This document shows positions 1-64,000 of a DNA stretch of 64,000 nt, one piece after another. Under the pieces are notes generated by a model that worked only from the letters and a program-made list of their open reading frames with translations, did no database searches and was not told the DNA's origin. The position numbers were made by a program, and so were the translations under genes. This stretch comes from Erodium maritimum. Taxonomy: Eukaryota > Streptophyta > Magnoliopsida > Geraniales > Geraniaceae. The first letter of the stretch is position 1, and each line of letters opens with the position of its first letter. Location: assembly GCA_963921825.1 (NCBI GenBank), contig OY997593.1, positions 68,432,039 to 68,496,038 of the forward strand. Direction: 5' to 3'.

Positions 1-312
1 GATGGATTCAAGAAAGACTGCACAATCCACTTATGCTTAAAAGACATTTCAAACACCGACTCGTCACACCATATTTTCTTCCTCACGAAATTGGTGTCGG
101 AGCGAAATTATTTGTTACGACAATCATATACTAAAAGTATCAAATAATATTAATTGGCATTTTTATTTTTTTGCACTCTATACAATTGTCCCTTATAACC
201 TCCAGAAGACATTTACCTTGGGTCGATTTATCTAACCTATCTTTTATTATTGTTTAGAAAAAATAAATAGTTATCATAAAAAACTACGTGAATTGAATCA
301 ATGTAGACGTAT
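1..312. other. AT-rich intergenic DNA, no gene seen
   Basis: I see no coding potential, splice pattern or repeat end here. The sequence is AT-rich, with several short A and T runs. Confidence 0.5.
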
Positions 313-1642
313 ATGAATCGGCCGTTAGAGTTTTCAAATTCTCTCTTCTCCCCTTATTTCTACCTCCTCATCCACAGTGACCCAGCCACCATGGTCTCCC
401 CTCCACCACCACCGGGCATGCCCTTTTCCACTCACTTTTCCATGTGTCGCCCCTCCATGCCACGACCTACCAACTCTACCATCGGCACCCACCATCACCT
501 TCTCTTTATGCCCCCACTGCCACTGCCCCTTGTCGCTCCCAGCCTTCACCTCCGCCGCCTTCTCATGAATTGCACGACACTGAGGGTACCAAGGATCCAA
601 CCTACGATAGTCGCCCCTGCCCTCGTCGTGCAATGCCGCTATTTCTTTGCTGGGAGAGCCTATATCCCGATATGTAACATCCTGCCATGACGACTTCTCG
701 TGCGCTGTCGCCGGCCCGGAGATACACTTGTGTGGAAGACAATGACCCCCATCATCAATTTATGCCCACATGCTCTGTGTTACCGGATAGGGCTCAGAAT
801 CTCGATCGAATCCAAATCACGGATCCTCCACCGATGCACCCTCCTCGGAGGGGACTCAGGAACCGCCTTCACTCTGTCCGATAGTTGGACCCTACGAGGC
901 ACAATTAGAATCATGCAGGGGAACCCGCCCCATACGATCCTCTTGTAAATGATAGGGTTTCACGCCGAAGGGGATCCCACCCGTGGAGAATTATCTTTTT
1001 GTAGGAAATGTTGACTAAGGAACCGATCAACATCGGACATGAGACAAAGAGTACCCGACCAGTACCAAGGGCGAGGGCAATGATACTCGGAATCCTCGTA
1101 ATTGTGGATGCACGTCCTAGCATGTGGCGACCAAGAAGCAATCTCCATCAAGGGGAGATTATAATCGTCCCATGGATCATCACAGGGATCACATAGCTGA
1201 CCGCTCCCTGATTGAACAAGAACTGAAACGATCTGTACTTTTCTACACCTACTAGGACTGTAGGATTGGGCATATCTATGCATGATGGCTAGGATAACAA
1301 TTCTCGTGACAGAGAAGATGGTCCCAATGAGGCTCATATTGCATCACGGGGTGCCTCAGAGTAGTCACACACCATCCCTCGATGAACATATACTTTCTGT
1401 TCCTCAACCACCTCCGTTCCCTGGTATACTCTTTGGATTGTTTCGACACAACATGACATCTCAAGTAGAAACGGGGATAGCCTATTGGATTTTATGCGCA
1501 ACCCACAGTATGAATAAGGAATCACCCCCATAATTCTCCCTGATAATACCGGACATTTTGTCCTAGGATCAGTGTTTCGATTATTACTGAACTTATATCT
1601 CGTCCTAATTTTATTTTTACTATTGTACGATTCTTATTTATC
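313..1642 (+). other. decayed GC-rich repeat-derived tract, unidentified
   Basis: From about 313 the composition shifts to a C-rich, proline-coding style like the 5' parts of the ORF1-type retroelements elsewhere in the window. Reading frames are short and broken. No DUF4283 or zinc-knuckle block can be read, and I found no end repeats or TSD. It may be an old LINE-ORF1 relic, but that is inferred from composition only. Confidence 0.25.
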
Positions 1643-1656
1643 TTTTTTTCCAATAT

Positions 1657-3280
1657 TTTTTTTGAGATAAATGATAATATTATAAATTGAAAAGCATTTT
1701 GGTGCCTGCGAAAGCAGGACTCACCATACATAATAACCAACCTATCAAAACATGAAAGACAAATGCAGAAAAGTAAATTTTGCTCTTAGGCATAATGGCG
1801 GTTGGGGGTGTGGGACTGCGGTAGCATCCTGGGATACCGATACAGTATACTCCAACCATAAGAAACTGATCGAGCAGATCAGAGGATAAATGTGCAGTGG
1901 TGGACCGATTACTCCCCCGGTATGTCAGCGTGCGTCGTCCTCCCTTGACTGATAATGGTAGGGCTCCTGAACGCGGGATTGCTGACTCCGAAGTGGTAGA
2001 GAAGTAACCCATCAACTGTTGGTGGTACCAATTCCACCTATACGCCAGGGAGAAGGTACAGTCGACCAAACCCTCCTTGGCCCCCTCAGTACTCATTCCT
2101 GGAGGCGAGGGTGCTTGAAGCCTCCGCCGCTGCAGATGACGCCCCATTCGACGCCGCTAATTATTCTTCCTCCGCAGGATCCTCCTCCCTCGCCACCCTC
2201 TTATTTCCAGAAAACGCGAGAATGCTGACCCCGAATTGGCAGAGGAGAAACTTGTCGGCTGTTGATGGAACCATTGCCACCTTACGTCCAGAGGGGCGGT
2301 GCTGCCGACCGACCCCCCTCTGGACCCCCTTGGACTCATTTCGTGAGGTGGGGGTGCTTGGTCCCCTCGCCGATGTGTGATTGGATCCGGCCCAGTATGG
2401 ACGACCGACATATTTCGGGACAATACCAGGAACAGACCCATGTACCAGACCCGATCCAAGCTCCAGATCCCGTCGGGTACCTACCATACCCGATCCAGGT
2501 TCTAGAACCCGACAGGTACCACCCTGATCCAGGTCGGTCTTGGGCTGGCCCATCACCCGGCCACGACCTACTCCTCCCGCGGCCCGCACCCACTCAGGCC
2601 CATCCCGACCTGTTCTTCTCGCACCCGCCAACAAGCCGCATCCTCAGCCCAGGCCTAGTGTCTGTGTCTCCTCCACTTCCGAAGCCCTAACCGACACGAC
2701 CTCCATGCCCGACCTCCTTGTCCAAGGCAACCGGTTCCGACTCCTCTTCCGGCTCTACCTCCACCGCGGCCCTTGCCGCCCGATGAAGTCCTTCCATGGG
2801 ATCAAGCCTCTGCAGCAGCTCCCGAGGAGATGAGGCTGACACCGACCTACCCCAAACAGTCCCCGCCGCCGCCTGCATCAACCTCCTAACCCTCGGTCGA
2901 GGGCATGTCGTCGGCATCCTCCTCACCCGTGCGTGATTCAGCCCTTGCGACCTTCTTCCACCAGTGATCCTACCACCCTGGTGTCCTTGCTCTGCAGCCC
3001 TGTTGGCCGAGAAAACTTGTTCCGGTCCTCCCTGCAACAACACACCACCCTTCACCAGTGATGACGAGTCAGGGGACCATGAACCGCCACAAGACAACAG
3101 TAGAGGCGACCCTGGACGAGACCCACTCACCGTCCTGGTTCCTTCTCCGTCGCTCGAGCTGTGGTCGCTGCCGGTGTTCGTCGAGTTTGAACGTGATGCC
3201 GTCCCCATAATCGCAAAGCCTGTCTTGGTTCCGAGAGAAAACCCTAAGAGAAAACGGCTGCGTAAAACAATATATTATTT
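1657..3280 (-). mobile_element. ORF1-only LINE-like element, copy A
   Basis: A minus-strand non-LTR insertion of about 1.6 kb. The TSD is TTTTTTTCCAATAT at 1643-1656 and again at 3281-3294, a 14-bp exact match. The poly(A) tail appears as poly-T at 1656-1663 next to the left TSD, which gives the orientation. The interior is GC-rich and no longer encodes an open protein. The 5' end, near 3240-3280, carries a CTTAGGGTTTTC block like the 5' leaders of related copies. It contains an internal tandem duplication (1976-2355) that recurs in copy B. Confidence 0.7.
1976..2355 (-). repeat. internal tandem duplication, about 243-bp period
   Basis: The block beginning GCTGAC near 1980 recurs near 2223 with the same order of landmarks: an AGAGAA/GAGGAGAA block, a GTTG(G/A)TGG(T/A)ACCA block, CCACCT(A/T)(T/C)CGCCA or its variant, CTCATT and a GGGTGCTTG(A/G) block. 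A third version lies inverted at about 8550-8710 in copy B, so the unit belongs to the element family and is not a local oddity. Confidence 0.6.
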
Positions 3281-3294
3281 TTTTTTTCCAATAT

Positions 3295-4097
3295 CAATAA
3301 ATACCGTATACTAAAAAAATTCAATTTAGACATGGATTATTTTGAATGAAACAAATGATCGATTTAACTTTGAATTTTTACTAATCTAATCTAAACATAA
3401 TTGTAATAGACTATTTTCGACCTGTAACTACTTTAAACTCAATATGATGCTAGAATCTTCGGATACTGACACAAAAGAAGTTCTTTTGTGTCAGTATATA
3501 CAAGAGACATATATACAATAGAGTAGAACTGTAGAAGTAGTAATTCAGTGCATTCCATACTCTCTTGATTTGATGATTATTTAATAAGTTTCTTTTTTGG
3601 ACCCTCTGCACCTTATTTATCAACCAAAGTTTTTTTTTCGATACATCAACTAGAGTTCCTATGTAGAAAAAGTCATAATATAATAAGAATTTGATTGGGA
3701 TAAATAGGGGAGTTTCATTTGCATCATCCATACGGGAGTTTCATTTGCATTAATCAAGTAGTTAAGTGCTTAAGCTTTTGGGGTTACAGAAATTAAGTGG
3801 CCTAATCAAGTAGAGCAAAAAAGATGATGTAAATATAAAGGGTAGTTTAAGTGATTATAGGGTTAAACATATAGATGTAGTTCAGTGCTTAAGCTTTTGG
3901 GGTTACAGAAATTATTTGGTGTTGTTATTAGTTTAATTTTAATAATTGGTGTACTGTTGGATGTATGTATTTATATATAAATATATTTGTGTTGCTTTGT
4001 GATTTGTTGTTATTAGTTTAATCTTAATAAGTTTGGAAGTGCTTAATCTCTTGGGATCACATAGTTTTAGTGAGTGAACTGATTTTTCTTGTTTAGG
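3295..4097 (+). other. 5' leader region of the hAT gene with repeats and an intron acceptor
   Basis: No coding region is seen. A 31-bp exact direct repeat lies at 3765-3795 and 3884-3914, and a weaker third match at about 4038-4060. A TTTTTCTTGTTTAG acceptor-like tract ends at 4096, one base before the transposase ATG. This suggests that a 5' non-coding exon is spliced to a second exon starting at the ATG. A 35-bp near-perfect palindrome sits at 3463-3497. No hAT-type 5' terminal repeat could be found. Confidence 0.4.
3463..3497. repeat. 35-bp palindrome
   Basis: Two 17-bp arms (3463-3479 and 3481-3497) are exact reverse complements around a single G. Part of the arm reads TGACACAAAAGAA. Confidence 0.9.
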
Positions 4098-6440
4098 ATG
4101 AACACATATTTTACACCGAAACCGAGATTTAAGGAGATAATTCCAACAAAAGAGACTCATGAACTTACAATTCCAAGTGAATGCTTCGATGAGGGGGAAT
4201 CTTTAGAGTCTGATCCCGCAAAAAGAATTGAAATTATGAAATATCACCCAAATGATCAAGATAAGATACGAAGAGCTTACCTTCTTAAAGGTCCATTTCA
4301 ACCCATTTCAACCAAGTATCCTATTACAGTTATTGCCGGAAGGAATCGCTCATTTCAAAAAAATTGGTTCGATGAATTTGATTGGCTTGAATATAGTATC
4401 GAAAAGGATGCTGCATTTTGTTTGCCTTGTTATTTGTTTTACAATGGTACTAGTGAAGCAACATTTGTGAAGACAGGTTTTAAAACTTGGCATCTGAAGC
4501 AAAAATTATTCAGACATATTGGTGAAATCCCCAATAGTCAGCACAAAAAGTGTGTAAAAAGTTGTGAAGATCTTTTGAAGAAAAATCAGAGTATTGAGTC
4601 TTCTTATTCAAAACATTCTGCCAAATCAGAAGAAGATTATCTTGTTCGTTTGAAAGCATCACTTGAAGCTATCAAGTATCCTCTTAGAGGTGGGTTGGCC
4701 TTTAGGACTCATGATGAAAGCGAAAATTCAGTTTATAAAGGCAATTTTCTCGAGCTTATAGAACTTTTGGAGAGAAATAGCGAAAGAATAGCTACTGCAA
4801 TAAAAAATGGTGGAGGAAATTGTAAGATGACTGCTCCTGGTATTCAAAAAGATCTTGTAAATGCATGTGTCGTTCACACTGTTAAGAAGATTGTTGAAGA
4901 AATTGGAGATGATATTTTTTGTGTACTTGTGGATGAATCAGGTGATTGTTCTGGTAAGGAACAAATGGCTGTTGTTGTGCGTTTTGTTGATGATAGAGGG
5001 TTTGTCGTAGAAAGATTTATCGGTATTGTTCATGTTAGAGATACAAGTGCAATAACACTTAAAGGATCTCTTGAAACATTGTTATCCGGATTTGGGTTGT
5101 GTATATCCAAAATTCGAGGTCAAGGGTATGATGGAGCAAGCAATATGCGAGGTCAATTTGGAGGTTTAAAAACTTTGATTCAAAAGGAAAATCCGCAAGC
5201 TTACTATGTGCACTGTTTTGCTCACCAACTTCAATTGGCCCTTGTTTCAATGGCGAGAAATCATGAAGATGTGGATTGGTTCTTTATTTTGGTATATCGT
5301 ATTGTCAATTTCTTACGATCATCTAACAAACGACAAGCTTTACTTCAACAGAAACAAGTTGCTCATTTTGCAAATCTAATTGAACAAGATTTGGTGGAAA
5401 CTGGTAAAGGGTTGAATCAAGAAATGACTATTGCTAGAGCGGGTGATACACGTTGGGGATCTCACTTTCGGACTATTTCTAGGCTAATTGATTTGTTCAC
5501 TCCTATTATTGAAATGCTCGAAGAGTTGAAACGTGATAGTCACTCAAAGGGAGAAATAAAAGGTTTGTTACTTGACATGCAAACTTTTGATTTTGTTTTT
5601 ATGTTGCATTTGATGGCTAAGGTTTTAGCGGTGACAAATGACTTATCTCAAGCATTACAAAAGGGCGATCAAGACATTGTTAATGCTATGAAGCTTGTCC
5701 AAATCAATAAGAAAAAGTTTCAAGAGATGGGGGATGGTGGATGGGAAGAATTTTACAATCAAGTTGTATCATCTTGTGGTAATCTTGAGATTGATGTGCC
5801 CGACATGGATGCAAGGTATGTGAAAGATAATAGGTCCAAACGTCTTGCTCCCTTTGTGACAAATTTTCATCATTTCAAAAATGATTGCTTCTTTGGTGTC
5901 ATTGATTTGGTGCTAAAAGAGTTGAATGATCGTTTTACCCCGGAAAATACTGAGTTGTTGCATTGTATTGCATCATTGAATCCTTCATCTTCATTTGAAG
6001 CATTTGACATGAACTTACTTGTAAGGTTAGCAAGATTGTATCCGGATGATTTTAAGGATGTATGTGATATGGAGTTATCTAATCAACTTCAGAATTATAT
6101 TGAGAGCGTCAGGATGGACACTAATTTTTCTAATTTGAAGGGGATCTCCGATCTTTCTAAGACTCTTGTCCGGACAAAGAAGCACAAGACCTTTGGATGG
6201 GTGTACAAGCTTGCCAAGCTAGCTTTGTCATTACCAGTGGCTACCGCAAGTGTTGAGCGAGTGTTCTCCGGTATGAATTTTGTGAAGAATGAGTTGAGAA
6301 ACAAAATTTCTAATGCATGGCTTAATGATTGTTTAGTGACTTATGTAGAGAAAGAAGTGTTTAGTACAATCGATGATCTAGATATCATTAAGTACTTTCA
6401 ATGTATGAATAGGAGGAGAATGCAATTACCTAAATGCTAG
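4098..6440 (+). CDS. hAT transposase, TTF-type zinc finger / ZMYM1-like
   Basis: A single uninterrupted frame of 780 codons starts at ATG 4098; the upstream in-frame TTG at 4089 is not a credible start. The N-terminal third (about residues 70-150) has the TTF-type zinc-finger pattern with FCLPCYLF followed by a distal H and C. The middle is a DUF4371/RNase H-like hAT catalytic core with acidic residues in LVDESGD (D279) and GYDGAS (D345), then the CFAH and DTRWGSH motifs. The C-terminus carries the hAT dimerisation block (LPVATASVERVFS). Its role is cut-and-paste transposition in the nucleus. It looks open over its full length with no stop. The 3' terminal repeat is present at 6572, but no 5' one is recognisable, so it may be an immobilised or domesticating copy. 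The frame is AT-rich, unlike the GC-rich retroelement ORFs beside it. Confidence 0.88.
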   Translation: MNTYFTPKPRFKEIIPTKETHELTIPSECFDEGESLESDPAKRIEIMKYHPNDQDKIRRAYLLKGPFQPISTKYPITVIAGRNRSFQKNWFDEFDWLEYSIEKDAAFCLPCYLFYNGTSEATFVKTGFKTWHLKQKLFRHIGEIPNSQHKKCVKSCEDLLKKNQSIESSYSKHSAKSEEDYLVRLKASLEAIKYPLRGGLAFRTHDESENSVYKGNFLELIELLERNSERIATAIKNGGGNCKMTAPGIQKDLVNACVVHTVKKIVEEIGDDIFCVLVDESGDCSGKEQMAVVVRFVDDRGFVVERFIGIVHVRDTSAITLKGSLETLLSGFGLCISKIRGQGYDGASNMRGQFGGLKTLIQKENPQAYYVHCFAHQLQLALVSMARNHEDVDWFFILVYRIVNFLRSSNKRQALLQQKQVAHFANLIEQDLVETGKGLNQEMTIARAGDTRWGSHFRTISRLIDLFTPIIEMLEELKRDSHSKGEIKGLLLDMQTFDFVFMLHLMAKVLAVTNDLSQALQKGDQDIVNAMKLVQINKKKFQEMGDGGWEEFYNQVVSSCGNLEIDVPDMDARYVKDNRSKRLAPFVTNFHHFKNDCFFGVIDLVLKELNDRFTPENTELLHCIASLNPSSSFEAFDMNLLVRLARLYPDDFKDVCDMELSNQLQNYIESVRMDTNFSNLKGISDLSKTLVRTKKHKTFGWVYKLAKLALSLPVATASVERVFSGMNFVKNELRNKISNAWLNDCLVTYVEKEVFSTIDDLDIIKYFQCMNRRRMQLPKC

Positions 6441-6542
6441 AATTCGATATTTGTATTTGAATTAGTATGTTTAGTTATATAATAGTCGGATATTTTAATA
6501 TTATTGATTTTTTATATATATTAACTAATTATTATTGGCATA

Positions 6543-6572
6543 CCCTGAAAAAAATTCCTGGATCCGTCCCTG
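6543..6572 (+). repeat. 3' terminal inverted repeat of the hAT element
   Basis: On the reverse strand the end reads CAGGGACGGATCCAGGAATT, then an A/T run and another CAGGG. This is the usual start of plant hAT elements of this subfamily. The candidate 8-bp TSD on this side is AAAAGAAC (6573-6580); its partner was not found upstream. Confidence 0.65.
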
Positions 6573-7688
6573 AAAAGAACACGATGACATGCCAAACTCG
6601 ACGAAGCTCCAATCAACTACACCTTATCCACATACTAATGTCCTCATTTTTCTGGCCAAAGATCGAATATTTGGTTGGGTCTAGTCAGACATGAGGTCAA
6701 AAAAAAACCTATAAATTATAATGATACATTTCTTTTCAAACAATATATATATTTATTTCTTAGGTCTTTCCTCAATTTTCTTGCTAAAGATCCAATCTTT
6801 TGTTAGGTTGAGTCAAACATGAGGTCAAAACATTTAGAATAATACTTTTTTTTAACAATATATATTTGTTTCTCAGGTCTAATACTATGTATTCAATTAT
6901 TCCATAGTTTTTAAAAATGATTTCAATTACAAAAATAAATTAAAATTTTATGCATACATAATTCATGTAAATAATATTTTTGTTTGGACATGAGTATAAT
7001 TTTAATGTTTTTTAAATATAAATATAATAATTTATTTGCGATAGAATCTTGACGAAAAAACCACCAGCCTTTATCAGCCACCAATGGAGGACTTGGAAGG
7101 AGAGACAAGGGTGGTGATCGTGGAGGCGTAGTCGGAGAGGTTGACAATGAAAACTTCAGCCCTCGCTTCTTCCTAACCCTAACCGGATGTACGAAACCAG
7201 AAAGAGGCTTCGGGGGCATGATAAGCGGAGTGGGGTAGTGCTTACCAACTGGTGGTGGAGGGGATGGCTCATGAGCCAATGGCACCGTCACGACAAACAA
7301 GGAGGCAAGCGACAATAATGCAGACATAGGATTAGGGCTAGAGTAGACTCTAGAAAAAGACACGCAACTTGGAGCAGAATTTGAATTTTTGCATCATTCT
7401 TGATTCATTCGATGTGATAGGAGAAAAATACTCTAAGAATATGTTTACTTTTTCATTTTTTGGACTTAAAACTCGATATTTTACTTAAATAATTTTTGCA
7501 TGAATTATTATGTTAAGAACCTATATTTGGTCACCCCATTATTTCATAGTAATGGAGTGTTTAGTTTTGACCTTTATTTTATATAGGGAAATTAGGCTTC
7601 ATCCCAACAACATGATTCTAAGATACATTAAAGTGCGAGAGTTTTTAAAATCTGAATACGGAAGGACAAACACATAACGTGTCTTCCT
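6573..7688. other. AT-rich intergenic DNA with a local tandem duplication
   Basis: It holds a diverged tandem duplication of about 128 bp (6641-6768 and 6769-6885); both units contain a CAGACATGAGGTCAAAA-type block and a TAGGTCT-type end. A GC-richer patch at about 7040-7370 could encode a short proline-rich reading frame on the minus strand, but it has no homology I recognise. The remainder has no visible gene. Confidence 0.4.
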
Positions 7689-7702
7689 AACAAGTTGGTA
7701 AA

Positions 7703-9024
7703 AAAGGTGTGCTCGTCGTTTCTCTCTTCGAGAAACTAGGGTTTGTAGCAATTTTTGTAAACGGCGACACATGGATCTCTCCAACAAACAGGCAGCAACA
7801 CAGGATGGGATGACAGCGGTGACAACCGGTGTTTCTTCCCCCGTGCCTTCTCGTCCGACCCCACATGTAGCGGCCTCTCCTCCTCTCTCTTTGTCTCCGT
7901 CTCGGGCTAAAATAACAGTGATGGTGGGGACTGGCCTGGTGCTCTCCGCACAGGCAGCGACATGGAAAGGTTCAGCTCCTGTCCCCAGGTAGGGAGTGGA
8001 TGGATGAGCCAGGGTTCTCTCCTGGACATGCTGGGGATTTCATCCGACGAACTCCGACGAAAGGGCCTCAAAAACCCCGACAGGTACAACTACCTCTTTC
8101 TCCCTTGGGCTTATCTTCTCGGAATTCTCTCTCTCCTCCACATGACATGCGTTATCAATTGGGGGCTCGGGGAGTAACGACGCGACAACCGTGGTTGGGG
8201 CTCGATGGGGGAGGAAGAGTTAGAGGAAGGGGACACGGATCCTCGGGCAGGTGGAGGGCCTCGTTTCCCAGAATCTCAATTAAGATGGACCGGGGACTTT
8301 TCTACGGTGGAGTCGTAGTGGCTAGAGAAGTCCAGAGCAGGGACGATTGGTTCGAAATCAGCGAGATCATGGGTTGATTCCAGTTGGCGGCGCTGGTTCT
8401 CCGTACAGTCTCCTAGGGTTACGAACTATTGAGGAAGCTCGTGTGGAATTTGAACCGGGTCAGGTTGGGCCTGTTGGTAGAGGAGAAGGCCCTGGAGTAG
8501 AAAGGCTCATAACGCACCGATGAGGCATATCGTACATTGGTGGGGTGCACTTAGCTCCCTCGCCTCAATCAATGAGGAGGTCGTGGTCCACTGGGGGGCC
8601 GACCAACAACACCGCCTCAGTGGACATAAGGTGGTAGTGGTCCCACCAAGTTCTGTACACAACTCTCTTACCATCTCGGTGGCCAGCACTCTCGCATTTT
8701 TTGAGCCATACTCTATCAAATCAGGGACGACGACGCACGCTGGCAGCACAAAAGAGTTCTAAGTCCGCCATAGTTTGCTCCGAAAATGGGTCGGCTCAAC
8801 CTAACTCTTAATTCGATTATGTTGTATCAGTATCTTACGACGCTACCACATCATTAACTTCTGAACGTCTCAATAGAACGGTTCGATTACCTAAGTATCG
8901 TTATTTTTCGCTTGGTCCCATAATATTAGGACCGTTTATTTTTATACTTTTGTTATGCTATTTGTTTGTGTCCATTTTAGATTGAGTGTTTTCAATTAAT
9001 ATATTATCTCGTCTTCACTAAAAA
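7703..9024 (+). mobile_element. ORF1-only LINE-like element, copy B
   Basis: A plus-strand copy. It begins with a CTAGGGTTT-bearing leader (7736-7744), continues with a broken GC-rich ORF1-like region and ends in an AT-rich tail with a poly(A) run at 9019-9026. A degenerate TSD, AACAAGT(T/C)G(G/A)TAAA, lies at 7689-7702 and 9025-9038 (12 of 14 match). The block at 8550-8710 is the inverted counterpart of the duplicated unit in copy A, so A and B belong to one family. No intact protein remains. Confidence 0.55.
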
Positions 9025-9038
9025 AACAAGTCGATAAA

Positions 9039-9312
9039 GAATCTCTATCACTGACAGGTTAACAAATTCAAATTTGTTATCGTCGAATATAGACAAAATA
9101 CCGTTGGAGTTATTAATTACACATCAAACATGTTTAGCGAAATATACTTTGAGTGAACATGCACGTGAGATATCCATCGGAATGAAAATGTTGAAAAGTC
9201 AAAAAGTCCAATTGGAAATCAACGCATGTGGGCTGAAAGAGCTAGCTGAATCATTAAAAAAAATACGTGTTAATCATATCATTAATTTTGATAGTTAAAA
9301 TCATATGGAGAC
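9039..9312. other. AT-rich intergenic DNA, nothing recognised
   Basis: No coding or repeat signal was found apart from a short unsupported reading frame. Confidence 0.4.
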
Positions 9313-9836
9313 CAGGGCCGGTTCTACATATTCGGAAGCCTTAAGCGAGTTTTCTGAAAAATGCCTAGAACGGCATTATTGAAGATAGAATGTTTTTACA
9401 CCGCTCGAAAATGTTTAGTTTTTGAAAATACTTCATGTAAGTTAGGGATTATCATGGATTCCGTTAATTTGTTCCAAAGAATCGATGATAAATTATCGGA
9501 TTTGTAGAACAATTTAATAAAATCCGTAGGTTTTTGAGAAATAATGAAAAATGAGAGTGTCTTGATAATCATCCACCTTATATATGTGGTGTTTATGAAA
9601 ACCAAAACTGGTTGAGATACTTTAATAAAATTGTGCTTTGAAAATTATTGTTTAATTTTTTTAGTCATAAATTTATAAGAGTTCTTTTAACTATTTCAAA
9701 AAAAAATCTTTTAAGATAAATAAAAAATTTCATTTCAAAATATTAGAGAAAAAAATAGTACGTAGCAAAATATTTTTAATGTCTCATTTGGTGTCTATAG
9801 TCATAATAATTATTTTATTTTTAATATATTTATAAG

Positions 9837-11169
9837 GAGAAGAAATCAAATAGAAACCACCTCTTAACAAAATCGTGTGAACCAATCCTAACCATCCAAT
9901 TTAAGAATCGATGGATGAGATGCAATTGAGTTGTTGACTAAAAAAACAGCACTTTTTTGGTAAGTTGTAGGGGTTTTTTGGTAAAACTATCATATTAATT
10001 TTTTTACTAATTCACAAATTTAATTTTTTCCGCTTCGTTTGAAATCTGATTGGCTTCAAACTTGCGCCAATATTTTTTTTTCAAGGGCTTTCTATCGAGA
10101 TCAGTCATGAATATATTTTGAAGCACGAAAAAAAATTATTCTGGGGCTGATTTAAAAAAAATTAAATCTGGGTAACTTTTATCAACACTTTACACTGATT
10201 TTATCAACACTGGATACTAGGTTTATCACATCATTTTTCAAAACTAAACATGATTTAATTTTTCTCGTTTCGTTCGAACTCCGATTGGCTTCAAACTTGC
10301 TTCAATATCTTTGTTTTTTCAAGGGCTTTCTATCAAGATCAGTGGTGAATATGTTTTAAGCAATTTTTTTTATTTCGGGATGATTTAAAAAGAAATTATA
10401 TCTTGGTAATTTGTATCAACACTTTACACTACTTTTATCAACACTTTACTCTGGTTTTATCAACACTGAACACTAGTTTTATCACCTCCTTTTCCAAAAC
10501 CGAACATGATCTTTATCACCTCATCACATGTTTTTTTATGAACACTAAGCACTAGTTTTTTCAACACTAAACACTATGTTTATCACTAAATTACTTGTGT
10601 TTTATCACCCCATCACATGTTTTTTTATCAACACTAATTAAACTCTAGTTTATCACACTTATTATCAAATTTGTCCACGTTTTTTATCACCTCATTGATT
10701 TTTTTTATCACCTCAGTACATGTTTTTTTTATCAACATTTAGCACTAGTTAGATACCCCGATATAAAAAATTTATTAGTGAAAATTTATCAACATTGAAC
10801 ATTATTTTTATCCCCTGATATAAATTTTTATTTTTGTGCTTCAAAATATATTTATGACTGATCTTTAATTTAAGGCCCTTGGAAAAAGAAAAATATTAGT
10901 GCAAATTTGAAGCTAATCGGAGTTGAAACGAAGCGGGAATGATTAAATTAGTGAATTGTTGAACAAAAAAATGGATACTTGTCCACATGGCACCATACTA
11001 TTACAATTATGCCCTTGCTTGTGTGAGAAAGGAAGAAAGTGGCGTGAGTTTTTGGTGGAATTGGGGTGATGATGTGACATTATGGTGAATGTTGGATCTA
11101 AAGGGTGTGTGGCTATGATTAGTTCACACAATTTTTAGGATAAGAGGGGTGTCTATTAGATTTCTCCTC
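9837..11169. mobile_element. Mutator-like MITE with foldback interior, 1333 bp
   Basis: The exact 10-bp TSD TATTTATAAG lies at 9827-9836 and 11170-11179. The terminal inverted repeats begin GAGAAGAAATCAAATAGA and GAGGAGAAATCTAATAGA and stay similar for about 65 bp. A second, internal inverted pair (about 9990-10130 against 10830-10980) and a direct copy at about 10260-10370 make a complex foldback. The centre is a loose array of TATCAACACT/TATCACC-type repeats. It has no coding capacity. The TSD length fits the Mutator superfamily. Confidence 0.85.
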
Positions 11170-11625
11170 TATTTATAAGATCAAATCTTTTTTTTTCTCT
11201 CTCTCTCAACTTTTGAGATCCCCTCCTAGCCCTAGCTGCGCGACAGCTATGGTGCTCTCCTCCACCCCCACCGTCGACATGCTCTCTTACGTGGCTCCGC
11301 CTGTGGTTGGCGCTACTGCTCATGTTGGTGATGCTCCCCTTGCGTTACCTTGCCCTCTGCAACCCGCTCCCGGTGTTGGAGACAAGAGCCAACGTCGGCG
11401 AAAGCTCAAACCGCTCCTACCTCCCTCTTCATCTCTGCCCGTGCTGCCGTCGCTATCTCTCCCTCCTCTAGGAGCGATCTCAGATAGGGTCTCCTTCTCA
11501 TTAGGATCAACCTCTCCGGATCCGATCGCAAAACCGAGATGAGGGAGACCTTCACGTCACCCCTTGGTGGCTTCTTCTCCACGAAACAGCCTCCTCGCTC
11601 TCCCCCTCTGAACCCTAGTTCTCTG

Positions 11626-11694
11626 CCCCCCACCCCCCCCCCCCCCCCCCCCACCCCCCCCCCCCCCCCCCCCCCCCACCCCCCCCCACCCCCC
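11626..11694 (+). repeat. poly-C tract
   Basis: About 69 bases of nearly pure C, broken only by a few single A residues. Its length in the assembly may be unreliable, and it breaks the reading frame between the ORF1 leader and the DUF4283 domain. Confidence 0.9.
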
Positions 11695-11885
11695 AATAGC
11701 CATGACCTCGCTCTGGCTCCTCCTTCACACCCTCTCTAGGGTTCCTTCCCCCTCACAAAATTAGCTTGGTTTCCCCTACTAAAGATACATGGGCTAAGGT
11801 AGTGACTACTTCCATTGGTGCCTCGGGCTCTAACCCTAGTATGGTACTACCGCTACAACGAGACCTAGCGAAGGGGTAGGCACCC

Positions 11886-12860
11886 ATGGAAGGGCTTTTT
11901 AGGACGACAATGATGGCTTTGGAGTTAGGGCATTGCCTTCCCGATCAGGCCAGGATCCCGATCATCCCGACGTGTTTCACTACTCCCGAAGGGATGATGA
12001 GAGACCGATCGAGGCATTTGGATACGTTGGAATTTGCTTCGGACGACTTGGTCTCGGATCTTCAAGCATCCCTAGCGGATCTTCATGACGGGTTATCATC
12101 ATGCTCTTTGGAAGATGACGAAGTGGTGGTTCCGTCCTCTCGGGCGACATCGACGGCCATTGCCTGCCAGCAATGGGGGATGTTGGGGAGGTTGTGGTCC
12201 CCAAAGACTCCCCGCAAGGAGACACTCCTACGTATCATTACCAACGCGTGGGGGAAGACTGTTGAGGGTCTCGTGGTCAAAGACCTAGGGCCGGGGCTGT
12301 TTGGATTCTACTTGCGGTCCCCTGAGGCTCGGTCGTGGGTCCGAGGCAACGAGCCTTGGTGCTTTGATGGACGGGCCCTGTTGTTAGGTGAATTGGATCC
12401 ATGTGCTCGGGAGATGTCAATTCTCGGTCGAGTGCAATTGTGGGAACATGCAAGGGGTCTACCGCCCCTGGTACGGACGCGGGAAATGAGTACTTCCATC
12501 GGGGACACGCTGAGAGTGTGTGTGGATGTCCCATGTGACCAGTGGGGCATGTGTTGGGGCGGCACTGTCAAAGTCCGGTTCTGGTACCTCCTTGAGAGGT
12601 CACTGCGTAGGGGACTGGTCCTTCGGTTTAAGGAGTTCCCTGAGCCGATCCATGTGGAACTCACCTGCTCAAAGCTTCCGAGCTTCTGCTACAGTTGTGG
12701 CCGGCTCGGCCATGTCTTGAAGGAATTTAAGTGGGCGGTCAAAGGATCCCCGAGGTTTGACTCCTCCTTGCTAGAATATCAGAGGGAAAAGCAGGTCAAA
12801 GCCTATGCAAGGGATTGGGGGAGGGTGACCGTTCGTCTGCTCCACCTGGCTTCGTCCTGA
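11886..12860 (+). CDS. DUF4283 / zinc-knuckle ORF1 protein of a LINE-like element
   Basis: A 324-codon open frame. Residues about 110-245 form the DUF4283 core: LLRIITNAWGK, then a GPGLFGFYL strand, then EPWCFDGRALLL, then PLVRTREMSTSIGDTLRV. This is followed by the LRRGLVLRF block and a zinc knuckle, CYSCGRLGHVLKEF, in which the final Cys of C-X2-C-X4-H-X4-C is Phe. In plant L1 elements this protein is the RNA-binding ORF1p. It lacks the usual N-terminal leader, which seems to lie in another frame upstream (11213-11542) across the poly-C tract. There is no ORF2 downstream, only 3' UTR and poly(A). Probably non-functional because of the altered knuckle. Confidence 0.6.
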   Translation: MEGLFRTTMMALELGHCLPDQARIPIIPTCFTTPEGMMRDRSRHLDTLEFASDDLVSDLQASLADLHDGLSSCSLEDDEVVVPSSRATSTAIACQQWGMLGRLWSPKTPRKETLLRIITNAWGKTVEGLVVKDLGPGLFGFYLRSPEARSWVRGNEPWCFDGRALLLGELDPCAREMSILGRVQLWEHARGLPPLVRTREMSTSIGDTLRVCVDVPCDQWGMCWGGTVKVRFWYLLERSLRRGLVLRFKEFPEPIHVELTCSKLPSFCYSCGRLGHVLKEFKWAVKGSPRFDSSLLEYQREKQVKAYARDWGRVTVRLLHLASS

Positions 12861-13689
12861 AAGGCCCCCTGGCTCTGAATAAGGCCCCTCGGACCTCCAT
12901 GCCTTCTGGTCTGGGGCCTCAGGATCTTACCAGAGTTTCCCCTGCTCAGTCCCCGGTTATCTCAGCACTGGTGGCCCCTCCACCATCCTCTAGTCAGATG
13001 AGTGGGGGAGCTTGTGAGGGCTCGGGGGAAAAGGCTGTCGGGCTTCCTGTTCCTGCTGGAGTTGGAAAGAGTATTGGAGCGCTCTAGAGATCAGCAGCTG
13101 GAGCTCCTCGGGAGGATCAAGTCAGGGCGGGAAAGCAGCCCCACCAGGAGGAATGAGAGGCCAGATGAGTATCGGGGACTGGCCCAGGGAGGGGTCCCAA
13201 GACGATGCTTTGCCTCCCATCATCACCATTACTGTTGAGGTCCCTCGGGATCCCAGTACCCCTTCCCCCTCTTTGTATTCTGTCTTTTTCCATGCAACAT
13301 CAAAATACCGCTTGTGATGGTTATGGTACTACAAGGATCAGAGAACCATTATACATCCAATCTGTCTTTTTCATCGTGGTTGGGGAGTTCTATTCCTCGA
13401 CACACGGTAATGTAATTGTATTTTTATTAATAATATTGCAACTTTTGCTAAAAAAATATATTTAAGACTTGTCAGATATAATTTAGAAAACTTATTAAAG
13501 TTTCATTGATAATTTTTTGTATAAATTAAATTTTAAAATTATAAAAACAGTCTAAAATCTAATTAGAAATTTACCACATTTTTTTTACAAAATAAATATA
13601 GACACAAACTTTAGTAAAATAATGCGGCCTTCCCAAATTCAGTGGCCTTAGACGATTGCCTTTCTTGCCAAGTGAAAAGGCTGGATCTG

Positions 13690-13817
13690 GTTTCAAGGCA
13701 GCCAAATATGAATTATTAACGATATATACATATATTTCTCTACTGTGTTTTATTGTGTGCATAGTTATATACTTTTGTTCCCATTGAATTTATAATTAAA
13801 ATATTTTTAAATTATTA
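13690..13817. other. short AT-rich spacer
   Basis: Nothing recognisable apart from the TSD of the next element at its end. Confidence 0.4.
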
Positions 13818-14637
13818 TTCTCTTAAATAACTTTTTTTTGAACGAAAGGTGCAATATTATAACTTGTTAAAAACGATTACATCGAAGCGCCTCGAGGAAC
13901 ATGCTCCTCGACCACGAAATGTCATTATGAATGAACAATGGTTCACTGAACCTTTTAGTACCAGAACCGTCGCAGACGGTATTTTGACGCCCCATGGGCA
14001 AAGGAAGAAGATGGGGAGGGGGGACGGGGTACCGAAGATCCCGAGGGACCTCAATAGTAATGATTATGGTGGGAGGCAAAGCATCGTCTAGGGACCCCTC
14101 CCAGGGCCAGTCCCTAGAGCACTGGATTCTTGTCGTCATTGACCTTGCAAAGATGAAGTCAGAAAAAATAGCAACGAACCACTCGATTAGCCATATCCAT
14201 AATCGAAAGAGGGGTCGAGGAAGGAGCAGTGGTGGAGGCCAGGGAGGAGGCGGTTTCATGGACGACGGTGACGCCTTGAGAGGCGGCAGAGGCCAGGGAG
14301 AAGGATGCGCTAGTGGCTTCAGCGGGGACGGGGGCTGATCGGGAGAGATAACCCGATACATCGGAGGCCCTGGTGAAAGCGCAACCCTAGGCAACGCGCC
14401 ACCTGAAATAGGAACCAGAGCAAGGTCGTGGTAATCCCGCGTACACGGTGACCTAGGGTTCGGAGGGAGAGGGACATGGCCGTTGCTTGGGGTGGAAGTA
14501 ACCCAGGGCCAAGAACGCCATGGTGGCGGAGAGGAGAGACCGAACCTACGTCGGGAGAGGTGGAGGCAACACCAGGGTAAGATGCGGCGAGAAATGACTG
14601 AAATCCTAGGTTTTTTTTTTGAGGGAAGTATAATTCA

Positions 14638-17600
14638 TTACTCGGAATCAATAACCAGGAGCCCCGGGATGGGGTTTGGCAATTGATTCAAATTCAGTAC
14701 AAGATGAACCCAAGTATAAGCATTATGAGCCAACTCATGTGCCACTCTATTGGTTACTCTACGAACATGGTTAACTCTCACCCCTGGTAATTGACTTAAA
14801 ATAGCCTTACAATCATCAATAATCCCCCCAACGGAGATAGCAGGCGCGCTGGATTATTGATGGCAAGAACTACTCCAAGACAGTCAGTCTCGATTGATCC
14901 TGCTAACCATTCACTGCTTCTCAACCACACCAGTGCTTCCTTGACTGCTAGAGCCTCCAAAATCTCTGGGTTAGACAAATGTGGAAAAATAAAACATCTA
15001 ATTCCCACCACTGTACCTTGGTTGTCCCTACAAATGAATCCGCCTGCTCCTCCATGTCCTGCCACCACTGCACCGTCCAAGTTCACCTTAATGGAGCCCT
15101 CGACTGGTTTGCCCCATTTGTCAGGACCAACCGGTCGAGGGACTCCAGGGAGGTGTTGATGAGACTGAGCTGCTTTCCACTCCGACTCCAGCTTCACTGC
15201 TGCCCTGAAAATAGCCTCGGCCGGAGTGGCCTTGTCATTCCAAACACGGTTCTTCTGGGCTTTCCACAGCTCCCAACAGACAACCCCGAGTAGCTCCGCC
15301 TCCTCACGAGAGCATGTCTCCCAATTGTGGGTCAACCACCCACGAATCGAATCGATCTGGCGTAAAGAAACACTCGGAACCCTACTCCACACATCAACAA
15401 CAACTGAACAGGATAGCAAAACATGGGAATCAGTCTCTTCTTCTCCACAAACCCCACAAAGTCCTGAGACATCCACCCTCCTGGTTCTAAGACAAGCCCC
15501 AGTGGGGAGTATCCCAGAAGCTCCCCTCCATAACATGTGAACGACCTTTGGGGGAACCCGTAGAGACCACAACTTCTTCCAAAACTCATCCCTGCTATTC
15601 GGGCCCCACCTTCCTGCAACTGCCTGAATCTCCCTGTAAACCAATTTCACAGAATAAATACCATCACAAGTACCTTTCCAGAACCAAGTATCAGTGTCCC
15701 GCCCCGAATTGAGGGGGACCTTAAGTACCCGCCTCAGCATCTCTCTCGGAGAGTACCCGCTGGATAAACTCCACATTCCACTCCCTTCTGCCTGGCCAAA
15801 ACAGTCTGCTAACCGTCCAAAACTCCATTGGGGCGTCCACATCCACCAAGTAACCGGACGCCGACTCAGCCCAAGGAGCTCCGGTGAGGAAAGTCTGATC
15901 TCCCGACCCGATACTTCTGCGGACACCTCTTCTAACCACATCCTGGGCGGCCATAATGCTATTCCAGATGGGGCTCGAATTTGGTTTCCTCAGAGCGTGT
16001 ATAAAATCTGTCATGGGATAATATTTCGCCTTCAAAACTCTACTGACAAGGCTCTCCGGATTCGACATCAACCTCCAACCTTGCTTACCTAGCAGCGCAA
16101 GATTAAAATCATGCAGATGTTTAAAACTCAAACCACCCTGCAGTTTATGATCACATAATGCACCCCACCTACGCCACTTAATGCCCGAACCTGTCTTGGT
16201 GTTATGAGACCACCAAAACCTGTTCATAATTACCTCAATCTCTCGAATCAATGAAACAGGTAATAGGTGAACACTCATTGAGTACATAGGGAGGGCTTGT
16301 ATAACAGATTTTAACAAAACTTCCTTACCAGCCTTGCTTAGTAAAAGTTCGTCCCAGCTTGTCAATCTGCGGGAAATACGATCTTTGATGTACCTGAACG
16401 CCTTATATCTGCTTCTCCCTATCACTGCCGGGAGTCCCAAGTACGACCCCACATCCACAACCTGCGACATTCCCAAAATACCTTCCACCCCTTCTTTTCT
16501 AGCCGGTAATGTATTAGGACTAAAAGATATCGACGACTTTTGGGCGTTGATTTGTTGCCCCGAAGCCCTCTCATACCGTACCAACACTTCCCTCCAGGCC
16601 TCCGCTTCCTCCTCATTCTCCTTTCCGAAGAAAAAGCTATCGTCTGCAAAAAAACAAGTGAGTAATAGGGGGAGCATCCCTTACTACTCTAGTACCAGTA
16701 ATCAACCCCCGTTGTTCATAAATTGTAATTAAACGGGAAATTCCTTCTGCACAAACGATAAACAAGTATGGGGATAGAGGATCACCCTGTCTGATTCCCC
16801 GTCCCGGCCTAATGGGTCCCAACCTTCTCCCTTCTGTGGAAATCCATAACTGGGGAGACCGAACACAGGACATGATCAATCCCACCCACTTGGCAGAAAA
16901 ACCCATACGGTTTAACACCCTTTCCAAGTAACCCCAGTCCACCCGGTCATAAGCTTTCCTCATATCAACTTTCATAGCCATCTGTCCAGCCTGACCCTGT
17001 CTCTTATTCCTCTGATAATGTAGTACCTCTCCTGAAATGATGATGTTATCGGTGATCAGTCGACCTTTCAGGAAGGCACTCTGAGAGTCCGAGATAGAGA
17101 CCTGTAAGATACCTGTCATTCTGTTCACAATAACCTTGGATATTATTTTGTAAACCACATTACACAACGCTATTGGACGAAATTAAGCCATAGTCGCAGG
17201 TCGTATAACTTTTGGAATTAAAACCAAATTAGTTCCGTTTAAAACAGAGGGAACAGAACCTGATTCAAAAGCCTGCTGCACCACCCGGAGTAAGTGGGGA
17301 TGAAGTACTGACCAATATCTCTGGAAAAAACCCGGGTTGAAACCGTCAGGCCCCGGGGCTTTTAGGGGCATCATACTAAACATAGCTGTCCTCACTTCCA
17401 TCAGAGTAACCGGCCGAAGTAGGTCCTCATTATGGACGTCTGTAACCGTCTGAGGTACCAGTTGACTCACATCATCTTCAACTTCAGACTCCTGCAGGAA
17501 TAAACCCTCAAAATACTGAATCATAACCTCCTCCAGGCCCTTCCCCCACTCCCTCTGAATACCACTGTCATCTGTCAACTTCACAATCCGGTTTCTTCTT

Positions 17601-18691
17601 CTGCGCGCAGAACACTTTGCTTGGAAGTACCTAGTGTTCCTGTCTCCCGAATTGTGCCAGTGTTGTTTGGCCCGTTGCTTCCACCTATCATCTCTCTGGG
17701 CCAAAAGAAGTGTCAACTGACCCCTGAGGTAATGAACTCTGTCACCACTAACTTGATCCCATCTCCCCTTTAGTCTATTCATTTCCTCCTGGCAATCCCG
17801 AATACGTTTGTTCAGTGTATCAGGATTGGCATTCGCCCACTTACTGAGCTCCCCCGCCGTGTATTTCAGTCTGTCATGAATACCCAAATCATTCTCCTCC
17901 TCCCAAACACGTCTGATCACCTGCTCACATTCGGGTTCTCTTGTCCAACCCTCTTCAAACCTGAAACAGCGGGATCTCCAACCTATTTCCTCCTTCTTCC
18001 CAATTACCCAGATAGGGGTGTGGTCAGATGTTGACAGACCCCCATTGAGTAATAAGGTGTCCGGGTATAACTCATCCCAGCGCCTATTGGATGTAGCACG
18101 ATCCAACTGTGTTTCCACCCTCTCTGGGCTGTTCCTTCCCCTCTCCCAGGTGTACCGGTACCCTGTTATGGGGATATCACGCAGACCACTATCCATCAGA
18201 GCTTGACCAAAACCAACCTGCAACTGTCTTGGGTACAAATTTCTTCCTCTCGTATCTGCATCAGAAAGGGTATTGTTAAAATCACCAAGAACAACCCACG
18301 GAAGATCCTCCTGTTCACTTAGTCTGCGTAACAAATCCCATGTCTCCTTCCTCTTGTCTCTTCTCGGTTTCCCATACAAACCAGTCACCCGAACCTGCAC
18401 ACCTTCATCATTAACTGTAAGGAGATCAATATGTGACTTTGAGAAAGTTCTCAGCATACCGTCCTCCCTATTTGCCCAAAACATGGCAATACCACCTCCT
18501 CCATTTCTGCTATTCACTGCAAAAGATCCACCCATACCCATCATCCTGCTCATATGATCAATCAATGCTTTCTGACACTTAGTTTCAGATAGAAAGACGA
18601 TCTCGGGTCGCTTTCGAGCTACAAGCTCGACAAGGAACTGTTGCGCCCAGGGGTTCCCAAGCCCCCGGCAGTTCCAAGCAAGCAGCCTCAT
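14638..18691 (-). pseudogene. LINE ORF2: endonuclease - reverse transcriptase - RNase H (broken)
   Basis: Begins at ATG 18691. Residues 1-230 are an APE-type endonuclease (LAWNCRGLG, SETKC, GDFNNTL, STSDHTP). Reverse transcriptase follows (PGPDGFNPGFFQ, NMTGIL-type RT blocks, RIRQGDPLSPYLF, a FADD catalytic motif), then a zf-RVT-like CGVC...H...C segment and a plant-L1 RNase H domain (VNLDGAV, ICRDNQG, EALAVKEAL, ETDC). It is interrupted by an in-frame TAA at 17183-17185, an extra T in a T7 run just before FADD (about 16650), a lost GA in a GA repeat (about 15750) and a shift near 14840. The likely original stop is at 14638-14640. The RNase H domain agrees with the archaeal-type RNase H known in many plant L1s. 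Confidence 0.88.
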
Positions 18692-20166
18692 TTGGATTGG
18701 CGGGGTTGCTTGGCAACCCTCGCCATGTCCATCGGCTCAACGATTTGGGAATCAGGGACCAGGATAGTCCCAGAACTCCCCTTCTGATCACCGGTAATAC
18801 CCCGTTTCGTACCCGACCTCGAAGCTTCCTCTTCTCCTAGGGCCGAGCTGCTACGAGAATGACTCGCCCTGGGACTCCCCAATCTCCTGAATCTTCTGAG
18901 AGCCTTGACACGCCCATCAACCTGCACATTTGTTTCTGCCACCAAATGCTCAGAAGCTAAACATAAGTCGTCACCATCAACATGCACATTTGTTTCATCA
19001 ACATGCACATTTGTTTCTGCCACCAAATGCTCAGAAGCTAGCCATAAGTCATCACCATCAACATGCACATTTGTTTCTCCCGTACGCTGGACCTCCAAAG
19101 GAATCTTATTCAAGTCCATTGCTCCAATTGTATTCACTGGTATTTCAGCAAGGGTACGGTTTGGAGGATTGGCTTTTGACGTCGTCCGAGATACGTTGTC
19201 CACAACCTCTTCCCTCCGGTTTGAATTCTTGTTCTGCATTTGTCCGGTTGCGGACCTCCCTTCCTCCTCAGAGTAAACTACTGCGGCACATTCCTCACGT
19301 CCAAATCTCCCTAGAGCCAAGTGCTCCATGAAGTTCACATCACTTTCTCCATTGCTTCTCTGCATCGAACTGGGTGGACTCGACTTGGACTGAGTCGTGC
19401 GCCTGGCCAGCAGATTAGCACGCATGAAATCACCATAGGGTAGTGTTTCCGGCTCCTGCCCTGGCTCAATATACTCACACTCTTTCACTGTGTGACTTAT
19501 CCGAGCGCAACCGTAGCAAAAGTCTTGCAGGCGTTCGTATCGCAATTCCACCCAAGTGGCATCCTCAGTCTCTTCCAGCCGTAATTTGATCCTCCTCCTC
19601 AGTGGCTTGTTGATGTCCCACCGGATCCGAACACGCAGGAACTCCTCCCCCGAGCGTCCGTCCTCATTGCAATCAGCTTCGATGTATCGGCCAAGCACGT
19701 TACCAATCCTCTTCCCCACCGTCTCCGACCTGGCGATAAACGGCAATTTATGCATCTGAACCCACAATAATACCTCATCAAAAACAATACTCTCCGGTTG
19801 CACAGACGTATTGAAAACTTTCAGCAAGAGAAGCGATTTGTTGAACCACCACGGTCCGAGCTCCAACACCCGAAGGTTCGCCCTCTCCGTTGGGAAGAAG
19901 AAGCCAAAAACTCTCGGAGCTATGGTCTCCACTTTCAGTGCCGGTTCATTCCAGATCTTCTTCAGAATTTCGGCGAAGATCTTCTTATTGAAACCCTTGC
20001 GAGACAACAACTTTCCGGCGAGCCCGTGTTTGAACGCCTCGCCTCCTCCACGTAGTTCGCTCGCCGGGATAACAACCTCCTCCTCCTCTTCAATCGCAAT
20101 ACTACCAAGCCTCTCCTCCAAATCAACTATTCCTTGGTCTCTGCTCTGCGTTTGATTCGGTTCCAT
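18688..20166 (-). CDS. LINE ORF1: DUF4283 and zinc-knuckle RNA-binding protein
   Basis: An intact 492-codon frame from ATG 20166. After an acidic N-terminus, residues about 45-215 form the DUF4283 core (LLSRKGFNKK, FFFPTERANLRVL, GPWWFNKSLLLL, PFIARSETVGKRIG, PLRRRIKLRL). A complete zinc knuckle follows at about 240 (CYGCARISHTVKEC; C-X2-C-X4-H-X4-C). The C-terminal half is low complexity, with a Gln/Ser-rich stretch and a tandem repeat of ETNVHVDGDD/LASEHLVA blocks encoded by 18930-19080. It is expected to coat the LINE RNA. Its TGA stop (18690-18688) overlaps the ORF2 ATG (18691-18689) in a 4-nt ATGA, which points to termination-reinitiation for ORF2. Confidence 0.9.
   Translation of the reverse strand: MEPNQTQSRDQGIVDLEERLGSIAIEEEEEVVIPASELRGGGEAFKHGLAGKLLSRKGFNKKIFAEILKKIWNEPALKVETIAPRVFGFFFPTERANLRVLELGPWWFNKSLLLLKVFNTSVQPESIVFDEVLLWVQMHKLPFIARSETVGKRIGNVLGRYIEADCNEDGRSGEEFLRVRIRWDINKPLRRRIKLRLEETEDATWVELRYERLQDFCYGCARISHTVKECEYIEPGQEPETLPYGDFMRANLLARRTTQSKSSPPSSMQRSNGESDVNFMEHLALGRFGREECAAVVYSEEEGRSATGQMQNKNSNRREEVVDNVSRTTSKANPPNRTLAEIPVNTIGAMDLNKIPLEVQRTGETNVHVDGDDLWLASEHLVAETNVHVDETNVHVDGDDLCLASEHLVAETNVQVDGRVKALRRFRRLGSPRASHSRSSSALGEEEASRSGTKRGITGDQKGSSGTILVPDSQIVEPMDMARVAKQPRQSK
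18930..19080 (-). repeat. tandem repeat within LINE ORF1
   Basis: A unit containing CATCAACATGCACATTTG and a CCACCAAATGCTCAGAAGCTA block is repeated twice, plus extra copies of the first part. In protein this gives repeated NVHVD and LASEHLVAE blocks. The repeat keeps the reading frame. Confidence 0.8.
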
Positions 20167-20455
20167 GTTCGCAGATGGATGCGACAGTTGCTTCGATCAC
20201 GCACAAACCAAACTCACCGGACAGAAGCGCCGGCGCCGTCTTTGCACGCTCTCCCAAAAGTAAAGCGGCAAAACCCTAGGACTTCAGCTCCAAAAATTTC
20301 GGAACGAAGTTTTTGACTTAGCTTGATTTGTACACTGAAATCCTAGGTTTATTCTCCATTGAAGGCGTAAACCCTAGCAGAACTCAAAGTATAATCGTAC
20401 CAAGTTTTTTTTCCTCCTGCATGATTAAACCTCTTTGTCCTTCTCTTAAATAACT

Positions 20456-21177
20456 AATTTGGTACAGCCAATCAACTGATGATGTTCTTGTCTTCTTCTA
20501 CACATGAATCAATATTGACATTTTCAATAGTGTGCATGCTATTATTTTCGGATATGATGACTAAAGAGTCCTAGGCTTAAACATTCATAACCTGCACCAT
20601 CAGAAGACCGGACGACAGAGATCCAAATAATTAGAGAATATGAATGAGTTAGAGTTGAGGGTATATCTGTAAGTCCACCTTTCTGTTTTAATTTCATGAT
20701 ATTAATTCAATATTACTTTTATTGATTGGTAATACATCTTCTATTGTAAATTTGTAATCTTTTATTTTTTATGATATTTGACTTACTAACGACAAAATTG
20801 TCTTGTAAAATTAGAGCACCCACCACATTGGGGTCGATTTTACATGGTCGAGTCGAACTTGATGTGGGACCAATTCGGGTTAATTTGCAGGATCAAATCG
20901 AAACTAAATAGCCAGAAAGGTTGAGAAAAGTAGAGAAAAATAAACAAGTAAGTCTAATCCCAAGTTTACATCATCAATGGAATCTTCGACTCAAAGACAA
21001 AAAATCATAGAGTCGAAGAAGAAAAACTATTTTTTCTCCATTTTTCGTTCATTCCGTTATATCTGGTCTTATAATATTTTTTTTCCCGAACATCGTTGTA
21101 TCGATAACGAATCAAAATATTATTTGAATCGTAAACCCAATCCGTAAAAATAAATATTAAAACAACATGTACAGTTC
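20456..21177. other. intergenic DNA 3' of the PR-1 gene
   Basis: AT-rich with no reading frame of note. The PR-1 transcript must end here, but no single polyadenylation signal stands out. Confidence 0.5.
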
Positions 21178-21705
21178 CTAATAAGGTCTCTCCCCCACGA
21201 CATTACCATGAGGATAATACTCACAAACAACAAAAGCATCACCACTCGAACACTTGATCTTGGCGCACCCGACCTTGACCGTCTTCCTCCAAACCAGCTG
21301 CGTGTAGTGAAGGCACTCCTTGTTCGCCATGCACCTACCGCTCTTGTAGTCGTAGTAGGCCTCTTGCACCGCCCACGCCGCCACCGCCTCCGCCGCCTTC
21401 CACCGCCCCCCTTGCCCCCAAAACATGTTCTCACCGTAATCGCCGCTCGAGTGCACCAACGCACAGTCCCCTCTCCTCTTGTTCGCGTACCATTTCGCGT
21501 ACTTGGCCAACCCGGCGCTCCATTTGAGGGAAGGAAGGTTGTGTCGCGCTCTCACTCTGTTGTGTGCGCTGAGGAACTGAGAGTTTACGGAAGCTGAGCT
21601 CGAGATCATGGCGCGACGGGGGCTCGTTGATTCGATTCGATCGAGTAGGAGGAAGGCGAGGAGGAGGGTGAGGATGAAGTTGGATTGAGGAGTGTTGGAA
21701 GCCAT
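21178..21705 (-). CDS. PR1-like: pathogenesis-related protein 1 (CAP/SCP secreted protein)
   Basis: A 175-codon intronless gene, the usual PR-1 layout. Residues 1 to about 27 are a signal peptide (hydrophobic ILTLLLAFLLL), so the protein enters the secretory pathway and is probably apoplastic. The CAP domain has the conserved blocks LSAHNRVRARH, GENMFWG, HYTQLVW and a final VVCEYYPHGNVVGERPY with six cysteines (GDC, GRC, KEC, VGC, IKC, VVC) for three disulfides. The last 11 residues, PHGNVVGERPY, fit the PxGNxxxxxPY pattern of the CAPE immune peptide, though the preceding motif is CEYY and not CNYx. PR-1 proteins bind sterols and are defence-induced. A TATA box lies about 55 bp upstream. It is complete and looks functional. 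Confidence 0.93.
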   Translation of the reverse strand: MASNTPQSNFILTLLLAFLLLDRIESTSPRRAMISSSASVNSQFLSAHNRVRARHNLPSLKWSAGLAKYAKWYANKRRGDCALVHSSGDYGENMFWGQGGRWKAAEAVAAWAVQEAYYDYKSGRCMANKECLHYTQLVWRKTVKVGCAKIKCSSGDAFVVCEYYPHGNVVGERPY

Positions 21706-21758
21706 ATTAGGGTTCTTGGGGTTTGTTGTTGTGTTGTGTTTTGTTTTGGTTGCATGGG

Positions 21759-21767
21759 TTTTTATAG
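21759..21767 (-). promoter_or_regulatory. TATA box of the PR-1 gene
   Basis: On the minus strand it reads CTATAAAAA, 54 bp before the ATG at 21705. That leaves a short leader of about 25 nt if transcription starts about 30 bp downstream of the box. Confidence 0.7.
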
Positions 21768-21996
21768 GGGATTTTGAGGATGATGTTTGGTGTGGGTATG
21801 GAACAATGATTGGCTCCTAAATTGAAGGCTGAGAACATGTGATCAATGATAGGAAATGGAAATGATGTACCTAACTAATCATTTCTGTCCTTGATGTAAA
21901 TATATGGATCGTGTGAAGTAATGTCAAGAACGTCCAATATTTTATTAGCATGTGGTATTTTCTTTTTAAGGTCAATTATTATATAGGGATTACAAT

Positions 21997-22434
21997 TTTT
22001 TTTTGAAACGAGTAAAGTGGGGATATGCATTATTATGAAAAATAAACAATATAATGTAGAGCGTAAAAAGCTTGAGTTTTAGGATATTGTCCGATCTGAC
22101 CATAACCCGACCAGCTCACATGGACCCGTAGAAATAGTCTACTTTGGTTCGTAAACACTAACTCAAGAGATCTCCTTACCAGCATTTCAAAAGGATAAAA
22201 CAGAAAATAAAAAGTCCAACCTTAGTGCGTCAAACTAGAAACAGAACGACAATAGAACTGAAAATATAAAAAGCAGGAAATATGCTCTGCTCCCATCACT
22301 TACTCGAGACGTCCCATCACCCACCGGCCCAGGTCTCGTCTTATCATCCCACCCCTGGATCCTAAACCATTCAAACCTGATAACCATCAGACAAATGGAG
22401 CATCTGAAAGCATTTTCGCTTGAGCCGTATTAGT
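21997..22434 (-). mobile_element. 5'-truncated LINE or SINE insertion
   Basis: The TSD GATTACAAT lies at 21988-21996 and 22435-22443. Poly-T at 21996-22004 is followed by GAAACGAGTAAAG, the same kind of 3' terminus as the LINE tail at 41111. The interior is about 430 bp with no readable protein domain. It is likely a 3' fragment of a LINE. Confidence 0.65.
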
Positions 22435-22443
22435 GATTACAAT

Positions 22444-23999
22444 CTTAAACTCTAAAGTAATAATTTTTTTAAAGTTGGGTAATTATATATACCTTTCATA
22501 CCCAATATACATGAAAATTATTAATTACATAATTCGAGAAAGAGAAGAAATGGATGGAAAATAAAAATATAACATGCCAAATACTGTATATGTTGATTGG
22601 TATGAGTCATATCTTCATTTAAAATTTATTTGAGGGCTATTGTTCTTGTTCGATAGGAATAATCAAACCTGAATCATCGATTTTAGAATTTTGGAAACCA
22701 TTATCGACGTCATACATGTTATTTGACCGTTTTCTAGTTGATAAATATATCAATCGATTATCGATTTCAAACCGGACAGACCATGTACATTGGGAATATC
22801 AACCCAAAAAAAATCATATATAAAATAAAATACAAACCATATTTTCATAGAATGATAATTAGGGGTGGGTAAAAGAATCCTGAAACCACAAAAACCGACC
22901 ACCATTTTCCGGAACCACCATAATGAACTTAAAATCGGAGGTTCCGGTGAATTTTCAGACGCCGAAAGTTCCAAACCAGTCACCTACTGATTGGTTGCCA
23001 TTTCTGCATAAGCCGAACTGGTAAAAACAACATATCTACACAAGAATGGACGACTAAAAAAAAGGTTTCAAGAAACTCGCAGATCGCCACACATCTACGC
23101 ATAAATAGGCTATAATAGGTCATTAAATATGAAAACCCATTAAGAAAACTTAGGAGGACTAAAAGTAGTTTCAAACTCTAATTCTCCGGTGGAAAACCTC
23201 TTTCTGCGAGAGTCTCTGCTAGGGTTGAGAGCTCTGAACATTAGTCGTCGTAGTCACCATGAAATCGTCACTGCATACGCCTCCAACCACCACGATACGA
23301 ACGCGAGTCTTCTCTTTTCTCTACTCCTAGTAGTGCTTTTCTCTGCGCATCCACAATTTAACGGTGTTGTACCGAAAGGATGACGTATTGACGACAAATT
23401 GCGACTCTCTATTGTGGTAGTGTTCTCATCTACACATCTGCAATCCAGCGTTGCTGTAATGGAAGGATGGTGCATCAGCGACGATCCGCGACTTCCTGTT
23501 GCGATGATGCTCGTACTCTCCGTGTTAGCCTCCCATGTCTTGAGCGGGGACACGACCGACGATATAGTCAGACAAGGATTGTTATACAGCCTCACCAAAG
23601 CGTAATGAGTAAGCAAGGATTTAGGGATATTTATCGGGAGGGATCTTAGAATCATACCGCCGCTCCCAGCCATACTGACAGGTTCAAGTTTGGTAGCTCA
23701 TTCAAAATGAGTCCTTGGAGAGCATGGACCAAGCAGCGTTTAGGCCTTACCTTGAGCTGTTTCTGGCAGTTGGCACCCTTTGGTTTTATTTTCTGTTCTA
23801 GTTTTGGTTTTAATTTCTGTTTTAGTTTTGGATTATTTTTCTGTTTTAGTTTAATTTTATGTGTAAGTTACGAGTGCTATAACCGGTTCCGATTGGGACA
23901 ATTCGTTTTTTTTTAAATTTATTGGATTACTGTCCTTTTTAAGGGTACTTAGTACAACAGAAATAAATCTTTGACCACGAAGAACATACATAAGACACA
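22444..23999. other. intergenic DNA with decayed repeats
   Basis: 22444-23180 is AT-rich with nothing recognised. 23190-23670 is GC-richer, with two diverged tandem units of about 85 bp (about 23315-23400 and 23401-23490) whose reverse frame repeats a SSLMHHP/LSSIRHP-type block. 23760-23930 has TTTTAGTTTT-type repeats like the 3' UTR of copy E. This is probably another very old retroelement, but no ends are visible. Confidence 0.35.
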
Positions 24000-25110
24000 A
24001 TGATGTCGCAGTTCTTGTTAAACTTTAACCGCTATTGACGATATTGAATGGTGTGCCTCAAGTCAAATGATCTTCAATATCAACTCAATAAAAGCTATCA
24101 CATACTATGGATTCGAGCTCTTTTGAGCTAATCGAAAAAACTTTCTCCCAATATCATCTTTAGTATTTTCTGGATAGAATTACATCTTAAATTCCCTCAA
24201 AATGTCCTCCCAAATAATGATGCTACTACACATCTATTTCTTCATGTCTTCACACTTCTTATACTACCACAATGTAGCAGAATCATGTAAATACATATGA
24301 ATAGTACATAACTTAAATAATCTCGAACATCCGTAATTTTGAATTATAATTCTCTACGTTCTTAGTCACTTGGCCACCTCTAGAGGATTTTGGCTTTAGG
24401 ATTTTCATCTTTGAATGCGACATACTTCTATCTTCATTTGCCAATGCTCGCTTGTACAAATTCAACATACACCATCGTGTTAGCCAACTCATCTCGCAAA
24501 GTATCAAGAGAATCTCCAACATTCCTACATGTTCTTTCACTAGGTTGAGATGTCCATTTAGAAAAAAAAAACTCCTCATCCCATCTAGGCTAGCTTGGTG
24601 GAGTACTCCTCTAGTTCCTATATCCTTCTTTCTCTTATCTTCCACATGTCAACCAAACAAGTCGCACGTGTTTCTAATCCATCAACAATATCTTGGGATT
24701 TGGACGTTACCCTCTTCTTGTTAACTTCGTAACGACCTCAACAGTCTCAATCATAACAATTTCCTTCGACATTCTTGATTATCAAAACCGAAGCTCTTAT
24801 ATCACTTGTCACTAGACCGGGCTTCGGCCTAGAGAATTCGTGCGATTTTCAACCTAATCCAAGTGTTTGATGCATTGATTTTCCTTGATATTAATGCAAT
24901 GCTGAATCAACCAAATAACTAAGAAACCAAGGAGACAAGAAGATTTTCTCAAAAGAGAGAATTTTCTTTTACTAAAGTAAATGCATACATAGAGGAGCTT
25001 AACCTCTTATATACTTGAGATTTATCAAATGAATGACTGATATTTAAAAAATAGCATATAATAATATGTTTTGAAATATTTTTAAGATACTCTAAAATGC
25101 TTATACATTT
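24000..25110 (-). mobile_element. fossil LTR retrotransposon, leader and LTR part
   Basis: A minus-strand relic. At about 24795-24815 the reverse strand has a primer-binding-type TGATATAAGAGCTTCGG block (resembling the TGGTATCAGAGC usual in plant LTR elements), next to a GTGACA-type LTR end. Downstream in that orientation there is a decayed gag-like region to about 24000. The LTR-like part extends toward 25110, where copy E inserted. It is broken and old. Family assignment between gypsy and copia is uncertain. Confidence 0.4.
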
Positions 25111-25128
25111 AACTTAGACATTCTATTT

Positions 25129-26190
25129 TTCGTGATACCTTAGGTCACGAGAAATCCGAATCAGTTCAGATTGGGTGGCTGTGGCTCGACCAGAGCTGGA
25201 AACGGAGCAGGTTCGCCGGAGTTGGCTGGAATCAGAGCTGATTTGGCTCGGATTGTGAGGGAGAAAATCACGGAAACAAATCCGATTCAATTCTTGGATC
25301 ACGATTTGATTGTTTTTTCCTTGCGTTATGATCTGCGGATTGCGATAATTCTGCTGAAATTCATGAAGAAATCGTAGCGAATGAGGTTTGTGATTTAGTG
25401 TCTCCGAGTTCGTCAAAGGTTAGGCCTGTGTATGTTGGAGATCGTGTAGGGCCGGTTGGGCCCGCGTCTACTGCTGATCCAGTGGAGGAAATGCAGTCAA
25501 CAGGTAAGGAACTTCGGGCCATAATCCCACATGTGGTTGGGGCTACAACAAAGGCCTCATCTAATGAACTGGGTCGATCTAACGAAGGAGGTGATTTGGG
25601 GGATGGCTTTTCATCCATCGCACCAGAAGGGGATGGGTCGGGTCAGTCTCTAGAGAAGGGTGTTTCTTCCGGGAATCAGATTGGTCCATGGAAGGATGTC
25701 TTTCTCAAACCTCCGAAACGCTTGAGCCGGGCTCCTAAACATCTTTTGGATTACGTCACTGATAAAGTTTTTGGTGTGAAGCTTCCACCCACTCAGAATG
25801 TGTCCCAAGGAGTGAACAGTCGTTGTAGTCTTTCGATGGGTGATTGGAGGAAGCCCTCAAGACTAAGGCTCGTAAGGGGCGGTCCAAATTCAATTCGGTA
25901 CCTCCTCTAGATGTCTCTCAGACTCATAATACCAGATCCAAGACTCAGGCTCTCAAACTGAAGGCCCCCAGCGATCCAATCCTGTCTTCGGATAGCGAGT
26001 GGTATGAGGAAGTGTAGGCCTTGGGTGTTGGTTTTTGGTCTGTTTGTTTTAGGCCTTGTTTTGTTTTTCTCTGTTAAGGGTCATCTCCCTGTTTCTTTTT
26101 TCGGAGATTATTGTAATCGTGAGTTTGTTTTTGGCTTTCTCCTTCTCAGAGATCGACATTTCAATAAAAAATTTTAGCGCTTATTAAAAA
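25129..26190 (+). mobile_element. ORF1-only LINE-like element, copy E
   Basis: The 18-bp TSD AACTTAGAC(A/G)TTCTATTT lies at 25111-25128 and 26191-26208 with one mismatch. The plus-strand body ends in AATAAAAAATTTTAGCGC and a poly(A) run. It contains a 170-codon reading frame (25398-25910) that resembles only the low-complexity C-terminal part of an ORF1 protein; DUF4283 is absent. The T-rich 3' UTR (GTTTTAGGCC, TTTTGTTTTTCTCTG) resembles that of copy F. It is 5'-truncated or internally deleted. Confidence 0.75.
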
Positions 26191-26458
26191 AACTTAGACG
26201 TTCTATTTCAACTGTACACTTGACATCTGCATGAAAACTGTGTGGCGTCCTGAGTTGCACGCTTATGCCTACATTTGGTCCCGTCCGTGACAATGACAAG
26301 AGAAAACGATATGGAAGTCCCAACTCTCACCGATTCGGTTATGACTGGTTAACCGATGGTAATCGGAATCCAAAGCTGACAATTGATCAAAAATTCGTCG
26401 GTGTCGGTTCTGGATATCAATCTTTTCGATACCACTGACTTCAGGGATACCATGAGAC

Positions 26459-28033
26459 CAGGCCCGACCCGTCCACTTGGCGGGCTAGGCAAAGGCCATA
26501 GGCCACCACTAGAGAGAAGGCCACATATTTGAAAAGAATTGGACATAAAGCCCCTAAAAAATCTGATAAGTAAATCAAAGCCCTAAACTTGTCTTCTTCA
26601 AAGTATGTCGTACACGTCGTTTATTTTCCCAAGCAATTTTCACTTTCTCAAAGCCATCGTTTCTTCTTCCCAAAACCATCTTTTGCTCTTCCCAAAACAA
26701 CAAATATGCTTAGTTCCTAGATAATTATTTTACTTTTATCTCTCTTCAAACCAAATCAGCATGCAAAAGATGTATAAATAAGGGTATGGTATTAGGTTTA
26801 GATTATCAATTCTTCATTGTGATTTATAGTCTATGGTAGCAGTTGGAGCTCCTCATGATTTATCGTATTACTATTTTTGTAGGAAGAGAAAGCAACAAGG
26901 TCACTCATCTAGAATTCAATTTATTGCCTATGTTCATGAGGTGTGACTGTTGATTATCTTAATTTCCATTTGTAGTTGTTGATTTTGTGTAATAGTGAAT
27001 TTGGGGATTTTGATTTTTGAACACTTTGTTCTGTTTCTGTAATTCAATATGCTTGTAAGATTTAAGTTTAAAAGAAATGCTCATTTTCAGAAATAAAAAC
27101 TCACCATTTCTTATTGTCATAATCATATATATAAATCTTTGGTTTTGTGATAAGGGTGTTGTACCCGTATTTGCATATTCTGTTTCATACTCATTATTAT
27201 CACACGATCATGATCAAAATTTGGGTTAGGAATGTAACCATGTTAAAATAAAACCCCCCAAAATTAATTATTTTGCTTGATTCAGTATCAATTCTGATTA
27301 TGATGAATAACCCCATTGGTTTGAGGAAGCAATGTTTTTTTTTATCAAAGTCCAACCTATTAGCACTACTAAACATAGCAAATGAATCGTGTCGATTTTT
27401 AAGGTTTAGGTAAGGTATCAATGTTAGTGTATGTCTTGTAGGCAATACATACTAACCAATGGATGGTGTAAGAAGCAGGTTTCTGTTGCAGAAGCAATTA
27501 ATCTTTGTACTAAAAACCAATACTTATGGGTGAAGATAGCCCCGAAATGTAAACAAAACCATGAATATCAGTTTCCTTGCTTTTGTTTTGTATACATATG
27601 GTTGGGTTGCACTTAACATTGAATCTATCTGTACAGGTTATTATGAACAATCAGATGGGCCACAAATATGCGATATGATAATAGTATGTTAGGGGCGTTC
27701 TAATGATTTAGTTGAGCTTTGAGCAATAAAATAAGTCCATGTACTCTTCATGTGTTGGGATATTCTGTTAGTGATCTGCAAATCCTTTATTAATAAGCTA
27801 CAATGATACTAATTACTGATTTAGTCATACATTATCTTACGTTTAAGTACAATACAAGTTTGTTACCATATTTGGATTATGTTTTCCTTTTAAATTTACA
27901 AATTGCATCGAGAATTACAGAACTTCAGCCAATCGTTTATAATTAGCAATTTTGTGGGGATTACTTTTCTTTTTATTAAAAGGCCCTCTTTCAATTTTCG
28001 CCTATGACCACCATATTGAAAGGGCCGGCCCTG
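26459..28033. mobile_element. non-autonomous hAT element, 1575 bp
   Basis: The exact 8-bp TSD CATGAGAC lies at 26451-26458 and 28034-28041. The left end reads CAGGCCCGACCC and the right end, reverse-complemented, CAGGGCCGGCCC. The subterminal TAGGCAAAGGCCATAGGCCACC block is mirrored by TTCGCCTATGACCACC at the right. The interior is AT-rich with no transposase. A TATAAATAAGG sequence near 26775 could be the promoter of the parent element. It lies about 1.05 kb upstream of the BES1/BZR1-like start codon. Confidence 0.88.
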
Positions 28034-28041
28034 CATGAGAC

Positions 28042-29083
28042 CTTTTCCCTTCTAAATTCAGGACGAAGACGAGGAACGAGTATGAATCGGAAACACACAA
28101 CCTGTCCTGGTCACCCATTCACCTACGGAAACATCAATTTTAGGCCCATTTATAGAGTCCATGGGCTCGGCCGAACTTCATACAACTCTGCCAGATCATG
28201 CCATTAAGGCCATGAAGGTCAAACATTACCGTAACTCACGTCCAATTCTCATCCACGTGTACGCAACCACATAAGAGGCGGGTGGTAACACAAAGGTGGG
28301 ACCGGAAGGCTCACGTGGATATGTAAGCACGGGGTCGCACGTGAACGGGAGTCCGCATCATGGTACGCTGCGCACGCACACACGCTAACACGGCTCCTTC
28401 CCCTCCCCACACAGTCACGCTGATCCGGTGTATCATTCCTCGACACGTGTTAAGTCTAGCCCCACACACACCAGTGAACCCACGTGGACCGTTATCGAAC
28501 GCCCGATGGACCGGTTTAGCCACGTGTACGATGGCGTCACTCTTCGTGGGTCCCACTTCCCCTGCAAAAACGGTTACGTTTCACAGCCGCGGAGTCCACT
28601 CTGTTGAATTCTCCAAAACGCCCTCAATGAATAATGATTATTATCAGTTATGTGGCCCTACTTGTAATTTTGTACTCGTTAGTGGTAAATCTGTGAATTA
28701 ACGGAAAGTTCAGGGGTAGTTGATAAAACCCCCACCACATATTTGTAGCTTACCATCTTCTTCTTTCTCACGGAGACAAAAGCTCACTTCATTTTCGCAC
28801 ACAACACTTGTGATATTTCAGAGTCTCTTCTTCCTCTTTTCCCGGCTTTTTTTTCCCGCAAAACCACTCCTGGTTTCGCGAGCTGTTTTCCGATCGTCTC
28901 TCCATACAGATCTATCCGTCGGATCGGAGCTGTTTTTCTTCCATGGCCGTCAACAGCTGATTAGCTTCTTCTTTAGCTCGTCTGGTTTTCGGTGGGATAA
29001 GTTCTGTTCAGTTTGTGTTCGATCGGGGACGAGAGGTGGTTACCGGAATCGGTTGTTGAAAGCGGTTTTCGGAGAACACTGAG
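28042..29083 (+). promoter_or_regulatory. promoter and 5' leader of the BES1/BZR1-like gene
   Basis: Between the hAT insertion and the ATG the sequence is GC-richer and lacks transposon marks, as expected for a kept promoter. It holds six CACGTG boxes and three CGTG(T/C)G elements (see next entry). From about 28740 it turns into a pyrimidine-rich stretch (CTTCTTCTTTCTC, CTCTTCTTCCTC) typical of plant 5' UTRs. No clear TATA box is visible. Confidence 0.6.
28254..28526 (+). promoter_or_regulatory. cluster of six G-boxes with BR-response elements
   Basis: Perfect CACGTG palindromes start at 28254, 28312, 28338, 28444, 28481 and 28521. CGCACG or CACACG (reverse complements of the BZR1 site CGTG(T/C)G) lie at 28336, 28371 and 28379. 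G-boxes bind bZIP (ABRE) and bHLH (PIF-type) factors, and BES1/BZR1 proteins bind both CANNTG and CGTG(T/C)G. The gene may therefore be under light or ABA control and under its own feedback. Confidence 0.75.
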
Positions 29084-31497
29084 ATGACGTCGGGGACGAG
29101 GCTCCCGTCGTGGAAGGAGAGGGAGAACAACAAGCGGAGGGAGAGGCGGAGGAGAGCGATCGCGGCGAAGATCTTCGCCGGACTGAGAATGTACGGCAAC
29201 TACAAGCTCCCGAAGCACTGCGACAATAATGAGGTCCTCAAGGCTCTCTGCAACGAGGCCGGCTGGACCGTCGAGCTCGACGGCACCACCTACCGCAAGG
29301 TAAAATTGATTCCGATCATGCTCAATTCGTGCTAGGTTGCGCCGGATTCGGCAGTGCATGTTAGTTTCCGTCGCCTGATTATTCTTGTTAACTCTTTACT
29401 GGCTCATGCTAAAATGCGCTGATTATGAAGTTCATGTTAGTGCTTGATCTGGTTTTGAGCTGTAGAGCACTGTAATTAGCTTTAGAAGCTTCGTTTTCGC
29501 CGGACTACGCTAACGTGCGCCGAATCGGCCGGCGGCGAAAATGTGTCAATTTCTATAATTATTACGCCTGTTACTTTTTGGCTCCGGCGTACATCAGATC
29601 TGGTCAATCAAGACGGTCCTTTTACCTTCTCTTTCTGTTCTTTTTCAGTAACTTTGTTTTTGAGTAGAGGCGTGAAGCTTTAGATTCTCTCTGTGGCTTC
29701 TTGCCAACATAGATCTCGAGATGACCAAAATGTCCTTGTTGAGTCTCAAGAGAAAAAGCCCAGAAATGCTTTTGCTTTTGTGTACCAAAGTTGCAGTGTT
29801 GATGATAGTTATGCCAAAAACCAGTCAGCTCTCTCACGCATTGATTTTTGCACCACAGAAAAAGTAGAGTAGTAGCATAGGCAAACAGACCCTTAAACAT
29901 CACAACTGTGAGCCTGTGGACTGGTGGTGCTCTGTATTACTATTTCAGTGGCCCTTTTTTGCCTTAGCAGATGCTGATTATAGACTGATAGTTTGTGCCT
30001 CATGTGGAGGTGCCAGTTCAATTATTTGGGTCGCATTTAAGAACCTGTGCTTTGAATTTGAACTTGAACTTTAAGATGCTACAACTTTAGGTCCTTTTCC
30101 AAGCTGGGCTGGCTTGTAGTTAATAGGTTTCAGTATCTGGAGATGGGTGAGATAATAGTTGGATGATTGATATAGGTCAAGTTTTTTGTGTTTTTTTCTA
30201 ATATGCAAAATTAGCCAATGAGTCAACAGTTGGATAAGTTTGTTAATAATGTTTCTTAGGGGCCATGTCTATGCTGGAAGAACTCATCCGTGACCTTGTA
30301 GGTGCTATCCATAAGAAATGAAGTGGACATTAATGAGGGAAGAAAGTCTGTCGCTGGTCTTTTTTTTCTTTCTATTTTATTACAAGGTAATGTGAAGTTT
30401 TGGGATCAAGAGAAAATTTATGTTCTTAGCTACCTAGAAAGAATATGAGTGTATTAGGAATTCTACCTTGCTTGTGAAACTAAGGTGAAAAGCTTTATCA
30501 AAAAAAGAAAAAGAAATTAAGGTGAAAAGCTCTAGGACGCCTTACAATTTACTGGTTATCTTTTTAATTAGGCCTCTGTCAAATGTTAGTTAAATTGTAG
30601 GATCCTCATTTGTCCTTCAAATCCTCTAATTAGGCCAATTTTAACTGGTAATCTTTCCATTCTTGTAGGGTTGCAGGCCTCTAGGACACATGGATGTTGT
30701 AGGTCCATCTGCAACTGCTAGCCCATGCTCATCTTACAACCCAAGTCCCGGGGCTTCCTACAACATCAGTCCTACCTCGTCCTCCTTCCCTAGTCCGGCC
30801 TCATCCTCTTATGCAGCTAACCCAAATGTCGATGCCAATTCCCTCATCCCATGGCTAAAGAACCTCTCATCTTCATCCTCATCAGCCTCCTCCTCAAAGC
30901 TTCCAAATATTTACATCCATAGCGGATCCATCAGTGCTCCCGTCACCCCTCCACTGAGCTCTCCAGCCCGAACCCCTAGAATGAGAACTGACTGGGATGA
31001 CCAACCAGCCCGTCCCAGCTGGGCTTCCCAGCACTACCCCTTTTTGCCATCTTCCACTCCCTCAAGCCCGGGTCGACGGGTTGGGCACGATCCAGAGTGG
31101 TTCTCCGGGATGCGAATTCCACAGAGTGGGCCCAATTCTCCCACATTTAGCCTTGTTTCTTCCAATCCTTTTGGTGGTGGTAGATCCCATCTTGCAACTC
31201 CTGGTCAAAGCGGGACTTGCTCTCCTGCTATCCCTGCAGGTTGTGATCACAATGCTGATATTCCAATGTCTGAAGCTTTTGGCGATGAGTTTGCCTTTGG
31301 TAGCAATGTTGCTCGTCTGGTAAAGCCATGGGAAGGAGAGAGGATTCACGAAGAATCAGGATCTGATGATCTAGAGCTCACACTTGGGACCTCGAAAACC
31401 AGGTACATAAACATTCAACATTTCGAATAGTCACATTGAGACATAAACACTCTGCATCTTCATTCACTCAAGCTATCTGATCTCATGTTGCAGATGA
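29084..31497 (+). CDS. BEH-like: BES1/BZR1-family brassinosteroid transcription factor
   Basis: Three exons: 29084-29299 (72 codons, ends AAG|GTAAAA), 30669-31402 (starts after CTTGTAG, ends ACCAG|GTACAT) and 31494-31497 (after TTGCAG, giving the last Arg and TGA). The protein is 317 residues. Residues about 5-90 are the BZR1-type DNA-binding domain ([58 protein letters not shown]). A Ser/Pro-rich region with many S/TxxxS/T GSK3 (BIN2) sites and [11 protein letters not shown] follows, then a PEST-like part, PFGG, and an EAR repressor motif LELTL near the C-terminus. It acts in the nucleus as an effector of brassinosteroid signalling. Intron 1 is 1369 bp in phase 0 right after TTYRK, the conserved position for the family. 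It is complete, with GC-rich first-exon codons. Reading past 31402 in frame instead adds a few residues and stops at 31430. Confidence 0.95.
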
Positions 31498-33073
31498 AAA
31501 ACTGAGCAAAGCCCTTCGTGTGCGGTTTGAGTGAGTAGCGGCCTATCCTTACGTTCTCATTCTTCTTATATTTATTTCGAACTGTTATGTAGCGAGTTCT
31601 TGTAAACCTATGCATTCCCTTTTCCTTAGTTTGCTGAAACCCAAGCGCTCACTTCAGGAATGAAATGATGATTTGCTGTTAAAACTTGTGCCCATAATTT
31701 GCTTTGCCTTCTGTATCTTGGGAGTGATTGAAGGGTTTGGGCTGCCAATCTCTCTGTTCTGCTTTGTTCAATGAATGATGAATCAATAGACTTGAGATGT
31801 TATTATTGCCAATTATTGTTCAGATACAACACAACGAAACATTTACAGACATGGTATGATTGTTGTGGACCAACACCACTACAATGTTGTCTCTGGAATC
31901 ATTGAAACTGTAATGGAATATGTTGTTGTGCTTTTGACCATTGCCATTAGGGAGTGGCTTATTGTGCAACTTGCTTTTCTGTCTGCTCATGCTTTTTTTT
32001 AATCTACTTTTTAAAGTTATAATCACAATGTTTTTGATTTGGATCTCCCGGAAACTTTTTGGACATATGTTTCTCGACCTACTCTCGATATACGATTTTC
32101 TTCTGATTCGCCTCAAAGTTGACATCGACAACATCAGGTTATGAAAAGTTTAGATCATTTTGTCATCCTTAGAGAGGCCCCTCAAATTCACATCAATCCG
32201 ATCAATGACATCAAATTCCATGATATTTAGTTGGTAGAATATAAAATTATAACAGGGCCTTCAATTATGGCTTACTCTTAGTTGTGTTGATTTTCTGATA
32301 TGGTATCATAGATGGTACTTTATTGATACAGGTTCAAACCCTATTATCGACAAATATTATAAGCGTGTATTAACTTTCAATTATCAGCTTAAATTTGTAG
32401 TTGAGTTGGTTTTCTAATAGTATACGTCGATGATGTTTGCATATGTTAGAGTTGGTCAGGATTTGGCCGGTCTTTTCTGGTAAGGCGATTCTTTGATTCA
32501 GAGATGGATTGTGGGTTAAACTCTTTTGCTTCCTTTTCATCACATGTGTTTGTGTTTTGGCAGGTCTGGTCGATATGCAGTGCTCATCTTCTTCCTTTTG
32601 TTAGCTTTCTTAGCAAGCGTGAACCATATGATTCTTCTCATTATCTGTGATCAGCGACAATGCATACTTGGTTCAGACCAAATTGTCTTTTTTTTTTTAA
32701 ATCTCCAAATACTATATTGTCTGATTTGGTTCAGAGCAGTAGGTTCGGGAATCTGAGGAGGATCGAGAGATCAGTTTTTGTCTGATTTTGTATACCTTTA
32801 TTGTCTCATCCTGTTCTTTCTTTCTTGGATGTGGCCTCGGTAGACATGAAAGCTTACCCTTTTCTTATTTTCTTATCATTTCTGTTTTTTTTTTGACACC
32901 CAATGATTGTCTTAAACTTCGATTAGTGTCTGCTTTATGTATAAAGAAATTACCAGTTTATTTGTCTATTACAAGTCATTATCTTAACCATTTTCTCTCA
33001 CGTGTCACTGACTCACTGTGTTAAATTGAATTTTACATCTTTTTAAAACAAAATAATAACAAAAACCTTCTAA
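31498..33073 (+). other. 3' UTR of the BES1-like gene and intergenic DNA
   Basis: 31498 to about 31800 is likely 3' UTR (TTGTTCAATGAATGATGAATCAATAGA near its end offers polyadenylation signals). Beyond that the DNA is AT-rich. Short hydrophobic frames at 32526-32756 and 32788-33024 have no support. Confidence 0.5.
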
Positions 33074-33790
33074 GCTTATAGTATCTCCAATGCTAATGTG
33101 TTGGTGTTGTTGATTGTTGGATTAAAAAAATAAAATAATATTTTAGTCATTTCTCAACCAATAGTCAGTACTAACGGTCAACACCCTCTAGTATTATTTT
33201 TTCTGCTGGTTATTTGTTGCTGACTGTTCGAATAAATTAATATTAAACATAATACTTTTATTAAAACTACATATTACACAAAAAAGAAGTTAGTAAAAAT
33301 AAAAAAAAGCATTAATAAAAATTCTTAAAAATATATATAAAAAGAAGTTAATAAATGAAAAAAGAATTAACAAAAAAAAACAAAGAAAATTAAAAATTAA
33401 AAATTAAAATTAAAGAAAAGTATATGAAATTTAACAAAAGAATTAGTAAAATAATATTAATGAAAATTCTTTAAAATAAAAAATAATTAATAAAAGAATT
33501 TAAAAGAAAAAAGAATAAACAAAAAATTAAAAATAAAAAAAATCAATAAAGGAAGTTTATAAAAGAATTAGAATTAAGAAAATTTAATAAAAGAATGTAT
33601 AATAAAAATAAATTTGTAAAACTGAAAAAAAAAAAAACATTAACAAATGGAAAAAGTAAAAAAAAAATGAATATACAAAAAAAGATAAACCTCACTGCCA
33701 TGCCAACGGCTGGTGTTGGTGTTATCTTTAGCGTCGGTACTCATTGTTAGCCCCGAATCGCCGGCTCCCCGCCAGCACCTCATCGTCGGC
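33074..33790. repeat. MITE-like unit with an A-rich core
   Basis: Begins with TATCTCCAATGCTAATGTG, close to the GAGCATCTCCAATG ends of many plant PIF-type MITEs, and finishes near a GC-rich GGCTGGTG/CCCCGCCAGC segment similar to the MITE at 48564. No matching inverted end or TSD was found. The core (about 33240-33680) is strongly A-rich on this strand, with many AAAAGAATTAATAAAA variants. Confidence 0.4.
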
Positions 33791-33793
33791 TAG

Positions 33794-34010
33794 GTCTGGT
33801 GTTTCTTCTCTTCAGCTTCGTCACATATAAAAGGAGGATTTGTTGTAGTAGAAACCATCGATGAACTTATGGGTATTTCCATCCTATCAATAACAATAGT
33901 TTTTGTTGTTTATTGCATTAAGTATTGGGTTCTTTGTTATTGTTCTTATGATTCGAGACTCATTCATGACAGTTGTATCTGAATTACTTGTATTCACTTT
34001 GGAAGGGAAA
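33794..34010 (+). repeat. left copy of a direct repeat shared with the BAHD upstream region
   Basis: The first about 90 bp (33794-33885) match 42112-42200 at roughly 95%, including CTTCGTCACATATAAAAGGA, which looks like a TATA box. Later blocks (TTGTTATTGTTCTTATGATTC) match 42430-42452 and continue at 43016 past the hAT MITE. The two copies flank 8 kb of nested transposons. Confidence 0.7.
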
Positions 34011-34019
34011 AGAGGCCTC

Positions 34020-34195
34020 ATTGTACAAGGGAAACTTGTAAAAATATGTCTCATAACGGCATGAATTTGTAATCTATGCTAATATAGGTTAAAATTGGAA
34101 AACTATGCTTTTTACTTTTTTTAGGACAAGAATACCGTCATTATAACTTAAACAAAAATAATTCATATTTCACTAGTCTATTCAAATCCATTTCA
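34020..34195. repeat. left arm of a large inverted repeat (candidate MULE end)
   Basis: Matches 39700-39885 in reverse at about 80-85% over 170-180 bp (GGAAACTTGTAAAA; GAATTTGTAATC(T/C)ATGCTA; AAAATTGGAAAACTATGCTTTT; AAGCAAAAATAATTCATATT-type blocks). The outer edge is a palindromic TTGTACAA on both sides, so TSD and terminus cannot be separated by eye. Long terminal inverted repeats suggest a Mutator-like element. Confidence 0.7.
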
Positions 34196-34935
34196 AAATA
34201 AAATTTAGTTTTTATACAAAAATATTTTATTCAATGTTATAAATTATTAAAATCAAATTTTAATTTTTTTTCCTTAAAGATCATATAATTTTGATAAATA
34301 TTTTAAAAAAAAATTCAAGTATATATATATATATAATTTTTTTAAAAATCAATTTTATTAAATATTAAATTCAAATATTAATTTATATATTCATATTTTA
34401 TATGAAAATTATTTTATTAAATACTAAAATCAGATTTGATTTTAAAAAATATCAGATTACATTCATAAATAATTTTAAAACGATAATTCAATTTAGAACA
34501 TAATTTATTAATTATAAATATCAGATTTTAATTTATTGTTACTTTAAATTTTAAAAAATAAAATATAAATTTATTAACTATTAAAATTGGATAAAACATT
34601 TTAGTACAAAATCGAAATTATTTTTCAAAAATTATCATTATAACTTTGAGTTATCTTTTAAAATATATTTATCAAAATAATCCGATTTTTAAAGAAATCT
34701 CAATTAAAATATGAATTTAGCAACTAAAATATATAAAAAAAATTTAAAGATTACCATTGAAAATTTGAATTATATTTTTTAAATAGTTATCAAAATAATC
34801 TGATTTTTTTTATAAAAAATAATATAATTTTAATAATTTATAAGATTGGATAAAATATGTTTATATAAAAACTGATTATATATTTTGAAAATAGAATTTG
34901 AAAGATATATTTTCAGCAATCCAAGTATTAAGGTG
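34196..34935. other. very AT-rich filler inside the inverted-repeat element
   Basis: Almost only A and T, with recurring ATCAAAATAAT(C)(C/T)GATTTT-type phrases. No gene seen. Confidence 0.5.
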
Positions 34936-36509
34936 AGCTGTGATGGTGAAACGCTCTCAAGCTGGTCGGAGCTTCATCTCCGGTAAATTGGATGAGTTCT
35001 ACTCTTTCTGTTCAGGCCTTTTGTCTCTGTACAAAGAATACCAGTCTATTGTTTTTACGGCTAAGAAACGTTCAAGTCCGGCCAAGGGACGTGGTGAGCA
35101 GTCGGAGGCGCGTCGTCGGGGCAAGACCAAATCTCGTCCGATTTCTACCAAAGGGACGGGGAGGCAGGACAATGCTGCAACTGTTCCGACCTCTGCTACT
35201 CTAACACAAAAGGAAGGGGAGTTGGTCGGAGTCTGTTCAGATGCAATGGGTCGCCGACGAAGACCTCCGGCTCGTTACAAAGTGAGTGATTTGGAATTGT
35301 ACGTTCGAAACTTGCTGTACCCCGCGTCGGAAGTTTGGTTTAGGGATAAGCTCTCAGCGTTTGGCGATATTGCCTCTTTTTCATTGCTGAAGAGAGCAAA
35401 CAGAACAAGCTTGTTTTTTTGGGTTTGTCCGATTTACAACACCCTCTGCTGCGTCTCAGGCTTTTAAGAGTTTAATTGGGGCTCAAGTGAAGGACCATGT
35501 CCTGTTCGTGGCGTTTTCTCGGCGTCGTTTGTGTTCTCCGGCGACTAAACCAAGCGGGAACGAGAAATAGAGCATATACTCTGTTCTGCGGGTTGACGGT
35601 AATCCTAGTTCCGGTGATCTTGCTTGGAAGGAGGATGATGAGTTGGTGTGTCCTAGAGGGATCGCCGAGCCTCTGGTCACATCCTCTCCGGCGACATCTT
35701 TGTTGACGTCCTTGCAGGTTTCTGGCGAGGATTCTGGTGCGCTTCGTAGATCAGTTTCAAATTCCCCTAATGCAGGAGTCGATCCCGTGATTACAGGAAG
35801 TTTGTTTCCTAATCAAGGGATTTTGATTTCAAATCAAGGGATTGAGCTTCCTGATGATCCTGTTTTGATCTTGCCGAAGAGTCCGGACGCGTCTTCTCTG
35901 ACTGCGGCGTTGAGTTGTGACAAACGAGGATGTGGGCTTGAAGCTGGGTCTTGGGGTGTCTTGGGCCAATGATCCAATATTGGTGGGCTTGGTCACAACA
36001 AGGTAAATTTATCATCTGTCTTGGACAGGTTGGGTCTGCCAAGTGGGCTTTCTGGGCCTGTTTCAGCCGGTTCATTTGAAAAGGCCCAGACGCTAGCCCG
36101 AGAGGATCCGAGTTTGGTTACCGTTTTAAGAGGATAAAATAAGACGGTTCATGGTGGACGTAGCAAAAAAAGATAGCTCAGGTAATTGGAGCTACAACTC
36201 CAAAGTTGGTAGGAAAGCTATTGATATATGTTCTTTAACTCTCGATCAGGAATCCGAGGGAAGGAAGGACAGGGATCATGCGGAACAGATTTCTGATCAA
36301 GCCCTAACCCATGTGCTGTTTTCTAACCGGTTTGCTTGTTTGAACCCGAATAGGACCTAAGCACGGTGTCGTTTACGTCTTGGTTTTGTTCTGGTTCCGT
36401 TTTTTGTTCTTTGTAGCTGTATTGGCTTGAGGAAAAATGTCTTTTTGGATCTTCTCTTCCTTTGTTCTATATTCTTATAGAAAAATTGATTAATAAATTT
36501 CTTTAGCTT
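34936..36509 (+). mobile_element. ORF1-only LINE-like element, copy F
   Basis: A plus-strand element with a 175-codon frame at 34940-35467: a basic, Ser/Lys-rich N-terminal part and an RRM-like segment (LYVRNLLYP, FGDIASFSLLKR), then further broken frames, a T-rich 3' UTR like copy E and a poly(A) run at 36512-36518. A later MITE inserted exactly in that poly(A), so the last A run is also the MITE's TSD. No TSD of copy F itself was identified. Confidence 0.55.
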
Positions 36510-36675
36510 ATAAAAAAAGGGGTTAATTACCTTTTGTACCCCTTTTCTATTGGTAACATACCTTTAGCACCCTTTCGTTTGGGAACGTTCAAAAACACTC
36601 CCTACGTTTTGGTAACACACATTTAGTACCCCTTATGAATTGATCACACATCATTTAATAACCCTTATGTATTGG

Positions 36676-39538
36676 TGTGAAGACCGCTCCGGTTTTAAGC
36701 GGTTTCAGTTTTAAGTTTTTGTTCGATTGGAACGTCGAGGGTGAATTTTGGGTTTAATCTCTTTTCGTTAAAAAAATGGTTTCTTTTGAATCAGATTTAG
36801 TAAACAAACAAAAAGGTTTTTTAAAAAAAAGAGGATGCTGGACCGGTTTGATCCAGACCAGACCCTCGGGCCCAAGTTTCGCCGGCCCAAGCCCAGGCTA
36901 TAAAAGCCCTTTTTAGGGTTTCTGTCATCAGAACCCTCCCTCATCCTCACGCGCAGCTTCGATCCTCGATCTCTCTCTCCCGTCTCCCTCTTTCTCTCCG
37001 TCTGCAATCCCCGCGCCACCATCTTCCCCACTCTGCTCCGTCCAGCCCAGTCCGCCAAACCCGACCCCGAGCCACCCCTTTTTCCTTCACGCCGCCGTCT
37101 TTTCCTCTCGGATCTAACCGAGCTCCCCGGCCACGCTCCGTCTCCGAAATTCTGTCTCGTTTCCCCCTTCTTCCCGAGCCAGCTCTCCCTCGTCTCCTTA
37201 CCAAGCTCGCCGTCTCTCCCCGTGGGCGTTTCGGGTTCGTCGGCGAAGGAGTCGATCTTCGCACCAGATCCGAGTTCTCGCCGCCGCCCCGACCTCTCTA
37301 TCTCGTCCTCTCCGTTCAGTCCGAACCCTTGCCGACCTCGTACTTCGTCTCCGAGCCGTGTATAGCCTCCAGCAACGTTCCCCGTCGTTTCCCCTTCTCT
37401 ACGGTGAGTTTCCGACCGTGGGGCTTCGGCCGGCAACGGCGCCGCCGATGGTCGGTCGGAGTTCTTACCGAGCTTCTCCTTCCTCTTTATCTCCTTTTTC
37501 CAACCTTTTCTGGAATATGAACTTTGTGGAATCAAAAGCTGTTTGGATCTGGTTGGGTTGGATCAAAGCTGAAGTTGAGTAAAGTAACTGATTTTGAAAA
37601 AGAAACGTTTTTGAGAAACGAAAATCAGTTTTAAATTGATAAAAGAGACTTAAATTAAAACGGGGTAAAGCTATCTGATCTGATTAAATTGGACTTTTGG
37701 ACTGTTTGAACGACTGAATGGGTTCGTTTATCGGACCTTGAACGGGGTTTAAGTGGAACGCTGAAATGGGTGCCTCGGGCAACGTGCCACGAAGCCCGTA
37801 CCTCGGGAATTGTGTCACGAAACCTGTACATCGAGATCTGTGCATTGGGACCGTGCCTCGGGAAACGTGCACCGGTTTCGGTGCTCGGGTGCTCGAACCC
37901 GATTCGTCGTAGTCCCGCTTTTAGCCCGCTCGAGTCTAAAAGACAACTTTTGAATTTAAATCAAAACCGTCGTGACCTTTTAAATCAATTTGTGAAACCT
38001 GTTTTAATAGTAACTTTCTGTGTTAAGTAGAGTCCGGCTTCGAGCGAAGAGAAGACTGGAGTTAAACCCAGTTGTGGACTTCTCTAGAAGACGGTGTTGG
38101 CCCAGTCGTCAGCAGCTAGGAAACGCTGTCGTGGTATCGTCGTGAGGTAGGGAAGTAGCGGATACCGGTTTAATTGCAGAAAGTTACTAGTATGAATGCT
38201 AGGTTTAATAAAACTGGAAAGACGTTTATATCAGATAATAACCGGACGAGTCGTAGTAACATGTAGGATGAGAACAACTAGAGTAGTCGACTGAACTGTG
38301 AACCTTTACGTTTCTGTCTTGGGATTTGATGTGCTGGTAGACCGGCCTTGTCGAGCCGTAGGTTGTGTGTTGTTTGGTTGCCTGATTTTTGTTTGGTATG
38401 CCTGACTTGTGAGTCGTTGTCGTTAGGGTTAATAGACAAGATTAGTATACCCGTTGAGCATGTTGTTGTTATGTATGGGCGAGTGTGCCGTGGTTGTGTT
38501 AATCTGAACCCTTGGTTGTGTGATGGTCGGGTGAGTGATAGACCGACGTGACTGGTTGTGGTAAGATTGTTGGGCTCGGTAAGCCGTGTGTAATTATGAC
38601 AATTGTAATATTTATCTTGTTGTGTGTTCCGAGAAAAGACGTAACTAGAGTGATACTTGCACCGTGGGATAGTTCTGGGGTAGTGTGTCGCGAGGCCAAG
38701 GATGGCGTGTTTGTTACCCGAGTCTATGTGACGGGAAGATGATACCCGAGTCTACGTGACGGGAAGATTATAGTCCTGAGTCTACGTGACAGGAAGATGT
38801 TCGACTGAGGGATTTTCGGTCTAGGATGTTACCCCGAGTCTACGTGACGGGTAGGTGTTGGGACTGAGGTTTCGTGTTACGGTACGACATAAATGGCTGG
38901 GTGCATTCGGTGGTGTTGGGAACTGCCGGTCGGGTTATGGGTTTGTTCTGCTGAGTGTTCCGGTACGATATGAGGGTGTCGGGCTATGGACAGCCGACCG
39001 AGTAGGGGACTGCGGTACAGGACGTGTTATGCTTTTACAGTTTACTTTATGTTTGATGGCGTGTTATTTGGTGTGCTGGTTGCTATCTGTGCTGTTTGTC
39101 GTTATGGTTGTGAGCGCGAGTTGGTCTTGAGTTGAGGGTTGTGGTTACGAGCCCCGTTGGATATTAGTTGTGTGCTGTACTAGTATGCCCTAATTGGACG
39201 GTCACCAGTGGTGGTGAGCGCTTGCTTATAACCTTAACTACTTTCCTACTGAGCGAAAGCTCACCCCTTACCTTGTTGTTTTTCAGGTTCTAAGCGGGAA
39301 GTGTACTAGCCGGATGCTCGACGCTTGGGAGCTACGAGGGTCCTAGGCTAGATAGTCTAGAGACGTATCGTTTTATTTGAACTGTTTTACCGTTGGTTTT
39401 TACCGAGCTGTGACTCGTGTGGTGTTTAAAGTCTTTAAAATTATGAGTTTAAGACTTATTGGCTTTATTTTCGTTTAAAATTATTATTGTTTTAGTTCAC
39501 GTCTCGAGTCCGGTCCAAATCGGATTTGGGGCGTGACA
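36676..39538 (+). mobile_element. fossil solo LTR, Ty3/gypsy type
   Basis: Starts TGTGAAGACCGC and ends GGGGCGTGACA, with the 5-bp TSD ATTGG at 36671-36675 and 39539-39543. About 2.86 kb. The TATAAAAG at about 36899 may be its old promoter. It contains subrepeats with ACGTGAC (about 38719-38850) and a GAGCGAAAGCTCAC stem (39251-39264). It looks like a whole single LTR left after recombination; no coding region. The related LTR at 45659 lacks about 1.2 kb present here near the 5' side. Confidence 0.85.
38715..38850 (+). repeat. LTR subrepeats carrying ACGTGAC
   Basis: Four to five units of GAGTCTACGTGACGGGAAGA-type sequence. The same array lies inverted in the LTR at 45659 (about 46345-46520). 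Confidence 0.85.
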
Positions 39539-39699
39539 ATTGGTAACAGGACAATTACATGCCTTATGAATTGGTCACAGGTCTTCAAAATGGCCTAAAC
39601 TTGACCAAAATTTTATCCAGTGTGTTACCAATACATAAGGGGTACTAAATGTGTGTTACCAATACATAAGGGGTACTAAAGGTAATTAACCATAAAAAA

Positions 39700-39885
39700 A
39701 TAGATATTGATAAATTAATTAAATATGAATTATTTTTGCTTAAACTAGAATGAGAGTATTTTTGTCTTAAAAGAATTGAAAAGCATAGTTTTCCAATTTT
39801 AAACTATACTAGCATGGATTACAAATTTATGCCATTATGAGGCATAGTTTTACAAGTTCCCTCCCCTTGTACAATCCATTCAAAG
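39700..39885. repeat. right arm of the large inverted repeat
   Basis: The inverted partner of 34020-34195. The two arms enclose copy F, the MITE and the solo LTR, so they are older than all three. Confidence 0.7.
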
Positions 39886-39899
39886 TTGGATGGGGGTTA

Positions 39900-41050
39900 G
39901 AGAAAACTCTTATCCAGGAAGAGATGCATAAGCTCTAGGAACAAATCAAGGTATGACGGCAAAATGAGTACAAGAAACTGGAAGTGGAGAAGCGTTTTCT
40001 AGCTAAGCAACAAGCTATGAAAGATGAGATTCAACGAAGAAGAAATGTGGAGCTACTGTCTAAGATGTTATTTGTGATGAATAATATGCAGGTGAGAATG
40101 GAGCAGCAATAACAAGTAAGGGATGAACTTAGGGTGAAAAAATTGCTTCAAGCTAAATTGTTGACTGAATGGAAGGCTTGGATACACCATCAAGCTGACA
40201 TTAATAAGCATATAGAGGAACCGATAACTGAACTTGAGAAACAGGTATTGAGCAACCAAGGTTGGAAAATCAAAAACAAAAGGAACATGGAGAGCTGAGC
40301 ATTTTTTCTGGTGCACACAAGGTATATAGTGAAATATCAAGTAGAAATTGGTTGGAAAAAATCGAGGATTGGGTTGGTGCACACAAAGGGTTCGAAGGAA
40401 TGTCCGATAGAAAGTTCAAAGTAACTGTAACATTTTCATTAGGCTTATGCTATCAAATTTGGATTGTTGGGTGTTCAGATTTGCTTCATTGGCCTACTGG
40501 CATTTGCACCTGACTAATTATCAAGGAGAGCTTGAGGTGTTCAGTTATTGGTTTGAAATCTAGTTTGTTGGGGGTTGAATTTTGTTGCAAATGAAGTTAT
40601 TTCAGTGGGAAAAGGTGGTGAAAATGTTCCACCACTAGTGAACTTATTTGCAGAAATTTATTTGAGCGATGCTCTAATTCAAAATATAGGAAGATACAAG
40701 TATGCGAAGCCAACGCCTGATAAGGCAGATCGAGTGTTGGATTGGAGTTTCGAGCCTCCAATTAGGAAACTTATTGAACAAATGGATATGCTTCCAAAAT
40801 TAAGGTGCGATACAAACAATGTTTATCAATGTCAATCTTCCTAAACAAATTTTGAAGTTGGAGTCTGTTTTTGATAGGTTGTTGAAACAAGTAACTGAAG
40901 TATTGGAATTTGATGAAACTGAAACTTCTGGGTACTTGTGGGGGGTAGAGATATCTTTTGGAAGAACCTATTTTGATTTTTCAGTGAAGTGTCTAACGAT
41001 GTTGAGTTCTATGACGAAGCTTGAGGACAAGCTTTCTTTGAGGGAATGAT
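39900..41050 (+). pseudogene. mosaic of host-gene fragments, including DEAD-box helicase
   Basis: Three plus-strand pieces follow one another. About 39950-40265 would encode a charged, coiled-coil-like segment (EKRFLAKQQAMKDEIQRRR) of unknown origin. 40262-40513 encodes another unrecognised piece (WLEKIEDWVGAHKGFEGM). 40575-40815 is clearly from a DDX3/Ded1-type RNA helicase of the plant RH37/RH11 group: NVPPLVNLFAEI, the Q-motif region NIGRYKYAKPTP, then a direct jump to KADRVLDWSFEPPIRKLIEQ, which in intact helicases lies well over a hundred residues later, after the DEAD box. 40819-41049 is an unrecognised reading frame. The DEAD box is missing and the frames are broken. This looks like captured or recombined gene pieces and not a gene. 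Confidence 0.6.
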
Positions 41051-41110
41051 TTGTCATGATTTGATCATGACTTGAACAAGAAGTAAAATGCGGTGTGGTT
41101 TGGATAAGTG

Positions 41111-42108
41111 TTTTTTTTTTTTGAAACGGCAATATTATTAAAGAGGCACCTCCTCTATAAGATATAGAGAAGGGCAAGAGCTGAGCTCTCAGAATACAAA
41201 AAACTAAAGCCAATCAAAACAAATTACAGTAGAACCAAACCAGTGAAACCACCCAAGGACCACTCAAAACCCACAGACCCACTTACCCCCAAGACCAGTG
41301 AAAGGTCACTTGTACCGTAAAGAAACCAAGTTCCAACAAACCAAACCAGTGCAATCTAATCCCAGTCAAAAGCCAAACACAGAAACACCCCAAAAGACAG
41401 GCCTCGAGTACAAACGGTACCAAGACCACAAGACTCTCTTCCCACCCAAAAATATACAAAGAACACGACTAGGTACAGACGGTACCTAGCCTCCCATGAA
41501 AACCAACAACCTAACCGAAGACCGGGACGACGACAGGTACAGACGGTACCCATCAGTCCAGACACAAAAAGAAACCAACCCAACCTCAAAAGACCCGTGA
41601 AAAAAGGAACAGTGGCCAAAACCCGCGAGCAAGACACACCAGGTACAGACGGTACCAAGTGCTAAAAACAACCCAAGTAAACCCCAGAGCAACCCTGTAA
41701 CCCAAGAAACCCCCAACTGTGAGTCCCAACAGTAAAACCCCAAAAACCAAGATGAGATACAAGTCTAGTGCAAGTCTCTAGCCCTCCTCCTTCTACTGCA
41801 AGTTGTAGGAGCATTGATCCAGTTGAGGAAAGTAAATGACTGATATTTCTTGAAAAGTGCATGCTCCAAGTTATAAGAGAAGCTCTGTATGCTATGGAGA
41901 ACATCCAAGGGAAAGGACAAATTGTGTTGGAATATCCACTTGTTCCTACACAACCAAAGGTGCCAAACAGTTAAGAAGGAGATGTTAGTCCATTGATTGG
42001 TGTGGCCAATAGTCAGCAAGGAGTTCCAAGATAGGAAAAGAGAAACAAGGGTAGCAGGCTTAGCCCAGCAAACACCCCACCAATTTATGGAAGAAACGGT
42101 ACCGTTTC
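41111..42108 (-). mobile_element. 5'-truncated LINE fragment
   Basis: Poly-T at 41111-41122 is followed by GAAACGGCAATATTATTAAA, the mark of a minus-strand LINE 3' end. At 41765-42019 the minus strand encodes the typical C-terminal L1 ORF2 block with TVWHLWLCRNKWIF. The long 3' UTR holds four copies of a quasi-palindromic GGTAC motif. No TSD was found; the 5' edge coincides with the start of the direct repeat at 42112. Confidence 0.7.
41407..41656. repeat. four GGTACAGACGGTACC motifs
   Basis: Exact GGTACAGACGGTACC lies at 41472-41486, 41536-41550 and 41642-41656, with a two-base variant at 41407-41421. Each can form a 5-bp stem with a 5-base loop. Spacing is about 65, 64 and 106 bp, and the sequence between copies is not repeated. 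Confidence 0.9.
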
Positions 42109-42111
42109 ATG

Positions 42112-42452
42112 CTAGGCCTGGTGTTTCTTCTCTTCAGCTTCGTCACATATAAAAGGAGGAATTGTTGTAGAAACCATTGATGAACTTTTGGGTATTTCCA
42201 TAGTTTTGTCTATCATCAATAGTACTAATTTTCATTTGGTTGTAGCCGATAGTGGCTTTTTTTGTGTTGCGGGTTTCCACATCGGAAGCCTGACTTAATA
42301 AATTCATCGCCTATCAAAAAAGAAAAATTCAACAGCAGTAGCTACAGTTGTTTATTGAATTGAATAACTATAGTGATCTCCAAAAAGACTCATTAAGAGT
42401 TGTTCTTATTATCGATCAATCAATTGACTTCTCTGTTATTATTCTTATGATT
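42112..42452 (+). repeat. right copy of the direct repeat, with TATA-like sequence
   Basis: The counterpart of 33794-34010. Its later part runs on at 43016 after the hAT MITE. The CACATATAAAAGG sequence at about 42143-42155 lies 1.2 kb before the BAHD start codon. Confidence 0.65.
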
Positions 42453-42460
42453 CAAAACGC

Positions 42461-43015
42461 TAGGGATGGCAACGGGGCGGGTTCGGGGCGGGGACCCCGC
42501 GCCCCGTTCCCGTCCCGCTTCCTCGCGCCCCGCCCCGCCCCGCACCCCGCACTGACCCCGCGTTGACCCCGGCCCGCGGGGAAACGGGGATTGCCCGCCC
42601 CATTTTCTCCCCGAAAAAAAATACACATTTTTATATCACACAATTCTTAATCCATAATTTTAGACAATACGCATATAAAACAAACATCACACGACTTCCG
42701 TGTCTCATAATGTGCATATTCGAACTAAGTCTTCTATCTTTTAGATATAAAATATAAATAAGCAAAAATTACCGTTTGACATTTTTGAACTAATTTTTCT
42801 ATTTTTTAGATATAAAATTTAAATAAGTAAATATCATATGTAAAAACAATATATTATGTGTTATTCAAAAAAAATATTAATTATTAATATATATTTTTTA
42901 AATTAATAGAGCGGGGATCCCCGCGGGACACGGGGCGGGACGCCCCGCGCCTCCCCGCCCCGAACCCGCCCCGTACGAGGCGGGGGCGTCGGGGCGTTTA
43001 ATTTTGCCATCCCTA
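42461..43015. mobile_element. hAT-type MITE, 555 bp
   Basis: The exact 8-bp TSD CAAAACGC lies at 42453-42460 and 43016-43023. The terminal inverted repeats begin with a perfect TAGGGATGGCAA. Subterminal regions are extremely G/C-rich (CGGGGCGGG and CCCCGCGCC runs) around an AT-rich core. It has no coding capacity. The perfect TSD and ends suggest a recent insertion, 340 bp upstream of the BAHD gene. Confidence 0.92.
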
Positions 43016-43023
43016 CAAAACGC

Positions 43024-43354
43024 ATTCGTGACATAAATATATTTATGGAAACCAGATCTCTTCATCTCGAATTTTGTTATCTTCTTGTCTCTTGGGATGT
43101 GTTAATATTTTGTAGTTTACTAGTATATTCTAGATGATCCACCTCGATGCTGTTGACTTTTCTTTTTTAAAATTGCCAATGGCATCGCAACAACATGGGT
43201 GTGCGTCGAAGCCGGCGAAGCCCACGTATCATGCATAGAATAAGACAAGTAGTACACACATATCAATCTATAACAGCAAGTACGGTCCAATCTCATACAA
43301 CCTATATTTCTAAACCCATTCGACCAAATAAGCTCGTAATTAGAAGCTTTAACA
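43024..43354 (+). promoter_or_regulatory. proximal upstream region of the BAHD gene
   Basis: A 331-bp AT-rich stretch between the MITE and the ATG. A weak TATA-like TCTATAAC lies at 43266-43273, about 85 bp before the start codon. No other element is convincing. Confidence 0.35.
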
Positions 43355-44653
43355 ATGGTTATAGAGACAGAGATTGTCCGAACAGAGACCATCAAGCCGT
43401 CCTCTCCCACCCCCGACCACCTCAAAAGATTCGGACTCTCCGTCTTCGACCAGTTCGTTCCCGATATCTACACGCCGCTCCTGCTCTTTTATCCGGCCGC
43501 CGGCCAAAGCTCCATCTCCGACCGCATCCGGAAGCTGAAGGCATCGCTGTCCGAAGCCTTGGTCCGGTTCTACCCCGTGGCCGGAACACCGGTCAAGGAC
43601 GAGCTTTACGTGGACTGCGACGACGCTGGGGTTGACTTCCTCGAGGCCAAAGTCAACGGACGCGGTCTCTCCGACATCCTCGGACGACCCGATGACGAGG
43701 TCCTCGGGAAGCTGCTCCCGCCCGGTTCGGTCCTGCGTGGGACCCACCCCCTCCTGCGTGTCCAAGTCAACGTGTTCGACTGCGGCGGCGTGGCTATCGG
43801 CTTACGGTTCGGGCACGTAATAATGGACGCGCGCGCCATGAGCGTGTTCGTCAAAGGCTGGGCCGCGGTGGCGCGTGGAGACGCGGATGCGCCGGCGCTG
43901 GAATTGGACGCTATAGCATCCCGCTTCCCGGCGATCCCGTCCTCCATGCCCTCGGTTGAGCCGCCGAGTGAGGCGTGCGGGTGCGGCACGAGGAGGTTCG
44001 TTTTTCCAGCCGCCAAGATCGCCGCTCTCAGGGGCAGCTCAGCACGCGCGGGTACCGAGAGACCCACGCGTGTGGCTGCAGTGTCCGCTCTCATTTGGAA
44101 GTGCATGGTCAACGCGTTGACCAAAACATCGGGGCACGTGACAAGAACGTCCAGCGTGGCTCAGTTAACCAACCTCCGCGGGAGGGTCGAGCCGCCCTTG
44201 TCGGAGAATTCTCTTGGGAACATGGTAACTTTCGTTTTGGCCGAATTGGACGACCATAAAGAGCTTCAAAGATTGGTTGATCAATTCAGACAAGGCTTGA
44301 GAGATTTGACACATAACAATGTCACAAAACTGCGTGACTCCGAGGATGTCATGATGATGATTTGCCAGCGTGGTAAGAAGTACGCAATGCTGTCCGCTAG
44401 GGAAGATATAGGGTTTTATTCATTTTCGAGCTGGTGTAGATTCGGATGGTACGAGGCCGATTTCGGGTGGGGGAGGCCCGCGTGGATCAGCACCGTGAAT
44501 ATGGACATGAAGAACGTGGCGGTGATGACGGATACAAGAGATGGAGATGGGATCGAGGTTTTGGTGACCTTATCTCAACAGGACATGATCTTCTTCGAAA
44601 CCGACCCCGAGCTTCTTGAGTTTGCTTCTTTGAACCCTAGTGTGTGCTTTTAA
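43355..44653 (+). CDS. BAHD acyltransferase, vinorine-synthase-like clade
   Basis: A 432-codon intronless frame, the normal BAHD length. It would transfer an acyl group from a CoA thioester to an alcohol or amine in specialised metabolism, in the cytosol. The catalytic HxxxD is H154-V-I-M-D158, followed by A and not the common G. The structural DFGWG motif is at residues 369-373. The N-terminus (IKPSSPTPDHLKRFGLSVFDQ), the YPVAG block and the SWCR(F)GWYEADFGWG region resemble vinorine synthase and related alkaloid or ester acetyltransferases. The substrate cannot be told from sequence. The first two thirds are very GC-rich (many GCG and CGC codons), unlike the surrounding DNA. It appears intact. 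Confidence 0.92.
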   Translation: MVIETEIVRTETIKPSSPTPDHLKRFGLSVFDQFVPDIYTPLLLFYPAAGQSSISDRIRKLKASLSEALVRFYPVAGTPVKDELYVDCDDAGVDFLEAKVNGRGLSDILGRPDDEVLGKLLPPGSVLRGTHPLLRVQVNVFDCGGVAIGLRFGHVIMDARAMSVFVKGWAAVARGDADAPALELDAIASRFPAIPSSMPSVEPPSEACGCGTRRFVFPAAKIAALRGSSARAGTERPTRVAAVSALIWKCMVNALTKTSGHVTRTSSVAQLTNLRGRVEPPLSENSLGNMVTFVLAELDDHKELQRLVDQFRQGLRDLTHNNVTKLRDSEDVMMMICQRGKKYAMLSAREDIGFYSFSSWCRFGWYEADFGWGRPAWISTVNMDMKNVAVMTDTRDGDGIEVLVTLSQQDMIFFETDPELLEFASLNPSVCF

Positions 44654-45461
44654 GTCCGAGTGTAGGACGATGATCATGACTGATGATCATGTTATTTGAT
44701 TTGGTTATGGTTTTCTAAGTGTGTTTCTACTAGTAGTGTAACTTGATGGATCCAAATGTGTAGTGCTTTTTGATATTAACCCAATGAATATTGTCTAATA
44801 ATACCTTTGTGTTCGAATTTCGATGAGTTTCTTTTGTGAGAGTATTGATTGATGACTTAAGTTTACTGTTTAAAGACAAGTTATAAATTTTTTTTACGCT
44901 CAATCGTGTTTATGGTCAACCTCTTTTTTTTTGTCGGAAGGAGAATAAACTTTAATAAAAATTGAGGCCTTTCGAAACCAAAACAACTGAAACTATTGAA
45001 AAACAAAACACTACAAAAAAAACCCGAAAAAAGACAGATACATAACATAGAAACGAAGTTGCTGGCCGTCGATGAGTGGTTTGACGATTAGGTCTATTAG
45101 TTGATTCCTATAATTGCGATTTAGGGTTAAGTGATTTTAGTGGCTATTGCCTACTGGAACTGTCTCTGTCGTTTGCAGTGTTGGTCGCGACCTTGTTATT
45201 GTCCGTCGTTGATGGTCTTAATGAGACATGGTGCACTTCATTTTTAGACAAAGATTTTAACCATGGCACTAGCAAAATCTGCATAAAAAGTGGTAAAATT
45301 GTTGCTATAAGCACTGACTTGAGCATCCATGGCCCTCTGCTAAAGAGCTACTGGCTTGAGTGCAAAAACCCTTCTAAGTACTGCATGTTCTTAAAATAAG
45401 CATTATCGAACGTATGAGGAGTCGTGGCATCTCGAGGAGAGATTGCTATTCCTTCAGGCGT
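44654..45461. other. 3' flank of the BAHD gene with a LINE tail
   Basis: A likely polyadenylation region is near 44780 (AACCCAATGAATATTG). Poly-T at 44924-44932 followed by GTCGGAAGGAGAATAAAC looks like the 3' end of another minus-strand LINE or SINE fragment, whose upstream limit I cannot place. No gene. Confidence 0.4.
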
Positions 45462-45658
45462 TTTTGCAAAAATAGATAGTAGGGGTAAAACCAAGAACTA
45501 ACTATCGTCGAGTTTTACCGCTCAAGAACTTGTTGCTGACTTATTAGTTGATCAGATCAGTACCCTTGACTTATGGTAATTCCACAAACATTTTCCCTTA
45601 GATTTGACATAAAACGTTAGGAAAAACTCCAAAAAGTAACAAGTCTACAGTTAGTTTT
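45462..45658. repeat. left arm of a second inverted-repeat element
   Basis: Matches about 47965-48170 in reverse over about 190 bp (ACTTATTAGTTGATC; CAGTACCCTTG; AAAACGTTAG; AACTAACTATC blocks), about 80% identical. The arms enclose the gypsy fragment. Outer TSDs were not resolved. Confidence 0.7.
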
Positions 45659-47960
45659 TGTCACGCCCCAAATCCGCTTTTGACCGGACTCGAGACGTGA
45701 ACTAAAACAATAACAATTTTAATCAGAAATAAAGCCAACAAGTCTCAATCTCATAATTTTAAAACATTAAACACCACGCGAGTCACAGCTCGGTAAAACC
45801 CAACGGCAAAATAGTTCAAAATAAAACGGTACGTCTCTAGACTATCTAGCCTAGGACCCTCGTAAGCTCCCAAGCATCGAGCATCCAGCTAGTTCACTTC
45901 CCGCTTAGAACCTGAAAAACAACAAGGTAAGGGGGTGAGCTTTCGCTCAGTAGGAAAAATAGTTAAGGTTATAAGCAAGCGCTCACCACCACGGGCAACC
46001 GTCCAATTAGGGCATACTAGTACAGCACACAACTAATTTCCAACGGAACTCGTAACCACACTCCTCAACTCATGACCGAACTACACTTATAAACAAACTC
46101 AACGAACAAGCACAAACCACAACCAGCACACCAATTAACAAGTCATCAACATAAAGCAAACTGTAGAAGCATAACACGTCCCGTACCGCAGTCCCCTACT
46201 CGGTCGGCTGTCCACAACCCGACACCCTCATATCGTACCGGAACACTCAGCAGAACAAACCCATAACCCGAACGGTAGTTCCCAACACCACCGAATGCAC
46301 CCAGCCATTTATGTCGTACCGTAACACGAAGCCTCGGTCCCGACACCTACCCGTCACGTAGACTCGAGGTAACATCCTAGACCGAAAATCCCTCAGTCGG
46401 ACGTCTTCCTGTCACATAGACTCAGGGCCATAAACTTCCCGTCACGTAGACTCAGGGCCAAAATCTTCCTGTCACGTAGACTCAAGGCCAAAGTCTTCCC
46501 GTCACATAGACTCGGGTATCAAACACGCCATCCTTGGCCTCGATCCACTACACCTAAACTATCCCACGGTGCAAGTATCACTCCGGTTGCGTCTTTTCTC
46601 GGAACACACAACAAGATAAATATTACAAATGTCATAATTAAGCACGACTTACCAAGCCCAACAATCTTACCACAACCAGTCACATCGGTCTATCACTCAC
46701 CCGACCATCACACAACCAAGGGTTCAGATCAACACAACCACGGCACACTCGCCCATACATAACAACAACAAGCTCAACGGTTATACTAATCTTGTCTATT
46801 AACCCTAACGACAACGAATCACAAGGCAGGCATATCAAACAACAATCAGGCAACCAAACAACACGCAACCTACGGCTCGACACGGCCGATCTACCAGCAC
46901 AACAATTCCCAAGACAGAAACGTAAATGTTCGCAGTTCAATCGGCTACGCTAGTTGTTCTCATCCTACATGTTACTACGACTCGTCCGGTTATTATCTGA
47001 TATAAACGTCTTTCCAGTTTTATTAATTCCTAGCATGCATACTAGTAACTTTCAACAATTAAACCGGTATCCGCTACTTCCCTACCTCACGACGAATCGA
47101 CAGCTACGTCTCCTAGCTGCTGACGTCCTGGCTCGCTACCTCAGGTCTTCTCTTCGATCGAAGCCGGACTCTAGTTTACACAGAAAGTTACAATTAAAAC
47201 CGGTTTAACAATTTGATTTAAAAGGTTACGACGGTTTTGATCGAACAAAAAACTTAAAACTTAAACCGTTTAAAACCGGAGCGTTCTTCACAATCTACCC
47301 CCCTTAAAAGAATTTCGTCCTCGAAATTCAAAACGAACGCGCTCCACTAACCCTCTCTCAGGGAACGTCTGATTAAAACTCACAGTCATCACCCCTCAAG
47401 CACCCAGAAAACACTTAAGTCACTTCGAATCCCCCGTCGGCAGAGGCATCAAACCGGAAAACCACTCACGTCGTCCTTAAAACGGATCCAACACAACGCC
47501 ACCTCTTCTCAACCACTCTTTTTGCTGAAACAAAAACGCCTACACAACAAGACGAAAGGAGTCCACCAAGCTTGCGCTGCACACTCTGATCTCAACATCG
47601 CTCGGTCACCTCTCCTGACCGGGTCGACGGCACCTACCGCTGTTCCTAAACCTGTCCGCTTCACCGCCAGACGGTAGTCTGTGGCCGGGAGAGTCATGCA
47701 GTTCTCCTCCCTCTCGGTTCTCGAGTTTCGTACGGTCCCGCGATACTACTCAGTCGCTGCCGAGTCTTACGGACTCTCGTGGTCTCTCTACGACCTCGTT
47801 CCACTGTTTGTCGTTGTATCCTCCATCTCAAACCATACCCAATTCATCAGGGTGAGAACTCGATCCAACTTCCGGGCTCGGGCCCTCTCTCGAACTTCTT
47901 GCATCCATTCGCCTCGACGGCCACCCAAACTGGTGCAAACGGTCCACGCCGTAACTCTGT
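45659..47960 (-). mobile_element. fossil Ty3/gypsy element, 3' LTR and adjoining internal part
   Basis: The LTR is 45659-47292 in reverse orientation (TGTCACGCCCC at the left, reverse complement of TGTGAAGAACGC at the right). Directly beyond lies the reverse complement of a polypurine tract (47293-47310), then an internal stretch with a decayed reading frame to about 47960. It is closely related to the solo LTR at 36676. It is partial and broken; the other LTR is absent. It sits inside an inverted-repeat element. Confidence 0.75.
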
Positions 47961-47964
47961 ATCG

Positions 47965-48170
47965 TTACAATTTTATCGGATGACAGTTAGTTCTTGGAGT
48001 TTTTTCTAACGTTTTCTGTCATTTCTAACGGATAATGTTAGTTTGTGTATTTACCATAAGCCAAGGGTACTGATCAGATCGACTAATAAGTCGGCATCAA
48101 GTTCATGAGATGTACAAGTCGGAGATAGTTAGTACCTAAAGTTTTTTCTGGATAGTATTTGTGCAAAAAA
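47965..48170. repeat. right arm of the second inverted-repeat element
   Basis: The inverted partner of 45462-45658. With its partner it brackets a 2.3-kb gypsy fragment, so the arms predate that insertion. Confidence 0.7.
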
Positions 48171-48560
48171 AAAACCCGAGCAAACAACAAACTTTCTCCT
48201 CTGTATGTCAAGACTCAGCACACATTTGACAAGGCGGACTCTAAGAACTTGGGAGACCCAGACCCAAAAGGGTGTTTTGCACTCAGACCAGCAGAGCTCT
48301 TTAGTGAAGGGTCCGTCCAAAGATGCTCAAATCAACACTTACAGTAGCAATTTCGAGCTTCCATCCTCAATGTGGGTTTCCAATGCACTCTAGAAACATG
48401 TTGCAGAGACATGTTCACTCTTAATCTTTGATAGACAATTGTGATGGGTTCAGCACAACTCATCAGGCCTTTTGAAGAAGAAGAAGACAATTGCTTACAT
48501 CATGTGTAGTATGGTTCTGTATAAAGTGATAGGCCAATCGCATATCCCTTGTCCCCACTC
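48171..48560. other. intergenic DNA, nothing recognised
   Basis: Moderately AT-rich, with only short frames on both strands and no family resemblance. Confidence 0.4.
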
Positions 48561-48563
48561 TAA

Positions 48564-48865
48564 GAGCATCTATAATGTTGGGCGAAGAGCTGGTGGGGAA
48601 CAACTGGTGATAAACAATGGCGGCGAAGAGCAGGCGGGGAGCTGACGGGGAGCTCGCTGGCGGAGAGGACCGACGGTGAGCTCACCACCTCTTCTCAACG
48701 TCGATGGTGAGCAAAATTGTGAAGAAAAAAACCTTACCACCAGTTCTTACCACCTACCATTGCACGGTACTGGCGTTTCCTGCCAGCGGAGAGCTGGCGG
48801 TGAGGCAAAAAACATTATATTAATGCTCACCGTCAACAGCTCCCCGCCAATACTTGTGGATATTC
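48564..48865. mobile_element. PIF/Harbinger-like MITE, 302 bp
   Basis: The 3-bp TSD TAA lies at 48561-48563 and 48866-48868. The ends read GAGCATCTATAATGTTGG and, reverse-complemented, GAATATCCACAAGTATTGG. The interior has GGGGAGCT(G/C)-type repeats in both orientations, giving strong secondary structure. TSD length and ends fit a Tourist-like MITE. Confidence 0.55.
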
Positions 48866-48868
48866 TAA

Positions 48869-49727
48869 AGACTATAGTAGCTCGGTGAGGGTCATGGGCT
48901 TGCCATGATGGCTATGGATGGTGTAGGGTATGGCAAGCCACATGGTTAAAAAGTGTACATTCTCTTATATACCATACATATTTGTCTGCTACTTTGTAGG
49001 AACCTACGTAGAGAAAATATAGAGCTACCAGGTCGGAGAACCACTCTTTTCATAGTATTTTACCAGTATTTTTACTTGCCAAACAATTTTTTCAAGAGTT
49101 GTTTTCTCCTTTTCCTCGAGTCAAGCGCTCGAGTCTGTTGTTTATTTACAGGTCGGTAGTACTTTGATTTAGTTTCTGTAGTTAGAAATTTGATGTTTTC
49201 ATCTTATTTTCAATCTTTGAAAATGAGGTTTATAAATTTATTTACTGATTAAATGAAATGATCAAACAAAACAACATAAATGATAGTTCCGTTCTCTTTC
49301 AATACGAACCGTTTATAATTTACTATCATGTATATTAGATTAGTTCTTTTCACAATGCCGTATTCCCATCGTGTTGCGTCACTGATAACACCATTAAAAA
49401 TTACTTGAAATGACTAGAATATATATGTCAGTAAGATTAAAAGTTCGTATTTTATGGCCAAAGAAATCAATATTCAAACTTTTTACAAACAATTTTTTTT
49501 CGGGATTAGAACAGAGCAACATCTGGTCAGAGTACTCAAGAAAGTCAGAAACAAAACTGAAACTTATAAATACAATAATCTCAAACACATTGTTGCCTTA
49601 CTCAATGAAAACTACACACAGATATATGACAATTAAACTAAAACATTGTAACATGTTACAGAAAGCCAAAGCATTACAGATGCAATTGCAAACATAAATA
49701 GATGGGTTGAATTTTTGCACAAATTCA
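48869..49727. other. intergenic DNA with one arm of a direct repeat
   Basis: 48886-49045 matches 50528-50700 at roughly 80% (GGGTCATGGGCT; AAAAAGTGTACATT; TTTGTC(T/C)GCTACTTTGTA). The rest is AT-rich with no gene. Confidence 0.5.
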
Positions 49728-50198
49728 ATCCATCTTCCGATTTTGTTCTCCAACTACTGATGGGAGTGCAAATACATTATAATTGAATACATAATATTTA
49801 TGCAAAATTGTTGGCAATGGCATGACTTGTACAAAGCTAACCCACAAATTCTATGCAAGCACGCGTCCAACAACCTTTTCAATAATTCGGTCAAGCGTTA
49901 TTAGTACAATATCGAAGGATGCTCGCATAGGTGCTTCCACGCTCCATCTCCACAAGCCATGCCGTTAGTAATGGTCAGGGCTTCTGGAGATGGAGGATGG
50001 AAGCTCCTATGCGAACATCCTCCGATAATACACTACTAACGCTTGATTGAAAAGGCGGTAGAGCACGTGCTTTCATAGAAGTTGTTGGATAGCTTGGCAC
50101 AAGTCACGTGATTGCTGATTTTGACATGAATACCATGTATTATTCACAAGCAATGTATTTGCACGCCATTAGTAGTTAAAGAAAAAATTTGAAAGATG
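49728..50198. mobile_element. foldback element with about 230-bp arms
   Basis: Nearly the whole 470 bp is one inverted repeat. The outer arms read CAACTACTGATGGG and, from the other end reversed, TAACTACTAATGGC, followed on both by GTGCAAATACATT. Pairing continues through GACTTGTAC/GACTTGTGC, AAGCACG and CCTTTTCAA to the core hairpin. There is no open frame. It is likely a MITE, but the TSD and superfamily were not established. Confidence 0.75.
49914..50023 (+). ncRNA. candidate miRNA-like hairpin in the foldback core
   Basis: Two 45-nt arms (49914-49958 and 49979-50023) pair at 39 of 45 positions around a 20-nt loop. Pairing continues outward with bulges into the foldback arms. Size and mismatch spread resemble plant MIRNA precursors of MITE origin. 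Expression is unknown. Confidence 0.4.
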
Positions 50199-50823
50199 GA
50201 CGAAAATACCCTTTGGTGTATCTAACAAGCATAGTATAGGAAAAAAATCAGATTTGCCGTCCTGATGTGACCCCATTGGGCGGATCAGGACGGCAAGTTG
50301 ATTTATGCTTCTTTAGGCATGACAAGACGGGCTAGGTGTAGATCTTTGAGGTCTGGCGTCGGTGGATCACGATTCCTTGCTAATGAAAGGTCTGGCCGCC
50401 GAAAGCCTTGACCTTCGCTCCCGATGATCTTGTCTTGGTTTCAATCCATGACGAACAGAGAAGGAGTTGAAGACGAAGGAAGATGAGAGAATTGTTCCGA
50501 GTAGAGAAGCAATGTCTTCATTGACTATATATATAGGGAAGGGTCATGGGCTAGTCATGGCTGTGGATGGAATAGGGCATGGCAAGCTCTATGGCACATG
50601 GCTAAAAAGTGTACATTTCCTGAGTTACCATGTATATTTGTCCGCTACTTTGTACGGACACTTCCAAAATATATAGATTTAGCTACCAAGTTGGAGAAAA
50701 AGCTAAGGAGTTACAATAGCATAAGATTATAGGCAGTAAGAAGATAGATTAATTAGTCGCGCACGGATAGATTATAGGAATTTGTGAGTCTAATCTCTTC
50801 TTTAGAAAAGATAGGATTCTGAA
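50199..50823. other. intergenic DNA with a 12-bp hairpin and a direct-repeat arm
   Basis: TTGCCGTCCTGA (50254-50265) and its exact reverse complement (50285-50296) are separated by 19 nt. 50528-50700 is the second copy of the repeat at 48886. No gene. Confidence 0.5.
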
Positions 50824-52200
50824 ATGATTCATTTGGTAATTGCGGTCGTCGTCATCAAGCCTACTATCGCATTGCAGGGGGGGAGCCCCGTCCCTGTCAC
50901 CCCCACCTTCCGTCTGTCATCCTCGAGCGTCTCCCCCTCCGTCCTCACGGGTGCTGAGCCAGTTTCCCCCAACATCGGCATCTCCTTGTTCTCACCATCT
51001 CCGTTCATATCCAGAGTCACCCTTCTCTCTCCATGCAAGAGCAAGCCTCTCCTCGGGGCCTCTTTTCCCGTTCTGACTGGGCACCTCTTTGGGACACCTT
51101 ACTGTAGCGGAAAGGACCACTACAATCGAGGGCCCCCGCTAGACCGAAGCTTCTGTTGCCGTACCTCAAGATATAGTCGGATGCTCTGGATATCCACGGT
51201 CATTTCGACTCGTTTGCTTTGGAGGATGAGAAGGAGAAAACCATAGTGGCAGTTCCGGTTTGGGCTGTCTCGACAACGACTAACAACCGATACCTACATG
51301 CATTGACGAAGAGGATATTGTTGGATGTCTCTTGAAATCCTCGGACCCTTTGAGGGAAATGGCGACAAGGTGGAAGGTCCGTGGCTTGGAGATCAAGTGC
51401 CTCTTTAAGGACACGGTGACCTTCTATTTCCTGTGCAAAGCAGTAATGAAGAACATTCGTCATTGTAGACCATGGGACTTCAGTGGCTATCCACTGTTAT
51501 TGGTGCCTCTCTAACGGTGCATACAACCTAGTTCCATCAGATTACGGTTTATGGAGATTGCGTTTAGGACCTTCAACATACCAGGGGATGCACAGACGGA
51601 CCCCATCCGATCCTTGTTGGACAATACACTTGGTACGGAGGTGGTCACGACCTCGTGACCAAGTCACTAGCGTTGGGACGTCTTTTTGTGGTTCTGGGTC
51701 AGTCTGGACGTGGATAGGCCACTCCATCACAAAATTCACCTCATTTTCCTGGGCCATCTAGAGTCTATGCGAATCGGGCTTCAGACTCGCCTCCCGGGAG
51801 TGGGAGGGGAGGAGTTTCGTTTTTACAACTCCCTCAAGGACTTGATGAGGATGGACCGGATCATTTTCTCCGAACGAATTGGGAAGCACCTCGGGAGTAG
51901 ATGTTGGAGGTGCAGGGTGAGATCAAAACTTTCAGACTCATCAAGGGAGCCCAATGTTTCAAGGGGAGGGTATTCCCGTGGCACCCGAGGGCCCCCACCG
52001 GGGGTTCAGGAACTCCTTTTACCTAGGGTTTGGATTTCAGCACTAGAGATTTGTAACTTTGTTAGGGAGCACCCTAAGAGGGTGTCTCCAGGTTTGCAAT
52101 GGGCGCATCCTAGACTAGATGTCGGGACACTGCGGATCAAAAAAATATGTGATCTGGTTAACGAGGCCCGAGAGGACTAGGCGTCGAAGGAGGGTGGATA
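50824..52200 (+). pseudogene. relic of a DUF4283 ORF1 (copy G)
   Basis: Plus-strand pieces in changing frames follow DUF4283 order: EMATRWKVRGLEIK, then YFLCKAVMKNI, then RPWDFSGYPLLL (51340-51510), then VWVSLDVDRPLHHKIHL-like sequence (about 51690-51740). An extra KRVSPGLQWAHPRLDVG tail runs to 52180. No ends or TSD were identified, and it is strongly decayed. Confidence 0.5.
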
Positions 52201-52249
52201 TCAGTCGACTCCCTCTCCGAGCCTTCCTCGGATGCGGACAATCATCTCT

Positions 52250-53215
52250 TACCACCCCGAGTGAGGAGGTATCACACTCTCGAGCTCCATAACATGTGTT
52301 TGAAGACTTGGAACTGTGATTCCCTTGGGATTATCGTGACCCGTCGCACAGAATCCAACAAAGGATAGCTCATCGTCCTCATTGCCCTTACCCCTCGAGC
52401 CAGAATCCTGAACCCACCGTGACCAGTTCTCAATAACTAGCACCTGCTCAAGGTCGGTAATGTTGGCTTGGACCGAGAACAACTCTCCTCCCAGCTCAAC
52501 CTCTACTTGCTGGGACAAAGAAGGAGACACCAAATGTAATAAAATTATAGGGTCTTCAAAGCTCATGCCATCAACTGAGGCAGGATGAACCATAAGTACC
52601 GTCCTTAAAGTCCCAATAATAGATTCTAGATTGATACGAATCCACCCATGAAATTTAACTCCAACGAGCTTAACAAGATCTCCTTGTCTTACTCATTGAG
52701 AAAGCCAAGTCCATCTTGTGAGAACATGCGTACTTCCACCAATTTTTCCAAACAATGTATTAACACAACCTACAACATAGAGCAATGATCTTTAAATGTG
52801 ATTCACCCTATTCACAAATTCCTGAAGCACCCCCAACCAACTCTCCTCAACCCCCTTTTCCAGAGCTTTACTAACTTGCAGGTTTGCCACCGGCTTTCTT
52901 TCTCCATAATACAATTGTCGATCCTCCCTCTTTTTGGTAATTGTTTGACGTAAATCCGAAACCGATCTTTGTTCCCAAGCTCGTTCAACAAAAACCTTAT
53001 AGGCTCCCAATTTGGATCCATGCATCAATCCGTTTCACGACTTGATCCATCAACACATTTCGAAAAGAGACAAAACCGAAGAATTTACCTCTTCGATTCG
53101 TGTTCATAAGGAGATGGACATATGTAACCTCTGCCACCGTACTGAAGATTGCTCGGACCCCTTCAATGGACGTACCCTTCGAAAAAACTAATATGCGCGT
53201 GTCATCGTGTAACAA
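52250..53215 (-). pseudogene. relic of a LINE ORF1 of the RRM type
   Basis: On the minus strand 52997-53215 encodes an RRM-like fold with VFSKGTSIEGVRAIFSTV, then VTYVHLLM, then GKFFGFVSFRN (the RNP1-like octamer). After a frame change, 52792-53028 encodes AYKVFVERAWEQRS, the usual sequence after the RRM in this class. 52249-52593 is a further open piece. RRM-bearing ORF1 proteins are known in plant non-LTR elements. This is a different LINE lineage from the DUF4283 copies. A frameshift lies near 53020. Confidence 0.5.
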
Positions 53216-53256
53216 TATTGTACTTTTTTTTTGAAAACGAACAATATTGTACTTTT
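53211..53256 (-). mobile_element. LINE insertion reduced to about seven bases plus poly(A)
   Basis: The exact 17-bp TSD AACAATATTGTACTTTT lies at 53211-53227 and 53240-53256. Between them are only extra T residues and GAAAACG, which match the poly-T plus GAAACG start of minus-strand LINE tails at 22004 and 41122. Confidence 0.8.
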
Positions 53257-53496
53257 ATACATATGAGTTTGAGGTTTGGTTAGTCGGTTAGTTATCCAAG
53301 AAAAATAGTAATGTATTCTTGTATCCGACTATACTCGGTAATAAAATCTGATGACTTAGAATAGAATAATTTTGTATTCGTGGCAGATTAGTGTAGAATT
53401 TTGTGATGTGAAAAGTCTGATGACTGGACTTTTGTGCTTCTTTATTTTGTACGGTAGAAATACATCCCAACATCCATACATATTTGATCATAATTA
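53257..53496. other. 3' flank of the O-methyltransferase exon
   Basis: AT-rich; presumably holds the 3' UTR on the minus strand. No other feature. Confidence 0.4.
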
Positions 53497-53799
53497 TTAA
53501 GGATAAACCTCAATAAGGGATCGTAAACCCAACGTTGAATTTATCTTGTAGTCCCCAAAACCAGCTAGCGAAAAAAGCATAGCCCAATCTTCCTCACTTC
53601 GTTCTTTGCTAGTGTGCAAAGTCATCATCTCCATGTCAAAGAGAAGTTGTGTTTCAATGGAGTCCTTGTCACTGTTATGGTTTTGTACCACGATGTCTAT
53701 GATAATTACCTTCCCTTTCTCATCATTGGTCGCGATCGCCTTCTTGCATTGCTTCAGTATCTTCACACACTCCTCATCGTTCCAATCATGCAATATCCA
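53497..53799 (-). CDS. O-methyltransferase, terminal exon only
   Basis: After an AATAAACAG acceptor (ending 53800) the minus strand is open for 100 codons plus stop, in phase 0, and begins WILHDWNDEECVKIL. This is the C-terminal part of a class II, SAM-dependent plant phenylpropanoid/flavonoid-type O-methyltransferase. It has the catalytic His in LHDWND, KVIIIDIV, ETQLLFDM, the EEDW...LFSLAGF block and the final LGLRSLIEVYP. Many genes of this family have one intron just before WILHDW, so this is the normal exon 2 and it is undamaged. Exon 1 (about 250 codons with the SAM-binding site) is not in the window. The upstream side is occupied by retroelements to the window end. It is either a gene with a very long intron or an orphan exon. 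Confidence 0.8.
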   Translation of the reverse strand, partial: WILHDWNDEECVKILKQCKKAIATNDEKGKVIIIDIVVQNHNSDKDSIETQLLFDMEMMTLHTSKERSEEDWAMLFSLAGFGDYKINSTLGLRSLIEVYP

Positions 53800-54000
53800 C
53801 TGTTTATTACATTCAAAAAGTTACGACAATTGCATGCGAACATTGAAAATATTAGAGGTTATTAGTATGGAAGGTATAATCGAATCAAAATAAACAAATT
53901 GATTTATTCTGTTTTGATTTGATTACAGTGATTAATTAATATATCAGGTAAGATTTATGTAAGATTTATTTTCTAGCAAAGACTATATGATCTTCTATAT
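53800..54000. other. short AT-rich stretch upstream of the exon
   Basis: If the gene is real this is intron. Nothing else recognisable. Confidence 0.4.
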
Positions 54001-54017
54001 AAAGAACTACAAAAGCT

Positions 54018-56349
54018 ATAAAAAAAACGCTCTGCTACCTCTCAACTGAGGTCTCTCTCTACCCTAACTAGGGTTCTTCTGCCGCCGTCCAACCCACGCT
54101 GCCGTCGTCGCCTGAGCTCCGGCTTCACTGTCACACATCGACGCCCTCTTCCCTCCACGATTTCGCTGTTTCCTGTCACCTCCTCTCCGTCGAACTCGTT
54201 CATTTCCGAGTTTCTACGTCCGCCCGAGCGCCGCCGGCTCCACAGAGAGCCCGTTCACGCCCTTGTCCGTGCTTCTTCATATCTGTCGCCCTCCAGCCTC
54301 GCTTGCCCGGAAATGGATGGTGAAGACCAGATCCGGCCCACTGAGGTTCGGCCACAGTCCCAGCCCCCGGCAGCGATGAGCTTCCTGCCTGAGGTAACTT
54401 TCCCGGCGTCTTCACCTATTATTTCTCGTCGCCCACCGGAACAGGGTCGGCCCACCGACAACCTGTCCTCTCTGAAGGACAAACCAGGCGGAGATCCGAC
54501 CGGGATCATTGCCTACTCGGGTCGCAGACGCCGCCGCGCCCTCGAGGAGGTCTTCCGGAGTAGGCAACGGTCCATACAGATCAGACGCTTGTCTCTCGAC
54601 CTCAGTCGACGGTGGCGGGGTCCTGGCACCGTCCTCTGGTAAGCCAGACAACGGGGTCGTCCAACCGATTGGCAAGTAGGATCGGCTCTCCTGCGTGTCA
54701 GGGGGGAGAGAGCTCCGTCTTCCTCCGGTCCCGGACTGGGAGGATGAAGATGATGAAGTGGTGGTCCCGGTGGAGGCGGTCCCGGCGACCAAAAAGGGGA
54801 CTTCCCAGTTCTCGCTGGCGGCCCGGGTTGCAGGAAATCAGAATCATAACCAAAATGCGGTCTGTGCAATGATGTTGCAGAAATGGAAAGTAGACGGCAT
54901 TCAGGTTGAGTTCATGTCCCCGGAGGTCACGGGTTATCATTTCCCATCTGTTGCAACATGGAGAATATCTGGCATCGGGGCACCTGTATTTTCAAGGGAT
55001 ACCCAGTGCTTCTGGAACCTCTCCAACCGTATGCTCAAGCATACGAGATTGAGTTTAACCACATTGAGATGGGGGTCCGAGCCATGAACGTCCCGTCAGG
55101 GTCCAAAACCCCGGAGATCCGGAGTCTTATTGTTGCTACCATTGGGGTCCAGGTGGTGTCGGCTCCAATACCGTTTGTCCGCCGGGAGGATATGTTCCTA
55201 TGGCTGCGGGTACGGATGGAGTTGAATCAACCTCTTCGGCGACGTCTCCGCCTTCGGTTCCCAGACACTGTTACCTCCTCACATCTTTGTCGCAGGTGTA
55301 GGAGGATGACACACCGGATTACGGGGTGTACAGCTCACTTACCGAGAATAGGTCGGGAGGAGGGCCGTTATGACACTACGATTCTGGTACCAAGGCATCT
55401 GGATGTGGATAGGCCGCTGAAAACAGTATGGCATGCATCCCCTTCCCGGGAACCGGTGGCTGTTGACGATCTCCTGACTGGGCTTTCCTTGAACCCTATG
55501 GTCCGTTCTAGGGAGATCCTTATGGGGGATGGTTTTTCGGCTGCAGACGTTCCGTCGAAGTCTGATGATTTGGCTAAGACTACCTCAGGAGGGGTGGTCA
55601 TTTGTTTGCAGGATTGAGTGGGCCGGGATTGTGGAGGGCCATCGGGGTTTACAAAGCCTGACAATCTGGCTAACATCCACCCTGCTCGAAACCCCCTGCC
55701 TCTGATGAACCCACAAACACCTCAGGGATCCGGGTAGGGAAGGAGAAAGACCCCAAGGAAGTTTTGGGGAAAGATGGCCCTATTCGGGGGAAGGCCAAGA
55801 AATCTTCACTGCAGACAAGGAGCGGGTCGCTGTATGCTCATCCGCCGGGGTCAAAGAAATCGCTGGATCATCCGGCCCCTCCTCCAGAATTCACCCAGCC
55901 GGTCAACGCTGCAGGGGACCAAGAGAAGCAGGCGGAGGCAGGACAACCTCCAATGCAGGAATGACCCGACCCGGTAGAGGTGGGTGGAGCCGATGAAGGA
56001 CTATACCTACAGACCCGGGACAACCAGTGCTGAGCGGTCCCGGGCAGCCTGCACCAACAACTCATCTATTTTATCTACTTTATGATTATCTGCTTTATTT
56101 CTGGAACAATTTATCGTTTATTTTGATTAGGTGCTTTTATTTTATGTCTCAATGTTTTGAGACGATGGTAAGGAGTTGTCTTGAGTGTTTGCCAACGATT
56201 AAAAGTAGGCTATTATTATGGGTTCATGAGCGCTGGACTTGCTACGGTCGGTCATGACATATATCTGGAACCCTAGGCGTTTACGCCCTTCCTTGTTTGA
56301 TTACCTTTGGGTATTAATACTATTCTCCGGTTACCCTTTTCAAAAAAAA
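54018..56349 (+). mobile_element. ORF1-only LINE-like element, copy H, full length
   Basis: The exact 17-bp TSD AAAGAACTACAAAAGCT lies at 54001-54017 and 56350-56366, with a poly(A) run before the right copy. The plus-strand element of 2.33 kb has a leader with CTAGGGTTC (54068-54076), a DUF4283/knuckle coding region in two or three frames (about 54313-55617), a GC-rich tail and an AT-rich 3' UTR. No endonuclease or reverse transcriptase sequence is present, although both ends are intact. Confidence 0.85.
54313..55617 (+). pseudogene. DUF4283 ORF1 of copy H (broken)
   Basis: The first frame (54313-54642) encodes a Pro/Arg-rich N-terminus. The second (54695-55087) starts with acidic WEDEDDEVVVPVEA and enters DUF4283 (VCAMMLQKWKVDGIQVEFM). 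The third (54958-55617) continues DUF4283 (IWHRGTCIFKGYPVLLEPL) through PLRRRLRLRF to a complete zinc knuckle CRRCRRMTHRITGC (C-X2-C-X4-H-X4-C). At least two frameshifts separate the parts. The layout equals the ORF1 of the full LINE. Confidence 0.7.
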
Positions 56350-56366
56350 AAAGAACTACAAAAGCT

Positions 56367-56451
56367 TCAATAAAATCATTCAAAAGCATTTTAATTTTAT
56401 ATTTTTACAATTAGTGTTATATTTTTTCTTATAACACGTTATTAATTTGTA
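56367..56451. other. short AT-rich spacer
   Basis: Nothing recognised. Confidence 0.4.
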
Positions 56452-58619
56452 TTTTTTTTGTGATGAAAGTTAAAATCTCATTAATTATAAATATCAGCTA
56501 CAAAAAACTGCATCAAGAGCAATTTCTTGACCACGAAATATAAAAAAAGTAATTATATTTTAAAGAGCCCTAGTAGGTATTACATAAAATTCTGAGACAA
56601 GTAATGTAAGAACCGCCCCCGGTCGATCCCGGTAGAGCCGGCGAATTCTAACCAAGTTTGACTTTTGGTCGGAAAAGTCAACTGAAGACTCAGGAAGTCA
56701 TTCGGGACATTTCCGGGGCCCAAAAAGCTTAGCCGTCATCACGGTTAGCTTAGTTGGGTCATTTCCTTCAGTTTGACTGTAATTTTGTAACGGTCAATTT
56801 CTGGTCAAACTTGGACTTTATATCGACTTTCACGATTAAAATTGGACTGCTGGAATTCTAATAAAATAAAGTGGCTCCCACAATTCCACATGGCATTGGA
56901 GTCTTGGATGAGAAGAAAATGAGTTGAAATGACCTCTTGACCCTCCTCCCTAAAGGCTCTAAAAGGATAAAACTAGCAAGGGGCTTTTGGTCATTTAGCT
57001 TGTAGGTCATTAAAGGCATTTGTTGGACACAAATTCAGCATTTCCCCTCATTTTGCTGTAGAGAAATTCTAAAGGGAGAGAAGAGAGAAGCTCTTGGCTT
57101 GAGCAAGAAGAAAGAGAGCAAAGAAGAGATTTTTGGCTCATCTTTCCATCATTTCTCCTTCCCAAGCTTGCTAGCTTCATCTCCTACACATCCTCAAGGT
57201 ATGGATGCTCTAAACTTCTTATTTCATCCACTTTCAATCTATGGGTTTTGTGGGTTTTTGGCTTAAAGTTGAAGAACTAGCTTTGTGGTTGTTACTTGGA
57301 GAAGAAGTAGTGAAGTAGGTTGTTTGGACTGTGTTTTGGTTGAAGTTTTGATGAACCCATTGAGGGTGTTGATGTTGGGTAACTTTGGATGAACATTTTG
57401 GAGTTAGAAGGACTTGGAAATGTGGTTTTTGATTTGATTTTCATGAAACTCGAGCTGGGGAAGAAAGGGAAAGAACCTGGACTGGTTCGATACGGAGCGT
57501 GACCCGAACCGGGCCCTGTGTCGGCACGGCAGGCTGCACGGAATGGGCCAGGCACCGGCACGGCGTGCTGCGCGGAACGGGCGTGAGTCCGACACGGAAC
57601 CTCACACGGTCCGTGTCAGACTCCGGGCCGGTACGCCGCACGGTCCGTGCTGGTTCCCGGGCCGGACTGTGATACGGTCCGTGCCAGGTTCCCGCACGGG
57701 CTGTGCTACGGTCAGGGCCACCCTCCGGATCAGACCTCCAGATCCAAAACCCTTCCTTTTAGCCCATTTCGATTCCTAAATCATTTCTTCAAACCTTATT
57801 TCCATTACTTGAGTATTGTTCTGTATTTTTGGGGAGAAGAGCATCGTTGAGTTATTAACTTTGGTCTTATTGTGGTCTAAGATCGTGGTACCGAGCAAGG
57901 AAGGAAGGAAGAACTTGGACCCGAGCTAGAAGAACGAAGATCATGCCGGAACCCGTGTGAAGAACGGAGTTGTGACTACCGAGTTTGACAACAGAGTTTT
58001 AGAGGAATACTAAGAGGTAGGGAAAGTCCTAACTACTCGAGTATTTCATTACTAATATGCATGTTAGGATAATAAAATCGGAAAGGTCCTAGAATTGCAT
58101 ATAGGATGCGAATAACTAGAATAATCGTCTTTCAATTATTAATAAATGGATGTGTCTAGAATGCATGCTTATGATGAGACTAACTAGTGTAACTCACTTT
58201 CAATACTTGGGAATTGATTTACTGGTAGAGAGGCCGTGAAGAGCCGTCGGATTAGTTGTTGTGCTAGGTTCACATGCTTGGTTGCTAGTTATTAGGATAA
58301 TCAAGAGTCTAATGAAACTAGTTAATTTTATGTTTGATTGGTTGAATGTTTACCTGCTTGGTTGAGTGATTATGTGTTGATTTACTTGTTTGATTGAACG
58401 GATGATCAAGTATGACTGGTTGTACCAAGGGGTATAATCAGGTGATCGATGTACCGATGGTTCGTGACAGGTAAGTATACGGTAAGTGTGGAGTGTTATT
58501 GGATGTCTTTGTTGTGATGAAAGTGTGAATTGAGAAGTGTTTATTGAGGGATGAATTATAGTGTATTTTTCCTTATTCTTATTCTTGAAATGTTTGGTTG
58601 TTCGGTTCGGTACTACACC

Positions 58620-58636
58620 GGGGGGGGGGGGGGGGG
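58620..58636 (+). repeat. G17 homopolymer
   Basis: Seventeen consecutive G residues; a candidate assembly-length error and a possible quadruplex-forming site. Confidence 0.9.
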
Positions 58637-58694
58637 TAATCTGGTGCTGTTGTGGTCAGTGGTGGTTGGCAGATAGTGCGGAATATTGGTTGAG

Positions 58695-58820
58695 TATTGG
58701 AGCCTGAGGGCATTGATTACTGGATATTATGGGGATTGATTATTGGAGCCTGAGGGCATTGGTTACTGGATATTATGAGGATTGATTATTGGAGCCTGAG
58801 GGCATTGGTTATTGGACCCT
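58695..58820 (+). repeat. 46-bp tandem repeat, three units
   Basis: Units start at 58695, 58741 and 58787 with TATTGGAGCCTGAGGGCATT. They lie inside the outer LTR. Confidence 0.9.
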
Positions 58821-59504
58821 ACGGGGCAGTTGGATGGATTACTTCGTGAGAGATGGTTACTGTGGTTTCACCCAAGTGTATGCATCCTATGGGAGCACTA
58901 CCTTGGTTCCCTAGGGAACAAGATATGTCACGCCCCGATTTCAGCGAACCGAACTCGGGACGCGAACTTTTAAAAACATGAACACTTGAAACCTGTTTTC
59001 AATAAAAGCTTTGACATTTCCATTTACTTCTCAAAATAATAGCATTTACAATACAAAAACGTCCCAACAAGTGGACAAGGTACAACATCCGTCACTAGAC
59101 TCAACAAAAGTAAAGACCAGACTCCGCTCCAAGCTCCATGAACTTCAAGAGCTAACCTAGTCCGTCCGGTGATCGGTACCTGTAGGAAAAGCAGCTAGGG
59201 GTGAGCGTTCGCTCACCTCCACGGATAACAGACTGACTATGGCATAATTAGCAGAAAAAGCCAGTAACACTAAAACCAAACCCAACACCGGGACTACAGT
59301 CCCCAACTCAAGTACTCAACTGACCCACAACCCGTCACCTTCCTCAACAGACTCGACACTCGATAAAAACAGTGTAGACCCGACACAACTATCGACGACC
59401 TCCTCAAGGACTCGAACGAAACGACACAACACCAAACAAGATCACAAAGGATCGCACACCAGCTGCTCAGTAACCAATCTCAATCAGGTCAGGGTTCGAC
59501 CTAT

Positions 59505-59696
59505 CGCAATTCCTCGACACGAAGTCGGATCAGGCTGTCGACCTTTCAAACTCGCAATTCCTCGACACTAAGTCGGATCAGGCTGTCGACCTTTAAAACT
59601 CGCAATTCATCGACACTAAGTCGGATCAGGCTGTCGACCTTTAGAACTCGCAATTCATCGACACTAAGTCGGATCAGGCTGTCGACCTTTAAAACT
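59505..59696. repeat. 48-bp minisatellite, four units (copy 1)
   Basis: Units begin CGCAATTC(C/A)TCGACAC and end CTGTCGACCTTT. There are four units here against six in the second half at 60463-60750. Confidence 0.95.
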
Positions 59697-60462
59697 CACC
59701 ACCCCAGGTAACCACAATCACAATCACAGGCAAGTTCAATCACACAGGCACTCAAGGCCACTCAAGACACCTCAACAGTCAAGACTCGGGTTCAACAACC
59801 CCACGGGCACTCGCTGCCACTCAAGACACCAAATTAAATACACGGCTCTCATGGCCACCCCGACTCAACAATTAAATACGGGCTGTCACGCCCCGATTTC
59901 AGCGAACCGAACTCGGGACGCGAACTTTTAAAAACATGAACACTTGAAACCTGTTTTCAATAAAAGCTTTGACATTTCCATTTACTTCTCAAAATAATAG
60001 CATTTACAATACAAAAACGTCCCAACAAGTGGACAAGGTACAACATCCGTCACTAGACTCAACAAAAGTAAAGACCAGACTCCGCTCCAAGCTCCATGAA
60101 CTTCAAGAGCTAACCTAGTCCGTCCGGTGATCGGTACCTGTAGGAAAAGCAGCTAGGGGTGAGCGTTCGCTCACCTCCACGGATAACAGACTGACTATGG
60201 CATAATTAGCAGAAAAAGCCAGTAACACTAAAACCAAACCCAACACCGGGACTACAGTCCCCAACTCAAGTACTCAACTGACCCACAACCCGTCACCTTC
60301 CTCAACAGACTCGACACTCGATAAAAACAGTGTAGACCCAATACAACTATCGACGACCTCCTCAAGGACTCGAACGAAACGACACAACACCAAACAAGAT
60401 CACAAAGGATCGCACACCAGCTGCTCAGTAACCAATCTCAATCAGGTCAGGGTTCGACCTAT

Positions 60463-60750
60463 CGCAATTCCTCGACACGAAGTCGGATCAGGCTGTCGAC
60501 CTTTCAAACTCGCAATTCCTCGACACTAAGTCGGATCAGGCTGTCGACCTTTAAAACTCGCAATTCCTCGACACTAAGTCGGATCAGGCTGTCGACCTTT
60601 AAAACTCGCAATTCATCGACACTAAGTCGGATCAGGCTGTCGACCTTTAGAACTCGCAATTCATCGACACTAAGTCGGATCAGGCTGTCGACCTTTAGAA
60701 CTCGCAATTCATCGACACTAAGTCGGATCAGGCTGTCGACCTTTAGAACT
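60463..60750. repeat. 48-bp minisatellite, six units (copy 2)
   Basis: The same 48-bp unit as at 59505, six copies. The 48-bp length keeps a frame open on the minus strand (a 16-residue repeat), which explains the apparent 103-codon frame there. Confidence 0.95.
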
Positions 60751-63506
60751 CGCCACCCCAGGTAACCACAATCACAATCACAGGCAAGTTCAATCACACA
60801 GGCACTCAAGGCCACTCAAGACACCTCAACAGTCAAGACTCGGGTTCAACAACCCCACGGGCACTCGCTGCCACTCAAGACACCAAATTAAATACACGGC
60901 TCTCATGGCCACCCCGACTCAACAATTAAATACGGGCTCTCAAGGTCACCCAAACTCAACAATTAAATACGGGCTCTCAAGGCCACCCAAACTCAACAAT
61001 TAAATAAAGCGCACGACAACCTCCGGCATACTCGATGCCTCCAACAGTCCTAAAATCGCTAGTTTCACAAACAACCTCCGGGCATGGTCATATGCCTCCA
61101 GTAATTCAATTATCGCTAAGTTCTCTGTTCCTACGACACTACTAAATGTCACATGCCTTTCTCTTAAACGCTACAATCCCGTATCATGCTTTTCTAATAA
61201 TTAAATAAATCTACTCAACCCACGACACCCCGGTGTCACATGCAATTCTACCATTAACTTTCCCTACTCAGGGCCGAGATCCGGCTACTTTTCCCTACCT
61301 CGTATACAATCCCAAAAGCGCTCCAACAACACCCGAAGCACACTCAGTCACTCGCCGAGCTTCCCCTTGCTTCGGTCCGTAGCACGATCTAACAGAACAC
61401 AAATTTAAAGTACTTTTAAACTAGTACGAGTAAACCGAAAATTAATAAACTTAACGCCCAAACGTAACCCCGACAATGCCGATCACTCCCAAACTTCCCA
61501 ATTACTCGATATTGCCGATAAAGGACCCGTAAGTGCCAGATTCGCCCGTCATGGCGAATCTGCCCGGTTTTGGTTAATTGCCTTCCGGGGCTCCAAAAGT
61601 CCCCGTTTTCGTTTCTACGGTCTTAGAATATTTCAAGGAACCCAACGCACTTGACGGAATTGAATTCCGACTTCTAAGTCAATTAATTAACGTTTAAATT
61701 TTCCTGTTTTTCGCAGGTTTGACTGACGTTGACCAGAAGTGGTTATTACAAGATATGGTCCTTTGGAGGCATTTCCGATGATAAGCGCCCATTTGGGATT
61801 GTTTCTGGTGCCCCGACGCATGTGCCTCCTCTGGACCGAGGGAAAATCTGATATGATATGGGTACTCTGGTGGATCGGAATTATGGGAACCGAGGTGATC
61901 CCAGAATCTATCCATGGATCGGAGGCTTGAGAAAGCAAGTGGTTGGCGTGATATCAATTACTCCCTTTTTAATCGTTATGATACGTTATAATATTCCTAT
62001 GGAACCTTTCAAGTTACTGTTATCTTTAAGAGTACGATGCTTATCTTATTCTATCCTGTTTATTTACTATTTCATTGTTAATCGTATTATATCGTTATTT
62101 GAGTTATCTGTTTAAGCAGTTTATTTTGACCTAAGGGTTGAGTTGTTAAGATTTTTCCTACTGAGCGTAAGCTCACCCCCTTTGGTTTCTTACTGTTTTA
62201 CAGGCGTACCTGATGTCTAGTGAGTTCGAGGCTCGGGATCTTTTGGACGTCTTGGGGTTTATTTTAGAGTTATGTTGGTCGTGTGTACTAAACATCATTT
62301 ATCTTACTCTTTATGTTGAGTTGTGACTCATTGGAGATTTTTGAACTTTTACTGAGGTTGATTTGAGAAAGTTTATCTTGTTATTTTAAACGTTTATGTC
62401 AATTGTTTATCGCTTTTCTATTCTTAACACCGGTCACGTCTCGAGTCCGGTCAAAACCGAATTTGGGGCGTGACAAGTAATCCGGTGCAATCGGTTTTAG
62501 AAGTGCCATAAAGACGTACTGGAAATAAAATTAAATTATGACGAAACCAATGGTTGCTGCTCAAGGTGTAGTCTTCATGATCTATTCGCTGTATTAAATC
62601 GAACCTACGATCATTGGTTTCAAGGGGTGGCAGAGCTCTAATCAGGGACCCTCCCAAGGCCAATCTTTGGAGCATTGAATCCCTTTCATTCCTCCATGCG
62701 GGTCAGCATGCCCGCCCTGTCCTGATCGTCTCAGGGATCCCCAGTGGATCCCCTATTTACTCCTCCAGCTCCTGCTCCAACACCAGAATCAGTTCTGGCT
62801 CCAAGTCTAGGTCCATCTTTGTGTTCAAGTAGGGACGGGGTATCGGCTTTCCCACCATCCGAGGGTCAGACGATTACCAAGTTTGTCCAACCTGGATCGG
62901 CCAAGCGGCTCGCTCCATTAGGTGTCTTAGCCGAGATACTATCGGTCCCCTGCCTCGAGACAAGGGGGCCTTAGGTGTAGTAGTCGATGCTATCAGTTTA
63001 CAAGTCGGCTGATCATCCCAATCTGTGGCATATACCCTGGACCGATATCTTTGATCACCAACTCCTCTGCTGATTTACCCCATGCCTTGGTGATGATCCG
63101 GAGTAAGATTTCTTTTTAGGGCGGCTTGGACGATCACCGCTTGCCTATCATGAAAAATTGTTGTCTAGCCAATATGGATGGGATCACCGGGGTGTATGGT
63201 ACCATCACCTCAATGTCCTCCTCCTCCTCCTCCAAAGAACAAGCCGAGAGGCCATCCTAAAGTTTGAGCAGTTGGGAGTCCAGGCATGTCGGAGAGGGAG
63301 GTGCCACAAGTTGAGCCGACTTTCTTGGGTCTGAAAGATCGACTAAGGTGGGTCATCCCCAGAGGTGGTGTGAGGAGCGCTGGGTCATGGGGACACGGGC
63401 TGCATTGGGAAACCGACCCACTCACAAAGAGCAGCCACGTCCGCCCTCCCTGGCTCTGGCCTCCCCTGTTCAGGCTTGTGGACTTTCTCTTTAAAAGGGT
63501 CGCGGA

Positions 63507-63995
63507 TCAGAGGGGCAGTAGGATGGTGGCAGGTCCTGTCACGGGCGGCGCTGTGATGGTGAGAGGCGAGGCGTTGGTGACCGGAGCAGGTGGCGTGATG
63601 AGGGGAGTTGGTTCCACTGGTGGTCGGAGAGCAGGGACCGTCACCTGAGGCAGCAGAGGCTGCACATCGTCGTGAGCTGGGATCGGAACTTTCAACTCGA
63701 CCGTAGGGGGCGGCGGAGTGGAATTCTCCAAAATCCTAGTGTTGCTTGCAGAAGAAGTTAGGGTTTGGGTCTTCAAATATCGACCACGCCGGGCTTTACC
63801 CAGCGGTTCAGATGTACTTGGAGAGAAATCCATGGTTGTTAAAGTCGGGGGAAGAAGGAGAGGCGGCGCGGAGGAGAGGAAGAGAGAAACCGGGGCGGTA
63901 GAAGAAGGCTTAGGGTTTCTTCTACGCCTTAGTTTATTAATTGGCTTCACAGTCGACGAGGGACGAGGCGGAGGCGCGCGTGGGAGGGACTGCAC
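63507..63995 (-). pseudogene. N-terminal part of a LINE-type ORF1 (copy I)
   Basis: A 162-codon frame rich in Pro, Thr and Ser with a basic NKLRRRRNPKP start; the internal Met in TTMDFSPSTSEPLGKARRGR is a likelier start. It matches the style of N-terminal regions preceding DUF4283 in this family. DUF4283 itself follows in another frame near 63100. It is cut by the window edge on its 5' side. Confidence 0.4.
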
Positions 63996-64000
63996 CAGGC

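Follow-up and report, generated by a model that had tools for sequence, protein, structure and literature searches.

HAL1 (half-L1) elements of mammals are described as non-autonomous L1 derivatives that encode ORF1p only and arose several times (PMC5753468), and their mobilisation by L1 is thought likely (PMC4161310). In plants, L1-clade LINEs such as Celine of poplar carry DUF4283 in ORF1 (PMC11288735). The Sadhu retroposons of Arabidopsis, about 900 bp long and non-coding, end in poly(A) and are flanked by target-site duplications (TSDs) of 7-16 bp that tend to begin with A; they are thought to be moved by LINEs, and the source of the enzyme is given as unclear (PMC2848041). Two further systems concern short elements that depend on a partner. 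The R2 SIDEs of Drosophila are short internally deleted non-LTR elements that retain both termini and are mobilised in trans (PMC3414825), and the LINE/SINE pairs of grasses, which belong to the monocot 1a L1 lineage, have a 3' hairpin in common (PMC3747384). Among the titles and abstract openings searched, with most subscription journals and Repbase outside that scope, we found no ORF1-only LINE of a plant, which is no proof of novelty.

The window, that is, the whole stretch of 64,000 nucleotides of Erodium maritimum DNA analyzed here, contains a retroelement, H, that is quite probably a member of a long-lived lineage of plant half-LINEs, ORF1-only and HAL1-like, moved in trans by an L1-clade LINE. 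Copies of its family have common ends, lack ORF2 wherever they could be classified, lie in TSDs that lean towards T|AA, descend from elements whose ORF1 was under purifying selection and have given rise to mini-elements that spread. Its features are as follows:

54001..54017, forward strand: 5' copy of the H TSD, 17 bp, exact repeat AAAGAACTACAAAAGCT
54019..56342, forward strand: element H, ORF1-only half-LINE of 2324 bp followed by poly(A), with 40 scored genomic relatives that have common ends and no ORF2 inside
54313..55964, forward strand: H ORF1 region from start codon to stop, about 550 codons, located by tblastn with the ORF1 of relatives, by direct reading of the stop and by Pfam on the relative L006
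55965..56342, forward strand: H 3' UTR, strongly conserved and containing TTTGATTACCTTTGGGTATTAATAC close to its end, followed by poly(A), defined by the 46-copy alignment and by motif matches genome-wide
56350..56366, forward strand: 3' copy of the H TSD, 17 bp, exact repeat AAAGAACTACAAAAGCT
22098..22212, reverse strand: fragment that matches a portion of the H 3' UTR at 72% identity, from sequence comparison

ORF1 is broken in the window copy, where its longest frames have 235 and 206 aa; long open frames, with DUF4283 and a CCHC zinc knuckle, are present in related copies. A Pfam scan of the H frames gave DUF4283 as the sole domain match, a weak one (20.2 bits, under the cut-off of 27.2), in agreement with the statement of the first-pass annotation that H lacks an endonuclease and a reverse transcriptase.

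That annotation had assigned eight or more window insertions to one family. Pairwise comparison separates them into H, B, A, E and a split element, and the family as proposed does not hold. The remaining features of the window are:

1657..3280, reverse strand: element A, about 1.6 kb, with a 14-bp T-rich TSD, from comparison within the window
11201..13457, forward strand: element B, 2.26 kb, second candidate family of ORF1-only elements, from match positions in the genome search; no clear TSD in the window
11880..12860, forward strand: open frame of B ORF1, 326 aa, with DUF4283 above and zf-CCHC_4 below the Pfam cut-off
13834..14610, reverse strand: 3' part of a split short retroposon whose 3' end is of the B type; TSD 13818-13832 / 20441-20455
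14611..20333, reverse strand: full LINE W, with ORF1, endonuclease, zf-RVT and RNase H-like domains, inserted in the short retroposon, its 3' end unlike that of H
20334..20440, reverse strand: 5' part of the split short retroposon on a nested-insertion reading, including one copy of the duplicated target site of LINE W
25129..26184, forward strand: element E, about 1.05 kb, with a 3' end common to many genomic copies that mostly match its 3' half only
51359..51850, forward strand: decayed ORF1-like fragment, 32% identical to the H-family ORF1 by tblastn

The four direct repeats reported earlier are all present: the 17 bp of H (AAAGAACTACAAAAGCT, exact), 18 bp with one mismatch at 25111/26191, 14 bp at 1643/3281, half of which is a T run, and 15 bp at 13818/20441. 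The last of these had been read as the TSD of one ORF1-only copy, a reading we reject because it brackets a nested composite, a short element of about 0.87 kb interrupted by LINE W, whose own duplication (CCTAGGATTTCAGT) lies at 14597-14610 and 20334-20347. LINE W has DUF4283 above the Pfam cut-off and near-identical copies elsewhere in the genome. DUF4283 with a zinc knuckle is present in the relatives of H and, with the knuckle below the cut-off, in B; DUF4283 did not appear in the frames tested of the other three, with no Pfam domain in two frames of A or in one of E. The half-LINE reading survives for H and, as far as match positions show, for B. The insertions in the window do not form a single family, and several have no recognizable ORF1. 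A and E are other retroposons, apart from H, and the region around 51 kb was rejected as a defined element for its lack of clear ends.

The genome search with B was evaluated by match positions alone, on 52 rows from 40 scored places (the best 40 of 7534 candidates). Nineteen of the 52 rows begin at query positions 190-202 and 27 end at 2453-2470, one of the latter being the split element of the window. Eight single rows span both boundaries in 2.2-2.3 kb and therefore leave no room for ORF2; two others, although they begin at the 5' boundary, reach no further than positions 2006 and 1555, so that an ORF2-bearing relative of B may exist. These positions support a putative half-LINE pattern in B like that of H. 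B and the split element have a 3' end of about 286 bp in common at 76% identity, which contains the exact pair GGACTGGCC and GGAGGGGTCCC; a degraded version of the pair is found near 62.7 kb.

The 763-Mb genome, window included, was searched with H, and the 40 places scored are the best 40 of 2829 first-look candidates (for a second scored list the pool numbered 12754). The 3' end is common to these places: 39 of the 40 match to query position 2348-2350 and the remaining one to 2311. After re-alignment, 17 start at H position 1-13 and 15 join H at 169-199, whereas one starts at position 367 and seven are shorter; hence one of two 5' regions is carried by 32 of the 40. The second 5' region matches that of the copy L014 upstream of the joining point in 15 of 15 cases, and in 11 of them the match reaches its start or falls just a few bases short. 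Wherever the start can be made out clearly, it lies near ACGCTCTG or GCGTTCTG in both types. One could take the whole set for a chance collection of 5'-truncated, decayed LINE pieces without common structure, a description that fits E with its 3'-half matches, the ends-less stretch at 51359-51850 and the nested composite at 13818-20441. As a general account it is extremely improbable, since the boundaries on both sides are found again at many different places for H, for which it is already refuted, and, by position, for B.

No ORF2 was found inside the scored H-family copies: four ORF2 pieces of LINE W, used in tblastn against the loci of the 40 places, matched within none of them, and an ORF2 with endonuclease and reverse transcriptase, the feature of an autonomous LINE, is thus missing from the scored family. 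Genomic copies with both ends in common and no ORF2 between them are what the first-pass annotation had named as support for its proposal. The single tblastn match, a reverse transcriptase-like stretch of 135 aa at 27% identity, lies outside the element, about 70 bases past the 3' end of the copy L041, a point that we count against the half-LINE reading. The same copy has an insert of 1477 bases within its H sequence, single-copy and flanked by GTAGT, in which no credible ORF2 match was obtained.

TSDs were scored as the best direct repeat between the 5' side and the 3' flank of 46 copies (the 40 places and six further ones found with the H tail), with 138 wrong pairings as control. Scores of at least 12 were reached by 17 of 46 copies and by 0 of 138 control pairings, and scores of at least 11 by 20 and 3, respectively; copies outside the high scores have no repeat above the control. 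Among 24 chosen TSDs the first base is A in 22, the second is A in 23, and T precedes in 18. Because poly(A) absorbs leading As, position -1 is mostly non-A partly by construction, and the T|AA pattern is therefore modest support for an L1-type nick. The H family thus bears the marks of LINE-mobilised retroposons, namely poly(A), TSDs of about 7-20 bp, found in part of the copies, and a T|AA nick site.

The history of ORF1 was followed by parsimony counts of changes on a tree of the 33 of 40 copies of at least 2.1 kb, the seven shorter ones being dropped. Over codons 1-519, changes at codon positions 1/2/3 numbered 204/150/293 on internal and 708/625/757 on terminal branches, a third-position excess of 1.66 versus 1.14 (p = 6.5e-5, or p = 0.002 once CpG columns are left out). 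The effect is strong at aa 200-519, which contain most of DUF4283 and the zinc knuckle (85/58/155 internal versus 390/334/410 terminal, p = 2.2e-6), and not significant for aa 1-200 alone (p = 0.33). The 3' UTR, used as a control for codon periodicity, was also uneven (p = 0.025) in the direction opposite to ORF1, a reminder of the noise in such counts. Pairwise distances among these copies have a median of 0.15 (0.065-0.245), and terminal branches one of 0.050. An excess on internal branches that is weak on terminal ones indicates that ORF1 was kept while the source elements lived and that decay after insertion was nearly free. The four zinc-knuckle ligands are retained in 32, 33, 32 and 30 of the 33 copies. 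Shared stop codons were considered as a sign that broken ORF1s had been propagated, and this was rejected: the codon stopped in 8 of 33 copies has three different stop codons, and the copies are not one clade.

The ORF1 of L006 shows the layout of plant L1-clade ORF1s, DUF4283 followed by a CCHC zinc knuckle (zf-CCHC_4), both above the Pfam cut-offs and the only two domains listed at E <= 0.01. Searched by sequence against PDB chains, it gave no match. The model of the ORF1 core, of low confidence (mean pLDDT 61.6), has the order strand-helix-strand-strand-helix-strand, which is RRM-like. At E <= 0.001 Foldseek matched this model to five PDB chains, of which three are RRM pairs, one is nucleolin and one belongs to a spliceosome; the TM-scores by query length are only 0.24-0.26 throughout. 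The predicted fold gives a hint that the DUF4283 domain of the H family may bind RNA.

Purifying selection on ORF1 is also expected of a LINE, and the ORF1-only copies could have arisen repeatedly, through internal deletion or splicing, from a full LINE that has the same ends and to which the selection would belong. Spliced L1 copies offer a parallel, and internal deletions clearly occur in the H family. Such a source should leave ORF2-bearing copies, or 5'-truncated ORF2 copies, with the H tail. In the first-pass annotation, same-end relatives that regularly carry ORF2 were named as the finding that would reduce these copies to internal deletions. Neither such relatives nor an autonomous LINE ending in the H tail turned up among the 40 scored relatives (0/40), the classified tails of the 40 best (0/32) or the checked members of 58 further ORF1 places (0/4). 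The annotation also suggested a partner L1 with a matching 3' end; we looked for one, and among the places classified no LINE has a 3' part in common with H. LINE W, the full LINE of the window, was rejected as the partner: the 3' end of H has no match in it. The ORF1 of W is 28% identical to that of the H family over 188 aa. An H-like tail beside the LINE copy L048 lies on the strand opposite the ORF2 of that LINE and was taken as a separate insertion. A cross-match of 150 zf-RVT places (the best 150 of 12902) with 100 tail places yielded no pair and is too thin to count. Folding of the region near the H 3' end, done for 45 of 46 copies, gave base pairs with too little variation to establish a structure.

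The further ORF1 places come from a protein search with the L006 ORF1, which gave 84 matches; five rows were dropped (two from the window copy, three secondary pieces), and the 79 places compared range from 100% down to 51% identity. Fifty-eight of the 79 are absent from the H-search list, and the downstream sequence was checked for four of these. In two, ORF1 is followed by the tail motif at a distance of 394 and 437 bases. In the other two, 57% and 55% identical and stop-free, an H-type tail (79% and 81% identical) follows where the endonuclease of a LINE would begin; these two were picked from four stop-free further rows before their downstream sequence was known. By chance, the locus L042 contains another complete ORF1-only element, which is about 68% identical to H over positions 700-2324, begins like H at its 5' end and is flanked by a TSD of 13-15 bp. 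The origin from a full LINE gains some room from the extent of classification, which covers 32 of the 40 best tails, 30 of 60 exact motif places and 4 of the 58 further ORF1 places. We nevertheless regard it as unlikely, given that ORF2 is missing from 40 relatives, 32 classified tails and five further ORF1 elements despite ORF1 divergence to 55%, and that even a low-copy source LINE would have to be missing from every classified copy. Scored relatives of LINE W, for comparison, mostly carry ORF1 and endonuclease side by side, a weak control because the W query contained ORF2.

The tail of H leads to shorter elements. Genome-wide, TTTGATTACCTTTGGGTATTAATAC with up to three mismatches has 310 matches, versus 0 for the reversed motif used as control. 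A 284-bp H tail as query gave 40 scored places at 91-100% identity, and the six outside the H list were examined. In five, H-type or related 5' sequence is joined to the last 30 or so ORF1 codons and the 3' UTR, with at least three different deletion junctions; one of the five, L078, is 5'-truncated, and the sequence of the sixth, L077, ends at the tail. An open micro-frame that starts and ends like ORF1 is present in L074 and L079 (101 and 103 aa) and absent in L075 and L076. TSD scores are 12 for L076, above every control, and 10 and 7 for L079 and L074, within the control range. The 40 best tails comprise 14 H-type copies (some truncated), 18 short ones and 8 unclassified, and 60 exact motif places comprise 18, 12 and 30, respectively. 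Internally deleted derivatives of about 1 kb with H ends have thus spread. L082 suggests a form of about 0.3 kb as well. L080 and L081 are alike upstream of a variant of the tail motif, with no match to H in the stretch examined.

These derivatives bear on another origin, in which the copies would be retropseudogenes of one or more host genes domesticated from a LINE ORF1. Such an origin would equally account for poly(A), TSDs, invariant ends and a source under selection, but a dead retropseudogene does not normally give further copies, and the mini-elements form subfamilies of their own (full-length relatives of L074 stand at 94, 87, 83 and 78%), so that copies beget copies. There are, moreover, two 5' regions, and the tail is conserved beside ORF1s only 55-57% identical. 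We consider such host-gene origins very unlikely.

As a half-LINE, then, an H-type element would consist of a 5' UTR, a single ORF1 (DUF4283, for which an RRM-like fold is weakly predicted, and a CCHC zinc knuckle), the conserved 3' UTR and poly(A), without endonuclease or reverse transcriptase. Its RNA would be transcribed from its own 5' UTR and coated by its own ORF1 protein, which would account for the selection on ORF1. An L1-clade LINE would presumably supply the ORF2 protein in trans, and target-primed reverse transcription at a nicked T/AA site would then copy the RNA; the derivatives of about 1 kb would use both the ORF1 of the half-LINE and the ORF2 of the LINE. Tentatively, we may go further and envisage an old semi-autonomous lineage whose own RNA-binding ORF1 was selected down to about 55% identity, whose reverse transcriptase is rented and which is itself parasitised by deleted elements of about 1 kb and perhaps 0.3 kb, a three-tier hierarchy of LINE, half-LINE and mini-element in at least two families. 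If ORF1 alone is selected in an element that borrows its enzyme, the ORF1 of plant L1-type elements must work in cis, on the RNA that encodes it, an action otherwise hard to test. For annotation, a DUF4283 frame in a plant genome may turn out to belong to a half-LINE copy.

Compared with the systems described above, the H family shares with plant L1-clade LINEs (Celine, W) the DUF4283 ORF1, the poly(A) and the TSD, and differs in the ORF2 that those LINEs carry. Sadhu resembles the derivatives of about 1 kb, except that these are internal deletions of identified ORF1-bearing elements; by eye, the Sadhu 5' motif CAATCGTTSC is lacking in the H family, which starts near ACGCTCTG and codes in its 2.3-kb form. 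If our reading is right, it provides a model of where orphan plant retroposons of about 1 kb and of the Sadhu kind come from. The mini-elements keep their ends as R2 SIDEs do, whereas R2 SIDEs are site-specific in rRNA genes and have a 5' ribozyme. The logic of a shared tail for mobilisation in trans is that of the grass LINE/SINE pairs, with the difference that no partner LINE with the tail was found for H among the places classified. HAL1 and the H family are both L1-type retroposons with ORF1 and without ORF2, but the host of H is a plant and its ORF1 combines DUF4283 with zf-CCHC_4. Mammalian L1 ORF1 is of a type other than DUF4283, and, judged by the Pfam scan of L006, the H-family ORF1 shows no homology to mammalian L1 ORF1p. 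The half-LINE design would then have been reached separately by mammals and plants with ORF1 proteins of different type, and plant half-LINEs are best read as an analogue of HAL1 with another type of ORF1.

The ORF1 of the H family, which comprises genomic relatives of the ORF1-only half-LINE H (window 54019-56342, +) and encodes DUF4283 and a CCHC zinc knuckle, showed stop codons in some copies at codon 385. Among the 33 copies of at least 2.1 kb (40 copies were scored), the TGG of this codon was replaced by a stop in eight, with three stop codons represented, and these eight copies did not form a single clade. Codon 385 is likely a mutation hot spot. Element B, the second ORF1-only candidate (window 11201-13457, +), contains a C-rich tract of 69 bases at window positions 11626-11694. 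Elsewhere in the window, three open frames and two repeat structures were recorded:

4083-6440, +: hAT-type transposase frame, 785 aa, with DUF4371 and hAT dimerisation domains (Pfam)
21178-21816, -: CAP (PR-1-like) domain frame, 212 aa
37960-39539 / 45658-47241: inverted repeat pair of 1.6 kb, arms 87.7% identical
43340-44653, +: plant acyltransferase family frame (Transferase, PF02458), 437 aa
58926-60942: stretch of roughly 1 kb duplicated in tandem, containing arrays of a 48-bp unit

Other sequences were recorded at loci of the host genome that carry H-type copies or tail-motif variants. At locus L041, a 1477-base insert (420-1896) flanked on both sides by GTAGT lies inside the H-type copy, and an RT-like fragment (2715-3116) is located just past the 3' end of that copy. 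At locus L042, the H-type copy adjoins a second complete ORF1-only element, about 68% identical (approximately 3145-809, minus strand). Concerning the conserved tail motif near the H 3' end, a genome-wide search included loci L080 and L081, where variants with an ACAATT end are preceded on the 5' side by stretches that showed no match to H. These stretches are related to each other and possibly represent another short retroposon family.
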